Below, piece by piece: positions 1 to 64,000 of a stretch of DNA of 64,000 nucleotides. The translations under genes and the position numbers were made by a program. Where the stretch lies: NCBI RefSeq assembly GCF_041381155.1, contig NC_091134.1:68056469-68120468 (forward strand), written 5' to 3'. The notes under the pieces are model-generated. The model was not told the DNA's origin. It saw only the letters and a list, made by a program, of their open reading frames with translations, and did not search any database. The DNA is from Argopecten irradians. Lineage: Eukaryota > Mollusca > Bivalvia > Pectinida > Pectinidae. Numbering within the stretch: position 1 is the stretch's first letter; each line of letters begins with the position of its first letter.

Positions 1-615
1 CAGGGTCATATGAGGACATGTGTCAAGGAGACACCAACAGTCAGGGTCATATGAGAGCATGTGTCAAGGCACAAACAGTCAGAGTCATATGAGGACATGT
101 GTCAATGAGACACCAACAGTCAGAGTCATATGAGGACATTTGTCAAGGAGACACCAACAGTCAGGGTCATATGAGGACTTGTGTCAAGGAGACACCAAGT
201 CAGGGTCATATGAGGACTTGTGTTAAGGAGACACCAACAGTCAGTGTCATATGAGGACATGTGTCAATGAGACACCAACAGTCAGGGTCATATGAGGACA
301 TGTGTCAAGGAGACACCAACAGTCAGTGTCATATGAGAACATGTGTCAAGGGGACACCAACATTCAGGGTCATATGAGGGCATGTGTAAAGGAGACACCA
401 ACAGTCAGGGTCATATAAGAACATGTGTCAAGGCACGAACAGTCAGAGTCATATGAGGACATGTGTCAATGAGACACCAACAGTCAGGGTCATACAAGGA
501 CATGTGTCAAGAAGACACCAACAGTCAGGGTCATACAAGGACATGTGTCAAAGAGACAGTACACCAACAGTCAGGGTCATATTTGAGGACATGGGTTAAG
601 GAGACACCAACAGTC
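1..615. repeat. 41-bp minisatellite, left block
   Basis: About 15 direct copies of a roughly 41-bp unit with the core GGTCATATGAGGACATGTG followed by CAAGGAGACACCAACAGT. Copies differ by point changes and by short deletions (some read CAAGGCACAAACAGT). The array decays rightwards between about 600 and 920, where only fragments such as GACACCAACAGT remain. It probably lies in an intron of ZDHHC14, because coding exons of that gene sit to the right on the minus strand and its remaining exons must lie further left. Confidence 0.95.
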
Positions 616-1250
616 TTAAAAGACATCATCAGTTAGGACCATATATATGTGCATGTGAAAACAAAGGAGGCATTGTCAGCTAGTCATTTGAGGACAAATA
701 TAAGGAGAAACTAGTCATAAAGGACCTTATGGGAATGAATAGTCTGGGTCATTACGGAGTGGGAGTCAATTAAGACACAAACAGCGGGAACCATATGAAG
801 ATATTAAAGGCTGTTTAAAGGAAATTACAACAGTGCTAGCTAGGTCAATATGGACTGAAGAAAGGATGTCAAAGAGACAGCTAGGATCACATGTATAGGA
901 GGAAGACTGATAAAACAATGAAGATGGAATACAAAAATTATCAGCTTAATGAGTCGACTGATATGATATAGGAGAAGAAAGCTGTTGGACTGTTAATTAC
1001 ACTACTAATCAATAATCACAGGAAGCCAAGTTACCAAGGAAGGATGTGATTGGATTTATCAAGTTATATCCTAAAACAGTACAAATTCTATATCCATAAT
1101 CCAATTATTTGTTGTTAAGTCTTAGATCAATAAATGCTTCTGTTTCAAGTGTCAGGAATGTCAAAGACATATAGCTGGCACGACTCAGATTTATATAAAA
1201 TGTGTACAATATGTAGCTGTGTTTTAGAGATGTTTGACAGTCGCAGTTCC
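616..1250. other. Decayed minisatellite and unassigned intronic DNA
   Basis: Diverged pieces of the 41-bp unit are recognisable to about 920. The rest is AT-rich with no coding potential seen on either strand. Specifically, no exon encoding the DHHC catalytic motif of ZDHHC14 was found here. Confidence 0.6.
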
Positions 1251-1255
1251 TACAT

Positions 1256-1880
1256 CATCACACATATATCTAACGATGGTTATAAATGACTGTCCTCAGC
1301 TTACACTCACATATATCTAACGATGGTTATAAATGACTGCCCTCAGCTTACACTCACATATATCTAACGATGGTTATAAATGACTGTCCTCAGCTTACAC
1401 TCACATATATCTAACGATGGTTATAAATGACTGTCCTCAGCTTACACTCACATATATCTAACGATGGTTATAAATGAGCTTACTGTCCTCAGCTTACACT
1501 CACATATATCTAACGATGGTTATAAATGACTGTCCTCAGCTTACACTCACATATATCTAACGATGGTTATAAATGACTGTCCTCAGCTTACACTCACATA
1601 TATCTAACGATGGTTATAAATGACTGTCCTCAGCTTACACTCACATATATCTAACGATGGTTATAAATGACTGTCCTCAGCTTACACTCACATATATCTA
1701 ACGATGGTTATAAATGACTGTCCTCAGCTTACACTCACATATATCTAACGATGGTTATAAATGACTGTCCTCAGCTTACACTCACATATATCTAACGATG
1801 GTTATAAATGACTGTCCTCAGCTTACACTCACATATATCTAACGATGGTTATAAATGACTGTCCTCAGCTTACACTAACA
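1256..1880. repeat. 47-bp minisatellite
   Basis: About 13 nearly identical copies of a 47-bp unit with the core ACATATATCTAACGATGG and TTATAAATGACTGTCCTCAG. One copy near 1468 carries a short insertion, and one has a single T-to-C change (near 1340). The copies are much more uniform than the flanking 41-bp array, suggesting recent expansion. The array lies between two blocks of the 41-bp family. Confidence 0.97.
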
Positions 1881-1930
1881 GCCATGAATCTTATGTCAAC
1901 CAATTCAAAGTGTCCTTCAATAGTTATCAT

Positions 1931-2430
1931 GATGTGTCAATGAGACACCAACAGTCAGGGTCATATGAGGACATGTGTCAAGGAGACACCAACAGTCAGG
2001 GTCATTTGAGGACATGTGTCAAGGCACAAACAGTCAGAGTCATATGAGGACATGTGTCAAGGAGACACCAACAGTCAGGGTCATATGAGGACATGTGTCA
2101 AGGAGACACCAACAGTCAGGGTCATAGGAGGACATGTGTCAAGGAGGTACCAACAGTCAGGGTCATAGGAGGACATGTGTCAAGGAGGTACCAACAGTCA
2201 GGGTCATAGGAGGACATGTGTCAAGGAGGTACCAACAGTCAGGGTCATATTAAGACATGTGTAGAAGGGCATGTGTCACAGAGACACCAACAGTTAGGGA
2301 TCATATGAGGACATGTGTCAAGGAGACACCAACAGTCAGGATCATATGATGACATGTGTCAAGGAGACACCAACAGTCAGGGTCATATTAAGACATGTGT
2401 CAAGGAGACACCAACAGTCAGGGTCATATA
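1931..2430. repeat. 41-bp minisatellite, right block
   Basis: About 12 further copies of the unit seen at 1-615. Three adjacent copies (about 2120-2240) share the variant GTCATAGGAGG and GGAGGTACC, which shows local re-amplification of one variant. The block ends at about 2430, some 230 bp before a ZDHHC14 exon. Confidence 0.95.
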
Positions 2431-2666
2431 CTGCAAACAAGTTTGGAAACAAAATTTATTTTATACCCTGATGAAGTTAAAAAATAGTGACATCATTTCT
2501 TAAATTAATGAACTTAAAGCAAATCTTGATTTCCAGTAACAGACCTCCTTGAATTATTTCTAAGTAAACATTATATTCAGACAGGTAACTATATGACAGA
2601 TCCCGAAAAACAATATAAAAATTTATTATTAGTTATAACTTGCTATAACATTACGTGTAAACTTAC

Positions 2667-2825
2667 CAACACAGTTGTCACAGAGACTGCAGTGGGAGGC
2701 CCGTGGCGGCCGGAATATCTTACAGGTAAAGCAGTACTTGAGCTTGACCACTTGACCTTTGATGACCACCTCTTTAGTTCTTGGAGGTGGCCTGTAGGTA
2801 CCCGGAGATGTGGAGTTCGGGATTT
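2667..2825 (-). CDS. ZDHHC14: ZDHHC14 coding exon 3 (start of cysteine-rich domain)
   Basis: This 159-nt exon has its acceptor CTTTCAG at 2832-2826 (read on the minus strand) and its donor GTAAGT at 2666-2661. It encodes the PPPRTKEV linker (the PaCCT-side DPG/TYRPPP region precedes it) and the first zinc-coordinating cysteines and histidine of the [16 protein letters not shown]. It ends one base into a codon, where relatives continue with ERFDHHCPWVGNCVG. Confidence 0.95.
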
Positions 2826-5694
2826 CTGAAAGAAGAGGGCACCAACATGTTAGATATTTTAGTCATATGATGCATTTTTTAAAACATTTTTTGCACTTAA
2901 GTGTTTAACAAAGTACATACCTTTAGTCATATATGAACTGGTTATCATGATATAATTCCTATTTTTACTTGGACATACCAGGTACGTATATATTTTTATC
3001 ACATAATCCTCCTTATATCCAGTGATTTTGCCAATGTAATATTTTTGCCTAGATGTCACTAGTGTAATATGACTTGGAGCGATTTTCATTGGCTGGAAAT
3101 TCATTGTGACGTCAGACAGATCAATAAAATGACTTCAGGACCAATGACATGACGTCAGGATTAGGAGGTCGGTGGGACAACATGGTGGTCTCTGCTTGAT
3201 CTTTGGAATACATTTTGACATGATTTTCTTTGTTATGTAGGTATGTGTAGTTATGTGATAAAAAGTGTCTTAAATTGTGTTCATTTCATATGAGATTTTA
3301 TAAAAACTTGTCTCGAAGTGTTTAATTTTTTGTGCACCAAGGCTCGCAAAAATAAAAACTTTTTTTAGACTTGTTTCATACATTCTCATATGAAATGAAC
3401 ACTCATGTAAGATCCTAGATAAATACATAAAAATGAAAGGTTTATGCTATAGGTGTGTTGAATTTGGATATTTGCACTCCTAGACTAGTATCAATCATAT
3501 CCTACTTACCTATTTGCTTTTCTGTGTCAGCAGCCTCATCAGGGGTAGCCCTAGGGATGACCCCAGGGTCACTGAAGCTGGTGCGGAATAAGGTGGCCAT
3601 CACAAAAATAAATAAAGCAGCCCCTATGGCAGGTATGGCCGGCGTTACATTGGTGGCCAGGTAGGGACAGCTGTAACAAACAGAAAATAGGTCAGAAGGA
3701 AAACATACTCAAAAAAACATGACCATGTGTAGACCTTACACCTGTATATTGTATGGGGGAATTTTAGGGGGCACCAGTGTATATAGGAGGGAGGGGGTGT
3801 TTCGTACGGCACCTGTACTGTGTCTTATTTGTATATTTGGGCGTCTAGGAGGCTCCTGTAATTATAAGGACACCTTTTAATTTATATATGTAGTGGTTAC
3901 CAGGTGGCACCAATGTATTAGGGATGGGATGCATATGGTTGGGTGGGGATGGTGGTGTATATGGAAGCATAGGGGGCACCTGTATTTTAGAGGTACCTGT
4001 ACATGTGTAGGCTGGGAGGGGGGGGGGGTCGTATGGGGCACCTGAGTCACTTGTGTATATGACAGCGAAGGGGGCACCTGTGTACTATGTATATGAGTCA
4101 CCTGCATATATGGGGGCGTAGCTAATAGGGATATCAATGTAGGTATGTAAGGGAACTGTATGTAGCTAGGAGACGTATGTATGTACAATAGGTCACTGGT
4201 ATGTACTGTAGGGGACATCTGAATAAGGACACCTTTTTATATATATTGTTAGGGGTCACCGGTTGACACTAATGTATAGGGGATGGAGTGGGGTGTATAT
4301 GGGTGCGTAGGGGGCACATGTATTTCTAAGGTATCTAGGGGGAGGGGGGTGCGTAGGGGGCACCTGTATGTGTGAGGCATTTAATTTGTGTATGGGAGGA
4401 AGGAGGCATAGAGGGCTCCTGTATGTATGAGTCACCTGTGTATAGGTGTGTGTGGGGAGGGGGACTAGGTACTAATGGACATCTGTGTATACTGTATAGG
4501 GGGGATGAGCATATGGGGCCCTTTATGTATGAGTCACCTGTGTATGAGGGGTTGTACTGGCTACCTGTATGTATATGCCTGTATATATGGGGGCGTAGGG
4601 GGCACCTGTGTATATGACAGCGAAGGGGGCATCTGTATGTATGAGTCACCTGTATATATGGGGGCATAGCTCACAGGGATGTAGGTATATAGGCCTAGGG
4701 GATCTGTATGTACATTGTAGGTCACTGGTATGCACTGTATGGGACATCTGTATCACCGGGTGGAACCAATGTATATAGGGATGGAGTGGGAGTGTATATG
4801 GAGACGTAGGGGGTATTTGTATTTCTGAGGTATCTGTGTGGTGGTAGTGGTGGGGGGGGGGGGTTATGCAGGGGCACGAACCTATACATATAAGTCACCT
4901 GTGTATATGGGGGCATATAGGGGGCATCTATGTACGAAGAGAGGGATGTATGGGGCACCTGTATGAATGTGGCACCTGTGTATGGGGGGTGGGGGTGTAG
5001 GGGGCACCTGTATATATATGAATCATCTGTGAATGTGGGGGAGGGGGTCGTAGAATTAAGGGACAACTTTTTGAAGATGACATTTTAGGTAGGGCCAGGG
5101 GGCACTGGTATGTAGAATAATTAATTATGAGATGGTATATGTCACTTGTATATGTACATATTTTTAAATATTGAAAAATACCGAGCATTTTCTACTTAAT
5201 ATTTCCTTAAAATATTTAAGCGATCATATCAGTCCATCCCACAACTCTATCATTTCATTTGAATTCTCGTCGACAAATGAAGGCCTGTTAATATCAGGTT
5301 AATCAGGTATGTTAAATCATAAACTTATATGTTTCTGGTTAAATACATAAATAAATATGATTAATGATGCAACACTAGAACTGTTCCTATATAAGAAAAT
5401 ATGCAAGGATATGATCAGCGCGTGACAGCATTTCGTAATCAAGGGTTAAATGGGGCGATCGGCCCGCAATGTTACTTACTCGAAACCGAAAAACAGGCCG
5501 CATGTCACTATGATCAAGGTGCATGTGAAGTAAAAAATGCCAGTCTGTCTGGCCATCATAAGCCTGCCATTGCAGCAGAATTTGTTCTTTCCCGGGAACA
5601 CTTCCCAATTCCGCATAGATTTGGAAAGGTTCTTGTTTTTAGGTGTGATATCGTGAGGATTCATCGGGACTGCTACATACGTGGGATCTTTCAT
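2667..5694 (-). CDS. ZDHHC14: ZDHHC14-type palmitoyltransferase, N-terminal three coding exons (partial gene)
   Basis: The product is an S-acyltransferase of the ZDHHC9/14/18 group, a multi-pass membrane enzyme of the Golgi and endomembranes that palmitoylates cysteines. Coding exons on the minus strand are 5694-5480, 3670-3510 and 2825-2667. All have GTAAGT-type donors and pyrimidine-AG acceptors, and phases agree (GA|C, G|AA). Exon 1 reads [20 protein letters not shown] then ARQTGIFYF and a first membrane helix. Exon 2 starts [13 protein letters not shown], carries helix 2 and the [11 protein letters not shown] motif. Exon 3 gives [20 protein letters not shown] and the zinc-binding run [20 protein letters not shown]. 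The catalytic DHHC exon lies left of the window, beyond the minisatellites. The start at 5694 is the only upstream ATG in frame with this conserved block. Confidence 0.95.
2826..3509. other. ZDHHC14 intron 2, with a hairpin element
   Basis: No coding potential was seen beyond chance. The intron holds the hairpin element at 3277-3402. Near 3105-3175 two TGACGTCA-like (CRE-like) motifs appear, at CATTGTGACGTCAGAC and CATGACGTCAGGATT. Confidence 0.6.
3277..3402. mobile_element. Small hairpin MITE-like element (126 bp)
   Basis: The ends are a perfect 19-bp inverted repeat: GTGTTCATTTCATATGAGA at 3277-3295 and its exact complement at 3384-3402. The interior is AT-rich and non-coding. No clear target-site duplication is seen, so the superfamily is unassigned. 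Confidence 0.75.
3510..3670 (-). CDS. ZDHHC14: ZDHHC14 coding exon 2 (second transmembrane helix)
   Basis: This 161-nt exon has its acceptor TTGTTACAG just above 3670 and its donor GTAAGTAGG at 3509-3501. It encodes [20 protein letters not shown], the rest of helix 2, and the DPG motif ([17 protein letters not shown]) that follows helix 2 in all DHHC enzymes. Confidence 0.95.
3720..5160. repeat. Degenerate G-rich tandem array in ZDHHC14 intron 1
   Basis: The array consists of diverged tandem repeats built from the words GGGGGCACCTGTATGTATGA, GTCACCTGTGTATATGGG and GGGGCGTAGGGGGCACC, with period variable (tens of bp). It includes homopolymer G runs of 11 and 12 (4018-4028, 4852-4863). The gene is read on the other strand, so its pre-mRNA is C-rich here. 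Long open frames across this stretch are by-products of the low-complexity sequence and are not called as genes. Confidence 0.85.
5480..5694 (-). CDS. ZDHHC14: ZDHHC14 coding exon 1 (N terminus and first helix)
   Basis: The exon holds 71 codons plus two bases from the ATG at 5694. It encodes [20 protein letters not shown], then the family-typical [20 protein letters not shown] and the first helix ending GLFFGF. Donor GTAAGTAAC is at 5479-5471. The following exon completes the codon as Asp, giving the conserved F-D-C-P junction. Confidence 0.93.
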
Positions 5695-6073
5695 TACCCG
5701 TCGTACCTTATCAAGTCAAATCTGACAACCATAACATCATACAAATAGATAAATCATCTCATACAGATGTTGAAGTCACTATGATGTCCGAGTTATAGTT
5801 ACACATATCCACAATACAGCCATAAATTTCTTCATAATGATATCCATTCTGTCGTACAGGAAACCACCATTTGTTGTTGATCATAAATGCACGGCGCATG
5901 CGCGTATAAACATTAGGCGATGAAAAAACAAAATAAATCAAAATAAATGACTTTAACCCCAGCTGATGAATAGATTTTGCAAAATTTACTTTCATTTGTA
6001 ACAGTAAATAGTTTACGTTTTATAATTATTTTAATGTAATTAATTATTAGTGACCTTGACTTTGTAAACAAAC
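5695..6073. promoter_or_regulatory. Bidirectional promoter between ZDHHC14 and TMEM242
   Basis: Only 379 bp separate the divergent start codons. A GCGCATGCGC palindrome (NRF-1 core) lies at 5894-5903. No TATA box is placed convincingly for either gene, as usual for housekeeping bidirectional promoters. The TMEM242 start lies in AACATGGCGAC (6071-6081), which fits the YY1/TISU consensus AANATGGCGNC. Confidence 0.75.
5894..5903. promoter_or_regulatory. NRF-1 type palindrome
   Basis: GCGCATGCGC matches the core of the nuclear respiratory factor 1 consensus YGCGCAYGCGCR; only the outermost bases deviate. NRF-1 is known to drive nuclear genes for mitochondria and many bidirectional promoters, which suits TMEM242. 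Binding here is inferred. Confidence 0.6.
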
Positions 6074-6164
6074 ATGGCGACCTCCAGTAAAGATCATGCT
6101 TCTTCGCTGCAACGTTCAACGGAGGAGTTTAAGCCATCGAAGAAAAAAGATTCTGTTGCAGCGG
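6074..6164 (+). CDS. TMEM242: TMEM242 exon 1
   Basis: The exon encodes [20 protein letters not shown] and [10 protein letters not shown], ending in phase 1 at donor GTATGA (6165). The ATG was chosen because it is the first in frame and sits in a YY1/TISU-like context (AACATGGCGAC). Confidence 0.88.
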
Positions 6165-9100
6165 GTATGATCTATATCGTAGACTTAATAATATATATCC
6201 ATATTTTTATTAATGATTGTCAAAACTGCAACAACTTTATAAACTTAGCAAAAATACCCAGGCACGCAGCTGATGGTGCTACACTGTGCTAACTGTTACA
6301 CTGTCCACTGGTAAGCTTGCATGTCAGCTGCATGTTGCCCCGTTCCTTTGGGTACAACATTCATTTCAGGTCCAACAACCAAATGGATTGACTGTGTGAA
6401 TCTAATGACCAGCTATTGCATGACTATATTGATGATATATTGTTTACTATTTTAGACAGTGCGACTCAAGAAAATTAGGAAGCAGCCCAGGGACATCCCC
6501 CTATACGGTAAAGCTAACTGGGAAAATATTAGAAATGACCTGACCCACATCAACACGAAACTGGACGAACCAACAAACCAAACAATAGATGACCTCTGGA
6601 ACCTTTTTAAGAACACACTTAATGACTCAGTATATATAGATAAAAACATACCAAAAAAACACATCACATACAAATCTAAACTACCATGGATAACAAAACC
6701 CATCCGTCAACTCATGAAGAATTGTAAAAAATTACACGTACAGAACAAAAACAAACAAGACCAAGAGCTCAAACAGAAATACAAAGCATGCAAATCAGAA
6801 CTACAAAAACGCACTAGAAATGCATATCTAAACTACATAGAGAAAATGATAAAAGACCTACCAATAGATGAGCAACAACAAGAGTCACCACAAAAAAGAA
6901 GAAAATACAACCCCAAAAAATTATTCTCATACATCAAAACAACAAGAAAAGAGAACACAGATATCACAGCACTAAGAAAGGATGGACACCTAATGACAGA
7001 CACCACTTGTAAGGCAAACATACTAAATGAACAATTTAAATCAGCCTTCACAACAGAACAGGATCACCCCATACCAGATAAAGGACCATCACCACACCCA
7101 GTCATGCCTGAAATAAACATAACACAACAAGGAATAGATAACCTCCTCAAAAACATCAACCCACACAAAGCAACAGGACCAGACAATATACACGGCAGAC
7201 TACTAAAAGAACTTAGGGACATAACAGCACCCATACTTACCAAACTTTTCACTTACTCACTAAATACAGGCACATTACCAACAGATTGGAAACACGCAAA
7301 CGTTAACCCCATATACAAGAAAGGCGACAGATACAACCCCACTAACTACAGACCCATATCACTCACCTGTATCACATGCAAACTCATGGAACATATCATT
7401 ACAAGCGCCACAATGTCACATCTGGAGAACAACAACATATTATACAACTTACAACACGGCTTCAGATCATCCAGATCATGCGAGACACAACTTGCTACAT
7501 TCATACACGACCTCGCAAACAATAATAACAGCAACAAACAGACAGACATTATTATCATGGACTTTGCCAAAGCCTTTGACAAAGTCCCACACAAACGCCT
7601 ACAATACAAATTAAAATACTACGGCATAACAGGCAACACACACAAATGGATCACAGACTTTCTCTCACAACGCACCCAAACAGTAGTACTTGAGGGAAAA
7701 CAATCAAATAAAATACAAGTAACTTCAGGAGTCCCTCAAGGAACATGTTTGGGTCCAATTCTGTTTCTCATATACATTAACGATTTCCATCAATACATGC
7801 AGTACAGCACACTAAGATTATTCGCAGACGACAGTATTATATACAAAACAATAAACAACAAAGACGACACAATAAAACTACAGAAAGATCTGGACGCAGC
7901 AGCACAATGGGAAACAGACTGGCTAATGAAATTTCACCCAGATAAATGCAACATAATCAGTGTTACACCAAAACGCAACAAAATACACCACAACTACACA
8001 CTCCACAATCACACACTCGAGCAAGTAAACTCAAGCAAATATCTAGGACTAACACTACAAAAAAAACCTAAAATGGGACATGCACATAAATAATATCACC
8101 GCAAATGCAAACAGATCACTAGGGTTTTTAAAGCGACCCCCACAACACACACCAAATTCAACAGATAGAAAAAACACAACGCAGAGCAGCAAGATATGTT
8201 CACAACAAATATCACGACACCAGTTCAGTTACAAACATGATACATCAACTCAACTGGCCAACACTACAGACACGACGGCTACACACAAGATTGATACTTT
8301 TCTACAAAATAATACACAATATAGTTGCCGTCGAATACCAGACCATACTCATACCAGTAGACCACAGAACCAGACACTCCAATCCACACTGCTTCAGACA
8401 AATCTCTGCTACAAAGGACACATACAAATACTCATTTTTCCCACAAACAATAACACAATGGAATCTCCTCCCTGTAGCAGCAGTACAATGCACTACACTC
8501 GAGGACTTCAAGGCACATATTTCCAACGTAGCCCTTGAAGCCCTCACAAAATAGTTCTGCACACACCTTTTATCTATATACTAAAAAAAAAAAAAAAAAA
8601 TCACAAATCTAATCCTTTCACACCCTTGCACCCCTACAGGTCCCCCGTGACATAATCGTCATACTTTGACGGCGTCCCGTACACATAAGAAGAAGAAGAA
8701 GAAGAGACAGTTACAGTAGAGGTCATAATATACATGGAAACTTAGTAACCGCAGTAAATCCCTTGGTTTCCTCGGGAGAAATTTACAAATATCAAATACC
8801 AACATTAAATCCAAGGCCTATTTAGCTCTAGTAAGACCCAAACTTGAGTACAGCAGTTATGTATGGGACCCTTACACACAACAAAACATATATGTAACAC
8901 AGAAAAAGTTCAAAGACGAGCAGCAAGGAAGGTATATATATGTCATAAACAACTATAGAAAAAAGGACAGTGTAACACACATGATTAATACACTCAACTG
9001 GCCACTACTGTCACAAAGGCATCTAAAATCTCGCCTAGTAGTTTTCTACAAAATCAAACACAGTTATTCAGCCAAATTTACATGATATGGATGTTTTACT

Positions 9101-12100
9101 GCTAAGTAAAACATTTTTTTACAACAAATAATCAAAATAACAAACACAAAATATAAAAAAGGATATAACATGTTTGGAAGCATTTGTTTTTCAATTTTCC
9201 TAAATATTTTTTACCAAAATGGGTGTTTTGTCTGATATCTAGATATAAAAAACACTTTAAATTGGCATGGTCAGTCAACATCACAGGTTGATATCTAGTT
9301 TTTTTTTCTGGCTGATGTATTATCGGTCATGCCATTTACACCCGGTCCACCCCAACTGCGAATGATAAATATTATGAAGTTCCTTACCGTCAATCGATTA
9401 GATTTGTAACACAGCGAGAAATTCTGTACCGTGTAGCGATAAACGCTAACACTCTTGGCTACGTGAGCTTTTTTAGACTCGAGTTACTGTCGCCAAATCC
9501 ACAGGTAAATCGCGGGGCGCTCTGGCTACATCAGCTATACCAAACACAATCGTAAATGTTACAATACCGTAAAATCTTGTGTTACTTACACACCAGTGTA
9601 CTTTTGCACATGTATTTTTTCTTATGGCTTTAAATACTGAAAAAAAATCTACTATCGGTATATTTTGCGCATTCAAATTTTGGGGAAAACGATGTCGGGA
9701 AACACAAACATAAAGGTGGTAATTTCATTGCAAAACATTCACAATAAATGCTTGACAACTTGCACGAAATAACATAATATTAATTGCACTGTGCTTGTTT
9801 TTCTTTTATTGGCCACCGTAACTGAAACAGTGAAATATATCTTGGCAGAACATGTCAAAAACATTGGCAGTCCGCCGTATTATCCGTACAGATGTCAATG
9901 TCTGGAGATATTACACATGAATAGTTATCAGAACTATTTGAAAATATTATAATTTAGTTACTTTAATATTGCCACAATAAGTTTTAAGTGTGTTTGAGAT
10001 CATTAACAAACTTTAAAGAGCATTCCGATAGCATTTACGTTGGCTTGCAATAATCACATCGTGAGTGAACTCACTATCTGTACGGCACCAGATCCAAGCT
10101 GATGGCTAATTATATATAACAGTACGGTTAAAATGCCACTAACCTTCTAGCTTGTCAGTTTTGCTGTAATAATATTACAAACCATGTATTATCGGTCATC
10201 CATTAATACCAAAGAAAAAGTATTCCTTTAAGACTTAAAACATAAACTGATATTGTTCAGGGTCAGATTTGTTAAATGTTTTTATCTTAAAAGAGCAAAA
10301 ACAGTCTGGCTAAATTCAAAAGGTTTTGAGTCGTTTGTATCCTTCAATATTTCTTCATTTGCCTGAAATTATTGTATCATTTCAACTTATTTATACTAAT
10401 CTATAGATTGTCTTACTATAAACCAGATCTCATATTTTGTACTTTAAAAGTGGTCGAAAGTGTAATGGGATTTTTCGGATTTTGAAAATATGACTTCCTG
10501 AACATATGATTTTTGGTTACTTTATTCATGTTTAAAGGATTTGTGCAGCCAAAATTTTTTTTGATAATACGTCAGGATATTGATTTGGATGAATGAAAAA
10601 TTAAGTCCCACCCAACGAATCGCCTAGCTTTTAGCGCTATCGGTTGTTTTTGGTCGTGATTTATGGGTAGTGTCGACTACGGTTCAGAGATAATGAGCTA
10701 GGCGGTCACGTGGTCTTGTGATGTCACAGTAGTCCGTGGCTACACACGGTAAGCCTAGTACTATACATCTATACAGCACATACACGTATACGTTAGATCT
10801 ACAATTTGAGTTTTTCGAGTAAATGGTTGTTCTAGCTTTATGATTAAGATATTTTCAGTTTCAAAACATTCTATTTACACCATTTCAAACATTCAAACAA
10901 GAATATATCTAACTTTAGATTAGATAATCAGTCCAATTTGATAGCGATATCAATATGGTGTTCGGATCAGTCTGGACTGAGATTTAGATAGCATATTATG
11001 TAAATTTCTGTGTAATAAAAAACAGTATAATGTAACGCTATCTTTTAACGAGTAAAATCCCAAAATTTAGCATGAATATATCTAGAATCCATGTTTTTAT
11101 TTCAAACTTCTGCCACAACGATGCAAACACGGCACAGTTTTTTAGGTAAAAATAAAATTTGGACGGTTATCAGTTATGTGATATTGGAGTAACAATACCG
11201 AACTTATACCGAAAAATAATATGTATATCTATATTGTTGCCTTTGAAACTTTAACGTTTACTAAAAAGCAGAAATACATCAATGATATTTCTGATATATG
11301 TTTCTTAATTACGTATAAGTGTAGATTTAAATTCATTATTTCAAAATCATACTAAATTCTTAAAATAGTATATTCATTGTCGATCCTTTTGTATATCATA
11401 CCGAAATTTAATAGTATGATATATGAACATTTATCGTATAATCCAAAACGTAACCACATATAGTGTTCAAATGAAAAATGAAATTACTTGTATACAGGCA
11501 TCATAAATAGATATAATATCTTGTACCTTTTCAAAAATATACTAAGTGATATTAAAATAAGTATATTTATATATAATTAGTGTGGTAATGCTGTAACCCT
11601 TCTTGTATGACTATACATGTAGATTCGAAACGGTGAAAATACATGCTTAGAAGTTTTACTAATACCTTAGAAATTACGGTAGATTGCTATATAGATATGC
11701 TACGATTCCGTAATTACAGTATTAGACTGGAATAATGTTTAAAGTTTAATCTTTAGTTGAAATAGTTTTTAGGACCAATTTTTGTTTCTGAATAAGTCAA
11801 CTTCCATTATTGTTTTACCTGTGTACGACATATATATATATCCTAGGTATGATCAGGGATATTTTATTTCCATTTGCTTTTACATCTTCATTTTAAAGAG
11901 ACAATTCGATCTAAGAGTACATTAAAACTTGCACATATTTCGGATACAAACCATTTCTAATGGAAATTAGATTAGTTGGTTTTACTGTGATATGTAAGAA
12001 AAGTCTACTGTTGTCAAATGTATGTGAACTGTTTAATCGCCATATACACAGAGCTTTGTATGCCGAACCCTGACCCTTGCCTGTGTTGTAAAGAATTTTT

Positions 12101-15100
12101 GGTCTAGAACTTCTCAAAACGCTCTAACAGTTATCTTAACATTATTAGATGCATGTTCTTGTCTAAAAACAATTTCATCAAATCCTTAGTGGTTATGTAT
12201 TGCTTTTGTGTAACGTGCGTAACTTTGACTCTGGCAAGGGTACAGCGTACATGTTGTACCTGCTTAATCGTATTGATCAACGATTTGGAATTTCAATGAT
12301 AATAATTAAAATACTTAACAATGTTGTGGAATTTGTCACTATTTCTTGCCATATGTTTCATAAGGATTGTAGAACAATACATTTATGTCATTATTTGCTT
12401 CGTGGTTATGTAACAAATTAGCCTCAATGAATTGTCCCTTTAAAAATGGAGGTGACAATAAAAAACCTATACTAGAGCATACATGTACGGGGTTTCCATA
12501 TTTCAAATCACAATCCAATTAACAGATGTCCTAACCCGATTGACAGTAAGACAATAGCAAATACCCGATATAGTCCACCTAATAGCAAATTGCCCGCGGC
12601 CAGGTAATTACAGGTGAGTTCAATGAATGGCGTTGTGTACAGGTAAACAACATCCTGGTATTACATAACCATCAAACTAAAGGCATGGCTAATTATATAT
12701 CTATATCGGAGTATCTACTCGTATATCGATTAAAAATTGAAAGCGACCGCACGGTCTGAAAAAATAGTTTGTTTTGTTTAATATCTCAATATTTAGATCT
12801 TTTATAATATAAAAAATAAATTCTTTCTACCATATGTTGAAACGTTTTACGGTATTTTAATAAATGTATCTCAATTTCTTCGGTTAACAACACACAACAC
12901 AATGTTTGTAATGATCAATCATCGGTGTGTACGTACGTCAATACTTTAATCAAGGATTTGTTAAATTGCTACATGTACGTAAAATTTCATTTTACAGTCA
13001 CAAACTTTGTAATTCACAATGTATCAAAGATACAGACTATAGGAAAATATTATCTAATTAAAGCTCATTCGTTGCTGAACTCCTCGACAAAAAATCCGAA
13101 ACTTTCATTTCTGTGTGGATTTTCTTTCATAATTACATGAAGATACCTGCTATTAGAGCATAAATTAGAGTATTTGAAACATCGAATTTCACTCTTTTAG
13201 TTATTTACATTCGAGCCAAAGTTATTATACGATTAACTTCACTCAAAAGTAATCATAAAAAATCGTTGATCGGCTTTTCCTGTGACCGTCGATGTAAGTG
13301 ATAGCACACCAGTTATAGTACAGCTATAAACCACGGACTATTGTGACGTCACACGGTTTAGAGCTAGAAAATATGCATAATCGGGCGGCCAGAATTTTGG
13401 ACCTCGATATCGACTTCTTACGGGTTATTCCGGTCGCGCGCGGCACGGAGAGGTTTCTACACGTGCTAATAAAGCCATTTCCAGCATAAACTGAAATTAT
13501 TATTTTTGACTGCACAAATCCTTTAATACTAAGATCCTCCAACCCAAAAAAGCAGAAATCAAATTCTATATAATATCATTTATAAACAAATAAACACTGT
13601 ATTTAACAGGGTGCCAAAATGTAGTTTGTTATTGTATCAGGTTTTGTTTGTCATTTATTGTTTATTTTTGTGCACGATTGTTAATGATTACTTTTGTCCC
13701 AGGTGTTGTGTTTCTCACTTTGACCACAGTGGTATCTGCTGCCCTCGGATTTACTGGTGCACTTGCTTTGACGAAAAAACAAGACCGTACTTCTTATGAA
13801 AAGGTTAAGAGTTTTACTGATTGTTAATTAATGTTAATGTTATATTAAATCTCTTATTCTAGAATAACCAAACCTTATTGTACTCTATATATGTTTTACA
13901 TAGATGATCCAAAATGGGCATATTGACTATAGTTATACCTCAATCTCCCTCTCCAGGCTCACATTTTAAATGTTGGCATAGAATGTCATTAATAAAAAAA
14001 CACATATACAATTTTATTTGATTGATAACCTGAATACCTAAGTCAATTAAATCACCTTATTAAGGATGTATTCTTCTGAGGTTTCAGTCACGTTGAAGTC
14101 TCGTTTCGACATAGATCAAAAAATTTAAGTTATGAGATTTTCAAATAAAACCTATCAATATCTATAGAAAGTTGCCAGTTGCTAATTTTGTCAAAAAATT
14201 ACATTTCTATTCTTAGATAAAAAAAAATTTATACAAGGGTTTTAAGAAATGACCCCATTTGGCACCCTTTTTTTAAATGTGCCTTTTTCGCTTTGAGTAG
14301 AGCCAAAGTTTTACTATTTTTTGCTTAAATTTTTTTTACTTACATCATCACTGTGCCAGAATTGTTAGCTGTATCAAGCAAATTTTTGCAGTAATTCTTT
14401 ACTGGCTTCTTGGTAATTAAAATATTCAGCATTAATTAATGTGTGAAAAGATACGTTTTTGTCACTTTATTTTAACATTTAATGGTAATTTTAGCATTCT
14501 TATTTTTTACTCTAAAATATTAAAAAATAACAGATACACAGACCTCCCATTTTTCTGCCTGATTTAGAAAGAGCAACCTTTTCCCTATTGATATGTAAAA
14601 TATTTCCAAAAGTTTAATACCAGAACGTTTTTTATAAAGGGTTAAATCTGGTAAAAATGGCTGAAAATGGTGTATTTTGTAGCTCAAAGTTAAGGGGGAG
14701 GGGTAGCATATGTCGTTATTCTGAGTAAAAATATTAAACTTATTAACCATAACTGCTATTTTTTAAAGACCACTGGAAAATAAATTCTGGAAACATTCAT
14801 GCATATCAAACACCTCATTAGGAAATTATGGATTTAATCTCTGGTATACATTGTACATGGCCAAAACAACGAAATTCCCATAAAATTCAATATTCAGTAT
14901 TTTGTCAATGTAATAGGTATTTTTGAGTGACAACAGCTCAAAAATGAGCACATGGACATATGTTTCTTCTTCCATTTTCTTAACTCCTGTTTCCAAAAAT
15001 CTGTACTGTATGAGAAAAATAATGTTAATACAAGAAAATTTTGACTTCTCAGAGGTGTACATCCGTAAAGACTAACATATTGAAATAATATTCCTATGAT

Positions 15101-18100
15101 TGAACAGGAAAATATCTAAATATTAATAACACATTAAAAATACTTATTTAACAGCAAAGTTTATTGATACCATGACTATTTTCTTTCTCCTCTTTTTCAG
15201 GGTAAACTAGATCATGCTAACGGCAATCCAATAACTGGGTATTCCCTGGCTGCGAGAGCCTTTCGCTGGGGCACACTGCTGGCATTTTCTGGTGTTGGAC
15301 TGCTGTCCTTTACTGTGTGGAAAATGTTAGGTGTTCATAACGTAAGTCTGAGATTAAACTGGGGTACTATAACACTTAGATGGCTGATACAAGTCATAAT
15401 GTAACTCCACAATCACATAGTGTACCGGGTAAGTCTAATAGTAAACTGGGGTACTATAACACTTAGATGGCTGATACAATTCATAATGTAACTCCACAAT
15501 CACATAATGTAAGTCTAATAGTAAACTGGGGTACTATAACACTTAGATGGCTGATACAAGTCATAATGTAACTCCACAATCACATAGTGTAAGTCTAATA
15601 GTAAACTGGGGTACTATAACACTTAGATGGCTGATACAAGTCATAATGTAACTCCACAATCACATAGTGTAAGTCTAATAGTAAACTGGGGTACTATAAC
15701 ACTTAGATGGCTGATACAATTCATAATGTAACTCCACAATCACATATGTAAGTCTAATAGTAAACTGGGGTACTATAACACTTAGATGGCTGATACAATT
15801 CATAATGTAACTCCACAATCACATAATGTAAGTCTAATAGTAAACTGGGGTACTATAACACTTAGATGGCTGATACAAGTCATAATGTAACTCCACAATC
15901 ACATAGTGTAAAGTCTAATAGTAAACTGGGGTACTATAACACTTAGATGGCTGATACAATTCATAATGTAACTCCACAATCACATAGTGTAAGTCTAATA
16001 GTAAACTGGGGTACTATAACACTTAGATGGCTGATACAATTCATAATGTAACTCCACAATCACATAATGTAAGTCTAATAGTAAACTGGGGTACTATAAC
16101 ACTTAGATGGCTGATACAAGTCATAATGTAACTCCACAATCACATAATGTAAGTCTAATAGTAAACTGGGGTACTATAACACTTAGATGGCTGATACAAG
16201 TCATAATGTAACTCCACAATCACATAGTGTAAGTCTAATAGTAAACTGGGGTACTATAACACTTAGATGGCTGATACAATTCATAATGTAACTCCACAAT
16301 CACATAATGTAAGTCTAATAGTAAACTGGGGTACTATAACACTTAGATGGCTGATACAAGTCATAATGTAACTCCACAATCACATAGTGTAAGTCTAATA
16401 GTAAACTGGGGTACTATAACACTTAGATGGCTGATACAAGTCATAATGTAACTCCACAATCACATAATGTAAGTCTAATAGTAAACTGGGGTACTATAAC
16501 ACTTAGATGGCTGATACAATTCATAATGTAACTCCACAATCACATAACGTAAGTCTAATAGTAAACTGGGGTACTATAACACTTTGATGGCTGATTTACA
16601 AGTCATAATGTAACTCCACAATCACATAATGTAAGTCTAATAGTAAACTGGGGTACTATAACACTTAGATGGCTGATACAATTCATAATGTAACTCCACA
16701 ATCACATAATGTAAGTCTAATAGTAAACTGGGGTACTATAACACTTTGATGGCTGATACAATCATAATGTAACTCCACAATCACATATGTAAGTCTAATA
16801 GTAAACTGGGTACTATAACACTTAGATGGCTGATACAATTCATAATGTAACTCCACAATCACATAATGTAAGTCTAATAGTAAACTGGGGTACTATAACA
16901 CTTAGATGGCTGATACAATTCATAATGTAACTCCACAATCACATAATGTAAGTCTAATAGTAAACTGGGGTACTATAACACTTAGATGGCTGATACAATT
17001 CATAATGTAACTCCACAATCACATAATGTAAGTCTAATAGTAAACTGGGGTACTATAACACTTAGATGGCTGATACAATTCATAATGTAACTCCACAATC
17101 ACATAGTGTAAGTCTAATAGTAAACTGGGGTACTATAACACTTAGATGGCTGATACAATTCATAATGTAACTCCACAATCACATAGTGTAAGTCTAATAG
17201 TAAACTGGGGTACTATAACACTTAGATGGCTGATACAATTCATAATGTAACTCCACAATCACATAATGTAAGTCTAATAGTAAACTGGGGTACTATAACA
17301 CTTAGATGGCTGATACAATTCATAATGTAACTCCACAATCACATAATGTAAGTCTAATAGTAAACTGGGGTACTATAACACTTAGATGGCTGATACAATT
17401 CATAATGTAACTCCACAATCACATAGTGTAAGTCTAATAGTAAACTGGGGTACTATAACACTTAGATGGCTGATACAATTCATAATGTAACTCCACAATC
17501 ACATAGTGTAAGTCTAATAGTAAACTGGGGTACTATAACACTTTGATGGCTGATACAATTCATAATGTAACTCCACAATCACATAGTGTAAGTCTAATAG
17601 TAAACTGGGGTACTATAACACTTTGATGGCTGATACAATTCATAATGTAACTCCACAATCACATAGTGTAAGTCTAATAGTAAACTGGGGTACTATAACA
17701 CTTAGATGGCTGATACAATTCATAATGTAACTCCACAATCACATAATGTAAGTCTAATAGTAAACTGGGGTACTATAACACTTAGATGGCTGATACAATT
17801 CATAATGTAACTCCACAATCACATAATGTAAGTCTAATAGTAAACTGGGGTACTATAACACTTTGATGGCTGATACAAGTCATAATGTAACTCCACAATC
17901 ACATAGTGTAAGTCTAATAGTAAACTGGGGTACTATAACACTTAGATGGCTGATACAATTCATAATGAAACTCCACAATCACATAATGTAAGTCTAATAG
18001 TAAACTGGGGTACTATAACACTTAGATGGCTGATACAATTCATAATGTAACTCCACAATCACATAATGTAAGTCTAATAGTAAACTGGGGTACTATAACA

Positions 18101-21100
18101 CTTAGATGGCTGATACAATCACATAATGTAAGTCTAATAGTAAACTGGGGTACTATAACACTTAGATGGCTGATACAAGTCATAATGTAACTCCACAATC
18201 ACATAGTGTAAGTCTAATAGTAAACTGGGGTACTATAACACTTTGATGGCTGATACCATTCATAATGTAACTCCACAATCACATAATGTAAGTCTAATAG
18301 TAAACTGGGGTACTATAACACTTAGATGGCTGATACAATTCATAATATAACTCCACAATCACATAGTGTAAGTCTAATAGTAAACTGGGGTACTATAACA
18401 CTTAGATGGCTGATACCATTCATAATGTAACTCCACAATCACATAGTGTAAGTCTAATAATAAACTGGGGTACTATAACACTTAGATGGCTGATACAAGT
18501 CATAATGTAACTCCACAATCACATAGTGTAAGTCTAATAGTAAACTGGGGTACTATAACACTTAGATGGCTGATACAATTCATAATGTAACTCCACAATC
18601 ACATAATGTAAATCTAATAGTAAACTGGGGTACTATAACACTTAGATGGCTGATACAATTCATAATGTAACTCCACAATCACATAGTGTAAGTCTAATAG
18701 TAAACTGGGGTACTATAACACTTAGATGGCTGATACAAGTCATAATGTAACTCCACAATCACATAGTGTAAGTCTAATAGTAAAAATGGGGTACTATAAC
18801 ACTTTGATGGCTGATACAAGTCATAATGTAACTCCACAATCACATAGTGTAAGTCTGATAGTAAACTGGGGTACTATAACACTTAGATGGCTGATACAAG
18901 TCATAATGTAACTCCACAATCACATAATGTAAGTCTAATAGTAAACTGGGGTACTATAACACTTTGATGGCTGATACAATTCATAATGTAACTCCACAAT
19001 CACATAGTGTAAGTCTAATAGTAAACTGGGGTACTATAACACTTAGATGGCTGATACAATTCATAATGTAACTCCACAATCACATAGTGTAAGTCTAATA
19101 GTAAACTGGGGTACTATAACACTTAGATGGCTGATACAAGTCATAATGTAACTCCACAATCACATAGTGTAAGTCTAATAGTAAACTGGGGTACTATAAC
19201 ACTTTGATGGCTGATACAAGTCATAATGTAACTCCACAATCACATAGTGTAAGTCTGATAGTAAACTGGGGTACTATAACACTTAGATGGCTGATACAAG
19301 TCATAATGTAACTCCACAATCACATAATGTAAGTCTAATAGTAAACTGGGGTACTATAACACTTTGATGGCTGATAAAAGTCATAATGTAACTCCACAAT
19401 CACATAGTGTAAGTCTAATAGTAAACTGGGGTACTATAACACTTTGATGGCTGATACAAGTCATAATGTAACTCCACAATCACATAGTGTAAGTCTGATA
19501 GTAAACTGGGGTACTATAACACTTAGATGGCTGATACAAGTCATAATGTAACTCCACAATCACATAACGTAAGTCTAATAGTAAACTGGGGTACTATAAC
19601 ACTTAGATGGCTGATACAAGTCATAATGTAACTCCACAATCACATAGTGTAAGTCTAATAGTAAACTGGGGTACTATAACACTTAGATGGCTGATACAAG
19701 TCATAATGTAACTCCACAATCACATAGTGTAAGTCTAATAGTAAACTGGGGTACTATAACACTTAGATTGCTGATACAATTCATAATGTAACTCCACAAT
19801 CACATAATGTAAGTCTAATAGTAAACTGGGGTACTATAACACTTAGATGGCTGATACAATTCATAATGTAACTCCACAATCACATAGTGTAAGTCTAATA
19901 GTAAACTGGGGTACTATAACACTTTGATGGCTGATACAAGTCATAATGTAACTCCACAATCACATAGTGTAAGTCTAATAGTAAACTGGGGTACTATAAC
20001 ACTTAGATGGCTGATACAATTCATAATGTAACTCCACAATCACATAGTGTAAGTCTAATAGTAAACTGGGGTACTATAACACTTAGATGGCTGATACAAG
20101 TCATAATGTAACTCCACAATCACATAGTGTAAGTCTAATAGTAAACTGGGGTACTATAACACTTAGATGGCTGATACAATTCATAATGTAACTCCACAAT
20201 CACATAACGTAAGTCTAATAGTAAACTGGGGTACTATAACACTTAGATGGCTGATACAAGTCATAATGTAACTCCACAATCACATAACCTAAGTCTAATA
20301 GTAAACTGGGGTACTATAACACTTTGATGGCTGATACAAGTCATAATGTAACTCCACAATCACATAGTGTAAGTCTAATAGTAAACTGGGGTACTATAAC
20401 ACTTTGATGGCTGATACAAGTCATAATGTAACTCCACAATCACATAGTGTAAGTCTAATAGTAAACTGGGGTACTATAACACTTAGATGGCTGATACAAG
20501 TCATAATGTAACTCCACAATCACATAGTGTAAGTCTAATAGTAAACTGGGGTACTATAACACTTAGATGGCTGATACAAGTCATAATGTAACTCCACAAT
20601 CACATAATGTAAGTCTAATAGTAAACTGGGGTACTATAACACTTAGATGCTGGCTGATACAATTCATAATGTAAACTCCACAATCACATAATGTAAGTCT
20701 AATAGTAAACTGGGGTACTATAACACTTAGATGGCTGATACAAGTCATAATGTAACTCCACAATCACATAGTGTAAGTCTAATAGTAAACTGGGGTACTA
20801 TAACACTTAGATGGCTGATACAAGTCATAATGTAACTCCACAATCACATAATGTAAGTCTAATAGTAAACTGGGGTACTATAACACTTAGATGGCTGATA
20901 CAATTCATAATGTAACTCCACAATCACATAATGTAAGTCTAATAGTAAACTGGGGTACTATAACACTTAGATGGCTGATACAATTCATAATGTAACTCCA
21001 CAATCACATAGTGTAAGTCTAATAGTAAACTGGGGTACTATAACACTTAGATGGCTGATACAAGTCATAATGTAACTCCACAATCACATAGTGTAAGTCT

Positions 21101-24100
21101 AATAGTAAACTGGGGTACTATAACACTTAGATGGCTGATACAATTCATAATGTAACTCCACAATCACATAATGTAAGTCTAATAGTAAACTGGGGTACTA
21201 TAACACTTAGATGGCTGATACAAGTCATAATGTAACTCCACAATCACATAATGTAAGTCTAATAGTAACTGGGGTACTATAACACTTAGATGGCTGATAC
21301 AAGTCATAATGTAACTCCACAATCACATATGTAAGTCTAATAGTAAACTGGGGTACTATAACACTTTGATGGCTGATACAAGTCATAATGTAACTCCACA
21401 ATCACATAGTGTAAGTCTAATAGTAAACTGGGGTACTATAACACTTAGATGGCTGATACAAGTCATAATGTAACTCCACAATCACATAATGTAAGTCTAA
21501 TAGTAAACTGGGGTACTATAACACTTAGATGGCTGATACAATTCATAATGTAACTCCACAATCACATAATATAAGTCTAATAGTAAACTGGGGTACTATA
21601 ACACTTAGATGGCTGATACAAGTCATAATGTAACTCCACAATCACATATGTAAGTCTAATAGTAAACTGGGGTACTATAACACTTAGATGCTGATACAAG
21701 TCATAATGTAACTCCACAATCACATAATGTAAGTCTAATAGTAAACTGGGGTACTATAACACTTAGATGGCTGATACAAGTCATAATGTAACTCCACAAT
21801 CACATAATGTAAGTCTAATAGTAAACTGGGGTACTATAACACTTAGATGGCTGATACAATTCATAATGTAACTCCACAATCACATAGTGTAAGTCTAATA
21901 GTAAACTGGGGTACTATAACACTTAGATGGCTGATACAATTCATAATGTAACTCCACAATCACATAGTGTAAGTCTAATAGTAAACTGGGGTACTATAAC
22001 ACTTTGATGGCTGATTTACAAGTCATAATGTAACTCCACAATCACATAGTGTAAGTCTAATAGTAAACTGGGGTACTATAACACTTAGATGGCTGATACA
22101 AGTCATAATGTAACTCCACAATCACATAGTGTAAGTCTAATAGTAAACTGGGGTACTATAACACTTAGATGGCTGATACAATTCATAATGTAACTCCACA
22201 ATCACATAGTGTAAGTCTAATAGTAAACTGGGGTACTATAACACTTAGATGGCTGATACAAGTCATATTGTTTTATGACTGTGAGTTTTGCAGTTTTCTG
22301 ATTGGTCTAGACAGCTCGAACAGGTCTGGACAAAATGTCAATGTCAACCTGAGACCGATGAACACCTGTTCAGAGGTTGACATTGTAAATCTGGTAACCT
22401 GTCTATCTATAAATAGACACAGGGAATTCCCTGTCTCTTCCACATTTTTGACCAATCAAAATTGAGCATTGCCGATTTTCGGGCAATAGCCAAATCCAAC
22501 ATGGCAGACAAAAGTGAGGTAGGATTAGGAAAGATGTTTTAACACATTTTAAATGTTCGAAAGTTATATTGTGAAGAAGTACTAAAAGGACCAGCTAAGG
22601 ATACGTGGATGAAGATTTAAAAAAAATTACTTAGTCATTGCGCTGTCCTTGCTTCAAAATTGATCCAAGTAGCTAATTTTGTATCATTGTATTGTTTTAT
22701 GCAACAAAACAATTATTGATTCGGCCTCGGGGAATATCAACTTTCTAAAGTTTAACAATTCCTCGTATTAACCTACAAATATTCAATATTTGTATAATGT
22801 TACTCCGCAATCACATAACGCAAGTCTAATAGTAAACTGATCATGAGGTACTATAACACTTAGATGTCTGATACCTGACAGGCTGATGCCGGAGACCGCC
22901 ATATCAGCCCAAGGGCTGCAGTCTGAGGCCTGATATCAGGTCAAGGGCTGATAAAGGGTGCGATAACAAAATTGTCATATCATAACTTTTTTATCACACA
23001 TTTTGAAAAACAGAAAAGTAATAATTTTAGCAATGTAAAACGTATTGAGCAGTATCTACAGTACTTCACAATATTTCACTGGTCATAATGTAGGCCAATA
23101 TAATGTTGAAATAGTGGAAGCGCTTCAAAATACATAATCCCAGGTGAAATGAACAATTTTGAATTTGTATTTTAATGTTTTTAACAAACTCTGGCAAAGC
23201 AAGTTCATTACAGAATGATCAGTTTTACAACGGACAGGAATTAAGAATTTGCCAGGAAAATTAAACTATCAACTATCAAATTTGTTCTTCCTGCATTGTT
23301 GACAGTCTGAGTCGCATTTTGTTGGTTTTATATTGATACAAAATGCTTTCTTTTTGTGTTATAAATATGCCAATGGCGATGCCTCATTTTCAGCAATGTG
23401 AACAATAATTGTTTCGACCTTATCCTACTTGAGACAAAATCTTCAGTCAAATCATCATGAAACAGACTATTTCTGATTTCTGAGATCTTTCTCAATATGT
23501 TTATCCGAGATAATTTCATCCGCTCTCCAAATTATCTTCTGCATCAGAAGCCAAATTGGAGTACTCGGCAACACTTAAATCCGGAGTGAAAACCCCACAT
23601 GACGTGATATCAGCCCGGGCTGATTTTAAATTATGACATCGTATTGTGATATCAGCCTGGGCGCTGAAATGACGGTGCGGACAGCACCTGTATCGCATGG
23701 GCAAAACGTTCATTATCAAAGACAAAAGTATGATAAACCAATAATTAACCTTATTTACTGTATGATTACATTTTCTTATCATTTTAAAAGTCTTTCTCTG
23801 GTTTCTGTTTGGATATAGTGTAGAGTGATTTATTATAACTAAATGAGTAATGGAGGTCAATTAGCCAGAAAGAGTTGCTCAACTGCGACATTCAAAACAG
23901 TTTTTGTTGCAACAATATTTAAAATAACCTATCTTTATTGCAACATTTAAAACAACCTAACTTTATTCATTTAAAACAACCTATCTATTGCAAAATTTTG
24001 AATTACCTATTATCGGTACACAATATGCACTTAACACCAAGATATAAAAATAGTGGCTAGAGTCTATAAGTTCTACGTCTTATATCCCCTTGATACAGCC

Positions 24101-24372
24101 AGTGAGGGAAGGTCCACTTTGCTTCATAAATGAAGTTTGTATTTCTATATTTGTTTTTACATTATCATCAGATGGAGGAATTCACAGCAGCTGTCCAAAA
24201 GAAAATGCCTATCATTCCGAAGAAGGGCGAAAGTGAACAAGGTCGCAGTAACTTTGAAACTCTTAAAGAATTAGCTGATTACTTGGAAGAACAGGATGAA
24301 ATCAAGAAAAGGAGAAAGGAAGAAAGTGAAAGAAAATCACAGGAAGGAACATTTTCAAATGTGAAATCCTGA
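6074..24372 (+). CDS. TMEM242: TMEM242, complete, four exons
   Basis: The product is a small mitochondrial inner-membrane protein; the human protein helps assemble the c-ring of ATP synthase together with TMEM70. Exons are 6074-6164, 13703-13803, 15201-15341 and 24172-24372, with phases 1, 0 and 0, giving 177 residues (human about 141). Helix 1 is [20 protein letters not shown]. The [19 protein letters not shown] segment and helix 2 continue to [11 protein letters not shown], matching human SLALRALGWGSLYAWCGVG and FAVWKALGVHS. The last exon gives [18 protein letters not shown] (human MNDFRSKMQSIFPTIPKN) plus a charged tail longer than in human. The N-terminal 30 residues are not conserved. 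Introns are large and filled with repeats. Confidence 0.95.
6461..8704 (+). mobile_element. 5'-truncated jockey-superfamily LINE in TMEM242 intron 1
   Basis: This is a non-LTR retrotransposon that lacks its endonuclease end. From 6461 one frame runs to 8093 and holds the reverse transcriptase: [70 protein letters not shown] and the catalytic RLFADDS. An A8 run near 8060 marks a one-base slip into the next frame, which carries the C-terminal region (RRAARYV-like, [28 protein letters not shown]). A short segment of the C-terminal region seems to be missing near 8150. After an A-rich stretch (8584-8601) the element ends in a (GAA)n tail. A 7-bp AGACAGT at 6454-6460 and again at 8705-8711 is the likely target-site duplication. 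Confidence 0.92.
8736..9080 (+). mobile_element. Older LINE 3'-end fragment
   Basis: This is a diverged piece of the same broad LINE class as its left neighbour. Readable words in broken frames include [20 protein letters not shown], then a match to the RRAARKV region, and later a counterpart of the INTLNWP and LVVFYKI blocks. It corresponds to the reverse-transcriptase C-terminal region. Several frame changes show that it is much older than the 6461-8704 copy. Confidence 0.8.
9081..10531. other. TMEM242 intron 1, unassigned
   Basis: AT-rich sequence with no supported coding region. A 14-bp word GTATTATCGGTCAT occurs twice in the same direction (near 9316 and 10186), the only structure noticed. 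Confidence 0.5.
10532..13526. mobile_element. 3-kb non-autonomous TTAA-type DNA transposon
   Basis: The ends are AGGATTTGTGCAG (10536-10548) and its complement CTGCACAAATCCT (13510-13522), each flanked by TTAA, the target duplication of the piggyBac and Kolobok superfamilies. Further in, both sides share in inverted order a motif near GTGATGTCACAGTAGTCCGT (about 10717-10739 and 13331-13353). No transposase frame is present, so it would depend on a partner. A smaller TTAA element is nested at 11897-12439. Confidence 0.8.
11893..12443. mobile_element. Nested 543-bp TTAA MITE
   Basis: Ends AGAGACAATTC (11897-11907) and GAATTGTCCCT (12429-12439) form an 11-bp inverted repeat with one mismatch, flanked by TTAA on both sides. 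Internal segments are partly complementary (ACCCTTGCC near 12073 against GGCAAGGGT near 12233), so the whole element could fold back. Its position inside the 3-kb element makes it the younger insertion. Confidence 0.78.
13703..13803 (+). CDS. TMEM242: TMEM242 exon 2 (first transmembrane helix)
   Basis: The acceptor is TTTTGTCCCAG, ending at 13702. The exon encodes the first hydrophobic helix with Gly/Ala-rich packing and then [12 protein letters not shown]. The donor is GTTAAG at 13804, slightly weak. Confidence 0.93.
13804..15200. other. TMEM242 intron 2, unassigned
   Basis: AT-rich intron with poly-T and poly-A stretches. No repeat family, RNA gene or coding exon was recognised in it. Confidence 0.5.
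15201..15341 (+). CDS. TMEM242: TMEM242 exon 3 (second helix)
   Basis: The acceptor is CCTCTTTTTCAG, ending at 15200. This 47-codon exon includes the most conserved block, [20 protein letters not shown], and [11 protein letters not shown]. Its donor AAC|GTAAGTCTG begins the 80-bp satellite that follows. Read-through at this donor would add [20 protein letters not shown] and then a stop. Confidence 0.95.
15342..22266 (+). repeat. 80-bp satellite of about 86 copies, starting at the TMEM242 exon-3 donor
   Basis: The unit begins GTAAGTCTAATAG, continues AAACTGGGGTACTATAACAC, then TTAGATGGCTGATACAA and TAATGTAACTCCACAATCAC, and ends ATAATG or ATAGTG before the next GTAAGT. Period 80 is exact over most of the array, with rare small indels. 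The first unit is the real exon-intron junction (CATAAC|GTAAGTCTGAG) and several later copies keep CATAAC. Frequent two-state sites are AAGT/AATT, AATG/AGTG and CTTAG/CTTTG. Because 80 is not a multiple of 3, no reading frame persists across units; the short open frames here are not genes. Confidence 0.98.
22270..22470. mobile_element. Palindrome-rich insert, MITE-like
   Basis: Nested inverted repeats are present: GATTGGTC (22300-22307) with GACCAATC (22450-22457), and CAATGTCAACCT (22339-22350) with AGGTTGACATTG (22374-22385). A 16-bp perfect palindrome ACAGGGAATTCCCTGT lies at 22419-22434. It sits directly after the last satellite unit. The superfamily is not identified. Confidence 0.6.
22796..22872 (+). 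repeat. Isolated, diverged copy of the 80-bp unit
   Basis: The stretch keeps ACTCC(G)CAATCACATAACG, CAAGTCTAATAGTAAACTG and GGTACTATAACACTTAGATG. The donor is changed to GCAAGT. It lies about 530 bp past the end of the array, separated by the palindromic insert and unrelated DNA. Confidence 0.88.
22873..23700. mobile_element. Possible interspersed element with GATATCAGCCCGGGCTGAT palindromes
   Basis: Both edges carry related GC-rich palindromic words: CCATATCAGCCCAAGGGCTG and GCCTGATATCAGG on the left, GATATCAGCCCGGGCTGAT and GATATCAGCCTGGGC on the right. No transposase or clear terminal repeat was found, so the call as one element is tentative. The rest of the intron to 24171 shows nothing further. 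Confidence 0.35.
24172..24372 (+). CDS. TMEM242: TMEM242 exon 4 (C terminus, stop)
   Basis: The acceptor is TTATCATCAG, ending at 24171. The exon has 66 codons and a TGA. It encodes the conserved amphipathic [18 protein letters not shown] segment and a Lys/Glu-rich, probably coiled C terminus. The 3' untranslated region follows, with AATAAA at 24709-24714. Confidence 0.93.
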   Translation: MEEFTAAVQKKMPIIPKKGESEQGRSNFETLKELADYLEEQDEIKKRRKEESERKSQEGTFSNVKS

Positions 24373-24735
24373 TGATGGATCTTACTGTGTTTATGATATA
24401 AGTGTGTGACTGTGGAGTGTGTCATGTGAGGAAAGGACAGGATAGCTGTGTATTGTCAATGTGCACAGTTTCTAATGATATATCTGAAATGTAAGATGTC
24501 ATGATTTCATTATGAGTTAGTTGAATTAATCTAAGTTTTAGTCGAATGTGAATGATGCTATATGAACATTCATTTGGGTGATTTTATAAAGACGTTTTGA
24601 AGTATAAGTTGCCAAACTGCCATGTTTTGAATGGTAGAACTAATGTTTGCTAGTTTTGTGTACAGTATACGATTATGATATATAGTGTGAATATGCTTAA
24701 TTATAATGAATAAAGGATCTACACGTTTCAGTCAT
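24373..24735 (+). other. TMEM242: TMEM242 3' untranslated region
   Basis: About 340 nt of AT-rich non-coding DNA follow the stop, ending near AATAAA at 24709-24714, the likely polyadenylation signal. Confidence 0.6.
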
Positions 24736-24959
24736 TTTGATTTCAATTTATCTTATGAGATAAAGATAATATTAAATGATAGTATTACAATCTGCCAATC
24801 AGTTTTTAAGAGGTTGATAAGAGGAAAATTTAGCTACATTAGATGCTGCACTTTTACAAGAGCTTATTTGCCATTAGGCATACTGAGGTAGATATTCAGG
24901 TACATTTTGTACATAGCTTGTGAAAAATCATCAAGGGTTTTAAACTAAAGAAATACTTA

Positions 24960-25548
24960 TAGTATTTCCTATTAGGCAAACTCCCCTACCCCATGGGGTC
25001 AGAGCCATGATTTATACTCTGTTTCCCTTACCCAAAGGCTGTTTCTGGTCAAAGTTGGTTGCAATTCATGCAGAACGTTGTGACTAGTAGCAATTTATCA
25101 TCCCCTGCCCCCAAAGATATTTTAGGCAAAATTTAGTTACCCTTCATTTTTAACTTTGGGACAAGTGGTCATTTAAAGCTATTTAACTATTTTCCCTATT
25201 GAGCCCCGTCCCTCTGTGGTTAAAACCCATACATAACTCTACAACTAGAAGCAATTTAGAGGAAAAGTCTCTAGATCTATATCTAACTATTGGATCCTAT
25301 CCCGTCTGTCCCAGGGGATTATAGCGAAAATATAGACAATGTCTGACTCTGCCCCCTACTCCAGATATGTATTTGGCCAGATTTCGTTACTTTTCACACA
25401 TAACATTTTAAGAGTAGCAATTGAATGGAATTACTCCATTTCCCAAAGGATGCTTCTGACCTTTGATTTTTTCAATTAACTTTATAACTGGTAGCAAATT
25501 TAAAGGGAATGTTGATGGACGCACGCAGCACCATGGCATAAGATCACC
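24960..25548. repeat. Diverged mollusc-style interspersed repeat
   Basis: The sequence repeats, with decay, a theme of CCCC(T)GCCCC, GGTCA and AAATTTGGTTACCCTTCA-like phrases at roughly 150-200 bp spacing. It ends with GGACGCACGCAGCACC and GGCATAAGATCACCAG. I recognise the style from bivalve repeats but cannot name a family without a search. Confidence 0.45.
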
Positions 25549-25549
25549 A

Positions 25550-25714
25550 GGGCCCAGTTTCATGAGCATTCCTTAACTTTAAGGAATTCCATAACTAAAA
25601 ATTCTCCACAGGAAATAATTATGGCAGTTAAAGAATGCTCCTTAACTTTAGATGATTTCCTTAACTTCTGTAATGCTTTCCTTAAAGTTGAGGAATGTTC
25701 ATGAAACTGGGCCC
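25550..25714. mobile_element. 165-bp MITE with GGGCCCAGTTTCATGA ends
   Basis: Long imperfect terminal inverted repeats begin GGGCCCAGTTTCATGA and continue through CATTCCT(T/C)AACTTTAAGG at both ends. The whole element can fold into a hairpin. The superfamily is uncertain. Confidence 0.85.
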
Positions 25715-26784
25715 AGCCCTTTGAGCAAGTATGAGGCAACACAAGGAACTTGAAAAAGACATGATAGTTTCACAAGGATAAGTCTCTGACAACAATTCAT
25801 TACCTGATATGGTATGGAGGATTTAGGAAAGAATACTATGCTGTGCTAGAAATGATTAAGATACTTGTAATCCTCACCTACTGAGTAGAAATGGACATGA
25901 TCAGATCAACAGAAAGCGAAGGAACATTAGCTGGTTCAAAAGACGTACCAAATGGAGAGAAGCAGACCGAAACGGCTGCACGACAACCAAATTCCCTGAA
26001 AAAGAAACAAAGTCAAAAGTGAATACCTTTCTGAGAATTACCGCAAATATGTGATTTTAGTTCTTGAAGGTGAAAGATAGGGAAGACGGGCCATTCTAGA
26101 GTAAGTTCAAGACAACCACTTGCAGATAACTCGTATGCAGAAAGGACCAAGCCATTGGGATAGTGTCGGTAAATCCCATGTTTGTTACCAATCGTCAACT
26201 GTGGATGATTTCCTAGAAGTTGTTCAGAAGATACGTGCGGTATCAGGACATTGTGGTACACCGTAATACGTCAACAAGATGTGTCGAAAGTATCTGAAGT
26301 AACTGGAAATATCGCAAGGCCATTCAACGCAAAGGTAGTTATGTTTTAAGGATATACAATATTGAAAGAGAAGGATTCAAATACTATCAACTAATTCAGC
26401 ACCATATTTTGTCATACATGATGTGCTTGCCAGACGAACGACAGTCATGACGGCAATTAATATGTACTTTGATGCATCTATAAACATAGAAGAGAGACAT
26501 TCCAGCGTATCACCTCCCTGCTTATCTGGGTAGTAAAGATCAATATTATGATATTGATATATACAATTTGGGGTGCTCAGTCACCAACAATAATTTGTTC
26601 TGACTTGTTCTATATAACTGAGATGCGGTATCCTTTTGAACACATTGGAATTGTCAGAGGTTTATCAATGCAAATCCTTTATTGATGACAGATAGGTCAC
26701 TTAAACCTCTCAAAAATTGTCTTATTTCTTTTCTTTCTTTCTCGGCTTACCTAGTCAGTGTGTATGGTAATGTTCATCCTCGAT
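25715..26784. other. Intergenic, one unassigned minus-strand open frame
   Basis: An open frame on the minus strand at 26261-26013 contains GIYRHYPNGLVLSAYELSAS and GCLELTLEWPVFPIF, which look protein-like. The preceding minus-strand DNA also reads partly open. I do not recognise the protein and saw no splice context or start that would make it a gene, so it may be a relic. The rest has no recognised content. Confidence 0.3.
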
Positions 26785-27073
26785 ATTCCAGGGGTTCATC
26801 ACTTACGATTCTACACCCCTGGACTATCTCATAGTGAAACTGGAGGCAACACGAATAGAACAGGTAACTTAGTCATTTGATGTACATCAAAAGAGCCGTA
26901 TAACGGTGCCTTGGTTGACTCTGTGCCTTTGATGTTTAGGCGTCGCTCTCTCTGTAGTCTTCAAAATGAAATATTTGCTAGCCTGTGATTGGTCAAATGT
27001 TTTCCCGCTGAGCTGCCTTCAATTTCACTATGAGATAGTCCAGGGGTGTAGAGATCGTAAAGTGATCTGGAAT
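26785..27073. mobile_element. 289-bp MITE with about 60-bp terminal inverted repeats
   Basis: Left arm ATTCCAGGGGTTCATCACTT, then ACGATTCTACACCCCTGG and ACTATCTCATAGTGAAA. The right arm is the complement of nearly the same sequence. The centre (about 26850-26990) is unique. Its long inverted repeats and lack of coding sequence fit a non-autonomous DNA transposon. Confidence 0.85.
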
Positions 27074-27130
27074 AATGTTTAGTATAGGTGTCTTAATCGA
27101 GTACCAAAACGCTTTAATCGCCTTAGTTTT

Positions 27131-28470
27131 TTAGGTCATCTGACCCGAAGGGTCAGGATGACCTATAGTCGTCATGTTTCGTCCGTCGTCGTCCGCCGTC
27201 CGCCGTGCGCCGTGCGCCGTGCGGCCCGTCCGCCGTGCGCCGTGCGTTAACTTTTCACATTTTGAACTTCTTCTCAAGTCTACCAGTGCGTTTTTGGCTG
27301 AAAACTTGCATGAAATGATCCTGCCATGGCCTGACAAAGTGTGTTGTTTATTTTTCGGGTCGATCCGAAATTCAAAATGGCCGCCACAGCCGCCATCTTG
27401 AAAAACACATTTTGAACTTCTTCTCAAGTTCTATCGGTGCAATTAGGCTGAAACTTGCATGAAATGATCCTGACATGGTCCCGACAAAGTGTTTGTTATT
27501 TTTTCGGGTCGATCCGAAATCCAAGATGGCCGCCAAAGCCGCCATCTTGAAAGCACATTTTGAACTTCTTCTCAAGTTCTACCGGTGCGATTTGGCTGAA
27601 ACTGGCATGAAATGATCCTGATATGGTCCCGACTAAGTGTTTGTTATTTTTCGGGTCGATCCGTAATTCAAGATGGCCGCCACAGCCGCCATCTTGAAAA
27701 TACATTTTGAACTTCTTCTCAAGTTCTACCAGTGCGTTTTGGCTGAAACTTGCATGAAATGATCCTGACATGGTCCCGACTAAGTGTTGTTTATTTTTCG
27801 GGTCGATCCGAAATTCAAAATGGCCGCCAAAACCGCCATCTTGAAAACACATTTTGAACTTCTTCTCAAGTTCTACCGGTGCGATTAGGCTGAAAACTTG
27901 CATGAAATGATCCTGACATGGTCCCGACAAAGTGTTGTTATTTTTCGGGTCGAGTCGATCCGAAATTCAAGATGGCCGCCACAGCCGCCATCTTGAAAAC
28001 ACATTTGGAACTTCTTCTCAAGTTCTACCGGTGCGATTTGGCTGAAACTGGCATGAAATGATCCTGATATGGCCCGACAAAGTGTTCTTATTTTTCGGGT
28101 CGATCCGTAATCCAAGATAGCCGCCAAAGCCGTCATCTTGAAAATACATTTTGAACTTCTCAAGTTCTACCAGTGCGATTTGGCTGAAACTTGCATGAAA
28201 TGATCCTGACATGGTCCTGACAAAGTGTTGTTATTTTTCGGGTCAATCGGAAAACCAAGATGGCCGCCACAGCCGCCATCTTTAAAACACATTTTGAACT
28301 TCTTCTCAAGTTGTGCGATTTGGCTGAAACTTGCATGAAATGATCCTGACATGGTCCCGACAAAGTGTTGTTACATCTCTGGTTGATCCCAAATCGAAGA
28401 TGGCTACCATGACACTATATCTAATTAACTTCCTACATGTTAAGGCCCTTTGGCCTCTTGTTTGAAAGAA
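27131..28470 (+). repeat. Interspersed element containing an 8-copy 147-bp array
   Basis: It opens with a hairpin, GGTCATCTGACCCGAAGGGT and complement, then a run of CGTCCGTCGTC-type words. About eight copies of a 142-150-bp unit follow (TTTTGAACTTCTTCTCAAGT, TTGGCTGAAACTTGCATGAA, ATGATCCTGACATGGTCC). The element ends AAGGCCCTTTGGCCTCTTGT. Each unit holds CAAGATGGCCGCC facing GCCGCCATCTTG, a paired YY1-like motif. The many minus-strand frames here are products of the tandem repeat and are not genes. Confidence 0.88.
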
Positions 28471-28539
28471 AATTTGTTGAAAGAAATTGAAAATGAGTAC
28501 CAAAACGCTTTATCGCCTTAGTTTTTATGAAGGTGTTAG

Positions 28540-28880
28540 TTTGAGGCAAAATGTCCTAACCTAAATTCTGGTCATTTTCAGGTCAATTTGAGGTCAATAT
28601 AGGTCAATTTCTGGTCAATTTAATCTTGACTTGAAATTCAGGTTAAAATATCACCTGAAATTGACCTAAGAAAATTTAGGTCATTTTCAGGTTAAATCTC
28701 TAAACTGAAATTGACCAGGATTTGACTTCAGTGAATTTCATGTGGAATTCAGGTCATTTAATGGTTTAATTGTTTTTAGTTTTTTAATCTGAAATTGAAT
28801 ATTCTGCTCGTTTCATGTCAATTTCAAGTCAGAATTTTAATAAAAAAATAATGTGAAATTCTGGTCAATTTCAAGTTAGG
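28540..28880. repeat. Patch of short degenerate palindromes (GAAATTCAGGTCAATTT theme)
   Basis: Variants of AATTTCAGGTCAATTT and its complement AAATTGACCTGAAATT alternate in both directions over some 340 bp, so the strand can fold on itself in many registers. No coding or terminal repeat structure was found. Confidence 0.7.
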
Positions 28881-29569
28881 AAAATTAGCCCGTTTATATA
28901 AAAATGTTGCGTGGCGCTTATGAAATTCGTATACTATGCCTGTTTTATTCATTTGATTTATGATCAGTATCAGCGTTCTAATAATTACTTTATGACATTT
29001 CAGATAAGTTTGTTTTCTACTTTATTAAGTAACGAGGTGTCAGTAGAGCCATTGGCTAGCTTCACTTGTTTTCGTCATAGAAATGATAAGTTATTTGGAA
29101 TGTGGCTCTCAAACTTCTAACCTCACATTAATGATAGGAGTGGGGTGGGGATAGACCTTTGATGGAGTTTTCAATAATAATTTAATTCGTTACATAGCAT
29201 TCCAACATGGGGATTTCCATAGCATGTCCAGTCCTGAGGTGACATCATCTCTAAGTGACAACAAACAGACCTTTCTCTCTACCACATGGATCAATTTATC
29301 ACATCTTAGGTGATTTTACCTGTCAATGTTGTCTATGTTATCCTATTTAACACGTGATAGGGTTAGGGTTGGAATGTGACCTATCTGTCTTATCTGTGTA
29401 AGAGTAGATATATCTTGCTTGAAAACATAACTATTTTTATTGATTTGTTTCTATGTTTGCGATCAAATTACATCTTTTCCTCACTCCCAGGGGTTTATGA
29501 TATGTGATAATACACTTAGTTGTTGTCTGGGCATCAAACACCGACTACCCAGGGGTAAGCCTCGAAGAT
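28881..29569. other. Intergenic region upstream of receptor unit A
   Basis: No gene or repeat family recognised. A short TAGGGTTAGGGTT stretch at about 29357-29370 resembles two telomeric repeats but is too short to mean anything. Confidence 0.5.
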
Positions 29570-29619
29570 AGTTCACCGAACGAACAAAAGCACATAACAA
29601 ACATCTCGGTTATGACGGG

Positions 29620-29671
29620 TATATAAAATGTCTGTGAGACCGTGAATCGAAGGAGCAGAATTTTGTGACAG
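29620..29671 (+). promoter_or_regulatory. TATA box and 5' noncoding exon of receptor unit A
   Basis: TATATAAAA at 29620-29628 would place a transcription start near 29650. A strong donor CAG|GTAAGC follows at 29671/29672, so the first exon is probably only about 20-50 nt. This mirrors the short noncoding first exons of units B and C. Confidence 0.55.
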
Positions 29672-31709
29672 GTAAGCGGTAGTATACTTGAAGTAATTAC
29701 CAGTTTAATGAATTGTATCTGTCATAATATGTATTAATGTTATTTTTTAACATAATTTAGGCAACATTTTATCCTATAATGTAATTGGTAGTAACAAACT
29801 TTATAACTTTGACAATGTAGGGGAAAAACGTTATAGGGAGATTACTCACGTTATCGTAGTGATATTTTGTTTTTGTAAAAACTCGGAAGCAACCCGTTAT
29901 GTATAACTCCATCGTTAAATTGTTTTGTTGTAACGCGAAACTCATGCGTATAACTCTACATTAAACTGTCGTGCTGCGACGCCTAAGCAACGCCTAACTG
30001 CGTTTTAAAAATGAGAGACGTACAGTATACATATAGACTATATTTTGATGCGTGGTGCAGAAATAAAAGGAAAAAATGTTTACAAGATGAAATATAACCG
30101 TTATTCAACAAGAAACAAGGAATATTCTATTTATCACATGTAAGTCTCTATTCTAGGCCTAAACTAGGCCAACTGATGCCAGCACATGTATTACAATCAG
30201 CTGCGATTGTGCCGCTTATTTCACACATGGAGTACAAATTTAGGGGAAAATAACATAATCTACCGTATTGCAGCACATTTATGCCCCAACAATTAAAAAT
30301 GATTTTTTTTCCATTTTTTCCATTTTTTGCATATAACAAATTTATAGATACATGGGACATCAACATACATTTGAAAGGACATATACATTACATTTCTATC
30401 ACAAAAAACCCAAGAGAAACAAAACATAACATGCTGAGTAAGTACATGGGAAAAAACTGTTTGATATATTTTGGTTAAGATGAATTTGCGAATTACTATA
30501 TTTGATAAACAGCTAATAGTAATAATAATATTGGTAAGGGAAGATAACCCAGATTCACTTTACTCAACAGCCATAAAGACAGGGAAAAACAAACAGAAGA
30601 AAAAATCATGCATACTACACAAATGAATAGGAGCTAATAGGTATAAGTATATATGTAGACAACATATTGATTTGCAAAGCTAAATATATCTAATAAACTG
30701 AAATTGGTTTTTTTTTTTCATATTAAATCGATATATCAAATATCTTTTAATATCATTGAAAGTAAGCTTATTACATTTTCTGGAAGAAACATAGATAAGG
30801 TATTTTGTATGAAGTATTAAAAAAATTAGAGGAAAAAAATGATAATTGTTGTTTTTCCCGAATAGGGTTGACATAATATCTAGTTCTACATTTTATCGAT
30901 TGTATTTTCAATCCATCTAATTAGGTGTTGCCAAAGAATTTTAGTTTCATTACATTCCCAAAATAAATGTACGATGCTTTCAGTTTCTATTTTACATAAA
31001 TTACATTTGTTACAATTCCAAAACTACAATGTTTTTTAAGTACATATTTAGGGGAAGAATTCTGTGTTGCAGCCTATATTGGAACCATTGTCTTGTGTTA
31101 TTTTGAAGATATTTGTGTATATTTGTTTTCGGTTTTCTATTTGAATATTGGGATTTAAAAGCCATTTCAATTCGATAGTGTTTATATTTTGTGTGAAATG
31201 AAAAAATAATAGGAAAGATGCTATTAATATTATATTTTTGGTTTGATATTTAAAAAGGTATTCCCGCCAAAACGACATTTTGACTATAAATGCTGTGATT
31301 TGATTAGTCAATAAATTGAGTGCAAATATCAAAAGTGATATTTTCACTTGGGTGAAAAATACACCATATATTTATCATGATCTTTTACCCAGAAAAAAAT
31401 GTAATAATGTGAAATAAGTAATCAAAAACAAAATTAAAATTAAAATGCTAGAATTTTTTACCTGTCATATTTCATTTCAAAGCTGTATCTTTTGAATTAT
31501 TTCTAATTGAAAACACCAATGTTTCATGAAATACTATCTGATACATGTACTTCCGATGATGATTTTTTCTTTGCTTTACCATATAAATAACATGCATTTC
31601 GCATTAGATACAACCCGTTACAGGGTTTCGTAAAAACAAAAAAATGAACAAAAAATAAACCAAACTAGCTGACTTACCATGCTAACAATTTGTTATATAT
31701 TGATTGTAG
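29672..31709. other. Unit A intron 1
   Basis: AT-rich intron. The only recognised content is the minus-strand LINE remnant at 30680-31350. Confidence 0.55.
30680..31350 (-). mobile_element. LINE 3'-end remnant (L1/Tx1-like), minus strand
   Basis: Read on the minus strand it gives ELKWLLNPNIQIENRKQIYT and CNTEFFPKYVLKKH. A cysteine/histidine motif, CNLCKIETESIVHLFWECNE, and then TKILWQHLIRW follow. Further on comes TKYLIYVSSRKCNKLTFNDI. This CxxC..HLFWxC..W block is typical of the C terminus of L1-like reverse-transcriptase proteins. The reverse-transcriptase core is absent and the frame is broken, so it is a dead 5'-truncated copy. Confidence 0.7.
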
Positions 31710-34570
31710 CTAGGACTATTATCGACGGCAGTAGCCATGAGACATTCCATATGGATGATCCTATGGATAGTACAAATACTCACTAACACCGCAGTTACTA
31801 CAACTCTTACAACCATACCCACCACAACAACCCCCACTACAACTACACCGACTACAACTACAACTGTTACAACCATGACAACTACAACTCCTACAACCAA
31901 CCCGACCACAACTCCTACAATCACACCCTCTACAACTCCTACAACCTCACCCACTACAACTCCTACAACCACACCTTCTACAACTCCTACAACCACACCC
32001 TCTACAACTCCTACAACCTCACCCACTACAACTCCTACAACCACACCCTCTACAACTCCTACAACCACACCCTCTACAACTCCTACAACCACACCCTCTA
32101 CAACTCCTACAACCACACCCTATACAACTCCTACAGCCTCACCCAATACAACTCCTACAACCTCACCCTCTACAACTCCTACAACCTCACCCAATACAAC
32201 TCCTACAACCTCACCCAATACAACTCCTACAACCTCACCCAATACAACTCCTACAACCTCACCCTCTACAACTCCTACAACCACACCCTCTACAACTCCT
32301 ACAACCACACCCTCTACAACTCCTACAACTAAACCCTCTACAACTCCTACAAGCACACCCTCTACAACTCCTACAACCACACCCACTACATCTCCTACAG
32401 GAACATTCACCACATCTCATACAACCACGCCCTCTACAACTCCTACAACCGAACCCTCTACAACTCATACAACCTCACCCACTACAACTCATACAACCCC
32501 ACCCTCTACAACTCCTACAACCACACCCTCTACAACTCCTACAACCACACCCTCAACAACTCCTACAACCACACCCTCTACATCTTCTACAACCACACCC
32601 TCTACAACTCCTGCAACATCACCCTCTACAACTCCTACAATATCACCCTCTACAACTCATACAACCACAATCACTACAACCACACCCACTACAACCATAC
32701 CCACTACAAACACACCCACTACAACTACAACTCCTACAACCACACCTACTACAACGACACCCACTACAACCACACCCACTACAACCACATCCACTACAAC
32801 TACACCCACTACAACTACAACTCCTACAACTATACCCACAACAACCACACCCACTACAACTACAACTCCTACAACCACACCCACTACAGCCATACCCACT
32901 ACAACCACACCCACTACAACCACACCCACTACAACCCCACCCACTACAACCACACCCACTACAACTACAACTCCTACAACCACACCCACTACAACCACAC
33001 CCACTACAACTACACCCACTACAACTACAACTCCTACAACCACACCCACTACAACCACACCCACTACAACCACACCCACTACAACCACACCCACTACACC
33101 ACCCACATACCACACCACTACAACTACACCCACTACAACCACACCCACTACAACTACAACTCCTACAACCACACCCACTACAACCACACCCACTACACTA
33201 CACCCACTACAACACCCACTACAACTACAACTCCTACAACCATACCACTACAACCACACCCACTACAACCACACCCACTATAACTACAACTCCTACAACC
33301 ACACCCACTACAACAACATCCACTACAACTACACCAACTACAACTACCACTCTACAACCATACCCACTACACACAACTACAACTACCAACAACCACACCC
33401 ACTACAACTACACCCTACAACCACACCCACTACAACCACACCACTAAACACACACAACTCCTCACACACCACTACAACTCCTACAACCACATCCCACACA
33501 CTACAACCACACCCACTACAACCACACCCACTACAACTACAATCTACAACCAACCCTCACCTACAACCCACCACCAACCACTACAACCCATACAAACACC
33601 CACTAACACAACTACACACAACTCCTACAACCACACCCACTAACCACACTCAACTACAACTACACTCACTACATACCCACTACAACCACACCCACTACAA
33701 CCACACTACAACCACTACAACACCCACTACAACACACCCACTACAACTACACCCACTACAACTACCCACTACAACACAACCCACTACAACACCCACTACA
33801 ACCACACCCACTACAACCACACCCACTACAACTACACCCACTACAACTACAACCACTACAACCACCCTACAACCACACCCACTACAACCACACCACTACC
33901 AACTACACCAACTACAACTACCCACTACAACCATACCCACTACAACTACAACTCCTACAACCATACCCACTACAACACACCCACTACAACCACATCCACC
34001 ACTCTACAACCACACCCACTAAACCACACTCACTACAACACTACACCACCACACCCACTACAACTACAACTCCTACAACCATACCCACTACAACCACACC
34101 CACTACAACCACACCCACTACAACTACAACTCCTACAACCATACCCACTACAACCATACCCACTACAACCACACCCACTACAACCACACCCACTACAACT
34201 GCAACTCCTACAACCATACCCACTACAACCACACCCACTACAACCACACCCACTACAACTACAACTCCTACAACCATACCCACTACAACCATACCCACTA
34301 CAACCACACCCACTACAACCACACCCACTACAACCACACCCACTACAACCACACCCACTACAACTGCAACTCCTACAACCATACCCACTACAACCACACC
34401 CACTACAACCACACCCACTACAACTGCAACTCCTACAACTATACCCACTACAACCATACCCACTACAACCATACCCACTACAACCACACCCACTACAACT
34501 ATACCCACTACAACCACACCCACTACAACCATGTCCAGTACAATAACAGCATCGTGGAGCACAGCCCGAG
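31710..34570 (+). CDS. Receptor unit A: signal peptide and Thr/Pro mucin exon
   Basis: The acceptor is TGATTGTAG (ends 31709) and the ATG is at 31737. A signal peptide, [20 protein letters not shown], is followed by Thr/Pro/Ser repeats. First come 24-bp units (TPTTTPST, about 31900-32650), then 15-bp and mixed units (TTTTP with TTTTTPTT spacers) to about 34540. The exon ends [14 protein letters not shown] plus one base at donor CGAG|GTACGT (34570), phase 1. The frame is clean from the ATG to about 33188, and between 33190 and 34030 many small indels scramble it. No transmembrane or Ig exon is seen before unit B starts, so the exon is either a free secreted mucin, a truncated duplicate, or an alternative stalk spliced to the Ig exon at 39651, with which it is in phase. 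Confidence 0.75.
31785..34540 (+). repeat. Coding Thr/Pro minisatellite (24-bp and 15-bp units)
   Basis: The left third is built of ACTCCTACAACCACACCC followed by TCTACA (24 bp). The right part is built of ACTACAACCACACCC (15 bp) interrupted by ACTACAACTACAACTCC. The antisense strand is also open (Val/Gly or Cys/Ser/Gly repeats), purely because of composition. Confidence 0.93.
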
Positions 34571-35640
34571 GTACGTATAAGGTAATGGTTGTGTGTATCC
34601 ACTTTCAAGACAATTCAATGATAATTTTCAGTCTACAATGTACTTATTTTTCAGAAGTGCTTCAATTTATATGATATGCATTGATGTAAGTCAAAATATT
34701 TTAAGTGCAGTTAAGGTATTCAGAATTCAAGGGTTTTATTGATATTGTAATTACAATGCATAGATAAAAGATATTTTTTCAAACCTCCCCTAACCCCCGA
34801 CCCCATCCTTTTACTCTCCCTTTTTATTGGGGGATCAGACAGTATCTACATTACGGTATTGATGAGGACGGGAAACAGGTAAGTGATTACTTTACGGAAC
34901 ACTTATCTGTGTACGACCAAAAAGCCAACAGCAAATGAATGGTACATGAGATGATTCCGATAGACCAGCAGAATGAGCGTTCAGTTTGGAGAAAAGTGAC
35001 ATCTGTCGCCGCTCGCGAGATCCCTAAAATCAAGGATTATATCAGAACTGGATACCCGGTAAATTGTCAACCTGTTATATACATTGTGCTTTTCTTGATA
35101 AATCATTTCCTCAACAAAGTCGATTTATATCATAACTATGGTTAAAGCGATTTTTTTCACAGAATTCCTTTCTCCAAATAAAATAATGACATATAGCTGT
35201 CTGCAAATGAATATCTATGAAGTATTGATTACATTTTACTACAACCTGACGTTTTAAACATTTCAGTTGTTTCAACCTAAACATGCGTTACATAATACAA
35301 ATACGTGTAAATCTGGATCATGATAAAAACATTGATTTTTCATTGAATTTATCAGCACTGAGGGTAGACAAATACATTTCTCTTGGTATGCGTTATCTTT
35401 GATTTATATCGAGTTTGTATTGCAATATTTGAATCAAGCTTACATTAAACAATATAGGACTTTGGGCCTATAAAATGTTTACAATAAATATTAGACTATG
35501 TAATATATTTCATGTTAACATGTTTATTTGACGCTCTTGTTTTTATAGATAACCGATTTTGTTTAGGTATTGATTTAAGGCCAGTTGTAACAGGTAGGGT
35601 ACGATCTTGCCCCCGATAAAACTGATAGACAAAGAAATTT
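34571..35640. other. Interval between unit A mucin exon and unit B first exon; contains a coding-like relic
   Basis: At about 34831-35042 the plus strand reads RQYLHYGIDEDGKQVSDYFT, then IDQQNERSVWRKVTSVAARE and IPKIKDYIRTGYP. This is protein-like but not intact and not recognised, and GTAAGT occurs within it at 34879. The rest is AT-rich with nothing recognised. Confidence 0.4.
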
Positions 35641-35713
35641 CTTGCTGATCTGCCGGTTGATCTTACAGGTACTGGCGGAGGAAAGTTATTTTAGATCACA
35701 ACAGGATTTACAG
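35641..35713 (+). promoter_or_regulatory. Unit B 5' noncoding exon
   Basis: The exon ends GGATTTACAG at donor GTAAGC (35714). It aligns by eye with the unit C first exon: CTTACAGGTACTGGCGG here against CTTAGAGCTACTGTCGGG there, and TTATTTTAGA against TTATTTAGA. A GATAAAA lies at about 35619. The transcription start is not fixed. Confidence 0.6.
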
Positions 35714-38700
35714 GTAAGCAATATAGTCCAAATAAGATCTAATAATGATTTATTGAACGCTTCATAAATGATTAAAATACTTGGACAGACAAACACGTTT
35801 AATGCCTTAAAAACATTAAGTACGACACATAATTTATCGCACTACACAATTCTTGTTTGGTATGCCTTGTCTAGGTGTAGATGGAAACATACATACAGAA
35901 ATAACTTTACAATTACTTATAACACTGTAAAATTGTAAAATGAAATAGAAGACCACAAATTGGCGTTATATGTACTCATTTCACTGCACTGCAGATGTGA
36001 ATATAATGATTTTTGGCAGTACTGACAATAATCATTTTCAGCTCTTATTTGTAAAACAAACACCTATGGTTAGAAAATTTACCTTAAATTTCATCGAAAA
36101 TAGAAGCATCAATGAGAACCATGCTAGGAAACGAATAAAAATATTATTGTTTGTGAACCATTTTTACGTAATATTGAACATTTTGATTCCACAAAGATGC
36201 TGATGTGGTATCATCAAGTTTTAAAATAGTTGTATGTCAAATAACCAATTATGATGCCAAGTTATGTTTTAGGTTAGATATAAAATCGCTATTGCCATCT
36301 AGACGTATAACGTTATAACATATTTAACTTCAATGCATGACAATAGCATATTACATAGAGAGTACATGTAATTGAATTATGTTTTTGTTGATTGATGTAC
36401 AATGAATTTGTCTTTGTTTGCAGAAATCAGGAAAAGACATGTATCATAATCTCTTATTGAGACTTTTAGTCCTATGGACAAGTCACATAGTTATTTTGAT
36501 GTCTGAATCTTCGACATCCACCGTCGTCACACTGCCCCCTACGTCATCTGCTGCTTTCTCGATGTCCAGTTCATTCACATCATCTACAACACGTGTAGAA
36601 TCGTCTTATTCTCATTCAGTATCAGCTGTAGCGTCAGGTTCCAGCACAGTCATAGCTCCGACGTCTGTATTGGTGTCGATATCGCAGTCACTAGATTCGT
36701 CTGTGCGTCTTCAATTGAATAAAACAAATGCCACATCCCCAACAACAGAACCACACTCGGAGCATACATACGCTATGTACACAAGTATAGAACAGACATC
36801 ACCTATACTGCCATCAAGTGAGTCATTTGATCAAACAAAATGGCCAACGCCATATACAGGTATGGATACTGCGAGCCATTACAGTTCAGGCGATACGTCC
36901 TCATCCAACCCGATCTTACCACCTCAGGTAACTCAATCACGGGGCATACCTTCCACCCAATCAGTAATATCAACCACATTAGACTCGCTAAGAGGATCAC
37001 ACTCAACCTCTATAGAACCTACAGCCGGTGGACTCGTTACTCCTACACTGAATGTATCACCATCTGACGAGACTAGCCTCATTGTTTCCAATTCACCTAC
37101 TAATAACTTTACAGAATTCACATCTGAGATAGGCTCTTCTTTGTATACGTCTGCCGTGTTCCATGATGTAACAAGTTCTCCTGAGCTGACATACAACATA
37201 GCAAAGCTAACAACATCACACACAAACAACACAACCTCTCCAGCAGTAATAACATCCTCTGATAAACAGGGCACTTTAGACATATATACAAACATATCTG
37301 CGGAAACTACAGAATTGCATACATCTACATCGGAATCTACCTCTTGGACTCAAAACACTACAGATCTGTATTCATCTACAGCGGCATCAACTTATTGGAC
37401 TCAAAACACTACAGATCTGTATTCATCTATAGCGGCATCAACCTCTTGGACTAAAAACACTACAGATCTGTATTCATCTACAGCGGAATCAATTTCTTGG
37501 ACTCAAAACACTACAGATCTGTATTCATCTATAGCGGCATCAACCTCTTGGACTAAAAACACTACAGATCTGTATTCATCTACAGCGGCATCAACCTCTT
37601 GGACTCAAAACACTACAGATCTGTATTCATCTATAGCGGCATCAACCTCTTGGACTCAAAACACTACAGATCTGTATTCATCTACAGCGGCATCTACCTC
37701 TTGGACTAAAAACACTACAGATCTGTATTCATCTACAGCGGCATCAACTTATTGGACTCAAAACACTACAGATCTGTATTCATCTACAGCGGAATCTACC
37801 TCTTGGACTAAAAATACTACAGATCTGTATTCATCTACAGCGGAATCAACTTCTTGGACTCAAAGCACTACATATCTGTATTCATCTACAGCGGCATCAA
37901 CTATTGGATCTACAGATCGTATTCATCTACAGCGGCATCAACCTCTTGGACTAAAAACACTACAGATCTGTATTCATCTACAGCGGAATCAACTTCTTGG
38001 ACTCAAAACACTACAGATATGTATTCATCTATAGCGGCATCAACCTCTTGGACTAAAAACACTACAGATCTGTATTCATCTACAGCGGCATCAACCTTTT
38101 GGACTCAAAACACTACAGATCTGTATCCATCTACAGCGGCATCTACCTCTTGGACTAAAAACACTACAGATCTGTATTCATCTACAGCGGCATCAACCTA
38201 TTGGACTCAAAACACTACAGATCTGTATTCATCTACAGCGGAATCTACCTCTTGGACTAAAAACACTACAGATCTGTATTCATCTACAGCGGAATCAACT
38301 TCTTGGACTCAAAACACTACAGATCTGTATTCATCTACAGCGGCATCAACTTATTGGACTCAAAACACTACAGATCTGTATTCATCTACAGCGGCATCAA
38401 CCTCTTGGACTAAAAACACTACAGATCTGTATTTATCTACAGCGGCATCAACCTCTTGGACTCAAAACACTACAGATCTGTATTCATCTATAGCGCCATC
38501 AACTTCTTGGACTCAAAACACTACAGATCTGTATTCATCTATAGCGGCATTAACCTCTTGGACTCAAAACACTACAGATCTGTATCCATCTACAGCGGCA
38601 TCAACCTCTTGGACTCAAAACACTACAGATCTGTATTCATCTTTAGCGGCATCAACCTCTTGGACTCAAAACACTACAGATCTTTATTCATCTTTAGCGG

Positions 38701-41700
38701 CATCAACCTATTGGACTCAAAACACTACAGATCTGTATTCATCTACAGCGGCATCAACTTCTTGGACTCAAAACACTACAGATTTATACTCATCTGAAGC
38801 GGCATCAACCTCTTGGACTCAAAACACTACAGATCTATACCCATCTAAAGCGGCATCAACTTATTGGACTCAAAACACTACAGATCTGTATTCATCTACA
38901 GCGGCATTTTCTTGGTCACAAGAAGCTTCATATACAACTATAACAGGATCATTTGAAACACAAACAGCATATTCATCTACATTGCTACCGTCAAAAACTA
39001 TACCGTTAACAATGACATCTTTACATAATCTAAAGTCAACAACTTCTTTGAGACATACAACAGACTATTTTGCTACTGTGCCTCTAAATGATACACATAT
39101 AACAACTACTACTCTTACATTTACGTCATACAGTAAAAACTTTACGTACTCATCAATGAACCCTTCATCAGAAATACATTCCACGCCAATGACAAAACAA
39201 TACACGACTGAATACTCGTCTACCGTAATATACGACGACACCTCTCCATTTACTCCTCCCGTTTCATCAACCGAACAAACATCAAGCTTTACGACAGCCC
39301 AGAAAACTGGTATTGCATCGACTGCAGCGCCACTAGAAACGACCACTCAAGGTAGGTAACTTGAATATTAAACATATGATTTTTAAACGCACGTAGATAA
39401 ACCTGGCAGTTTTATACAGTTGCCGTGTCCTGCTTATGATAATACTATATGGAGTCATGGGCCGAATATCTTGAAACCTAATATCTTTTATGCAACAATA
39501 CCTTGCTGAATGTCATATCAATATTGTTTAACTCTTTTCATTTCGGATTTAGTTCAAATGTTTTAATTAGAATGTATACATGTAAATATCCTAGTTACCT
39601 GATAATTTGGTTTTCATTTTAAATTTTAATTTTTGAATTTTTAATCGCAGGGTGTCTGACATTTAGCCATAACAACGGAAAATCTTATAAAAAGGAAGAA
39701 GAAAGCAATTTGACACTGATCTGCGAATTTAACACCAGTGGAAACTGTGACACTATTCGATGGAAAATCCGGAGCTATGAGAGTGACAAAAACACAACAA
39801 AGATCACAATCACACACAATGTGACCCGAGACAGATCTAAATCAAAGTTGGTTATTCGGCAGTTATCCCTAAACGACAAAGGTGAGACGACGAAGTAAAG
39901 ATAAACAAGATGTCGTTTTTGGTTATTTTCCTGATTCGATGTAAAGAAAAGTAGTTATTTGAAAAGAAATCACAGTTTTGTGAAGTCAAAGAAATTAAAG
40001 TTGTCGTTAATATCGTCTCTGAGGAAACCATATATTTATTAAAGCTATAGATCTAGGATATTATAAATCAATTTCCATCAATAATTTCTTCGATTTTCCC
40101 ATTGAAAGTAATTTTGAATTTCATATGTGTATGCATAGTAGTATACGATGCCATTGTGTGATACAATTCGTTGATGCCTGATTTTTTGATAGCTTATACT
40201 CTTAGTTGAAATTGAAATAGGAATAATCGTTATAATTAGAGCCTCACATTTCACATTAAATACGATTTAATTGTTTAAAACTCTGAAAAATTATATATGT
40301 CTTTTAAACCTTATTAATAGGAAAGGAGTCAATTTATTAGTCGAGGCAAAACCGAGTTTACTTCATGTACACGCAGATCATAATGTTTTGTTACAATGGA
40401 AATTATGTTCATTATAGGAAATATATCCTGTCACCTGGGCAACGGAAACATTACGTTTGATATCAGTGTTCAGCCTCTCCCGAGGTTAGACATCTTCCCT
40501 CCATCTTCTGTGGTAGAAAACGGGAATCGTGTGGATCTGGTATGTAATATAAGTAACGCAGATAAAATCAACATCACGGGATGGAAATTCAGCTGGCAGC
40601 GAAACGGATCAAATGTCACCACCGGTAAGGTTCTTTCTTAAGGAAGCTCCAGAACTCTCTCTGGTAAAGGTTAACCTTTCAATAACCTTGTTGGTTTCAG
40701 AAACAATGAACACTGCACAATCAACAAGGGAAAACCAAATACCTGTATCATTTCTTCCGAAACAATTTTGGCTGAACGCTTTATTTCAATGTAACTATTC
40801 ATGATATATGTAAATCCTATATCGGATAGATAAGATATTTCTGAAACAAGCAACTGTATTACCTAGATTGTTTTTAAATACGCATGTGATATGTATGGGA
40901 TTGAATAAGTTAGTAACGTTGATAAACAATTTAACACTGCACATAAATTAATTAACCGACCTTAAACTTAGTTCAGACACACAGAATTGGGCTATGTATT
41001 CATTTGCCATTATTTCCGTGAACACGTACTCTTTAGTAAGTCACTCTATAACGTCACTAACTATGCATATGACAACAACCAAAATATTCCAATGTGTCAT
41101 ATTTGCGGGACACAATTTACAAACGTAATTTACATGTTGTCTTATTCAACACATCTGCCGTGTAATTTGAGTTTCAGAATTCCAAATTCCCTCAGAAACC
41201 CAGTGAATCCACTACGCTCCGTTTATAGGCTGTTTAACGTTGGTGACCGATGATGTTACTATAAATGATCTTACACAAAAACCAAATCAGTCATAAAAAA
41301 GACTCCGATAATACCAAGTCTTGACCTTAAGGTGTTCCGGCGTTGTTATTTTCGAGTTTGATAATACTGTAAAAGTGATATAGTACATGCATATTTAATT
41401 AAATTAACTACATTCAAAGGATCAGGAAAAGTAACGCCGATTAATGTGTTTGATTTACTTCCAGGAATCTCCAGAAATACGTCGGCATCGTCATTGCATT
41501 TCACGAGCTCATCTAATGGGATTTACCAATGTAAACTATGCCAAAAACGTTCACCTGAACAGTGTCAGATTTCGAGGAACAGTAGTGTACAAGTTTACAA
41601 AACAGGTAATTGACAGTAATATTCAAGATCTTAATGCCATATGCATGTCGCATCGTGTGTTCATTTTATTATAATTTTACTACGTAGTTTTATAATTGGT

Positions 41701-44700
41701 AGCTAGGAATCCAATTGACTTTGTGGTCTCAAATTTCGTTGATATGTTCTTGTAGTCTTGCATTAAACACAGTAAATTGAATACCTAAGTACATGATAAA
41801 TACATTTGTATATGAATTGATGTCATAGTGCTCTAATAATAGCTTCAAATGTATCCCGAGGTTAATATCCCAGTACTTTTGAAATATTTACGACTTCTTT
41901 TAGCGGCTGCCAAGTGTGGTGCTGGTACAGACAGTGGAATTCATTGGGAAGACACTCCTGCTGGTTTTCAACTAGAAAAGAAATGTCCCGAATCGAACTC
42001 TGGTAATTGTATTGTAACCATACGGGAAACATAATCCGTCTGGTGTTTTAGTGGTTTTTGTCTATGTTATATGTTTTTAAACAGAAGATATGCTCTGATT
42101 TGCCCTTTTCTCATTGGCTAATGTATGATCACAGGAATAAAAACATATGATTTTTTTCACTATATTTTGGCAGGTACTGCAACACGAAAGTGTGATACAA
42201 ACGGCAAGTGGGAAAACACAAATATGATTTACTGTGTTAGCAAGGAGATCGAGGAAGCAACAAAAACGGTATGTACACTTTGTCAAAATATCCTATTGAA
42301 AACTTTAGCTTGAAACTATATTGTTCATGATTTTATATAATATTGATAAATATAATATGTCAATAATGGACCTTTAGAGGTACATATGGTGTTAAATCGC
42401 CCGAGAAGAATAAAATTTAAAATTCTACAATGGTGATATAACACCATATGAACCGAAACAAAGGTTCTTAAGTTTTATATTAGATATGTAGTTTCTTTAA
42501 CAAATGTCAAAAACAATCTCCTAATAATTACAAGAAGAGCGTTGATCAAAGAACGCCACCCTGAAGAATGCAGCGTTTGGGGAATGAAGTTCGTAAAGGA
42601 ATTTTGACTCGGTGTTTCTAAAAATGGAAATACCGAGTCAATTTGCTATATATTGTACATCACTTGACTATGTATAAGCCAATGAAAATAATACACCCTC
42701 AATGGAATAGCTTATAATTTGAACTTAACTGAATAATAATAAACAAATTATCAGCCTAGTGTGTTACATAAAGCTAAGATAATTAATCTTTAGATCAAAG
42801 ATCTTGAGGGACTTCCCGACGAAGAGAAAAAGGAGGAGATTGGAGGTGTGTTAGACAGTATAAAAAATGTTACTAGTGAAAGCAATAGACCAAAAGAAAA
42901 GGCCATTTCATCTGGGAATCTTAGGGCTACAAATGAAGCATTAACATCCATGGTGAACATAATCAACAATAGTTCAATTGAGATGGATAATACTACACAG
43001 AAGGTAAGTTACGTCATAGGCAAATCATCTAGTTTATATGTCATCGCAAAATGAATGTAAAACATGGTGATATTTTGGATTATATTTGATGATTTTAGTT
43101 ATCTAGGTTCTTTAATTAGCTGGTGACATTACAATATGTTATATGATATGGACCAACATTGTCGAAACAGTTAATATTTATAAGGGTATGGACTAAATAT
43201 AGAAAGAGGTTTATGATGTCAAGGTAAAAGTGCTGATTTGATTCTGCAGAACTTCGTTGGGATAATCGATGATATGCTGTCGGTGGAAAACAAAAATTCT
43301 TGGACAGAGGTTGATGACCAGAGTGATATAGTGGGTATCTTAAATTGAATCATTTCATATATCCAACAAAATAATGACTATTTCATTCAAATACTGAGAC
43401 GCATTATACATTAAGACGTAGTGTGCCGATAGCATTTGTTTAGGTCGGCCGGTCTTACTTGATGAAAAAACTTTAAATTGTTGTTCTTGTGGAATTAAGA
43501 TTTAATTTAAATTATTTTGTGTAGTCATATCTACGAATAACGATGTTTCTTGATTTGTTTCGTAGGATCATGTAACCTATTCGTTTAGTGAGGTTAACCA
43601 TCGACTGCGTGTAAAAGTACAACAGATGTCACTATGATCTAATAATATCCCAAAATTAAGGCCAGTCGAGAAAATGGTATATTACTTGTTGTTTGTCTCC
43701 AAATATGCTGATATGTATTTAAAAATTAATTAATCTATCACATAAAGTTAATGCTTTCCAAAATTCATTACGTCTTAACTGGATATGATCCATATAAACA
43801 AAAGTGTTCAAAACAATTTCATGTTTTTTTTATTTAACAGACAAGCAATTCAGTACCTGCTGCTGGCACTTTACTGACTACAGTGGAGACGTTTGGTGTG
43901 TCTGTAGCCAAGAGTCTCCTCCCTGGAGAATCCGTGGATCTCGTCAACACAAACTTAGGTATTAATCTCTTGGTAGTCACTGAACATCGTAAATACTGCC
44001 AGGATAAGGAACGCAATCTGGAACCAAGAAACAAAACAGAAATTCCAAAAATTCCCCGCGGTACCAATAATGCAATTTGCATCCTTTAAAGTTTGTCAAT
44101 GAGTACATGTAGACATTGAATATCAATCATTTAGAATTAGCAGAAATAGTTTTAAAACTCAAATTAAATGAGTTCCAGTGTACTTATATATATATTTGAA
44201 TCCATTTGATAAGGTTTCTATTCAACAGTTATCAAAATAAAGAACACAAATGGCTCCGTTATCGATTTTAAACCGACTGACTCAGCAAAGGGAACCAGTA
44301 TAGATTTCAACCTTGATTCGAATAAAATTCGTGAGTATAGCTTATTGAATTATTTGATATCAACTTAAATTATGATATGATGTAGTATATCATTATGCAT
44401 ATGTTTTACGCTAATTTCTGATACTGGTAACTTATCATGCTGTGAGAAAGAAAGTTGTATCCACTTACCCCGTGATCGTCTTTTCTACCCCATCAGACAG
44501 AGATATCTGTACTTCCGGTGGGGGAAAGATTTCTCTGTCTTACCCAAGGAATATTCGCGTGATAACTCGGAAATCGTAAAACGTCATATGCAAATAAAAA
44601 TTAACATGTGTAGTCCAATATGACATTCTATATCACCTTTAGCCGTGAGCTCGTGCTACACGGGCGTGCTGAACTAAATCATCGCAGTCGGAAGTCATCC

Positions 44701-47700
44701 TGCCTTCACATATTTCGTTGATGTTTACGCGATGAAAAGACTGAAATTCAAAGGTTTGATACAATATATATTATAGGTCTTTGACTTAACATGTTTCGAA
44801 ATGATATAAATTATTTTTTGTTACAGTACAGTACGAGTTTAACAAGTTTTTGAGTATTAAAAATACTACAATTTGATCGATACAGTTTAGTAAACAAACA
44901 TACAATGTATGTCTTCGCTTTTTTTGAAATCGCGTCAGGTAGTTTTTAACATTGTTTTGGAAATGACAGAAAGAAAAATGATCATCCCTATCTAAAGAGT
45001 AGGACAAGGAAATCTCTACCCTCGGTTAGACAATCGTGAATCTATTCATTGGGTAAATATGTCACTGTCCTACCCTCAAGGTTCATGTACACTGACGATA
45101 TTTATTCATGTGAATTTCATGTGAATTTATGTTAAGTAAAAATTCACGTGAAATTTACATGAAAATAATTCATGTGAATGCCACGTAAATTTCATGTGAA
45201 CGTCACGTGAAAAAATTCCACACGAAATTCACTTGAATTTCACGTGAACTTAATGTAAAATTTACGTGAAAACTTTCATGCAAAATTCACGTGAAGAAAT
45301 ATTGCCTGTCTAGGGAATGATCCTATTGATCTGAAATGAACGATTACATGAAGATAAGACCGACATGATCCATCTCATTACAGAAAACGGTAACGTAACA
45401 TTTACTGCGGCGCTGTATAAAACTATGGGCACTTTACTTCAAAACAGCAACAGGTATGCTAATTAAATTTCAGGGTTTTCTTCATAAAGTTACTATAGAA
45501 TAGTTTATATCACAAATAGCTTAATATGACATCTAAATCGGTTTTTTAATCTTAGTTTTAATTTTGATTGATAGCCACAACACTGTAATTGTAAACATGT
45601 ATAAAGTCTGATTTGAATTTTTAATTCGACCTAATTATTAACCTATTATTCACTCATGCCCTTTTCAATGTTTCAGCACTGACGTTACCTCGGAGGTTCT
45701 GGCTCTGTCCGTCCCTGGACATAACACTAGTTACCTACCGAGTGGTGTTATTTTAACTTTTGACCTAAATAATCTGACAAACGAGGTAAAGATTCCAAAA
45801 ACATCATCGTAGAATATATTATCATAACATTACCTAAAAATTGATAATTTTATTGATTTGTTTAATGAATGTATTTTAGGGCATAGTTGATAAACAATGG
45901 GATATATACTATAAAATTGATATTCACTGTCATTTAGTTTATACCTTAGGACTTATGATAAGCCAGGTATCCAAAATTAATGGGATTAATTGTAACAACA
46001 ATCTTTTACAGACAGAACTTCCACTAGTAGATGCAGTAAATGACTGACAAATATAATTAACATGGCGTATAAGAGACCTCCAGAGTAGACTAGTTAATGT
46101 CAAGGAACGACAGTCGCAAAATGTTATCTGATGGTATTTTAATAATGGTTATGGAACTGATGTCTGGTAAACATCTACTGATTAATTTTATGATATCCAA
46201 GTTGTGCTTCTTTTAGAACAACTTTACAGAAGGCAATAACAAACGATGCGTGTTCTGGAACAAGTAAGTGTATTGTTTAAATTTTAATTTTGTAATATAT
46301 ATTTATATTGAAATGTCAAAATCAATTTAGTGTCTTTTGATTAATCATCAGTTATTTTTTTAATCTTAACAGACTTTTAAAAATGGTGTGAAATCCAGTT
46401 TTTAACATTCTGGTATATTGAAAATTCCTTTTGGTATTGCTTGTCCTTTGCTTTTTTGTAATACAAAAAGTGCTTTTTATTTTGGTTCGCTCACTACCCC
46501 GTATGCATGCACTTTTTCATTGACGCGCGAATATATGGATATTTATAAAGAACCACAGCAAATGTTGTCTATAAACGACAACGAGATTTCACCTCCGAAG
46601 GGGAAATGGTTACGATATAATTAGGACTATCAACAGATTATTATCCTCTTCATACTATATCATAATGCCGTGGAAAGTTTAATGTTGCTTTCAGGGTCCC
46701 AATGAGGACTTGATAAGGAGGTAATAAACAAAAACCTATACATAATATATGTTTTATTCACAGTACACAAGGCTGGGATTCAGGTGGCTGTAGATGGAAG
46801 AACGGATCCTGTAATTGTACTCACCTGACGAACTTCGCGGTCATCATGAGTCCTGTTAAGGCTTCGGTAATACAATATCGAAATTATTGTAATGTACTAA
46901 AATTGATAAATATATGATGTCATTAATAACATGTAATTAACATATACAGTTGTGATCAATATATAATCCTCAATTGCTTTTGGATCTTGATGAGGGTGCA
47001 GGTAACCTATCCTTACTGGGCTGACATTATCTGGTATACTTAAGTCTGTTTTATAACTGGTTCAATCAGCTTTATAATTGGGTGACCTATTGTTAATGAT
47101 GTATTAACAAACTCATTGAAATGTTATCATACATCAGTTGAACTATCTTTATAACAACATCTTACTTTATTTTAAGAGAGTCCAATGAAAGAAAGAAACT
47201 TGTATAAGTCTGTATTTTAAGTTTTTATACTATAAAAATACATCTTGTTTGTATGGAAGGCGCTTTTTTTACCGGACGGCTGCAGCATAATTTTAACACA
47301 TTTAGGACAAAATAGACATAAGTCTCAAATGTAACTATAACAGTTATGGAATACAATATGTTTACTTTGAATAATATACTTCTTCTTCCTATCTATGTGA
47401 CACAGGACGCCTATGTACTCCGGATAATTAGTTTTGTGGGATGTATCCTTTCCGTCATATCCACTGTAACAACAGTTGTGGTGTACCTCAAGTTATGGAG
47501 GTAAGCTTATCATTACAGATACATACTTTAATTTCAGGTATGAAACCTGACGACTAGCAGGTTTTAATAAGGTTTTTCATAGCTTTGTCAAGGCCTGTCT
47601 GATTACAACATAAAACAGTCAGATCATTATTTCATAACAAACAGCTAGGTCAAACTAGTTCGATTATGTTAAAACTGCGCAGATGCTATGGTCAATATAT

Positions 47701-50700
47701 TAAAAGTAATTCCTGCGGAATGTCTACTGTGTTCACCATTTTTTGTCTTTGTTGCCCTCGTTGAATTGATTTAGAAATATTATTTTCTGTTATATTTTCT
47801 AAGGTATCTGAAAAGTGATGGAAGTCGTTTACTTCTCAATCTGTGCACAGCACTGACCTTTGCTTATGTGTTATTTCTGGCGGGAATCGACCAAACACAG
47901 GACAGTGTACGTATAACTATGGAAACTAATGATATTGGCTTTAATCTAAAGGTGGAAATCTGATTTACAAATCATCAAACTATTTGTAGTAATGCCAATT
48001 CTCGTTGTTACCTTGCAAAATAAGAGAACATTGGAATCTTTCATGACATGTGCTTCAGCTATTTAACAGGTCCTGTGCACGACTCCGGCTGCATTTAATG
48101 TGCTTTAAATATTTAACAGGTCATGTGCACGACTATGGCTGCATTACTTCATTACTTTTTCCTATCGACATTTTGTTTGATGCTTGCTGAGGGAATTCAA
48201 CTTCTGATATCCGTAACGTTTGTTTTCCACGCTACATCGAAACTAAAATGGCTGCTACTTGTTGGTTGGGGTAAGTACTGTAACAAAGAGCTGTCCGATG
48301 TTGCTATATGGAGATAAATGATAATACAAATCGCATATAAATAAAATGGGAGAGCGAGTAATAACTGAATGCAAAGACGCCATCGGTGTTTCAGCAGTTC
48401 TAAATGACGTCGTGTGATGACTTATCTATTGGCACAATGCTGTTCTTTACCACTTTTGACACATCATATATTACAGGTTTCCTTATTTACCATTATTATT
48501 TAGGACAATCGTGCCAAGTTCATTGTACGATAGGTAAATAAAACACATAGTAAGGGAAGTTAGTGTTATGTCGCTCAACCACACTCCGTCGATGGTCGAT
48601 ATAATATTCTAAATCTGATAGTAGCTATCACGTGATATTTAGACATATATATTTAATCTTTACAGGTTTGCCGCTGGTGATTGTAGGAATAACGATCGGT
48701 GTGACGTATGACAACGAGTATAAAGCTGAAGACTAGTAAGTATATCGTGATGTTACTGGTTTCTTCTATAACGAACATTATAAAGACATCAGAGAATAAC
48801 AACTTAAATGTTAATTAATGGTTAGATAGTTAGACACGTGTTAATACAAAATCTTAATTGTCATTTATTCCATTTATTCACAAAAACAATGCCAAACAAA
48901 ATCGTCATTATTACTTTTATTTTTTTTATTGTATCTTAGTCATTATTTCATTAATAATTGTTTAAAGACCCTCATCATTATCCCCATGGATGATGTTGGG
49001 GTAAATAGAAGCCGAGATTGCCTTAAATCTTGACCGACGTTATGATTGTTATCACTCCAGCTGTTGGCTTACACTGTCCAATGGTGTGATATACTCTTTT
49101 GTCGGGCCTGCTGTCTGCATCATCATGGTAAGGCTGAGAGAGAAATAATGTTTAAAATTTTAAGTTTAATTGCATTCTTCTCCATCTTTCCGTATTTTTA
49201 GGGGAAATCGTGGGTAACACATAGTAAAAAATCTAAAAAGATAGGAACTAGCAATTAATATTCATATTCAATATTTGATTTCATGCTACGATACTTATTA
49301 TACTCATAAATATTTCATGAAATGTTTATGTGCAAAACATAATTCTAAGAGTTTAAATATGCATATGGTTAATTACCTCAACTTTGAGTAAACAATTGTC
49401 TGTAATATTGATGTTTTGTGGATAGTGTCTATTATTGGCCTACACTATTTTGTTTCATTATTGGCTTCCGTCATTTTGTTTATTAATGGTTTATACTATT
49501 TTTTTTATTAATGGCTTACATTATTTTCTTTCAGATTAATGTCATTGTCATTTTTCACGTAATGAAGGCAATGTTTTCATCAAAGCTCATTGCGACGAAA
49601 ACAGAAAAACAGAAAATCTTGTAAGTGTCCTGTAAAATATATCTTTCCGTTGTAAAACATAAACTGTTAACAGCAAAATTACATATTATGTCTTAAAATG
49701 AAGTAAATGGATAGACTTAACTGATGATATGTTTTAAAGACAAATACTAAAACCGACAGAGTGTGTGATTTGTTCTATATATGTAACTGTAAACTGAGTT
49801 TTAAAAGTTATTAACTTACTTTCAATAATATACTTATCACCATTTCATTCACATATCACCGGTTACTTTGGGTGCAGTTTGTTGTCATTATTTTCCCTGT
49901 GAGATATATATACTCAACACCACGTTGGTTCCTCTTCCTTTTATTTAATTATGATTAATATGCATATACAACATCCTTATACATATTGTTCCATGGGAAG
50001 CATTTGCCTTTATCTGCAATATTGTAGCTCAAAAGACTTTTTGACAGAAAATGGTGTCGTCTTCCGGCCGAAAATTATAGTAGGCCGGGTACGTATGTTC
50101 GTTCTAATTTGCCTTGTTTCTCTTTCTCTTAGTATTGTATGAATCCATTCCATAAGTTCAAACTCTGGACCACTCTATATTCCTCTGTACATGTCTGACC
50201 AATAGCTTTTCACTCTTAACTTTCAACTTCTGTCTCTAACTTCAACTCTGTCTCTTTCATTTCTATTCTATACCTTATAAGCTACATGACTAAACTAACA
50301 TTTCTACTCTAACAATCCACTATTTCTATTGGCTAGTTTATCTATCTGGAGGCGAGTCTACATTTATCCTTTTGAAGTCTTTGGTGACTATATGCTGTCT
50401 CTGGACCTTGGTTGAAACTATCAATGGCTTTAACTAAATTGACCATGCTTCCACACACCATTGTCCTCTGTGTGTCTTCCGTCCTTACTCCCACACTCTC
50501 CATCTCCTTTGAAATCTATATCTGTGTGTGTCCTGGTCCTTTCACTATTGTTAACAGTTTTAACTAATTACTTTATTGCTTTCTCTGAACTCTTCTGATG
50601 GTACTTATTCTCATTTTTCAACTGTCATACACACTTAAAATGTACTAATGTTTATTTCGATAGTGTGGGCAACCTTGTGTAGCAAAGAAACACATTGTTT

Positions 50701-52979
50701 ACGCAGTTCACACTGAGAAAAATAGGATATATACATGCTTGATATGTTGTAATTATTAGATAAAGACATGATAGGACTTGTTTAACAAAGGCTGTACATG
50801 TTTGGTTTACAGTGCGGGGGTCAGAAGTGTGATGGTACTTCTGCCCATTTTAGGAATCACGTGGCTGTTTGGAATCATCTCTATCAACAACGACCTACTC
50901 GCCTTCCAGTACCTGTTTGCTGTTACTAATTCATTACAGGTTACTTACATTTATTTCTATTTGTATTACATAATCCATCGTTAGAATTTTTTCACCAACC
51001 TATTTGTTTGATGATGAGTAAATATTTCTCTTTACTATTTTTGAATTCATTTTCTCTATAACAGACCTGTACTGTGCGGATCGTGGTTAACTTTTATTGT
51101 GTCTTCTTCTATCAATAGAAAGTCTTCATAGTTATTTATCCCGTTAATAAGATTATATGGAGGTATAGCATTTGGTCGTTTGTTATACGCATGGCAATGG
51201 CACCATGTTGTAAATGTAGATTTACTATCATCATCATAGTTAGTTATCCTGTTAATAAGCATGTTTTCTTTTGCAGGGATTTTTCATATTTCTGTTTTAC
51301 TGTATTTTCAATCAGCCGGTGAGTTGAAAATAATTTTTCTTTCTTTCTAAATTTAATTAAGCGAAAAACATGTATGATTTGGTAAGATATTAAATTTGTT
51401 TATCTAGCCGTATCAGAAACAAACAAGCAATATTTACATTGTTACAACTATACACCTAAACTAATATATTGTATACTTCTTCTTTTAAAACATCATTGCA
51501 ATATGGGCAAATTTTACCAAAAAATGTCACCAACGCTAACATTAATTCCACAGGTCCGAAAAGCATTAGAGAAAAAGATTAAACGGTTTGAATCAAGGAC
51601 CCAATCATCTAGGACTGGAAGTAAATTACAGGTAAGCGTTTCGGTATAAGACTGGAAATAAATTACAGGTAAACATTGTTATTTGAACTATTTCAATAAA
51701 ATGGTTTATGTTTGAAAGAAACGCAATCTTTAATATCAACGGAATTGATTACTTCTTTTGAGTTTTGTTTGCAGGTGTGTGTTTTGTGTTAACTAATCAA
51801 CATATTCATATAAAATATAAATATTGCATTGATGTTTCGACAGATGCTGAAAACGAATTCCAGTGATAGCAGTAAGTTAAAAGGTACATCTCTGTTGTTG
51901 GTAAAAGCTCTTTTATAGATCATGATTGGAGCATACCATATCTTCCTTGTATTAATAACCTGTTTCTCTAATACCTGTGTGTAAAATGTATATAAAGAAG
52001 AGACCGAACCGTTTTTATATAACTATTTTATATACAGATGTACAGTTATATTATATAATTATTACTAATCTGTTTGCATGTGTAGTTACAGATGACGAAA
52101 TAAGACTTGATGATTTCCATATCCCGAGATTACGGCTTCCTCCCCCATCAATGGATCAGCGTGGTGAAGATGGACAGCAAGTACGTTTATGTGTTTCGTG
52201 AATGACACTATCCCATATATTACAGATACATTATCGTAATAATGAATAATGGTCTTTTTCATTATTAACATAATAAATTGCATTCAATAATATTCATTGT
52301 CTTTATAATAGTACAAGAGCAATATCCCCGACATTTTTGACTGTTCACTACCTTTGCAGAAAAGGCAGAAAAACGTTACCTTTGAAATTAAGATATAAAG
52401 GGAGAATGTTTATTGTTATAACAAGATGGTATAAATATGAAAAATGTAAAATTAACCTTTTGCCAAAATGAAAATGAATCATTATATATAAATTAAGTAT
52501 TTTTTTACGTTATTATATTTTATTTCCATAAAAAAAAGACAAATTAATTTTTTTTATAAAAACAATATTGATGATGAAACGGTTCACTGCTTATTATAAA
52601 AAAGACACGAAAAACATATCACATAAAAAGTTAATTAGTAGCAGCACAATAAAAAATTCTTATTTCGTTGCATTTAAGACTAAGTCGATTCTTGGTTTAT
52701 TTTTTATTCTATAATTTTCTCTAAAAATAACACTACAAAAGGATGTTAATCTATATCTCAACATATTGTTATGTACATGTATACATATGGTAATATTGAT
52801 CCTGACCTATGTAGATAAACCTATAAGATATGAAAAGTAAGATAACCGATTGTATCTCCTTTGCTCCTCGTTTTCAGATTTTACCGTCTAGACAGTATTC
52901 GTCATCATCATCCTGGTATGATAACGACCAGTATGGTTCCCGTTTATTGAAAAGTAATCCGGACGGAAAACAGTTTTGA
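35641..52979 (+). CDS. Receptor unit B: mucin-stalk adhesion GPCR (Ig, HormR, GAIN, GPS, 7TM), 26 exons
   Basis: This is a cell-surface adhesion G-protein-coupled receptor. Exons are 35641?-35713 (noncoding), 36424-39351, 39651-39881, 40418-40624, 41465-41605, 41904-42002, 42174-42268, 42794-43003, 43250-43330, 43841-43958, 44229-44330, 45384-45453, 45677-45785, 46217-46263, 46764-46866, 47406-47500, 47804-47906, 48120-48270, 48666-48735, 49061-49127, 49535-49620, 50813-50939, 51277-51318, 51554-51631, 51844-51883, 52086-52180 and 52878-52979. The last 25 are joined by consistent phases and give 889 residues after the stalk. The order is signal peptide, mucin stalk, Ig-like region, hormone-receptor domain, GAIN, GPS, seven helices, tail. 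The weakest junction is the donor at 43330 (GTGGGT). The reading frame is broken once, within the stalk repeats near 37905. Confidence 0.94.
35714..36423. other. Unit B intron 1
   Basis: AT-rich, no recognised repeat or exon. The branch region and acceptor TCTTTGTTTGCAG lead into the mucin exon. Confidence 0.5.
36424..39351 (+). CDS. Unit B exon 2: signal peptide and Ser/Thr-rich mucin stalk
   Basis: The ATG at 36439 starts MYHNLLLRLLVLWTSHIVIL, a signal peptide ending before SESSTST. Some 290 residues of Ser/Thr-rich sequence follow (to about 37323). Next come about 31 copies of a 17-residue repeat, STAASTSWTQNTTDLYS, then about 140 more Ser/Thr-rich residues ending LETTTQ plus one base at donor GTAGGT, phase 1. 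Each repeat has one Trp and one NTT sequon, with Gln/Lys and Ala/Glu as alternating choices. One repeat near 37893-37925 is 10 nt short, so the frame changes there; upstream and downstream frames are each open for their full lengths. Heavy O- and N-glycosylation is expected. Confidence 0.9.
37324..38920 (+). repeat. 51-bp coding minisatellite (about 31 copies)
   Basis: Unit: TCTACAGCGGCATCAACCTC, TTGGACTCAAAACACTACAG, ATCTGTATTCA. The period is 51 bp, a multiple of 3, so it is stable in frame apart from one shortened unit. Copies alternate ACTCAA (Gln) and ACTAAA (Lys), and GCATCA and GAATCT. Confidence 0.95.
39651..41605 (+). CDS. Unit B exons 3-5: Ig-like region
   Basis: Three phase 1-1 exons (39651-39881, 40418-40624, 41465-41605). 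The first reads GCLTFSHNNGKSYKKEEESN, then LTLICEFNTSGNCDTIRWKI. The second has NISCHLGNGNITFDISVQPL and a new strand pair, NRVDLVCNISNADKINITGW. The third closes with NGIYQCKLC, the Y-x-C motif of Ig folds. Together they make about two Ig-like domains with many N-glycosylation sequons. The first is clearly paralogous to the unit C exon at 63231-63470. Confidence 0.88.
39882..41464. other. Introns between the Ig exons
   Basis: Two AT-rich introns (39882-40417 and 40625-41464). Short open frames here show no family similarity. Nothing else was recognised. Confidence 0.5.
41904..42268 (+). CDS. Unit B exons 6-7: hormone-receptor (HormR) domain
   Basis: Exons 41904-42002 and 42174-42268 encode AKCGAGTDSGIHWEDTPAGF, QLEKKCPESNSG, then TATRKCDTNGKWENTNMIYC. 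The pattern W..TPAG....KCP....G.A.R.C...G.W......C is the HormR motif found in latrophilins and other adhesion GPCRs just before the GAIN domain. Confidence 0.9.
42379..42454. mobile_element. 76-bp hairpin element in a unit B intron
   Basis: Inverted repeat arms GGTACATATGGTGTTAAATC (42379-42398) and GATATAACACCATATGAACC (42435-42454) match at 18 of 20 positions. It is a tiny MITE-like foldback. Confidence 0.65.
42604..42641. other. Short hairpin in a unit B intron
   Basis: TTGACTCGGTGTTTC and GAAATACCGAGTCAA can pair over 15 bp with one G-T pair and an 8-nt loop. Function unknown. Confidence 0.5.
42794..46866 (+). CDS. Unit B exons 8-15: GAIN domain and GPS
   Basis: The GAIN alpha-helical part starts IKDLEGLPDEEKKEEIGGVL and continues LRATNEALTSMVNIINNSSI, NFVGIIDDMLSV and TLLTTVETFGVSVAKSLLPG. 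The beta part includes GNVTFTAALYKTMGTLL and STDVTSEVLALSVPG. It ends in the GPS: CVFWN, then WDSGGCRWKNGSCNCTHLTN and FAVIMSP. Autoproteolysis would cut HL|T, leaving the tethered agonist TNFAVIM. All GPS cysteines and the tryptophans are present, so cleavage competence is likely. Confidence 0.95.
44331..45383. other. Largest GAIN-region intron, with a palindrome patch
   Basis: About 44450-45085 contains CTACCCCATCAGACAGAGAT and a later ACCCTCGGTTAGACAAT stretch, resembling parts of an interspersed repeat. The palindrome patch at 45085-45300 follows. Confidence 0.45.
45085..45300. repeat. Patch of short palindromes (TTCACGTGAA theme)
   Basis: Variants of AATTTCACGTGAATTT occur about every 15-20 bp. 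Four keep the exact CACGTG hexamer and others have CATGTG. The design resembles the 28540-28880 patch but uses a different core word. Confidence 0.7.
47406..51318 (+). CDS. Unit B exons 16-23: seven-transmembrane region
   Basis: Helix 1 is DAYVLRIISFVGCILSVIST. Helix 2 is LLLNLCTALTFAYVLFLAGI. Helix 3 starts VMCTTMAALLHYFFLSTFCL. Helix 4 is KLKWLLLVGWGLPLVIVGIT, with the family GWGLP motif. The second extracellular loop and helix 5 contain YCWLTLSNGVIYSFVGPAVC. The third intracellular loop is SSKLIATKTEKQKIL. Helix 6 is VMVLLPILGITWLFGI and helix 7 LLAFQYLFAVTNSLQGFFIF. Conserved Cys in helix 3 and loop 2, W-L...GP and LLP.LG.TWLFG mark family B2/adhesion receptors. Confidence 0.96.
48047..48146 (+). 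repeat. Tandem duplication of a 3' splice site and exon start
   Basis: ATTTAACAGGTC, then CTGTGCACGACTCCGGCTGC, at 48061-48096 is repeated 50 bp later as the real acceptor and start of the helix-3 exon (48111-48146, GTCATGTGCACGACTATGGC). The upstream copy ends without the rest of the exon. Confidence 0.85.
49621..50812. other. Long intron between helix-5 and helix-6 exons
   Basis: It is pyrimidine-rich between about 50150 and 50640. A segment at about 50029-50089 is flanked by a TTGTAG acceptor and a GTACGT donor and reads SKDFLTENGVVFRPKIIVGR. It is 61 nt long, so including it would shift the frame. Confidence 0.45.
51554..52979 (+). CDS. Unit B exons 24-27: cytoplasmic tail and stop
   Basis: Exons 51554-51631, 51844-51883, 52086-52180 and 52878-52979. 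The tail starts VRKALEKKIKRFESRTQSSR, continues TDDEIRLDDFHIPRLRLPPP and ends YGSRLLKSNPDGKQF. It is Ser/Arg-rich, about 105 residues, with no evident PDZ-binding end. Confidence 0.9.
51610..51672 (+). repeat. Tandem duplication of an exon end and 5' splice site
   Basis: GGACTGGAAGTAAATTACAG|GTAAGC (donor at 51632) is followed 40 bp later by GACTGGAAATAAATTACAG|GTAAAC. Using the second donor would insert an in-frame stop (VSVSV and stop). Confidence 0.85.
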
Positions 52980-55900
52980 CAATGCAAGTTAATAAGCATG
53001 GATTTGAGTATGATGTTTCATCACCTGGTTATGACAAGTGTCTCCAAGGAAGTCGGTAGCCATTTTATCTCTGCTTGAATGCTACTGTTCTGATCGACCT
53101 CTATACATGTAAAGCACATACGAGTATATTGATACACGTGCGGGGAAATTAAGTCACCTGATAGTTTCATGAATGTGACTATTGTCAGTTAAATACCTAG
53201 ATATGTCAAGTAAAAGCTAACGAACAGTAAAAAACAATATCTACCAGGTACATTATAATGGGTGAGTTCGAGCGCTGACTCATGACTATAGTCATGCTGT
53301 TCTATTTAATATTGACATTGCACTGAGGATAATAACAATTTGCAGATCTCATAAAGTTTGACGATCATTGTGGTGCTATTTTTGCTGTTGCCAGAAAATG
53401 ATAGAATGCTGATTATGATGCGATTGAATGGTTTGTTTGATTGATGAAATATATTAAAATTGGTAAAATACGAAAGTTAACTATGCTTTTCAGCTAAATT
53501 CCATTCTTCACACTGTCAGCTCAAGTTTAGGAGCAATGTTTTATTCGTATGGAGGATTATGGGTAAAACTCACCGTGGATATGAAGCTTTGCTGTAAGAT
53601 CCTTATATTGCTAAGCGGTTCAAACTCTCTTGTGGTTCCGATGTGATTCCGATGAACGTATATCCGGCAGAAGTTTAATGATATCTCTCTAATTTCCAAT
53701 GTTCAAGTGATTTCGAAGAGTTACAGTAATTTGATTTCTTTTACTTTACTAACTTATTTATTACATTCTATTTGCTAATACAATGATTGATCCCATATTG
53801 TTTTAAAACCATTTTAAAGTGAATAGTCGGGCAAAGAAAACCAGTCTAAATGCGTTCATTGGCCTTCCAAAAGTTCTCACATATTAATACGACTGTCAAG
53901 TTCTGCATAGTTTCCCAGTTCTGACCATTAAAGTAAAGAAAAGTTGAAAGCATTGAAAGCGAGGCTGTGTGGAAATGTAACCACGGACATAGTGTGCCGG
54001 GAGGAAGTTTTAGAATTCCCATACTTTAAATTAATTTCTTCGTACGCAGACAGATTTTGACGAGAGATTTTTATTTTTCCATTTCATAAGAAATTATACT
54101 GGATACATTCACACCATTTTTACCGACTTTAGCCATCCTTGCCCGACTGTTCACTTTAAGCTTCAGAAATATGTTTTCGCGTTTTATTTCAACCTTTTGG
54201 TAAAATATATAGTTTTTGTGGTGTTGAAATGATACACTCTCTCTTCCAAATTCCAGAATAACCAGTTCACCACAAACGGAATATATGGTATGGAAATACC
54301 ATTTTTTTCTACTCAAATGGGAGAGTAAAGATAGAGTGTGACATTATGACAAAAAAGTTAAGTCTGCTCAGTTATCTCCATAAAATTCACTTTTGGTATG
54401 CATTAATATATTTGTATTTGGTTGCTAAAACATCATGCTGTGCCCTTTAAGGTCTTGCCTTCTCTGATATTAAACATCATACACTAGTTCCGAGCCAGAT
54501 AGGTTTTTTTTAAGTTTCCCACCCAAACTTATCGAACCAAAGATTGTTTAACCCTTATACCATACCGATTATGAAATCAACATGTAACATTTTTTCAACT
54601 GGGATGAACATTCGGTTACAACGTCATCAAGATGGCGGATAAATACTTTTTCTTTTTTTTTATCATGGGTATGTAAATGACGAGTATGATGTTTTAATAA
54701 CAGAAATGATAGATGAAAAAAACCCAAGAAAAACCAAGAATATGGCAAAATGTCAAAATGGCAGTCAATTAAAATATTTTCTGAAGTAAAAGGAAAACGA
54801 AGTATTTCAATTATTTTAGTGGCCAAGTGAGAATTTGAATAATTCTGTTACTCAGAGTATTTAATGTAAATGTCAATAATCTAATAGTAACAAGGAAGCT
54901 GTAATGTATGATCAGTGCATAATCTGTAAAATCTTTTCGACCTCAGTCGATAAATTAATGATTCTGTAGTTTGTCTCCCTTTTTAAGACCCTAACTGTTT
55001 CCTGATTACACCTAAACAATACTGATAAAAAAATAAAGAATTGACCTAATATATATTGCACTGCTTGTGAACAGTCTATACCATACTGGTGTCGAAGGTA
55101 TCAACACATTCACACCGCGACTATCCCATGATTCCTTTATAATGTTTTACTAAAAATGTAAACAAATCGTGATATCTCCAAAATCATATCATGTTTACAA
55201 AATTAATATTTCCTAAACCTTCTGAATAAAAACATAATAATAATAAATATATTACTTAAAAGTCATGATAGGCCATAATAATTACCAAAACGATTCCTAG
55301 ATTGTTGACAATTCCAATCACAAAAAGTTTCCTAGTTACGAAAATCACATAGAACACTTACATGTAGAACAACATACATGACATACCACTCGAAATTGAT
55401 GAAATATCCTCGACCATCCCTACCGGAAAATTCCACTGAGAGATATCCCAAGACGTACCCACACCGGGCCTCCTAAAACAGAAGTGAGAATCTAAGCCCT
55501 GAGACGCACGGACCTATATACTGGAAAAGTCGTAAAAACACGCAAGATTATGCTATTGCATGCTTATTGCTGGGAAACCTTGCTCACGCCATTTGAAACA
55601 TTTGTATAAACAGAATAAACCGAAGTTGACCTACAAAATTTGTTACAACTCGCATACATTGTGTAATTACATCAGACACTCGGCAACACAAGACTGTACT
55701 ACAAATAGTTAATTCATGGTAACATTATTAGCATATATAGCCAGTATAGAAATATAGACATAATTTAAACTTATGCATGTAATGTTGCCTCAATACAATA
55801 TATGTGATGTTTTCTGGTGTTGTTAAGTGATCCAATGTGCTATCGTCATAAACTTCCTAAAATATCCGTGCATCATATTGTACATACCACACATAAGTGT

Positions 55901-56020
55901 CCTTCACATTTACACCCTACGTAACCCTTTTCTCTCATACCTACACCTGTGCTACTGGCTAATCTAGGGCAATACACTCATGTCGCCTGAAGCTGTATTG
56001 CAAGACTACCCATGCAAATA
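52980..56020. other. Unit B 3' flank and intergenic DNA
   Basis: AT-rich DNA after the stop, presumably 3' untranslated at first. No unambiguous polyadenylation site was fixed. Open frames here (for example on the minus strand around 54071-54316) look random. No repeat family was recognised. Confidence 0.5.
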
Positions 56021-56027
56021 AGTCCCA

Positions 56028-56350
56028 TGACGTCACAGCGTTTACAAAATTACTATTTTTTCGATACAATTTAAACATTTTTTTTCCACAAATTAGGCTG
56101 TATTTACTTTAAACGATACAAACGACGGGATTTGCTTTGAAAATATCACCCAATTTTCATGTATGGAGACTTGACTTCCGGTCGCTTTTTTCGAATTTAT
56201 ATCAAAATGTCGGAACCTCCTAGTAAGAAATTATAATAAAATATGGAGGTATAAGAGAAAAATACTCTTTCATACGTGGATATGAAGGATATGGAAATTC
56301 TACCATCGGGATTACAAAATGTTGTAAACGTTTAAAGGTAAAACAAATAA
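56028..56350 (+). other. Promoter-like stretch with a coding-like relic
   Basis: A CRE (TGACGTCA) at about 56029 and an ETS-type ACTTCCGG at about 56173 precede ATGTCGGAACCTCCTA at 56207, which runs into GTAAGA. Downstream a frame reads YGGIREKYSFIRGYEGYGNS and TIGITKCCKRLK. It may be a dead first exon or a gene fragment; it is not recognised. Confidence 0.3.
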
Positions 56351-56589
56351 AAGTTTAAAGGTTAAAGGGGTTTACATGACATTTTGCTCCGAAAATGTAT
56401 TTATTAATCGGTTGTTTTACTTTAAATGTACACATCTCTTTGATACAATTAATTTATATATAACATTTTATAATGATATATTAAGTGAAAAGATCAAAAA
56501 GGCAAATGCGTTTTTCGGTATACCTAGAAGAAATTTCATGGATAAAAAAAATCATGCATTCCTCGGTACAAAAGTTTAGGTAGAGCGCA

Positions 56590-56900
56590 ACTGGATTCCG
56601 CAAGTTCAGATTAAGGATACCAATATGTTCGAATCGGTGTGGCGTACAGCCACGAAATGTCTTCTGGGAATTACAAAGAAAGACTCAAAATCTGAAATCT
56701 ACCAAGACTGACATGTCGAAGGATAGTAGGGGATATGATTGGACCTTTCAAAATAACGAATGGCATTTATGATAAAGCAGCACTCGACAAACAACACTCT
56801 TTCATTGTGAAGTTGTGGAACAGTCTACCTGAAAGTGTAGTACACCAGCCAACATAAACTGTTTCAAAATAGACTTGATAAAAATGGGGAAAAGCAGTTT
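56590..56900 (+). mobile_element. Degenerate LINE 3'-end fragment
   Basis: Frames include KLWNSLPESVVHQPT followed by NCFKIDLIKM. This is the WNxLPxxvv...FKxxLD signature at the end of CR1/L2-type LINE proteins, preceded by degraded sequence. Several frame breaks are present. Confidence 0.6.
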
Positions 56901-57403
56901 ACTTTAATAACATTTTATGTTCTGAATTCAATTAGTGTACTAAAAAAGTAATATATAGGCATGAAAACATCACTAGTTATTACAGGGGATGTAGTATCTT
57001 TAGTTAATGAAAAGTCATCAAGTATCTAGGTCAGTGATCGAGATATAAATATAGGTATAAATTGCAAAAAGTACAGGCATTATCGTTTTCTAATGAAAAG
57101 GTAAATTATCATTAAAAATTGAAATGAATGGTAAGGTATTTGCCCATTTTCCGTATATGTTGAGTTTACACAAAATTTTCAAGCATTTAAGATAATTACA
57201 GATGTCATTTTCCGTACAAGTTAATTTTACAAAAAAACATTTAACATATAAAAGAATTACATTTGTCGGTTACTAAAATATGATATATGTCAATTTTTCT
57301 TGTTTTTCTTTCAAATAAAGGAAGAAACTTAAAACTGATAAAAATGCTCTCTCTCTGAATATGAATGTTGATTACTTTTTAGTTCTTTCTATGGATACAA
57401 CTC

Positions 57404-57642
57404 TGGGCCTATTTGTTCAAAGGATGATTAGCTTAATCATTTGATTAATGAAATTTTCATTTCTTGTATACTGAAAAATTTGTGATTATGTCTGCACGAA
57501 AGTCAGCAAGTAAGAATCGGGTTCTTAATATTTTTTTTTTAATTTTGTAATATTTGCATTACCAGATCATTTCATCTAGATTTGAAAATTGTTGTAAAAA
57601 CTGTGATTAGCCTAATTAACTCACGAACAATAAACTGGGCCC
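57404..57642. mobile_element. 239-bp MITE with TGGGCCTA/GGGCCCAGTTT ends
   Basis: Left arm TGGGCCTATTTGTTCAAAGG then GATGATTAGCTTAATCA. The right arm complement is GGGCCCAGTTTATTGTTCG then AATTAGGCTAATCACA. The arms match imperfectly over about 40 bp, so it is older than the similar 25550-25714 element. Confidence 0.7.
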
Positions 57643-57993
57643 TGATAAACTAGATCATAATGTAACGGACACAAGAATATTGATTTTTTTCGTTGTAAAT
57701 TTTACCTATAAAACATGCATCCTTGTTATATATTTTGAAATGCAAAGACTAACCTCCTTTGATTTATAACGAGTGTAAATAGCTACAAATACACTACGGA
57801 AACATTGAAACAAAATCAAACTTTGGTCCTTTAAATACATGCAATAAATTTGACGTCGGGTAATCTGTTAAACATGATCGTACTGATAACAATATCAGAC
57901 CGCCAAAATTGTGTAGATATTGATTCACCGTTCATTTTAACAGGTACTCAAGGATTCGTTCTAGATAAGAAGACATACGTGATTGTTTCCTGG

Positions 57994-58063
57994 TCAGCCG
58001 ATTATCTTAGAGCTACTGTCGGGTGAAGGGTTTATTTAGAACAACGAAGACTTTTACCAACAG
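57994..58063 (+). promoter_or_regulatory. Unit C 5' noncoding exon
   Basis: The exon ends CTTTTACCAACAG at donor GTAAGT (58064). Homology to the unit B first exon extends upstream (GATAAGAAGACAT against GATAAAACTGATAGAC), so promoter and exon were duplicated together. Confidence 0.6.
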
Positions 58064-61000
58064 GTAAGTGTTATGAAATTCAATGTCAATGATTGTTTAA
58101 CTGCCTCTGGGTACGCAAAGTTATTAAAGATGATTTAGGAGTGTTTATCGGTCTATTGCCATGTTTGATCGAAATGAAAAATTCAAATTTAGTTTTATAC
58201 CCGGGGTATAATCAATACTTGGTGTTTGTATTACAAATGTTATAGCCAACCGGAGAAGGAAACTATATATATCTTTGCAAAGTAGTAAAGTTTCAACTTT
58301 ATCAAAGATGCTCCACCGCCGACCGAACATAAATGATATTCATCACTTGAACAATAATTGGTGTTTATATGTCTAATTAACACAGAAAATAATATATAAT
58401 AATTTATTTTGCCTTTGGTGCATGCGCAATCGTTGATTCCGTATAGGATATAGTGCCACGGATTTTTTCGGGATGCAATTAATTATTTTTCATACTTTTA
58501 ACTTTAAGAAAAATTAGAAGCTCAAACTTTTCATTGGTGATAATGGTGTAAAGTAAGTAACTTTTGTAAGTGAAGAAAAATACTACATCTTTTGCTCCTG
58601 TTTTAGATAGTGAAAAAATACCATTTGTCAGCGGTGGAGCATCTTTAATAAAACTTTTGTTTTTTCTCTTGGGGAATTATTTCAAACGTCCTGTATGTTG
58701 TCGTTATTTCACCGAAGGTACTGAAAATATCTGAAATCACGTATATATCTTCCCCTTGGTCGCTGTTTATCATAATGCATTATCAGATCGATCGGAAAAT
58801 GGTATGGATGGCGGACAGACAGTTATTATGGATTTTAAATAACTGTTGCTATTATAATGTATTGAACTATTTCAATTGTAGGTTTCTCTTGGTCTTTAGT
58901 TGTGCATATTGCATTTTATTTCGGATAAATTAGAAAACAACATGGCCGGGAGGCACCACTGATTTTTGGTTTTGAATAATAGGCTCTTTAAAGTTCTATA
59001 CTGTGACAATACACATTGGAGTTGGTCAGATAACATATTGGTTGACAGGTGGGCACATTTTATTTTGATATTCGAAGTTTCTTTTCTTTGTATCGTTTTG
59101 TATATCAAGTTTTTTTTAGTCCTTTGTTATTATCCCCCGCTTTCTCCGAACAGGGGATATTAATTTGGGTTTGTCCGTCTGTCTGTCCGTCTGTCTTTAA
59201 CACTTCGTATCTGTGCAATACATCTGTACATGTTATGCCTTAAGGGCTCGGCCAAGTTCGATCGCGACTGTCGATGGACTTTATTTAGCGGAGTTATGAC
59301 CCTTTGAATTACTAAAAAAAATATTTTCTGCCACTTCCGTACAATAACTGTAATAAATAAACCGATTTTCTTCAAACTTGGTAACAAAATTAAATGTCTT
59401 ACGAGTAAGACTTCAGTTTATTTTTTCATGTTTCAACCAAGGTAAAACATAACCTCAATGATGTTTACCTACAATATGTCCTGAAAGCGGGGGATTGAAA
59501 TTCCACGAATTTGCTTGTTTAGACTTTATTTTGAGGCTTATTGCCTAATTGTAAATAATTGTGAAGTAGAAAAGCTTGGTTCCGTTCACCAACTCTTCAT
59601 TAAAACGGTCGACTGCTTCAGTTGCACTTTGCTGGAATAGCAATAGTGCCTTCATTGTTATCCCAAACCCGTAGACATTTGTCACATTAAATTTTGATCA
59701 ATAAAATAAGTTATGCCAATTTTTCGTTTTTGGTCAAAATTCTCCATTTCCAGTTAATTTCGTCATTGGTAGGTCATAAGGGTTCAGAAATATATTGTTT
59801 CGTTACTAAATGTGATGTGTCAATCACGTCACGTCAGGCATCAAACACTCCCGATGTGAGCTTCACGTTGTAAGTCGAACCATGTCATCTGTCATGTACA
59901 TGCGCAGATAAGATAGTTCCGGGGACGGTAAAATGAATTGTGTAATTATATGATTTTATCAATATCGTTAAGTGCTAATATACATCTTACCATTCCATTG
60001 TAGAATTCCTGGCACGCGTCTACAGGTCTAATTATAAGATGATGTGTAACCCACTCCCAGTGCTACTCTTGGCCTTGTACTCAGGTACAAGCTTCTCGTC
60101 ATCTCCGCCAACACCAACCACCCCTACGAAAACTTTACCTTTAACGTCTACACACAAAACAGCAAAGTCTACTACTTCGGCTACTACTACTTCCCCATTG
60201 ATAACTAATCTTCCAACAACTACACCAACAACTACACCAACTATTACACCAACAACTACACAAACTACTACACCAACTATTACACCAACTATTACACCAA
60301 CAACTACACCAACTACTACACCAACTACTACACCAACAACTACACCAACTACTACACCAACTACTACACCAACAACTACACCAACTACTACACCAACAAC
60401 TACACCAACTACTACACCAACAACTACACCAACTACTACACCAACTACTACACCAACAACTACACCAACTACTACACCACAAACAACTACACCAACTACT
60501 ACACCAACTACTACACCAACAACTAACACACAACTACTACACCAACAACTACACCAACTACTACACCAACTACTACACCAACAACTACACCAACTACTAC
60601 ACCAACAACTACACCAACTACTACACCAACTACTACACCAACAACTACACCAACAACTACACCAACTACTACACCAAACAACAACTACACCAACTACTTC
60701 AACCACAACTACACCAACTACTACACCAACTACTACACCAACAACTACACCAACTACTACACCAACAACTACACCAACAACTTCACCAACAACTACACCA
60801 ACTACTACACCAACTACTACACCAACAACTACACCAACTATTACACCAACAACTACACCAACTACTACACCAACAACTACAACTACAACTATGCTAACAA
60901 CTAAAAAAACGCCTATGTCAACAGCTACACAAACAATTACACCAACAACTATGCTAACAACTACGCAAACAACTCCACCAACAGTTACAGCAACTACTAC

Positions 61001-63999
61001 TCCAACAACTACACCTACAACAACTACACCTACAACAATTACACCTACAACAACTACACCCACAACAACTACACCTACAACAACTACATCTACAACAACT
61101 ACACCTACAACAACTGCACCTACAACAACTACACCTACTACAACTACGCCTACTACAATTACACCTACAACAACTACACCTACAACAACTACACCTAAAA
61201 CTTCATCCACAACAACTACGCCTACAACAACTACGCCTACAACAACTACACCTACAACGACTACACCTACAACAACTACACCTACAACAACTACACCTAC
61301 ACCTACAACAACTACACCTACAACAACTGCACCTACAACAACTACATCTACTACAACTACACCTACAGCAACTACGCCTGCAACAACTACATCTACAACA
61401 ACTACGCTTACAACAACTTCACCTACTACAACTACACCTACAGCAACTACACCTACAACAACTACGCCTACAACACATATGCCTACAACAACAACGCCAT
61501 CAACAACTTCGCCTACAACAATAACGCCAACAACTATTCCTGCTACAACGCCACTAACTACGTATACAGCCGCATCTGTTTCATTGTCAGCAACAACGCC
61601 TACTACTACACCCACGGCTGTAGCTCCGTCTACAACAAATACAAATTTACCAACTACGTCTACGGTAAACGTACCATTATCAACTTCCACTACCGCGACA
61701 ATGTATCCCCCATCCTCCCCTACCACAACTTCGACCACTGTTTTATCATCCTGGACGAGTGATTACTCTACACCGATAACCTACCCAACAACCACTCAAG
61801 GTAAGGCAGTAACTGTCATATATATCTTAAAATGGTTTAATTATAGACGTATTTTGCGTCTTAATATTTTTGGTGATTTCTCCATTCCTGTAAATTACTG
61901 TGATTAACACATTTTATGTAATAATATTGTTGTTTTTGTAGTTTTGTCATTGGTGACAGATAGCTCGATCGGTAGAGGATATAACATAGTGTTCGGATGT
62001 CCCGGGTTCGAGCCTCGGTCTGCCCGCTACATTTTCTCTTCTCCTGATACAAATTTTTTTTGACAGGATCTTAAAGAATCATTAAAAATGTTTGGGCTTG
62101 ACGGTATTTCCTAATAGTGTATGGAATTAATATAAATATTTAATATTTTATATTGTGTATATCCTTACACAAAATTATACTGCTATATACTTTACTATAT
62201 TTTTAGGGCATATTGTGTTATAGATGCTCCAACGCTGACAAATAGTATTTTTTCACTATCATAAACAGTAGCAGACGATTTAGTATGTTTCTTCAGTTAC
62301 AAAAGTTACTTATTTTACACCATTACCAACATTGAAAAGTTTCAGCTTCTAATTTTACTTCAAGTTAAAGATATGAAAACTAATTTATTGCATCCGAAAA
62401 AATTCCATGGCCCTATATCCTATATGGAATGAAGAACTGATTGCGCCTGCACTAAAGGCACAATAATTTTTTTTTATTTTTTTTTTATTTTTTTTTTTGT
62501 GTTACTTAAACATATATACAGGATTAAACACCAGTTATTGTTCAACTGATGAATATCATTTATGCGCTGTTGGCGTTGGAGCATCTTTAAACAAATTTAA
62601 AGTATTCAGAATGATACCGTAGTGACACCGTCAATTAGCGGCGCACTTGACGTTTCAATATTCTAGATTCATTGATCCATATCAAAGTTTGATTCAGTTA
62701 TATTGTTAACAACTATGTTTCGCCTTCGCCCGTGATGTAAAAATGTATTGTTAATTAATGCCTTGTCTTTTACTTTGGTACTTTGGAACCACATACATGT
62801 TAAGACAACATCATTGAGCTGAAAGCCATATTATATAATTGGTATATTCAATCACTTTAACATGTTTTCTGAGTCGTTGATCTCGGATCCTGACCCATCC
62901 ATTTGGTTTGGACTCTCAGTACAAAATCATATATTTAAAATCAAAGGTCATAACTAGATCCTTTTAGTTTGTATTAGTTTTTTGGATGGTCATATTTGAA
63001 CAAAACCTTACATCATCAAATGTATTTTATCGATCAGGGTAAAATGGTAAATTCAGATAACGCATATTTTTTGTTTAAGAAGGTAAGAAAACATCGTGAT
63101 ATTTTGGTCAGAATTGTCGGATTAACATTAAATCTACAACAACATTAAACAGAGAGTAAATTGCATAACTCAATTCTATAGTATTGCATCAAAAATGGGT
63201 AAACCTTTTATTTTTTACCACAACATTCAGGTTGTATTCGTCTGGGCAATACTTCAACTACAATGTGGCCTATGTCCCTCGAGGAAAAGGGTAATGTGAC
63301 CTTTGCCTGTAGATTTAATGCAGTTGGAGAATGTGGTGTTGTCAAATGGAAAGTGAAAGGTTATCCAGTGACAAAGAACAGCTCAAAGATTACAATCAGG
63401 AATTCAACAATATACACTGGATACGTTTACTCTGAGATGGACATTCACACATTATCTGTGTTTGACGAAGGTAAATAAAAACTGTGCCACAGGTATGATA
63501 TCTGGATACACTAGGTGAACTCATTAGATGTAAGCCCTGTAAATGCAAACATACTACATAACACTTCCATATTTTCCTATGAGACATATCTGTAAGAAAA
63601 ATGCAGGAAACTAAAGATGGTTTAACTTAATAACTTTGGATAACATGTGATGACGACATTCTAGATGTTATAAACTATGGTGTTGTTAACGGTTATTATT
63701 CATCAGTCAAGTTCTCGTTTGGATCTCGCATGTCAAAGCGATGATATAACTAATTAACCGCAAAAATGGTAGTAATTCACCTATGATTATCAAGATAAAA
63801 GGTAGACAGATTTATATTATTATATTTTTTATTTGATTAATGAAAAGGGCAATTCTTTGTAAGAAACTTTGTGAGATTCCAAACCCCTGTATATATTTAG
63901 TTTAATAATGCTAAATACTACAGTGTTTTAATTGCAAGCGGTTGTTTTATATTCTGTTTCTTATAGGATGTATCAAAATCAATGATAAAATCAGTTATT
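57994..63999 (+). CDS. Receptor unit C: tandem paralogue of unit B, 5' part only
   Basis: Exons: about 57994-58063 (noncoding, donor GTAAGT), 60004-61800 (signal peptide and mucin), 63231-63470 (Ig-like) and 63967 to beyond the window (starts CIKINDKISY in phase). The Ig exon reads EEKGNVTFACRFNAVGECGV, VKWKVKGYPVTKNSSKITIR, against LTLICEFNTSGNCDTIRWKI and KNTTKITI in unit B. The order and phases (1,1) are as in unit B, so HormR, GAIN and seven helices are expected to the right. Confidence 0.88.
58304..58646 (+). mobile_element. 343-bp MITE, copy 1 (AAAGATGCTCCACCGC ends)
   Basis: Ends AAAGATGCTCCACCGCCGAC and its near complement GTCAGCGGTGGAGCATCTTT. The interior shares CATAAATGATATTCATCA and CAATAATTGGTGTTTA with copy 2 at 62221-62588, which lies in the opposite orientation. 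It sits in unit C intron 1. Confidence 0.88.
58647..60003. other. Remainder of unit C intron 1
   Basis: Apart from the element at 59128-59520, nothing was recognised. A short CAATCACGTCACGTCAGG stretch lies near 59820. Confidence 0.5.
59128..59520 (+). mobile_element. Interspersed element with CCCCCGCTTT/AAAGCGGGGG ends
   Basis: It opens ATCCCCCGCTTTCTCCGAAC and AGGGGATATTAATTTGGG, followed by a GTCCGTCTGTCTGTCCGTC run. It closes CTGAAAGCGGGGGATTGAAA and GAATTTGCTTGTTT. There is no open frame of substance. Layout is like the 27131-28470 element. Confidence 0.65.
60004..61800 (+). CDS. Unit C exon 2: signal peptide and Thr/Pro mucin stalk
   Basis: The ATG at 60039 starts MMCNPLPVLLLALYSGTSFS, a signal peptide. 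After about 35 residues the stalk is TTTP repeats (12-bp unit ACTACACCAACA and variants, 60200-60890). Then come TTTPT repeats (15-bp unit ACAACTACACCTACA, about 61000-61500) and a Ser/Thr-rich end, DYSTPITYPTTTQ plus one base at donor GTAAGG, phase 1. Between about 60526 and 60677 the stalk is read in a shifted frame as LHQQLHQLLHQ, entered and left by two small length changes that cancel, so the exon stays open from ATG to donor (1762 nt, phase 1). The antisense open frame (568 residues) is compositional. Confidence 0.9.
60200..61510 (+). repeat. Coding Thr/Pro minisatellites of unit C (12-bp then 15-bp units)
   Basis: The 12-bp ACTACACCAACT block gives way at about 60890-61000 (a short divergent bridge with KKTPMSTATQ) to a 15-bp ACAACTACACCTACA block. 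Neither unit matches the 51-bp unit of B. Confidence 0.93.
61950..62060 (+). mobile_element. tRNA-derived SINE
   Basis: A pol III A-box-like TAGCTCGATCGGTAGAGG (61961-61978) and a B-box-like GGTTCGAGCCT (62005-62015) are spaced about 44 bp apart, as in a tRNA head (to about 62028). A short tail with TTCTCCTGATACAAATTTTT follows. It lacks a cloverleaf 3' half with CCA-side pairing, so it is not a functional tRNA gene. Confidence 0.7.
62221..62588 (-). mobile_element. 368-bp MITE, copy 2, inverted relative to copy 1
   Basis: Its ends on the plus strand are AGATGCTCCAACGCTGACA and TTGGCGTTGGAGCATCTTT. Its complement matches the copy at 58304-58646 end to end, with an extra T-rich stretch (62468-62500) inside. 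Confidence 0.88.
63231..63470 (+). CDS. Unit C Ig-like exon
   Basis: 80 codons, phase 1-1, acceptor CAACATTCAG and donor GTAAAT. GCIRLGNTSTTMWPMSLEEK begins it; the two Ig cysteines (FACRF, GECGV) and Trp (VKWKV) align with the unit B exon at 39651. Confidence 0.88.
63967..63999 (+). CDS. Unit C next exon, cut by the window edge
   Basis: After the acceptor TTTCTTATAG the frame reads GCIKINDKISY in phase with the Ig exon (G|GA). Only its first 30 or so bases are in view. Confidence 0.65.
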
Positions 64000-64000
64000 A

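Follow-up and report, generated by a model that had tools for sequence, protein, structure and literature searches.

A tandem array of adhesion GPCR genes with variable stalk exons in Argopecten irradians, headed by a putative orphan 5' unit

A unit that carries a signal peptide and a mucin-like exon with no receptor body behind it raises the question of what its transcripts would encode. Such a unit, here called A, precedes a receptor gene, B, in the 64,000-nucleotide stretch of Argopecten irradians DNA that was analysed (the window; Table 1). The initial annotation had proposed that A lends B an alternative mucin stalk by splicing. Unit B is a complete adhesion GPCR gene, consisting of a signal peptide and mucin-like exon followed by Ig, HRM, GAIN, GPS and 7TM exons. 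Its helices matched the 7tm_2 family (PF00002, E 6.4e-52), the GAIN (PF16489, E 3.6e-13) and GPS (PF01825, E 4.8e-8) matches both exceeded the cut-off, and the solved 7TM sequences scoring best against it in the PDB were the adhesion GPCRs ADGRL3 and ADGRD1. The HLT sequence present at the GPS is presumably the cleavage motif for a putative autoproteolysis.

Table 1. Features of units A, B and C (window positions)
Feature	Position	Strand	Basis or remark
TATA-like element TATATAA, unit A	29620-29626	+	sequence
A putative first exon	29650-29671	+	start predicted from TATA-like element; donor CAG/GTAAGC
Interspersed repeat, A putative first intron	30287-31194	+	at least 82 further matching segments genome-wide (from 40 scored candidates out of 970)
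A signal-peptide and Thr/Pro mucin-like exon	31710-34570	+	ATG 31737; donor in phase 1 in the Thr/Pro frame
Part of A mucin exon crowded with frame changes	33195-34045	+	frame parsing, simulations
A-B interval	34571-35558	+	acceptors 34655, 35163, 35267, 35549; AATAAA 35177, 35483; donor 34878
B first exon region	35559-35713	+	homologous to 57909-58063 of C; predicted start
Interspersed repeat, B first intron	35766-36078	+	at least 40 further matching segments genome-wide (from 40 scored candidates out of 2916)
B signal-peptide and mucin-like exon	36424-39351	+	ATG 36439; 51-base repeat
B Ig exons	39651-39881, 40418-40624, 41465-41605	+	phase 1 at every boundary; Pfam Ig_3, Ig_2, I-set
B HRM (hormone receptor domain) exons	41904-42268	+	Pfam
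B GAIN domain exons	42794-45785	+	Pfam
B GPS exons	46217-46866	+	reading ...CNCTHLTNFAVIMSP
B seven-helix exons	47406-51318	+	Pfam, solved-structure matches
B intracellular tail exons	51554-52979	+	last exon, 52878-52979, delimited by eye
C first exon region and signal-peptide/mucin exon	57909-61800	+	ATG 60039; donor 61800
C first Ig exon	63231-63470	+	ends read by eye

Sequence searches revealed four receptor bodies in tandem, forming the adhesion GPCR genes B, C, D and E, with B in first position and C extending beyond the window, to about 89 kb. A first signal-peptide scan, which required an in-frame phase-1 donor, recovered B and C only, A being missed because its frame is broken. When the donor demand was dropped, the hydropathy limit lowered from 2.0 to 1.9 and 60 open codons required, the second scan yielded A (hydropathy score 2.53), B and C, which alone join a signal peptide, an acceptor and a Ser/Thr/Pro run in the ~261 kb scanned; the opposite strand of the same ~261 kb held no such unit. 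A separate search for a second mucin unit ahead of C, D and E found none within its limits. Upstream of D, two signal-peptide candidates were obtained (98044 and 99195) and the one at 99195 was chosen; the exon modelled there (99180-99252, acceptor 8.0, donor 5.7) has no mucin and, as modelled, reads into the Ig exon at 99575 in phase 1. The stalks accordingly differ, being Ser/Thr from 51-base repeats in B, Thr/Pro in C and, in the model, none in D. This variable signal-peptide exon among B, C and D supports the conclusion that stalk diversity arises between duplicated genes of the array. The explanation we prefer, with slightly more belief than doubt, is a tandem array B-E with a variable stalk exon, in which the head position would be taken by A, an orphan 5' unit additional to the four genes, its transcripts most likely giving a product that lacks the receptor body. 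Two null results count against it: no first exon resembling that of B or C was found for D (under looser scoring, 197 and 112 of 200 shuffles did as well), and no signal-peptide exon was found for E at the limits of the scan that gave the two candidates upstream of D.

The 5' ends of B and C are plainly related by sequence similarity, and the same comparisons gave no clear signal of kinship between A and B, C or D. Under strict scoring, the shuffles scoring as good for A/B, A/C and B/C numbered 20, 170 and 0 of 200 in the first-exon region, 72, 142 and 32 of 200 in the signal-peptide region, and 144, 198 and 0 of 200 in the mucin-donor region. Under looser scoring, the corresponding values on the 5' side were 4, 194 and 0 of 200 shuffles, and 16 (with donors in register), 209 and 0 of 300 genomic windows. 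For the signal-peptide region, the looser scoring gave 6 (A/B), 91 (A/C), 29 (A/D), 4 (B/D) and 12 (C/D) of 200 shuffles, and 10 (A/B, with acceptor and ATG out of register), 220 (A/C), 56 (A/D), 13 (B/D) and 166 (B/C) of 300 genomic windows. As B and C are themselves without a signal in the signal-peptide region, the missing signal of A is weak evidence against kinship. The 5' side of A was slightly B-like under loose scoring, an observation that we counted against a separate product of A.

The anatomy of A largely bore out the initial annotation. The TATA-like element and short first exon claimed for it were both recovered, as TATATAA at 29620 and a donor at 29671 scoring 11.6, and point to a putative promoter and a predicted exon start. 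The element is weak alone, given that TATAWAW occurs 1.9 times per kb on the same strand. Donors scoring at least 11 were absent from an 88 kb control stretch; over all 264 kb the plus strand had 36, a single repeat array at 107.7-112.5 kb accounting for 15, and the minus strand had six. The claimed signal peptide and mucin exon stood as regards the acceptor (6.0), the ATG, the leader and the Thr/Pro repeats, but not as a single reading frame, which is broken as assembled; the donor at 34570 scores 9.7. A crude hydropathy scan showed a signal-peptide-like stretch after the ATG and then Thr/Pro repeats, with a Ser/Thr/Pro fraction of 0.93 over the first 200 residues past the leader. The described lack of Ig, GAIN and helix exons before B was likewise reproduced. 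A tblastn search with the whole B body (E ≤ 0.01) found no Ig, HRM, GAIN or 7TM exon between A and the B mucin exon, and phmmer --max with nine B pieces, from Ig1 to the first helices, found none in the A-to-B interval at E ≤ 5 (for the GPS and helix pieces, among the matches listed). Being without GAIN, GPS and 7TM exons up to the B mucin exon, unit A does not itself qualify as an adhesion GPCR. An 84-residue N-terminal query returned 11 rows from the genome at E ≤ 10, of which the self-match alone was significant (next E 2.9).

The frame of the A mucin exon bears on whether A is a working unit. The ATG lies in frame 0 and the donor in frame 1, and parsing placed 12 Thr/Pro frame changes (strict penalty) or 21 (loose) within 846 of the 2,832 bases, from 33195 to 34041, with none elsewhere in the exon. 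Such tight clustering was reached in 0 of 100000 uniform simulations. Confinement to one stretch looks like an assembly error, which is probably what the changes are. The mucin exons of B and C contain one break (near 37915) and two breaks (near 60525 and 60677), respectively; parser flags in the B and C signal peptides and at the C exon end were set aside. A could instead be the relic of a further tandem receptor copy that lost its body and now makes no product, as its frame breaks, its strand, its shared plan and its place at the array head would suggest. We consider this improbable, since the breaks resemble an assembly error, no damage is seen in the signal peptide or the splice sites of A, and tblastn and phmmer found no receptor-exon trace from A to B. 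The repeat can also be read without stops in at least two forward frames, and a codon-position test indicated little protein constraint in A (p<0.05 in 1 of 11 settings, 0.014, with position 1 most variable in the first part), as would be expected if no gene existed and a simple-repeat expansion lay beside a chance signal peptide. The test has little power, however, the B and C mucin exons passing in 0 of 4 and 2 of 5 settings, and A, B and C alone passed the scan for signal peptide, acceptor and Ser/Thr/Pro run; we regard the absence of a gene as very improbable.

A match of splice phases had suggested the swap of stalks. The match itself was found, the A donor and the B Ig acceptor at 39651 (score 10.4) both being in phase 1, yet it is uninformative. 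Phase 1 is ordinary in the array, as shown by the B Ig and HRM exons (5 of 5 acceptors) and the modelled D junction, so a match is expected anyway; from 39651 onward, 9 of 24 acceptors are in phase 1. A direct join from 34570 to 39651 reads unbroken into the receptor for 856 codons, and the swap is therefore permitted: A would act as an alternative 5' end of B, with the 2.9 kb mucin exon of B skipped. The good scores of both sites, the plan that A shares with B and C, and the frequent occurrence of alternative starts and variant N-termini among mammalian adhesion GPCRs (PMC6667449, in excerpt) speak for this possibility. The Ig acceptor also scores above every acceptor in the range scanned, 34620-36424, which was counted against a separate A product. 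On the other side, the phase match is expected regardless, the search upstream of C gave no second mucin unit, and homology between A and B is not clear. The B mucin acceptor (9.1) lies in between, and joining A to it meets a stop after eight codons, so a receptor would result only if that exon were skipped. A splicing-based swap onto B is possible, and as an account of A we judge it rather unlikely. Somewhat more doubtful is its fuller form, with two promoters serving one body and two mucin stalks (Thr/Pro from A, 51-base Ser/Thr from B), where the choice of start site would set receptor reach and glycan coat. The B mucin exon holds internal phase-1 donors (36817 and 36859) that could add a third, short stalk.

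For the preferred product without a receptor body, two routes can be envisaged. A may use its own terminal exon before B, giving a short-tailed secreted Thr/Pro mucin, or it may be spliced into the B mucin exon and end at the stop described above, as a dead end. The stretch 34571-35600 contains four acceptors scoring at least 6 and two AATAAA signals, somewhat above background (2.4 acceptors and 1.2 AATAAA per kb). Under loose scoring, the C-like 5' flank of B reaches back to 35027, so that, apart from the acceptor at 34655, all of these acceptors and both AATAAA signals would fall within it. With that flank, and with candidate ends near the background rate, A's own 3' end stays a prediction; the open frame that such an end would require, up to a stop and a poly(A) site, is also broken as assembled. 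Compared with the genome, 34572-35600 and a coding-looking peptide from it gave self-matches only, and Pfam offered no family for this peptide or for one next to it. The donor at 34878 is very strong and unexplained. A candidate third exon of unit A with this end was rejected, because acceptors compatible with an open frame score poorly; it may be another first exon of B.

On a widely shared view, adhesion GPCRs are responsive to force exerted on the ectodomain. Stalk length and glycan load could therefore set the sensitivity of the receptor. Related bodies that are stalkless or bear stalks of either Ser/Thr or Thr/Pro type provide a natural test series, regardless of any splicing between A and B.

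Those adhesion GPCRs that combine Ig and HRM domains resemble B in placing Ig, HRM, GAIN and GPS ahead of 7tm_2. The genes described here differ from them in the very long Ser/Thr or Thr/Pro repeat stalk, which shares a single exon with the signal peptide, and in forming a tandem array in which the stalk is specific to the paralogue. In the available excerpts on mammalian adhesion GPCRs (PMC6667449, PMC13197933), genes have several transcription starts and N-terminal splice variants, some starts separating the N-terminal from the membrane parts, and soluble N-termini are described; these excerpts contain no choice between two mucin stalks. The present array, in comparison, is known from its sequence anatomy. 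ADGRG4 already provides an example of an adhesion GPCR whose glycosylated stalk is very long; its flexible region of about 2000 residues lies, according to the excerpt, between a pentraxin domain and SEA-HormR-GAIN (PMC13197933). In the scallop array, by contrast, the repeats start beside the signal peptide, ahead of Ig, and their glycosylation is predicted. Tandem clusters of adhesion GPCRs are reported in octopus (PMC6408891, in excerpt), and both cases represent local tandem duplication; the extra domains named there are the leucine-rich repeat and the Death domain, whereas those of the scallop array are mucin stalks.

The 846 Mb genome was examined at bases 68,056,469–68,120,468 of contig 1, within which 29400–64000 was read directly. 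The analyses were performed on a joined stretch of 264 kb, comprising the window flanked by 90 kb of upstream and 110 kb of downstream sequence, and positions outside the window are also numbered in window coordinates. The splice matrices were trained on the exons of unit B, which is, as judged from its predicted product, a complete adhesion-GPCR gene; its splice scores are therefore high by construction. Its body comprises 24 exons from 39651 to 52180, whose consistent phases give 856 codons with no stop. The Pfam domains Ig_3, HRM, GAIN, GPS and 7tm_2 all exceeded their cut-offs, and the helices scored highest against the solved structures of ADGRL3 and ADGRD1. A 50-base tandem duplication (48048–48145) copies a helix-exon acceptor and the exon start, leaving a decoy acceptor upstream. 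Elsewhere in the window, a minus-strand open frame (2632–2862) carries a cysteine pattern resembling that of DHHC palmitoyltransferases.

Pieces of B used as tblastn and phmmer queries revealed three further receptor bodies on the same strand, so that B is one of an array of four receptor genes.

Coordinates of the last exon of B and of the further receptor bodies
Feature	Position	Strand	Basis
B last exon	52878–52979	+	by-eye reading
C	Ig from 63.2 kb; helices 83.7–87.8 kb	+	tblastn/phmmer with B pieces
D	Ig 99.5 kb; helices from 107.2 kb to 115.1 kb	+	tblastn/phmmer with B pieces
E	Ig 134.5 kb; helices 144.1–148.0 kb	+	tblastn/phmmer with B pieces

The last-exon region of B matched C at 90% over 52849–52947. 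Identity between B and C was 77–97% across the aligned helix exons, but their Ig1 protein sequences were only ∼34% identical. Nucleotide identity reached ∼97% at two helix exons and their edges (47383–47507 and 50805–50941 against 83665–83789 and 86601–86737), where gene conversion is possible, and was 76–91% in the remaining aligned pieces. A genome-wide GPS search gave at least 13 matches; D and E were among the matches listed and B and C were absent from them, so that this list is incomplete. Beyond the window, the long intron that separates the first two helix exons of D (107.2 kb and 113.2 kb) contains a repeat array (107700–112500) in which the donor-like GAGGTAAGT occurs 15 times. Upstream of B, the B body gave zero tblastn matches at E 0.01, and permissive phmmer gave a few (E 0.34 to 4.4), none within 29650–39600.

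The initial annotation had proposed that unit A, a putative 5' unit upstream of B, supplies receptor B with another mucin stalk by splicing its donor 34570 to the first Ig acceptor at 39651. This join did keep the receptor frame, with all 856 codons open. Joins to the other phase-1 acceptors (40418, 41465, 41904, 42174, 44229, 45384, 48666 and 52086) were also open, stops were met at the other 15, and joining to the B mucin exon at 36424 gave a stop after 8 codons. The B mucin and Ig acceptors scored 9.1 and 10.4, respectively. The sequence permits such an alternative 5' end, but the support for it goes no further than what the array itself predicts, and we consider it rather unlikely.

Unit A looks like a real 5' unit, putative as to transcription, on the evidence of the signal-peptide scan and the rarity of its first donor. 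The scan (∼261 kb; an ATG, a hydrophobic stretch, 60 open codons and an acceptor no more than 60 bases away) returned six plus-strand start codons, four with a Ser/Thr/Pro fraction of ≥0.4, at the three loci A, B and C; on the minus strand the fraction was reached by 0/5. The first donor of A scored 11.6, and donors scoring ≥11 were absent from an 88 kb control, although across the whole 264 kb the plus strand holds 36, of which 15 lie within one repeat array. Upstream of A lies a 147-base tandem repeat (7.8 copies, 27256–28404). The initial annotation is borne out in part; it missed that the mucin frame of A is broken as assembled: the Thr/Pro frame changes 12 (strict) or 21 (loose) times, so that the phase 1 ascribed to the exon end is one we can only infer relative to the ATG. 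All changes fall in 33195–34041, a span this short occurring in 0/100000 simulations of 21 evenly scattered changes, and the sequence to either side (∼1.46 kb and ∼0.53 kb) carries no change. The pattern accords better with poor consensus midway through a long repeat than with decay. The B repeat contains one frame break and the C repeat two.

The first exon regions of B and C are related (0/200 shuffles and 0/300 genomic windows as good; donors in register), as are their mucin-exon ends (0/200 shuffles). In the same two regions, A showed no clear likeness to either; the best hint, its 5' side against that of B with donors in register, was matched by 16/300 genomic windows. The first introns of A and B carry different interspersed repeats. 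Between the two units (34571–35600; acceptors were scanned over 34620–36424), acceptors scoring ≥6 (34655, 35163, 35267 and 35549; ∼2.5 expected) and AATAAA (35177 and 35483; ∼1.2 expected) exceeded background only somewhat. Under loose scoring the C-like flank of B extends back to 35027, so that they may mostly be part of the B promoter region. Space for a separate 3' end of A is thereby reduced, which slightly raises the probability of the A-to-B splice and slightly lowers that of an orphan A. A very strong donor at 34878 (CAG|GTAAGT, 12.9), preceded by no convincing acceptor, possibly ends another first exon of B.

Stalks were sought as open frames in which Ser, Thr and Pro make up a fraction of ≥0.5 over 50 residues. 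On the plus strand, from 29 kb onwards through the rest of the joined stretch, such frames occurred at A, B and C only; others were two short plus-strand frames far upstream, near −18 kb, and some on the minus strand. The modelled signal-peptide exon of D (99180–99252) has no mucin, and the join from its end to the Ig exon (99575) is in phase 1. If this model is correct, the phase-1 signal-peptide/Ig boundary would be characteristic of the array, with the stalk arising as an insertion or expansion within the signal-peptide exon. Searches found no first exon resembling that of B or C in D, and no signal-peptide exon in E. Early in the B mucin exon are two good phase-1 donors, 36817 (8.7) and 36859 (9.2), which, if joined to 39651, would cut out the 51-base repeat and leave B with a short stalk. 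That tandem paralogues differ in their stalks is a reading with better support than an exchange of stalks on one receptor, and a more ordinary one. A tandem array of this kind, with A an orphan whose transcripts most likely lack a receptor body, is the reading we judge just probable.

Alternative mucin stalks for a single adhesion GPCR were not described in the titles and abstract openings of the best-matching open-licence PMC papers. Mammalian adhesion GPCRs are described as often having alternative start sites and variant N-termini (PMC6667449; see also PMC13197933). Long stalks themselves are not new, as ADGRG4 is described as bearing a glycosylated stalk of ∼2000 residues (PMC13197933), and tandem clusters of adhesion GPCRs are described in octopus (PMC6408891).
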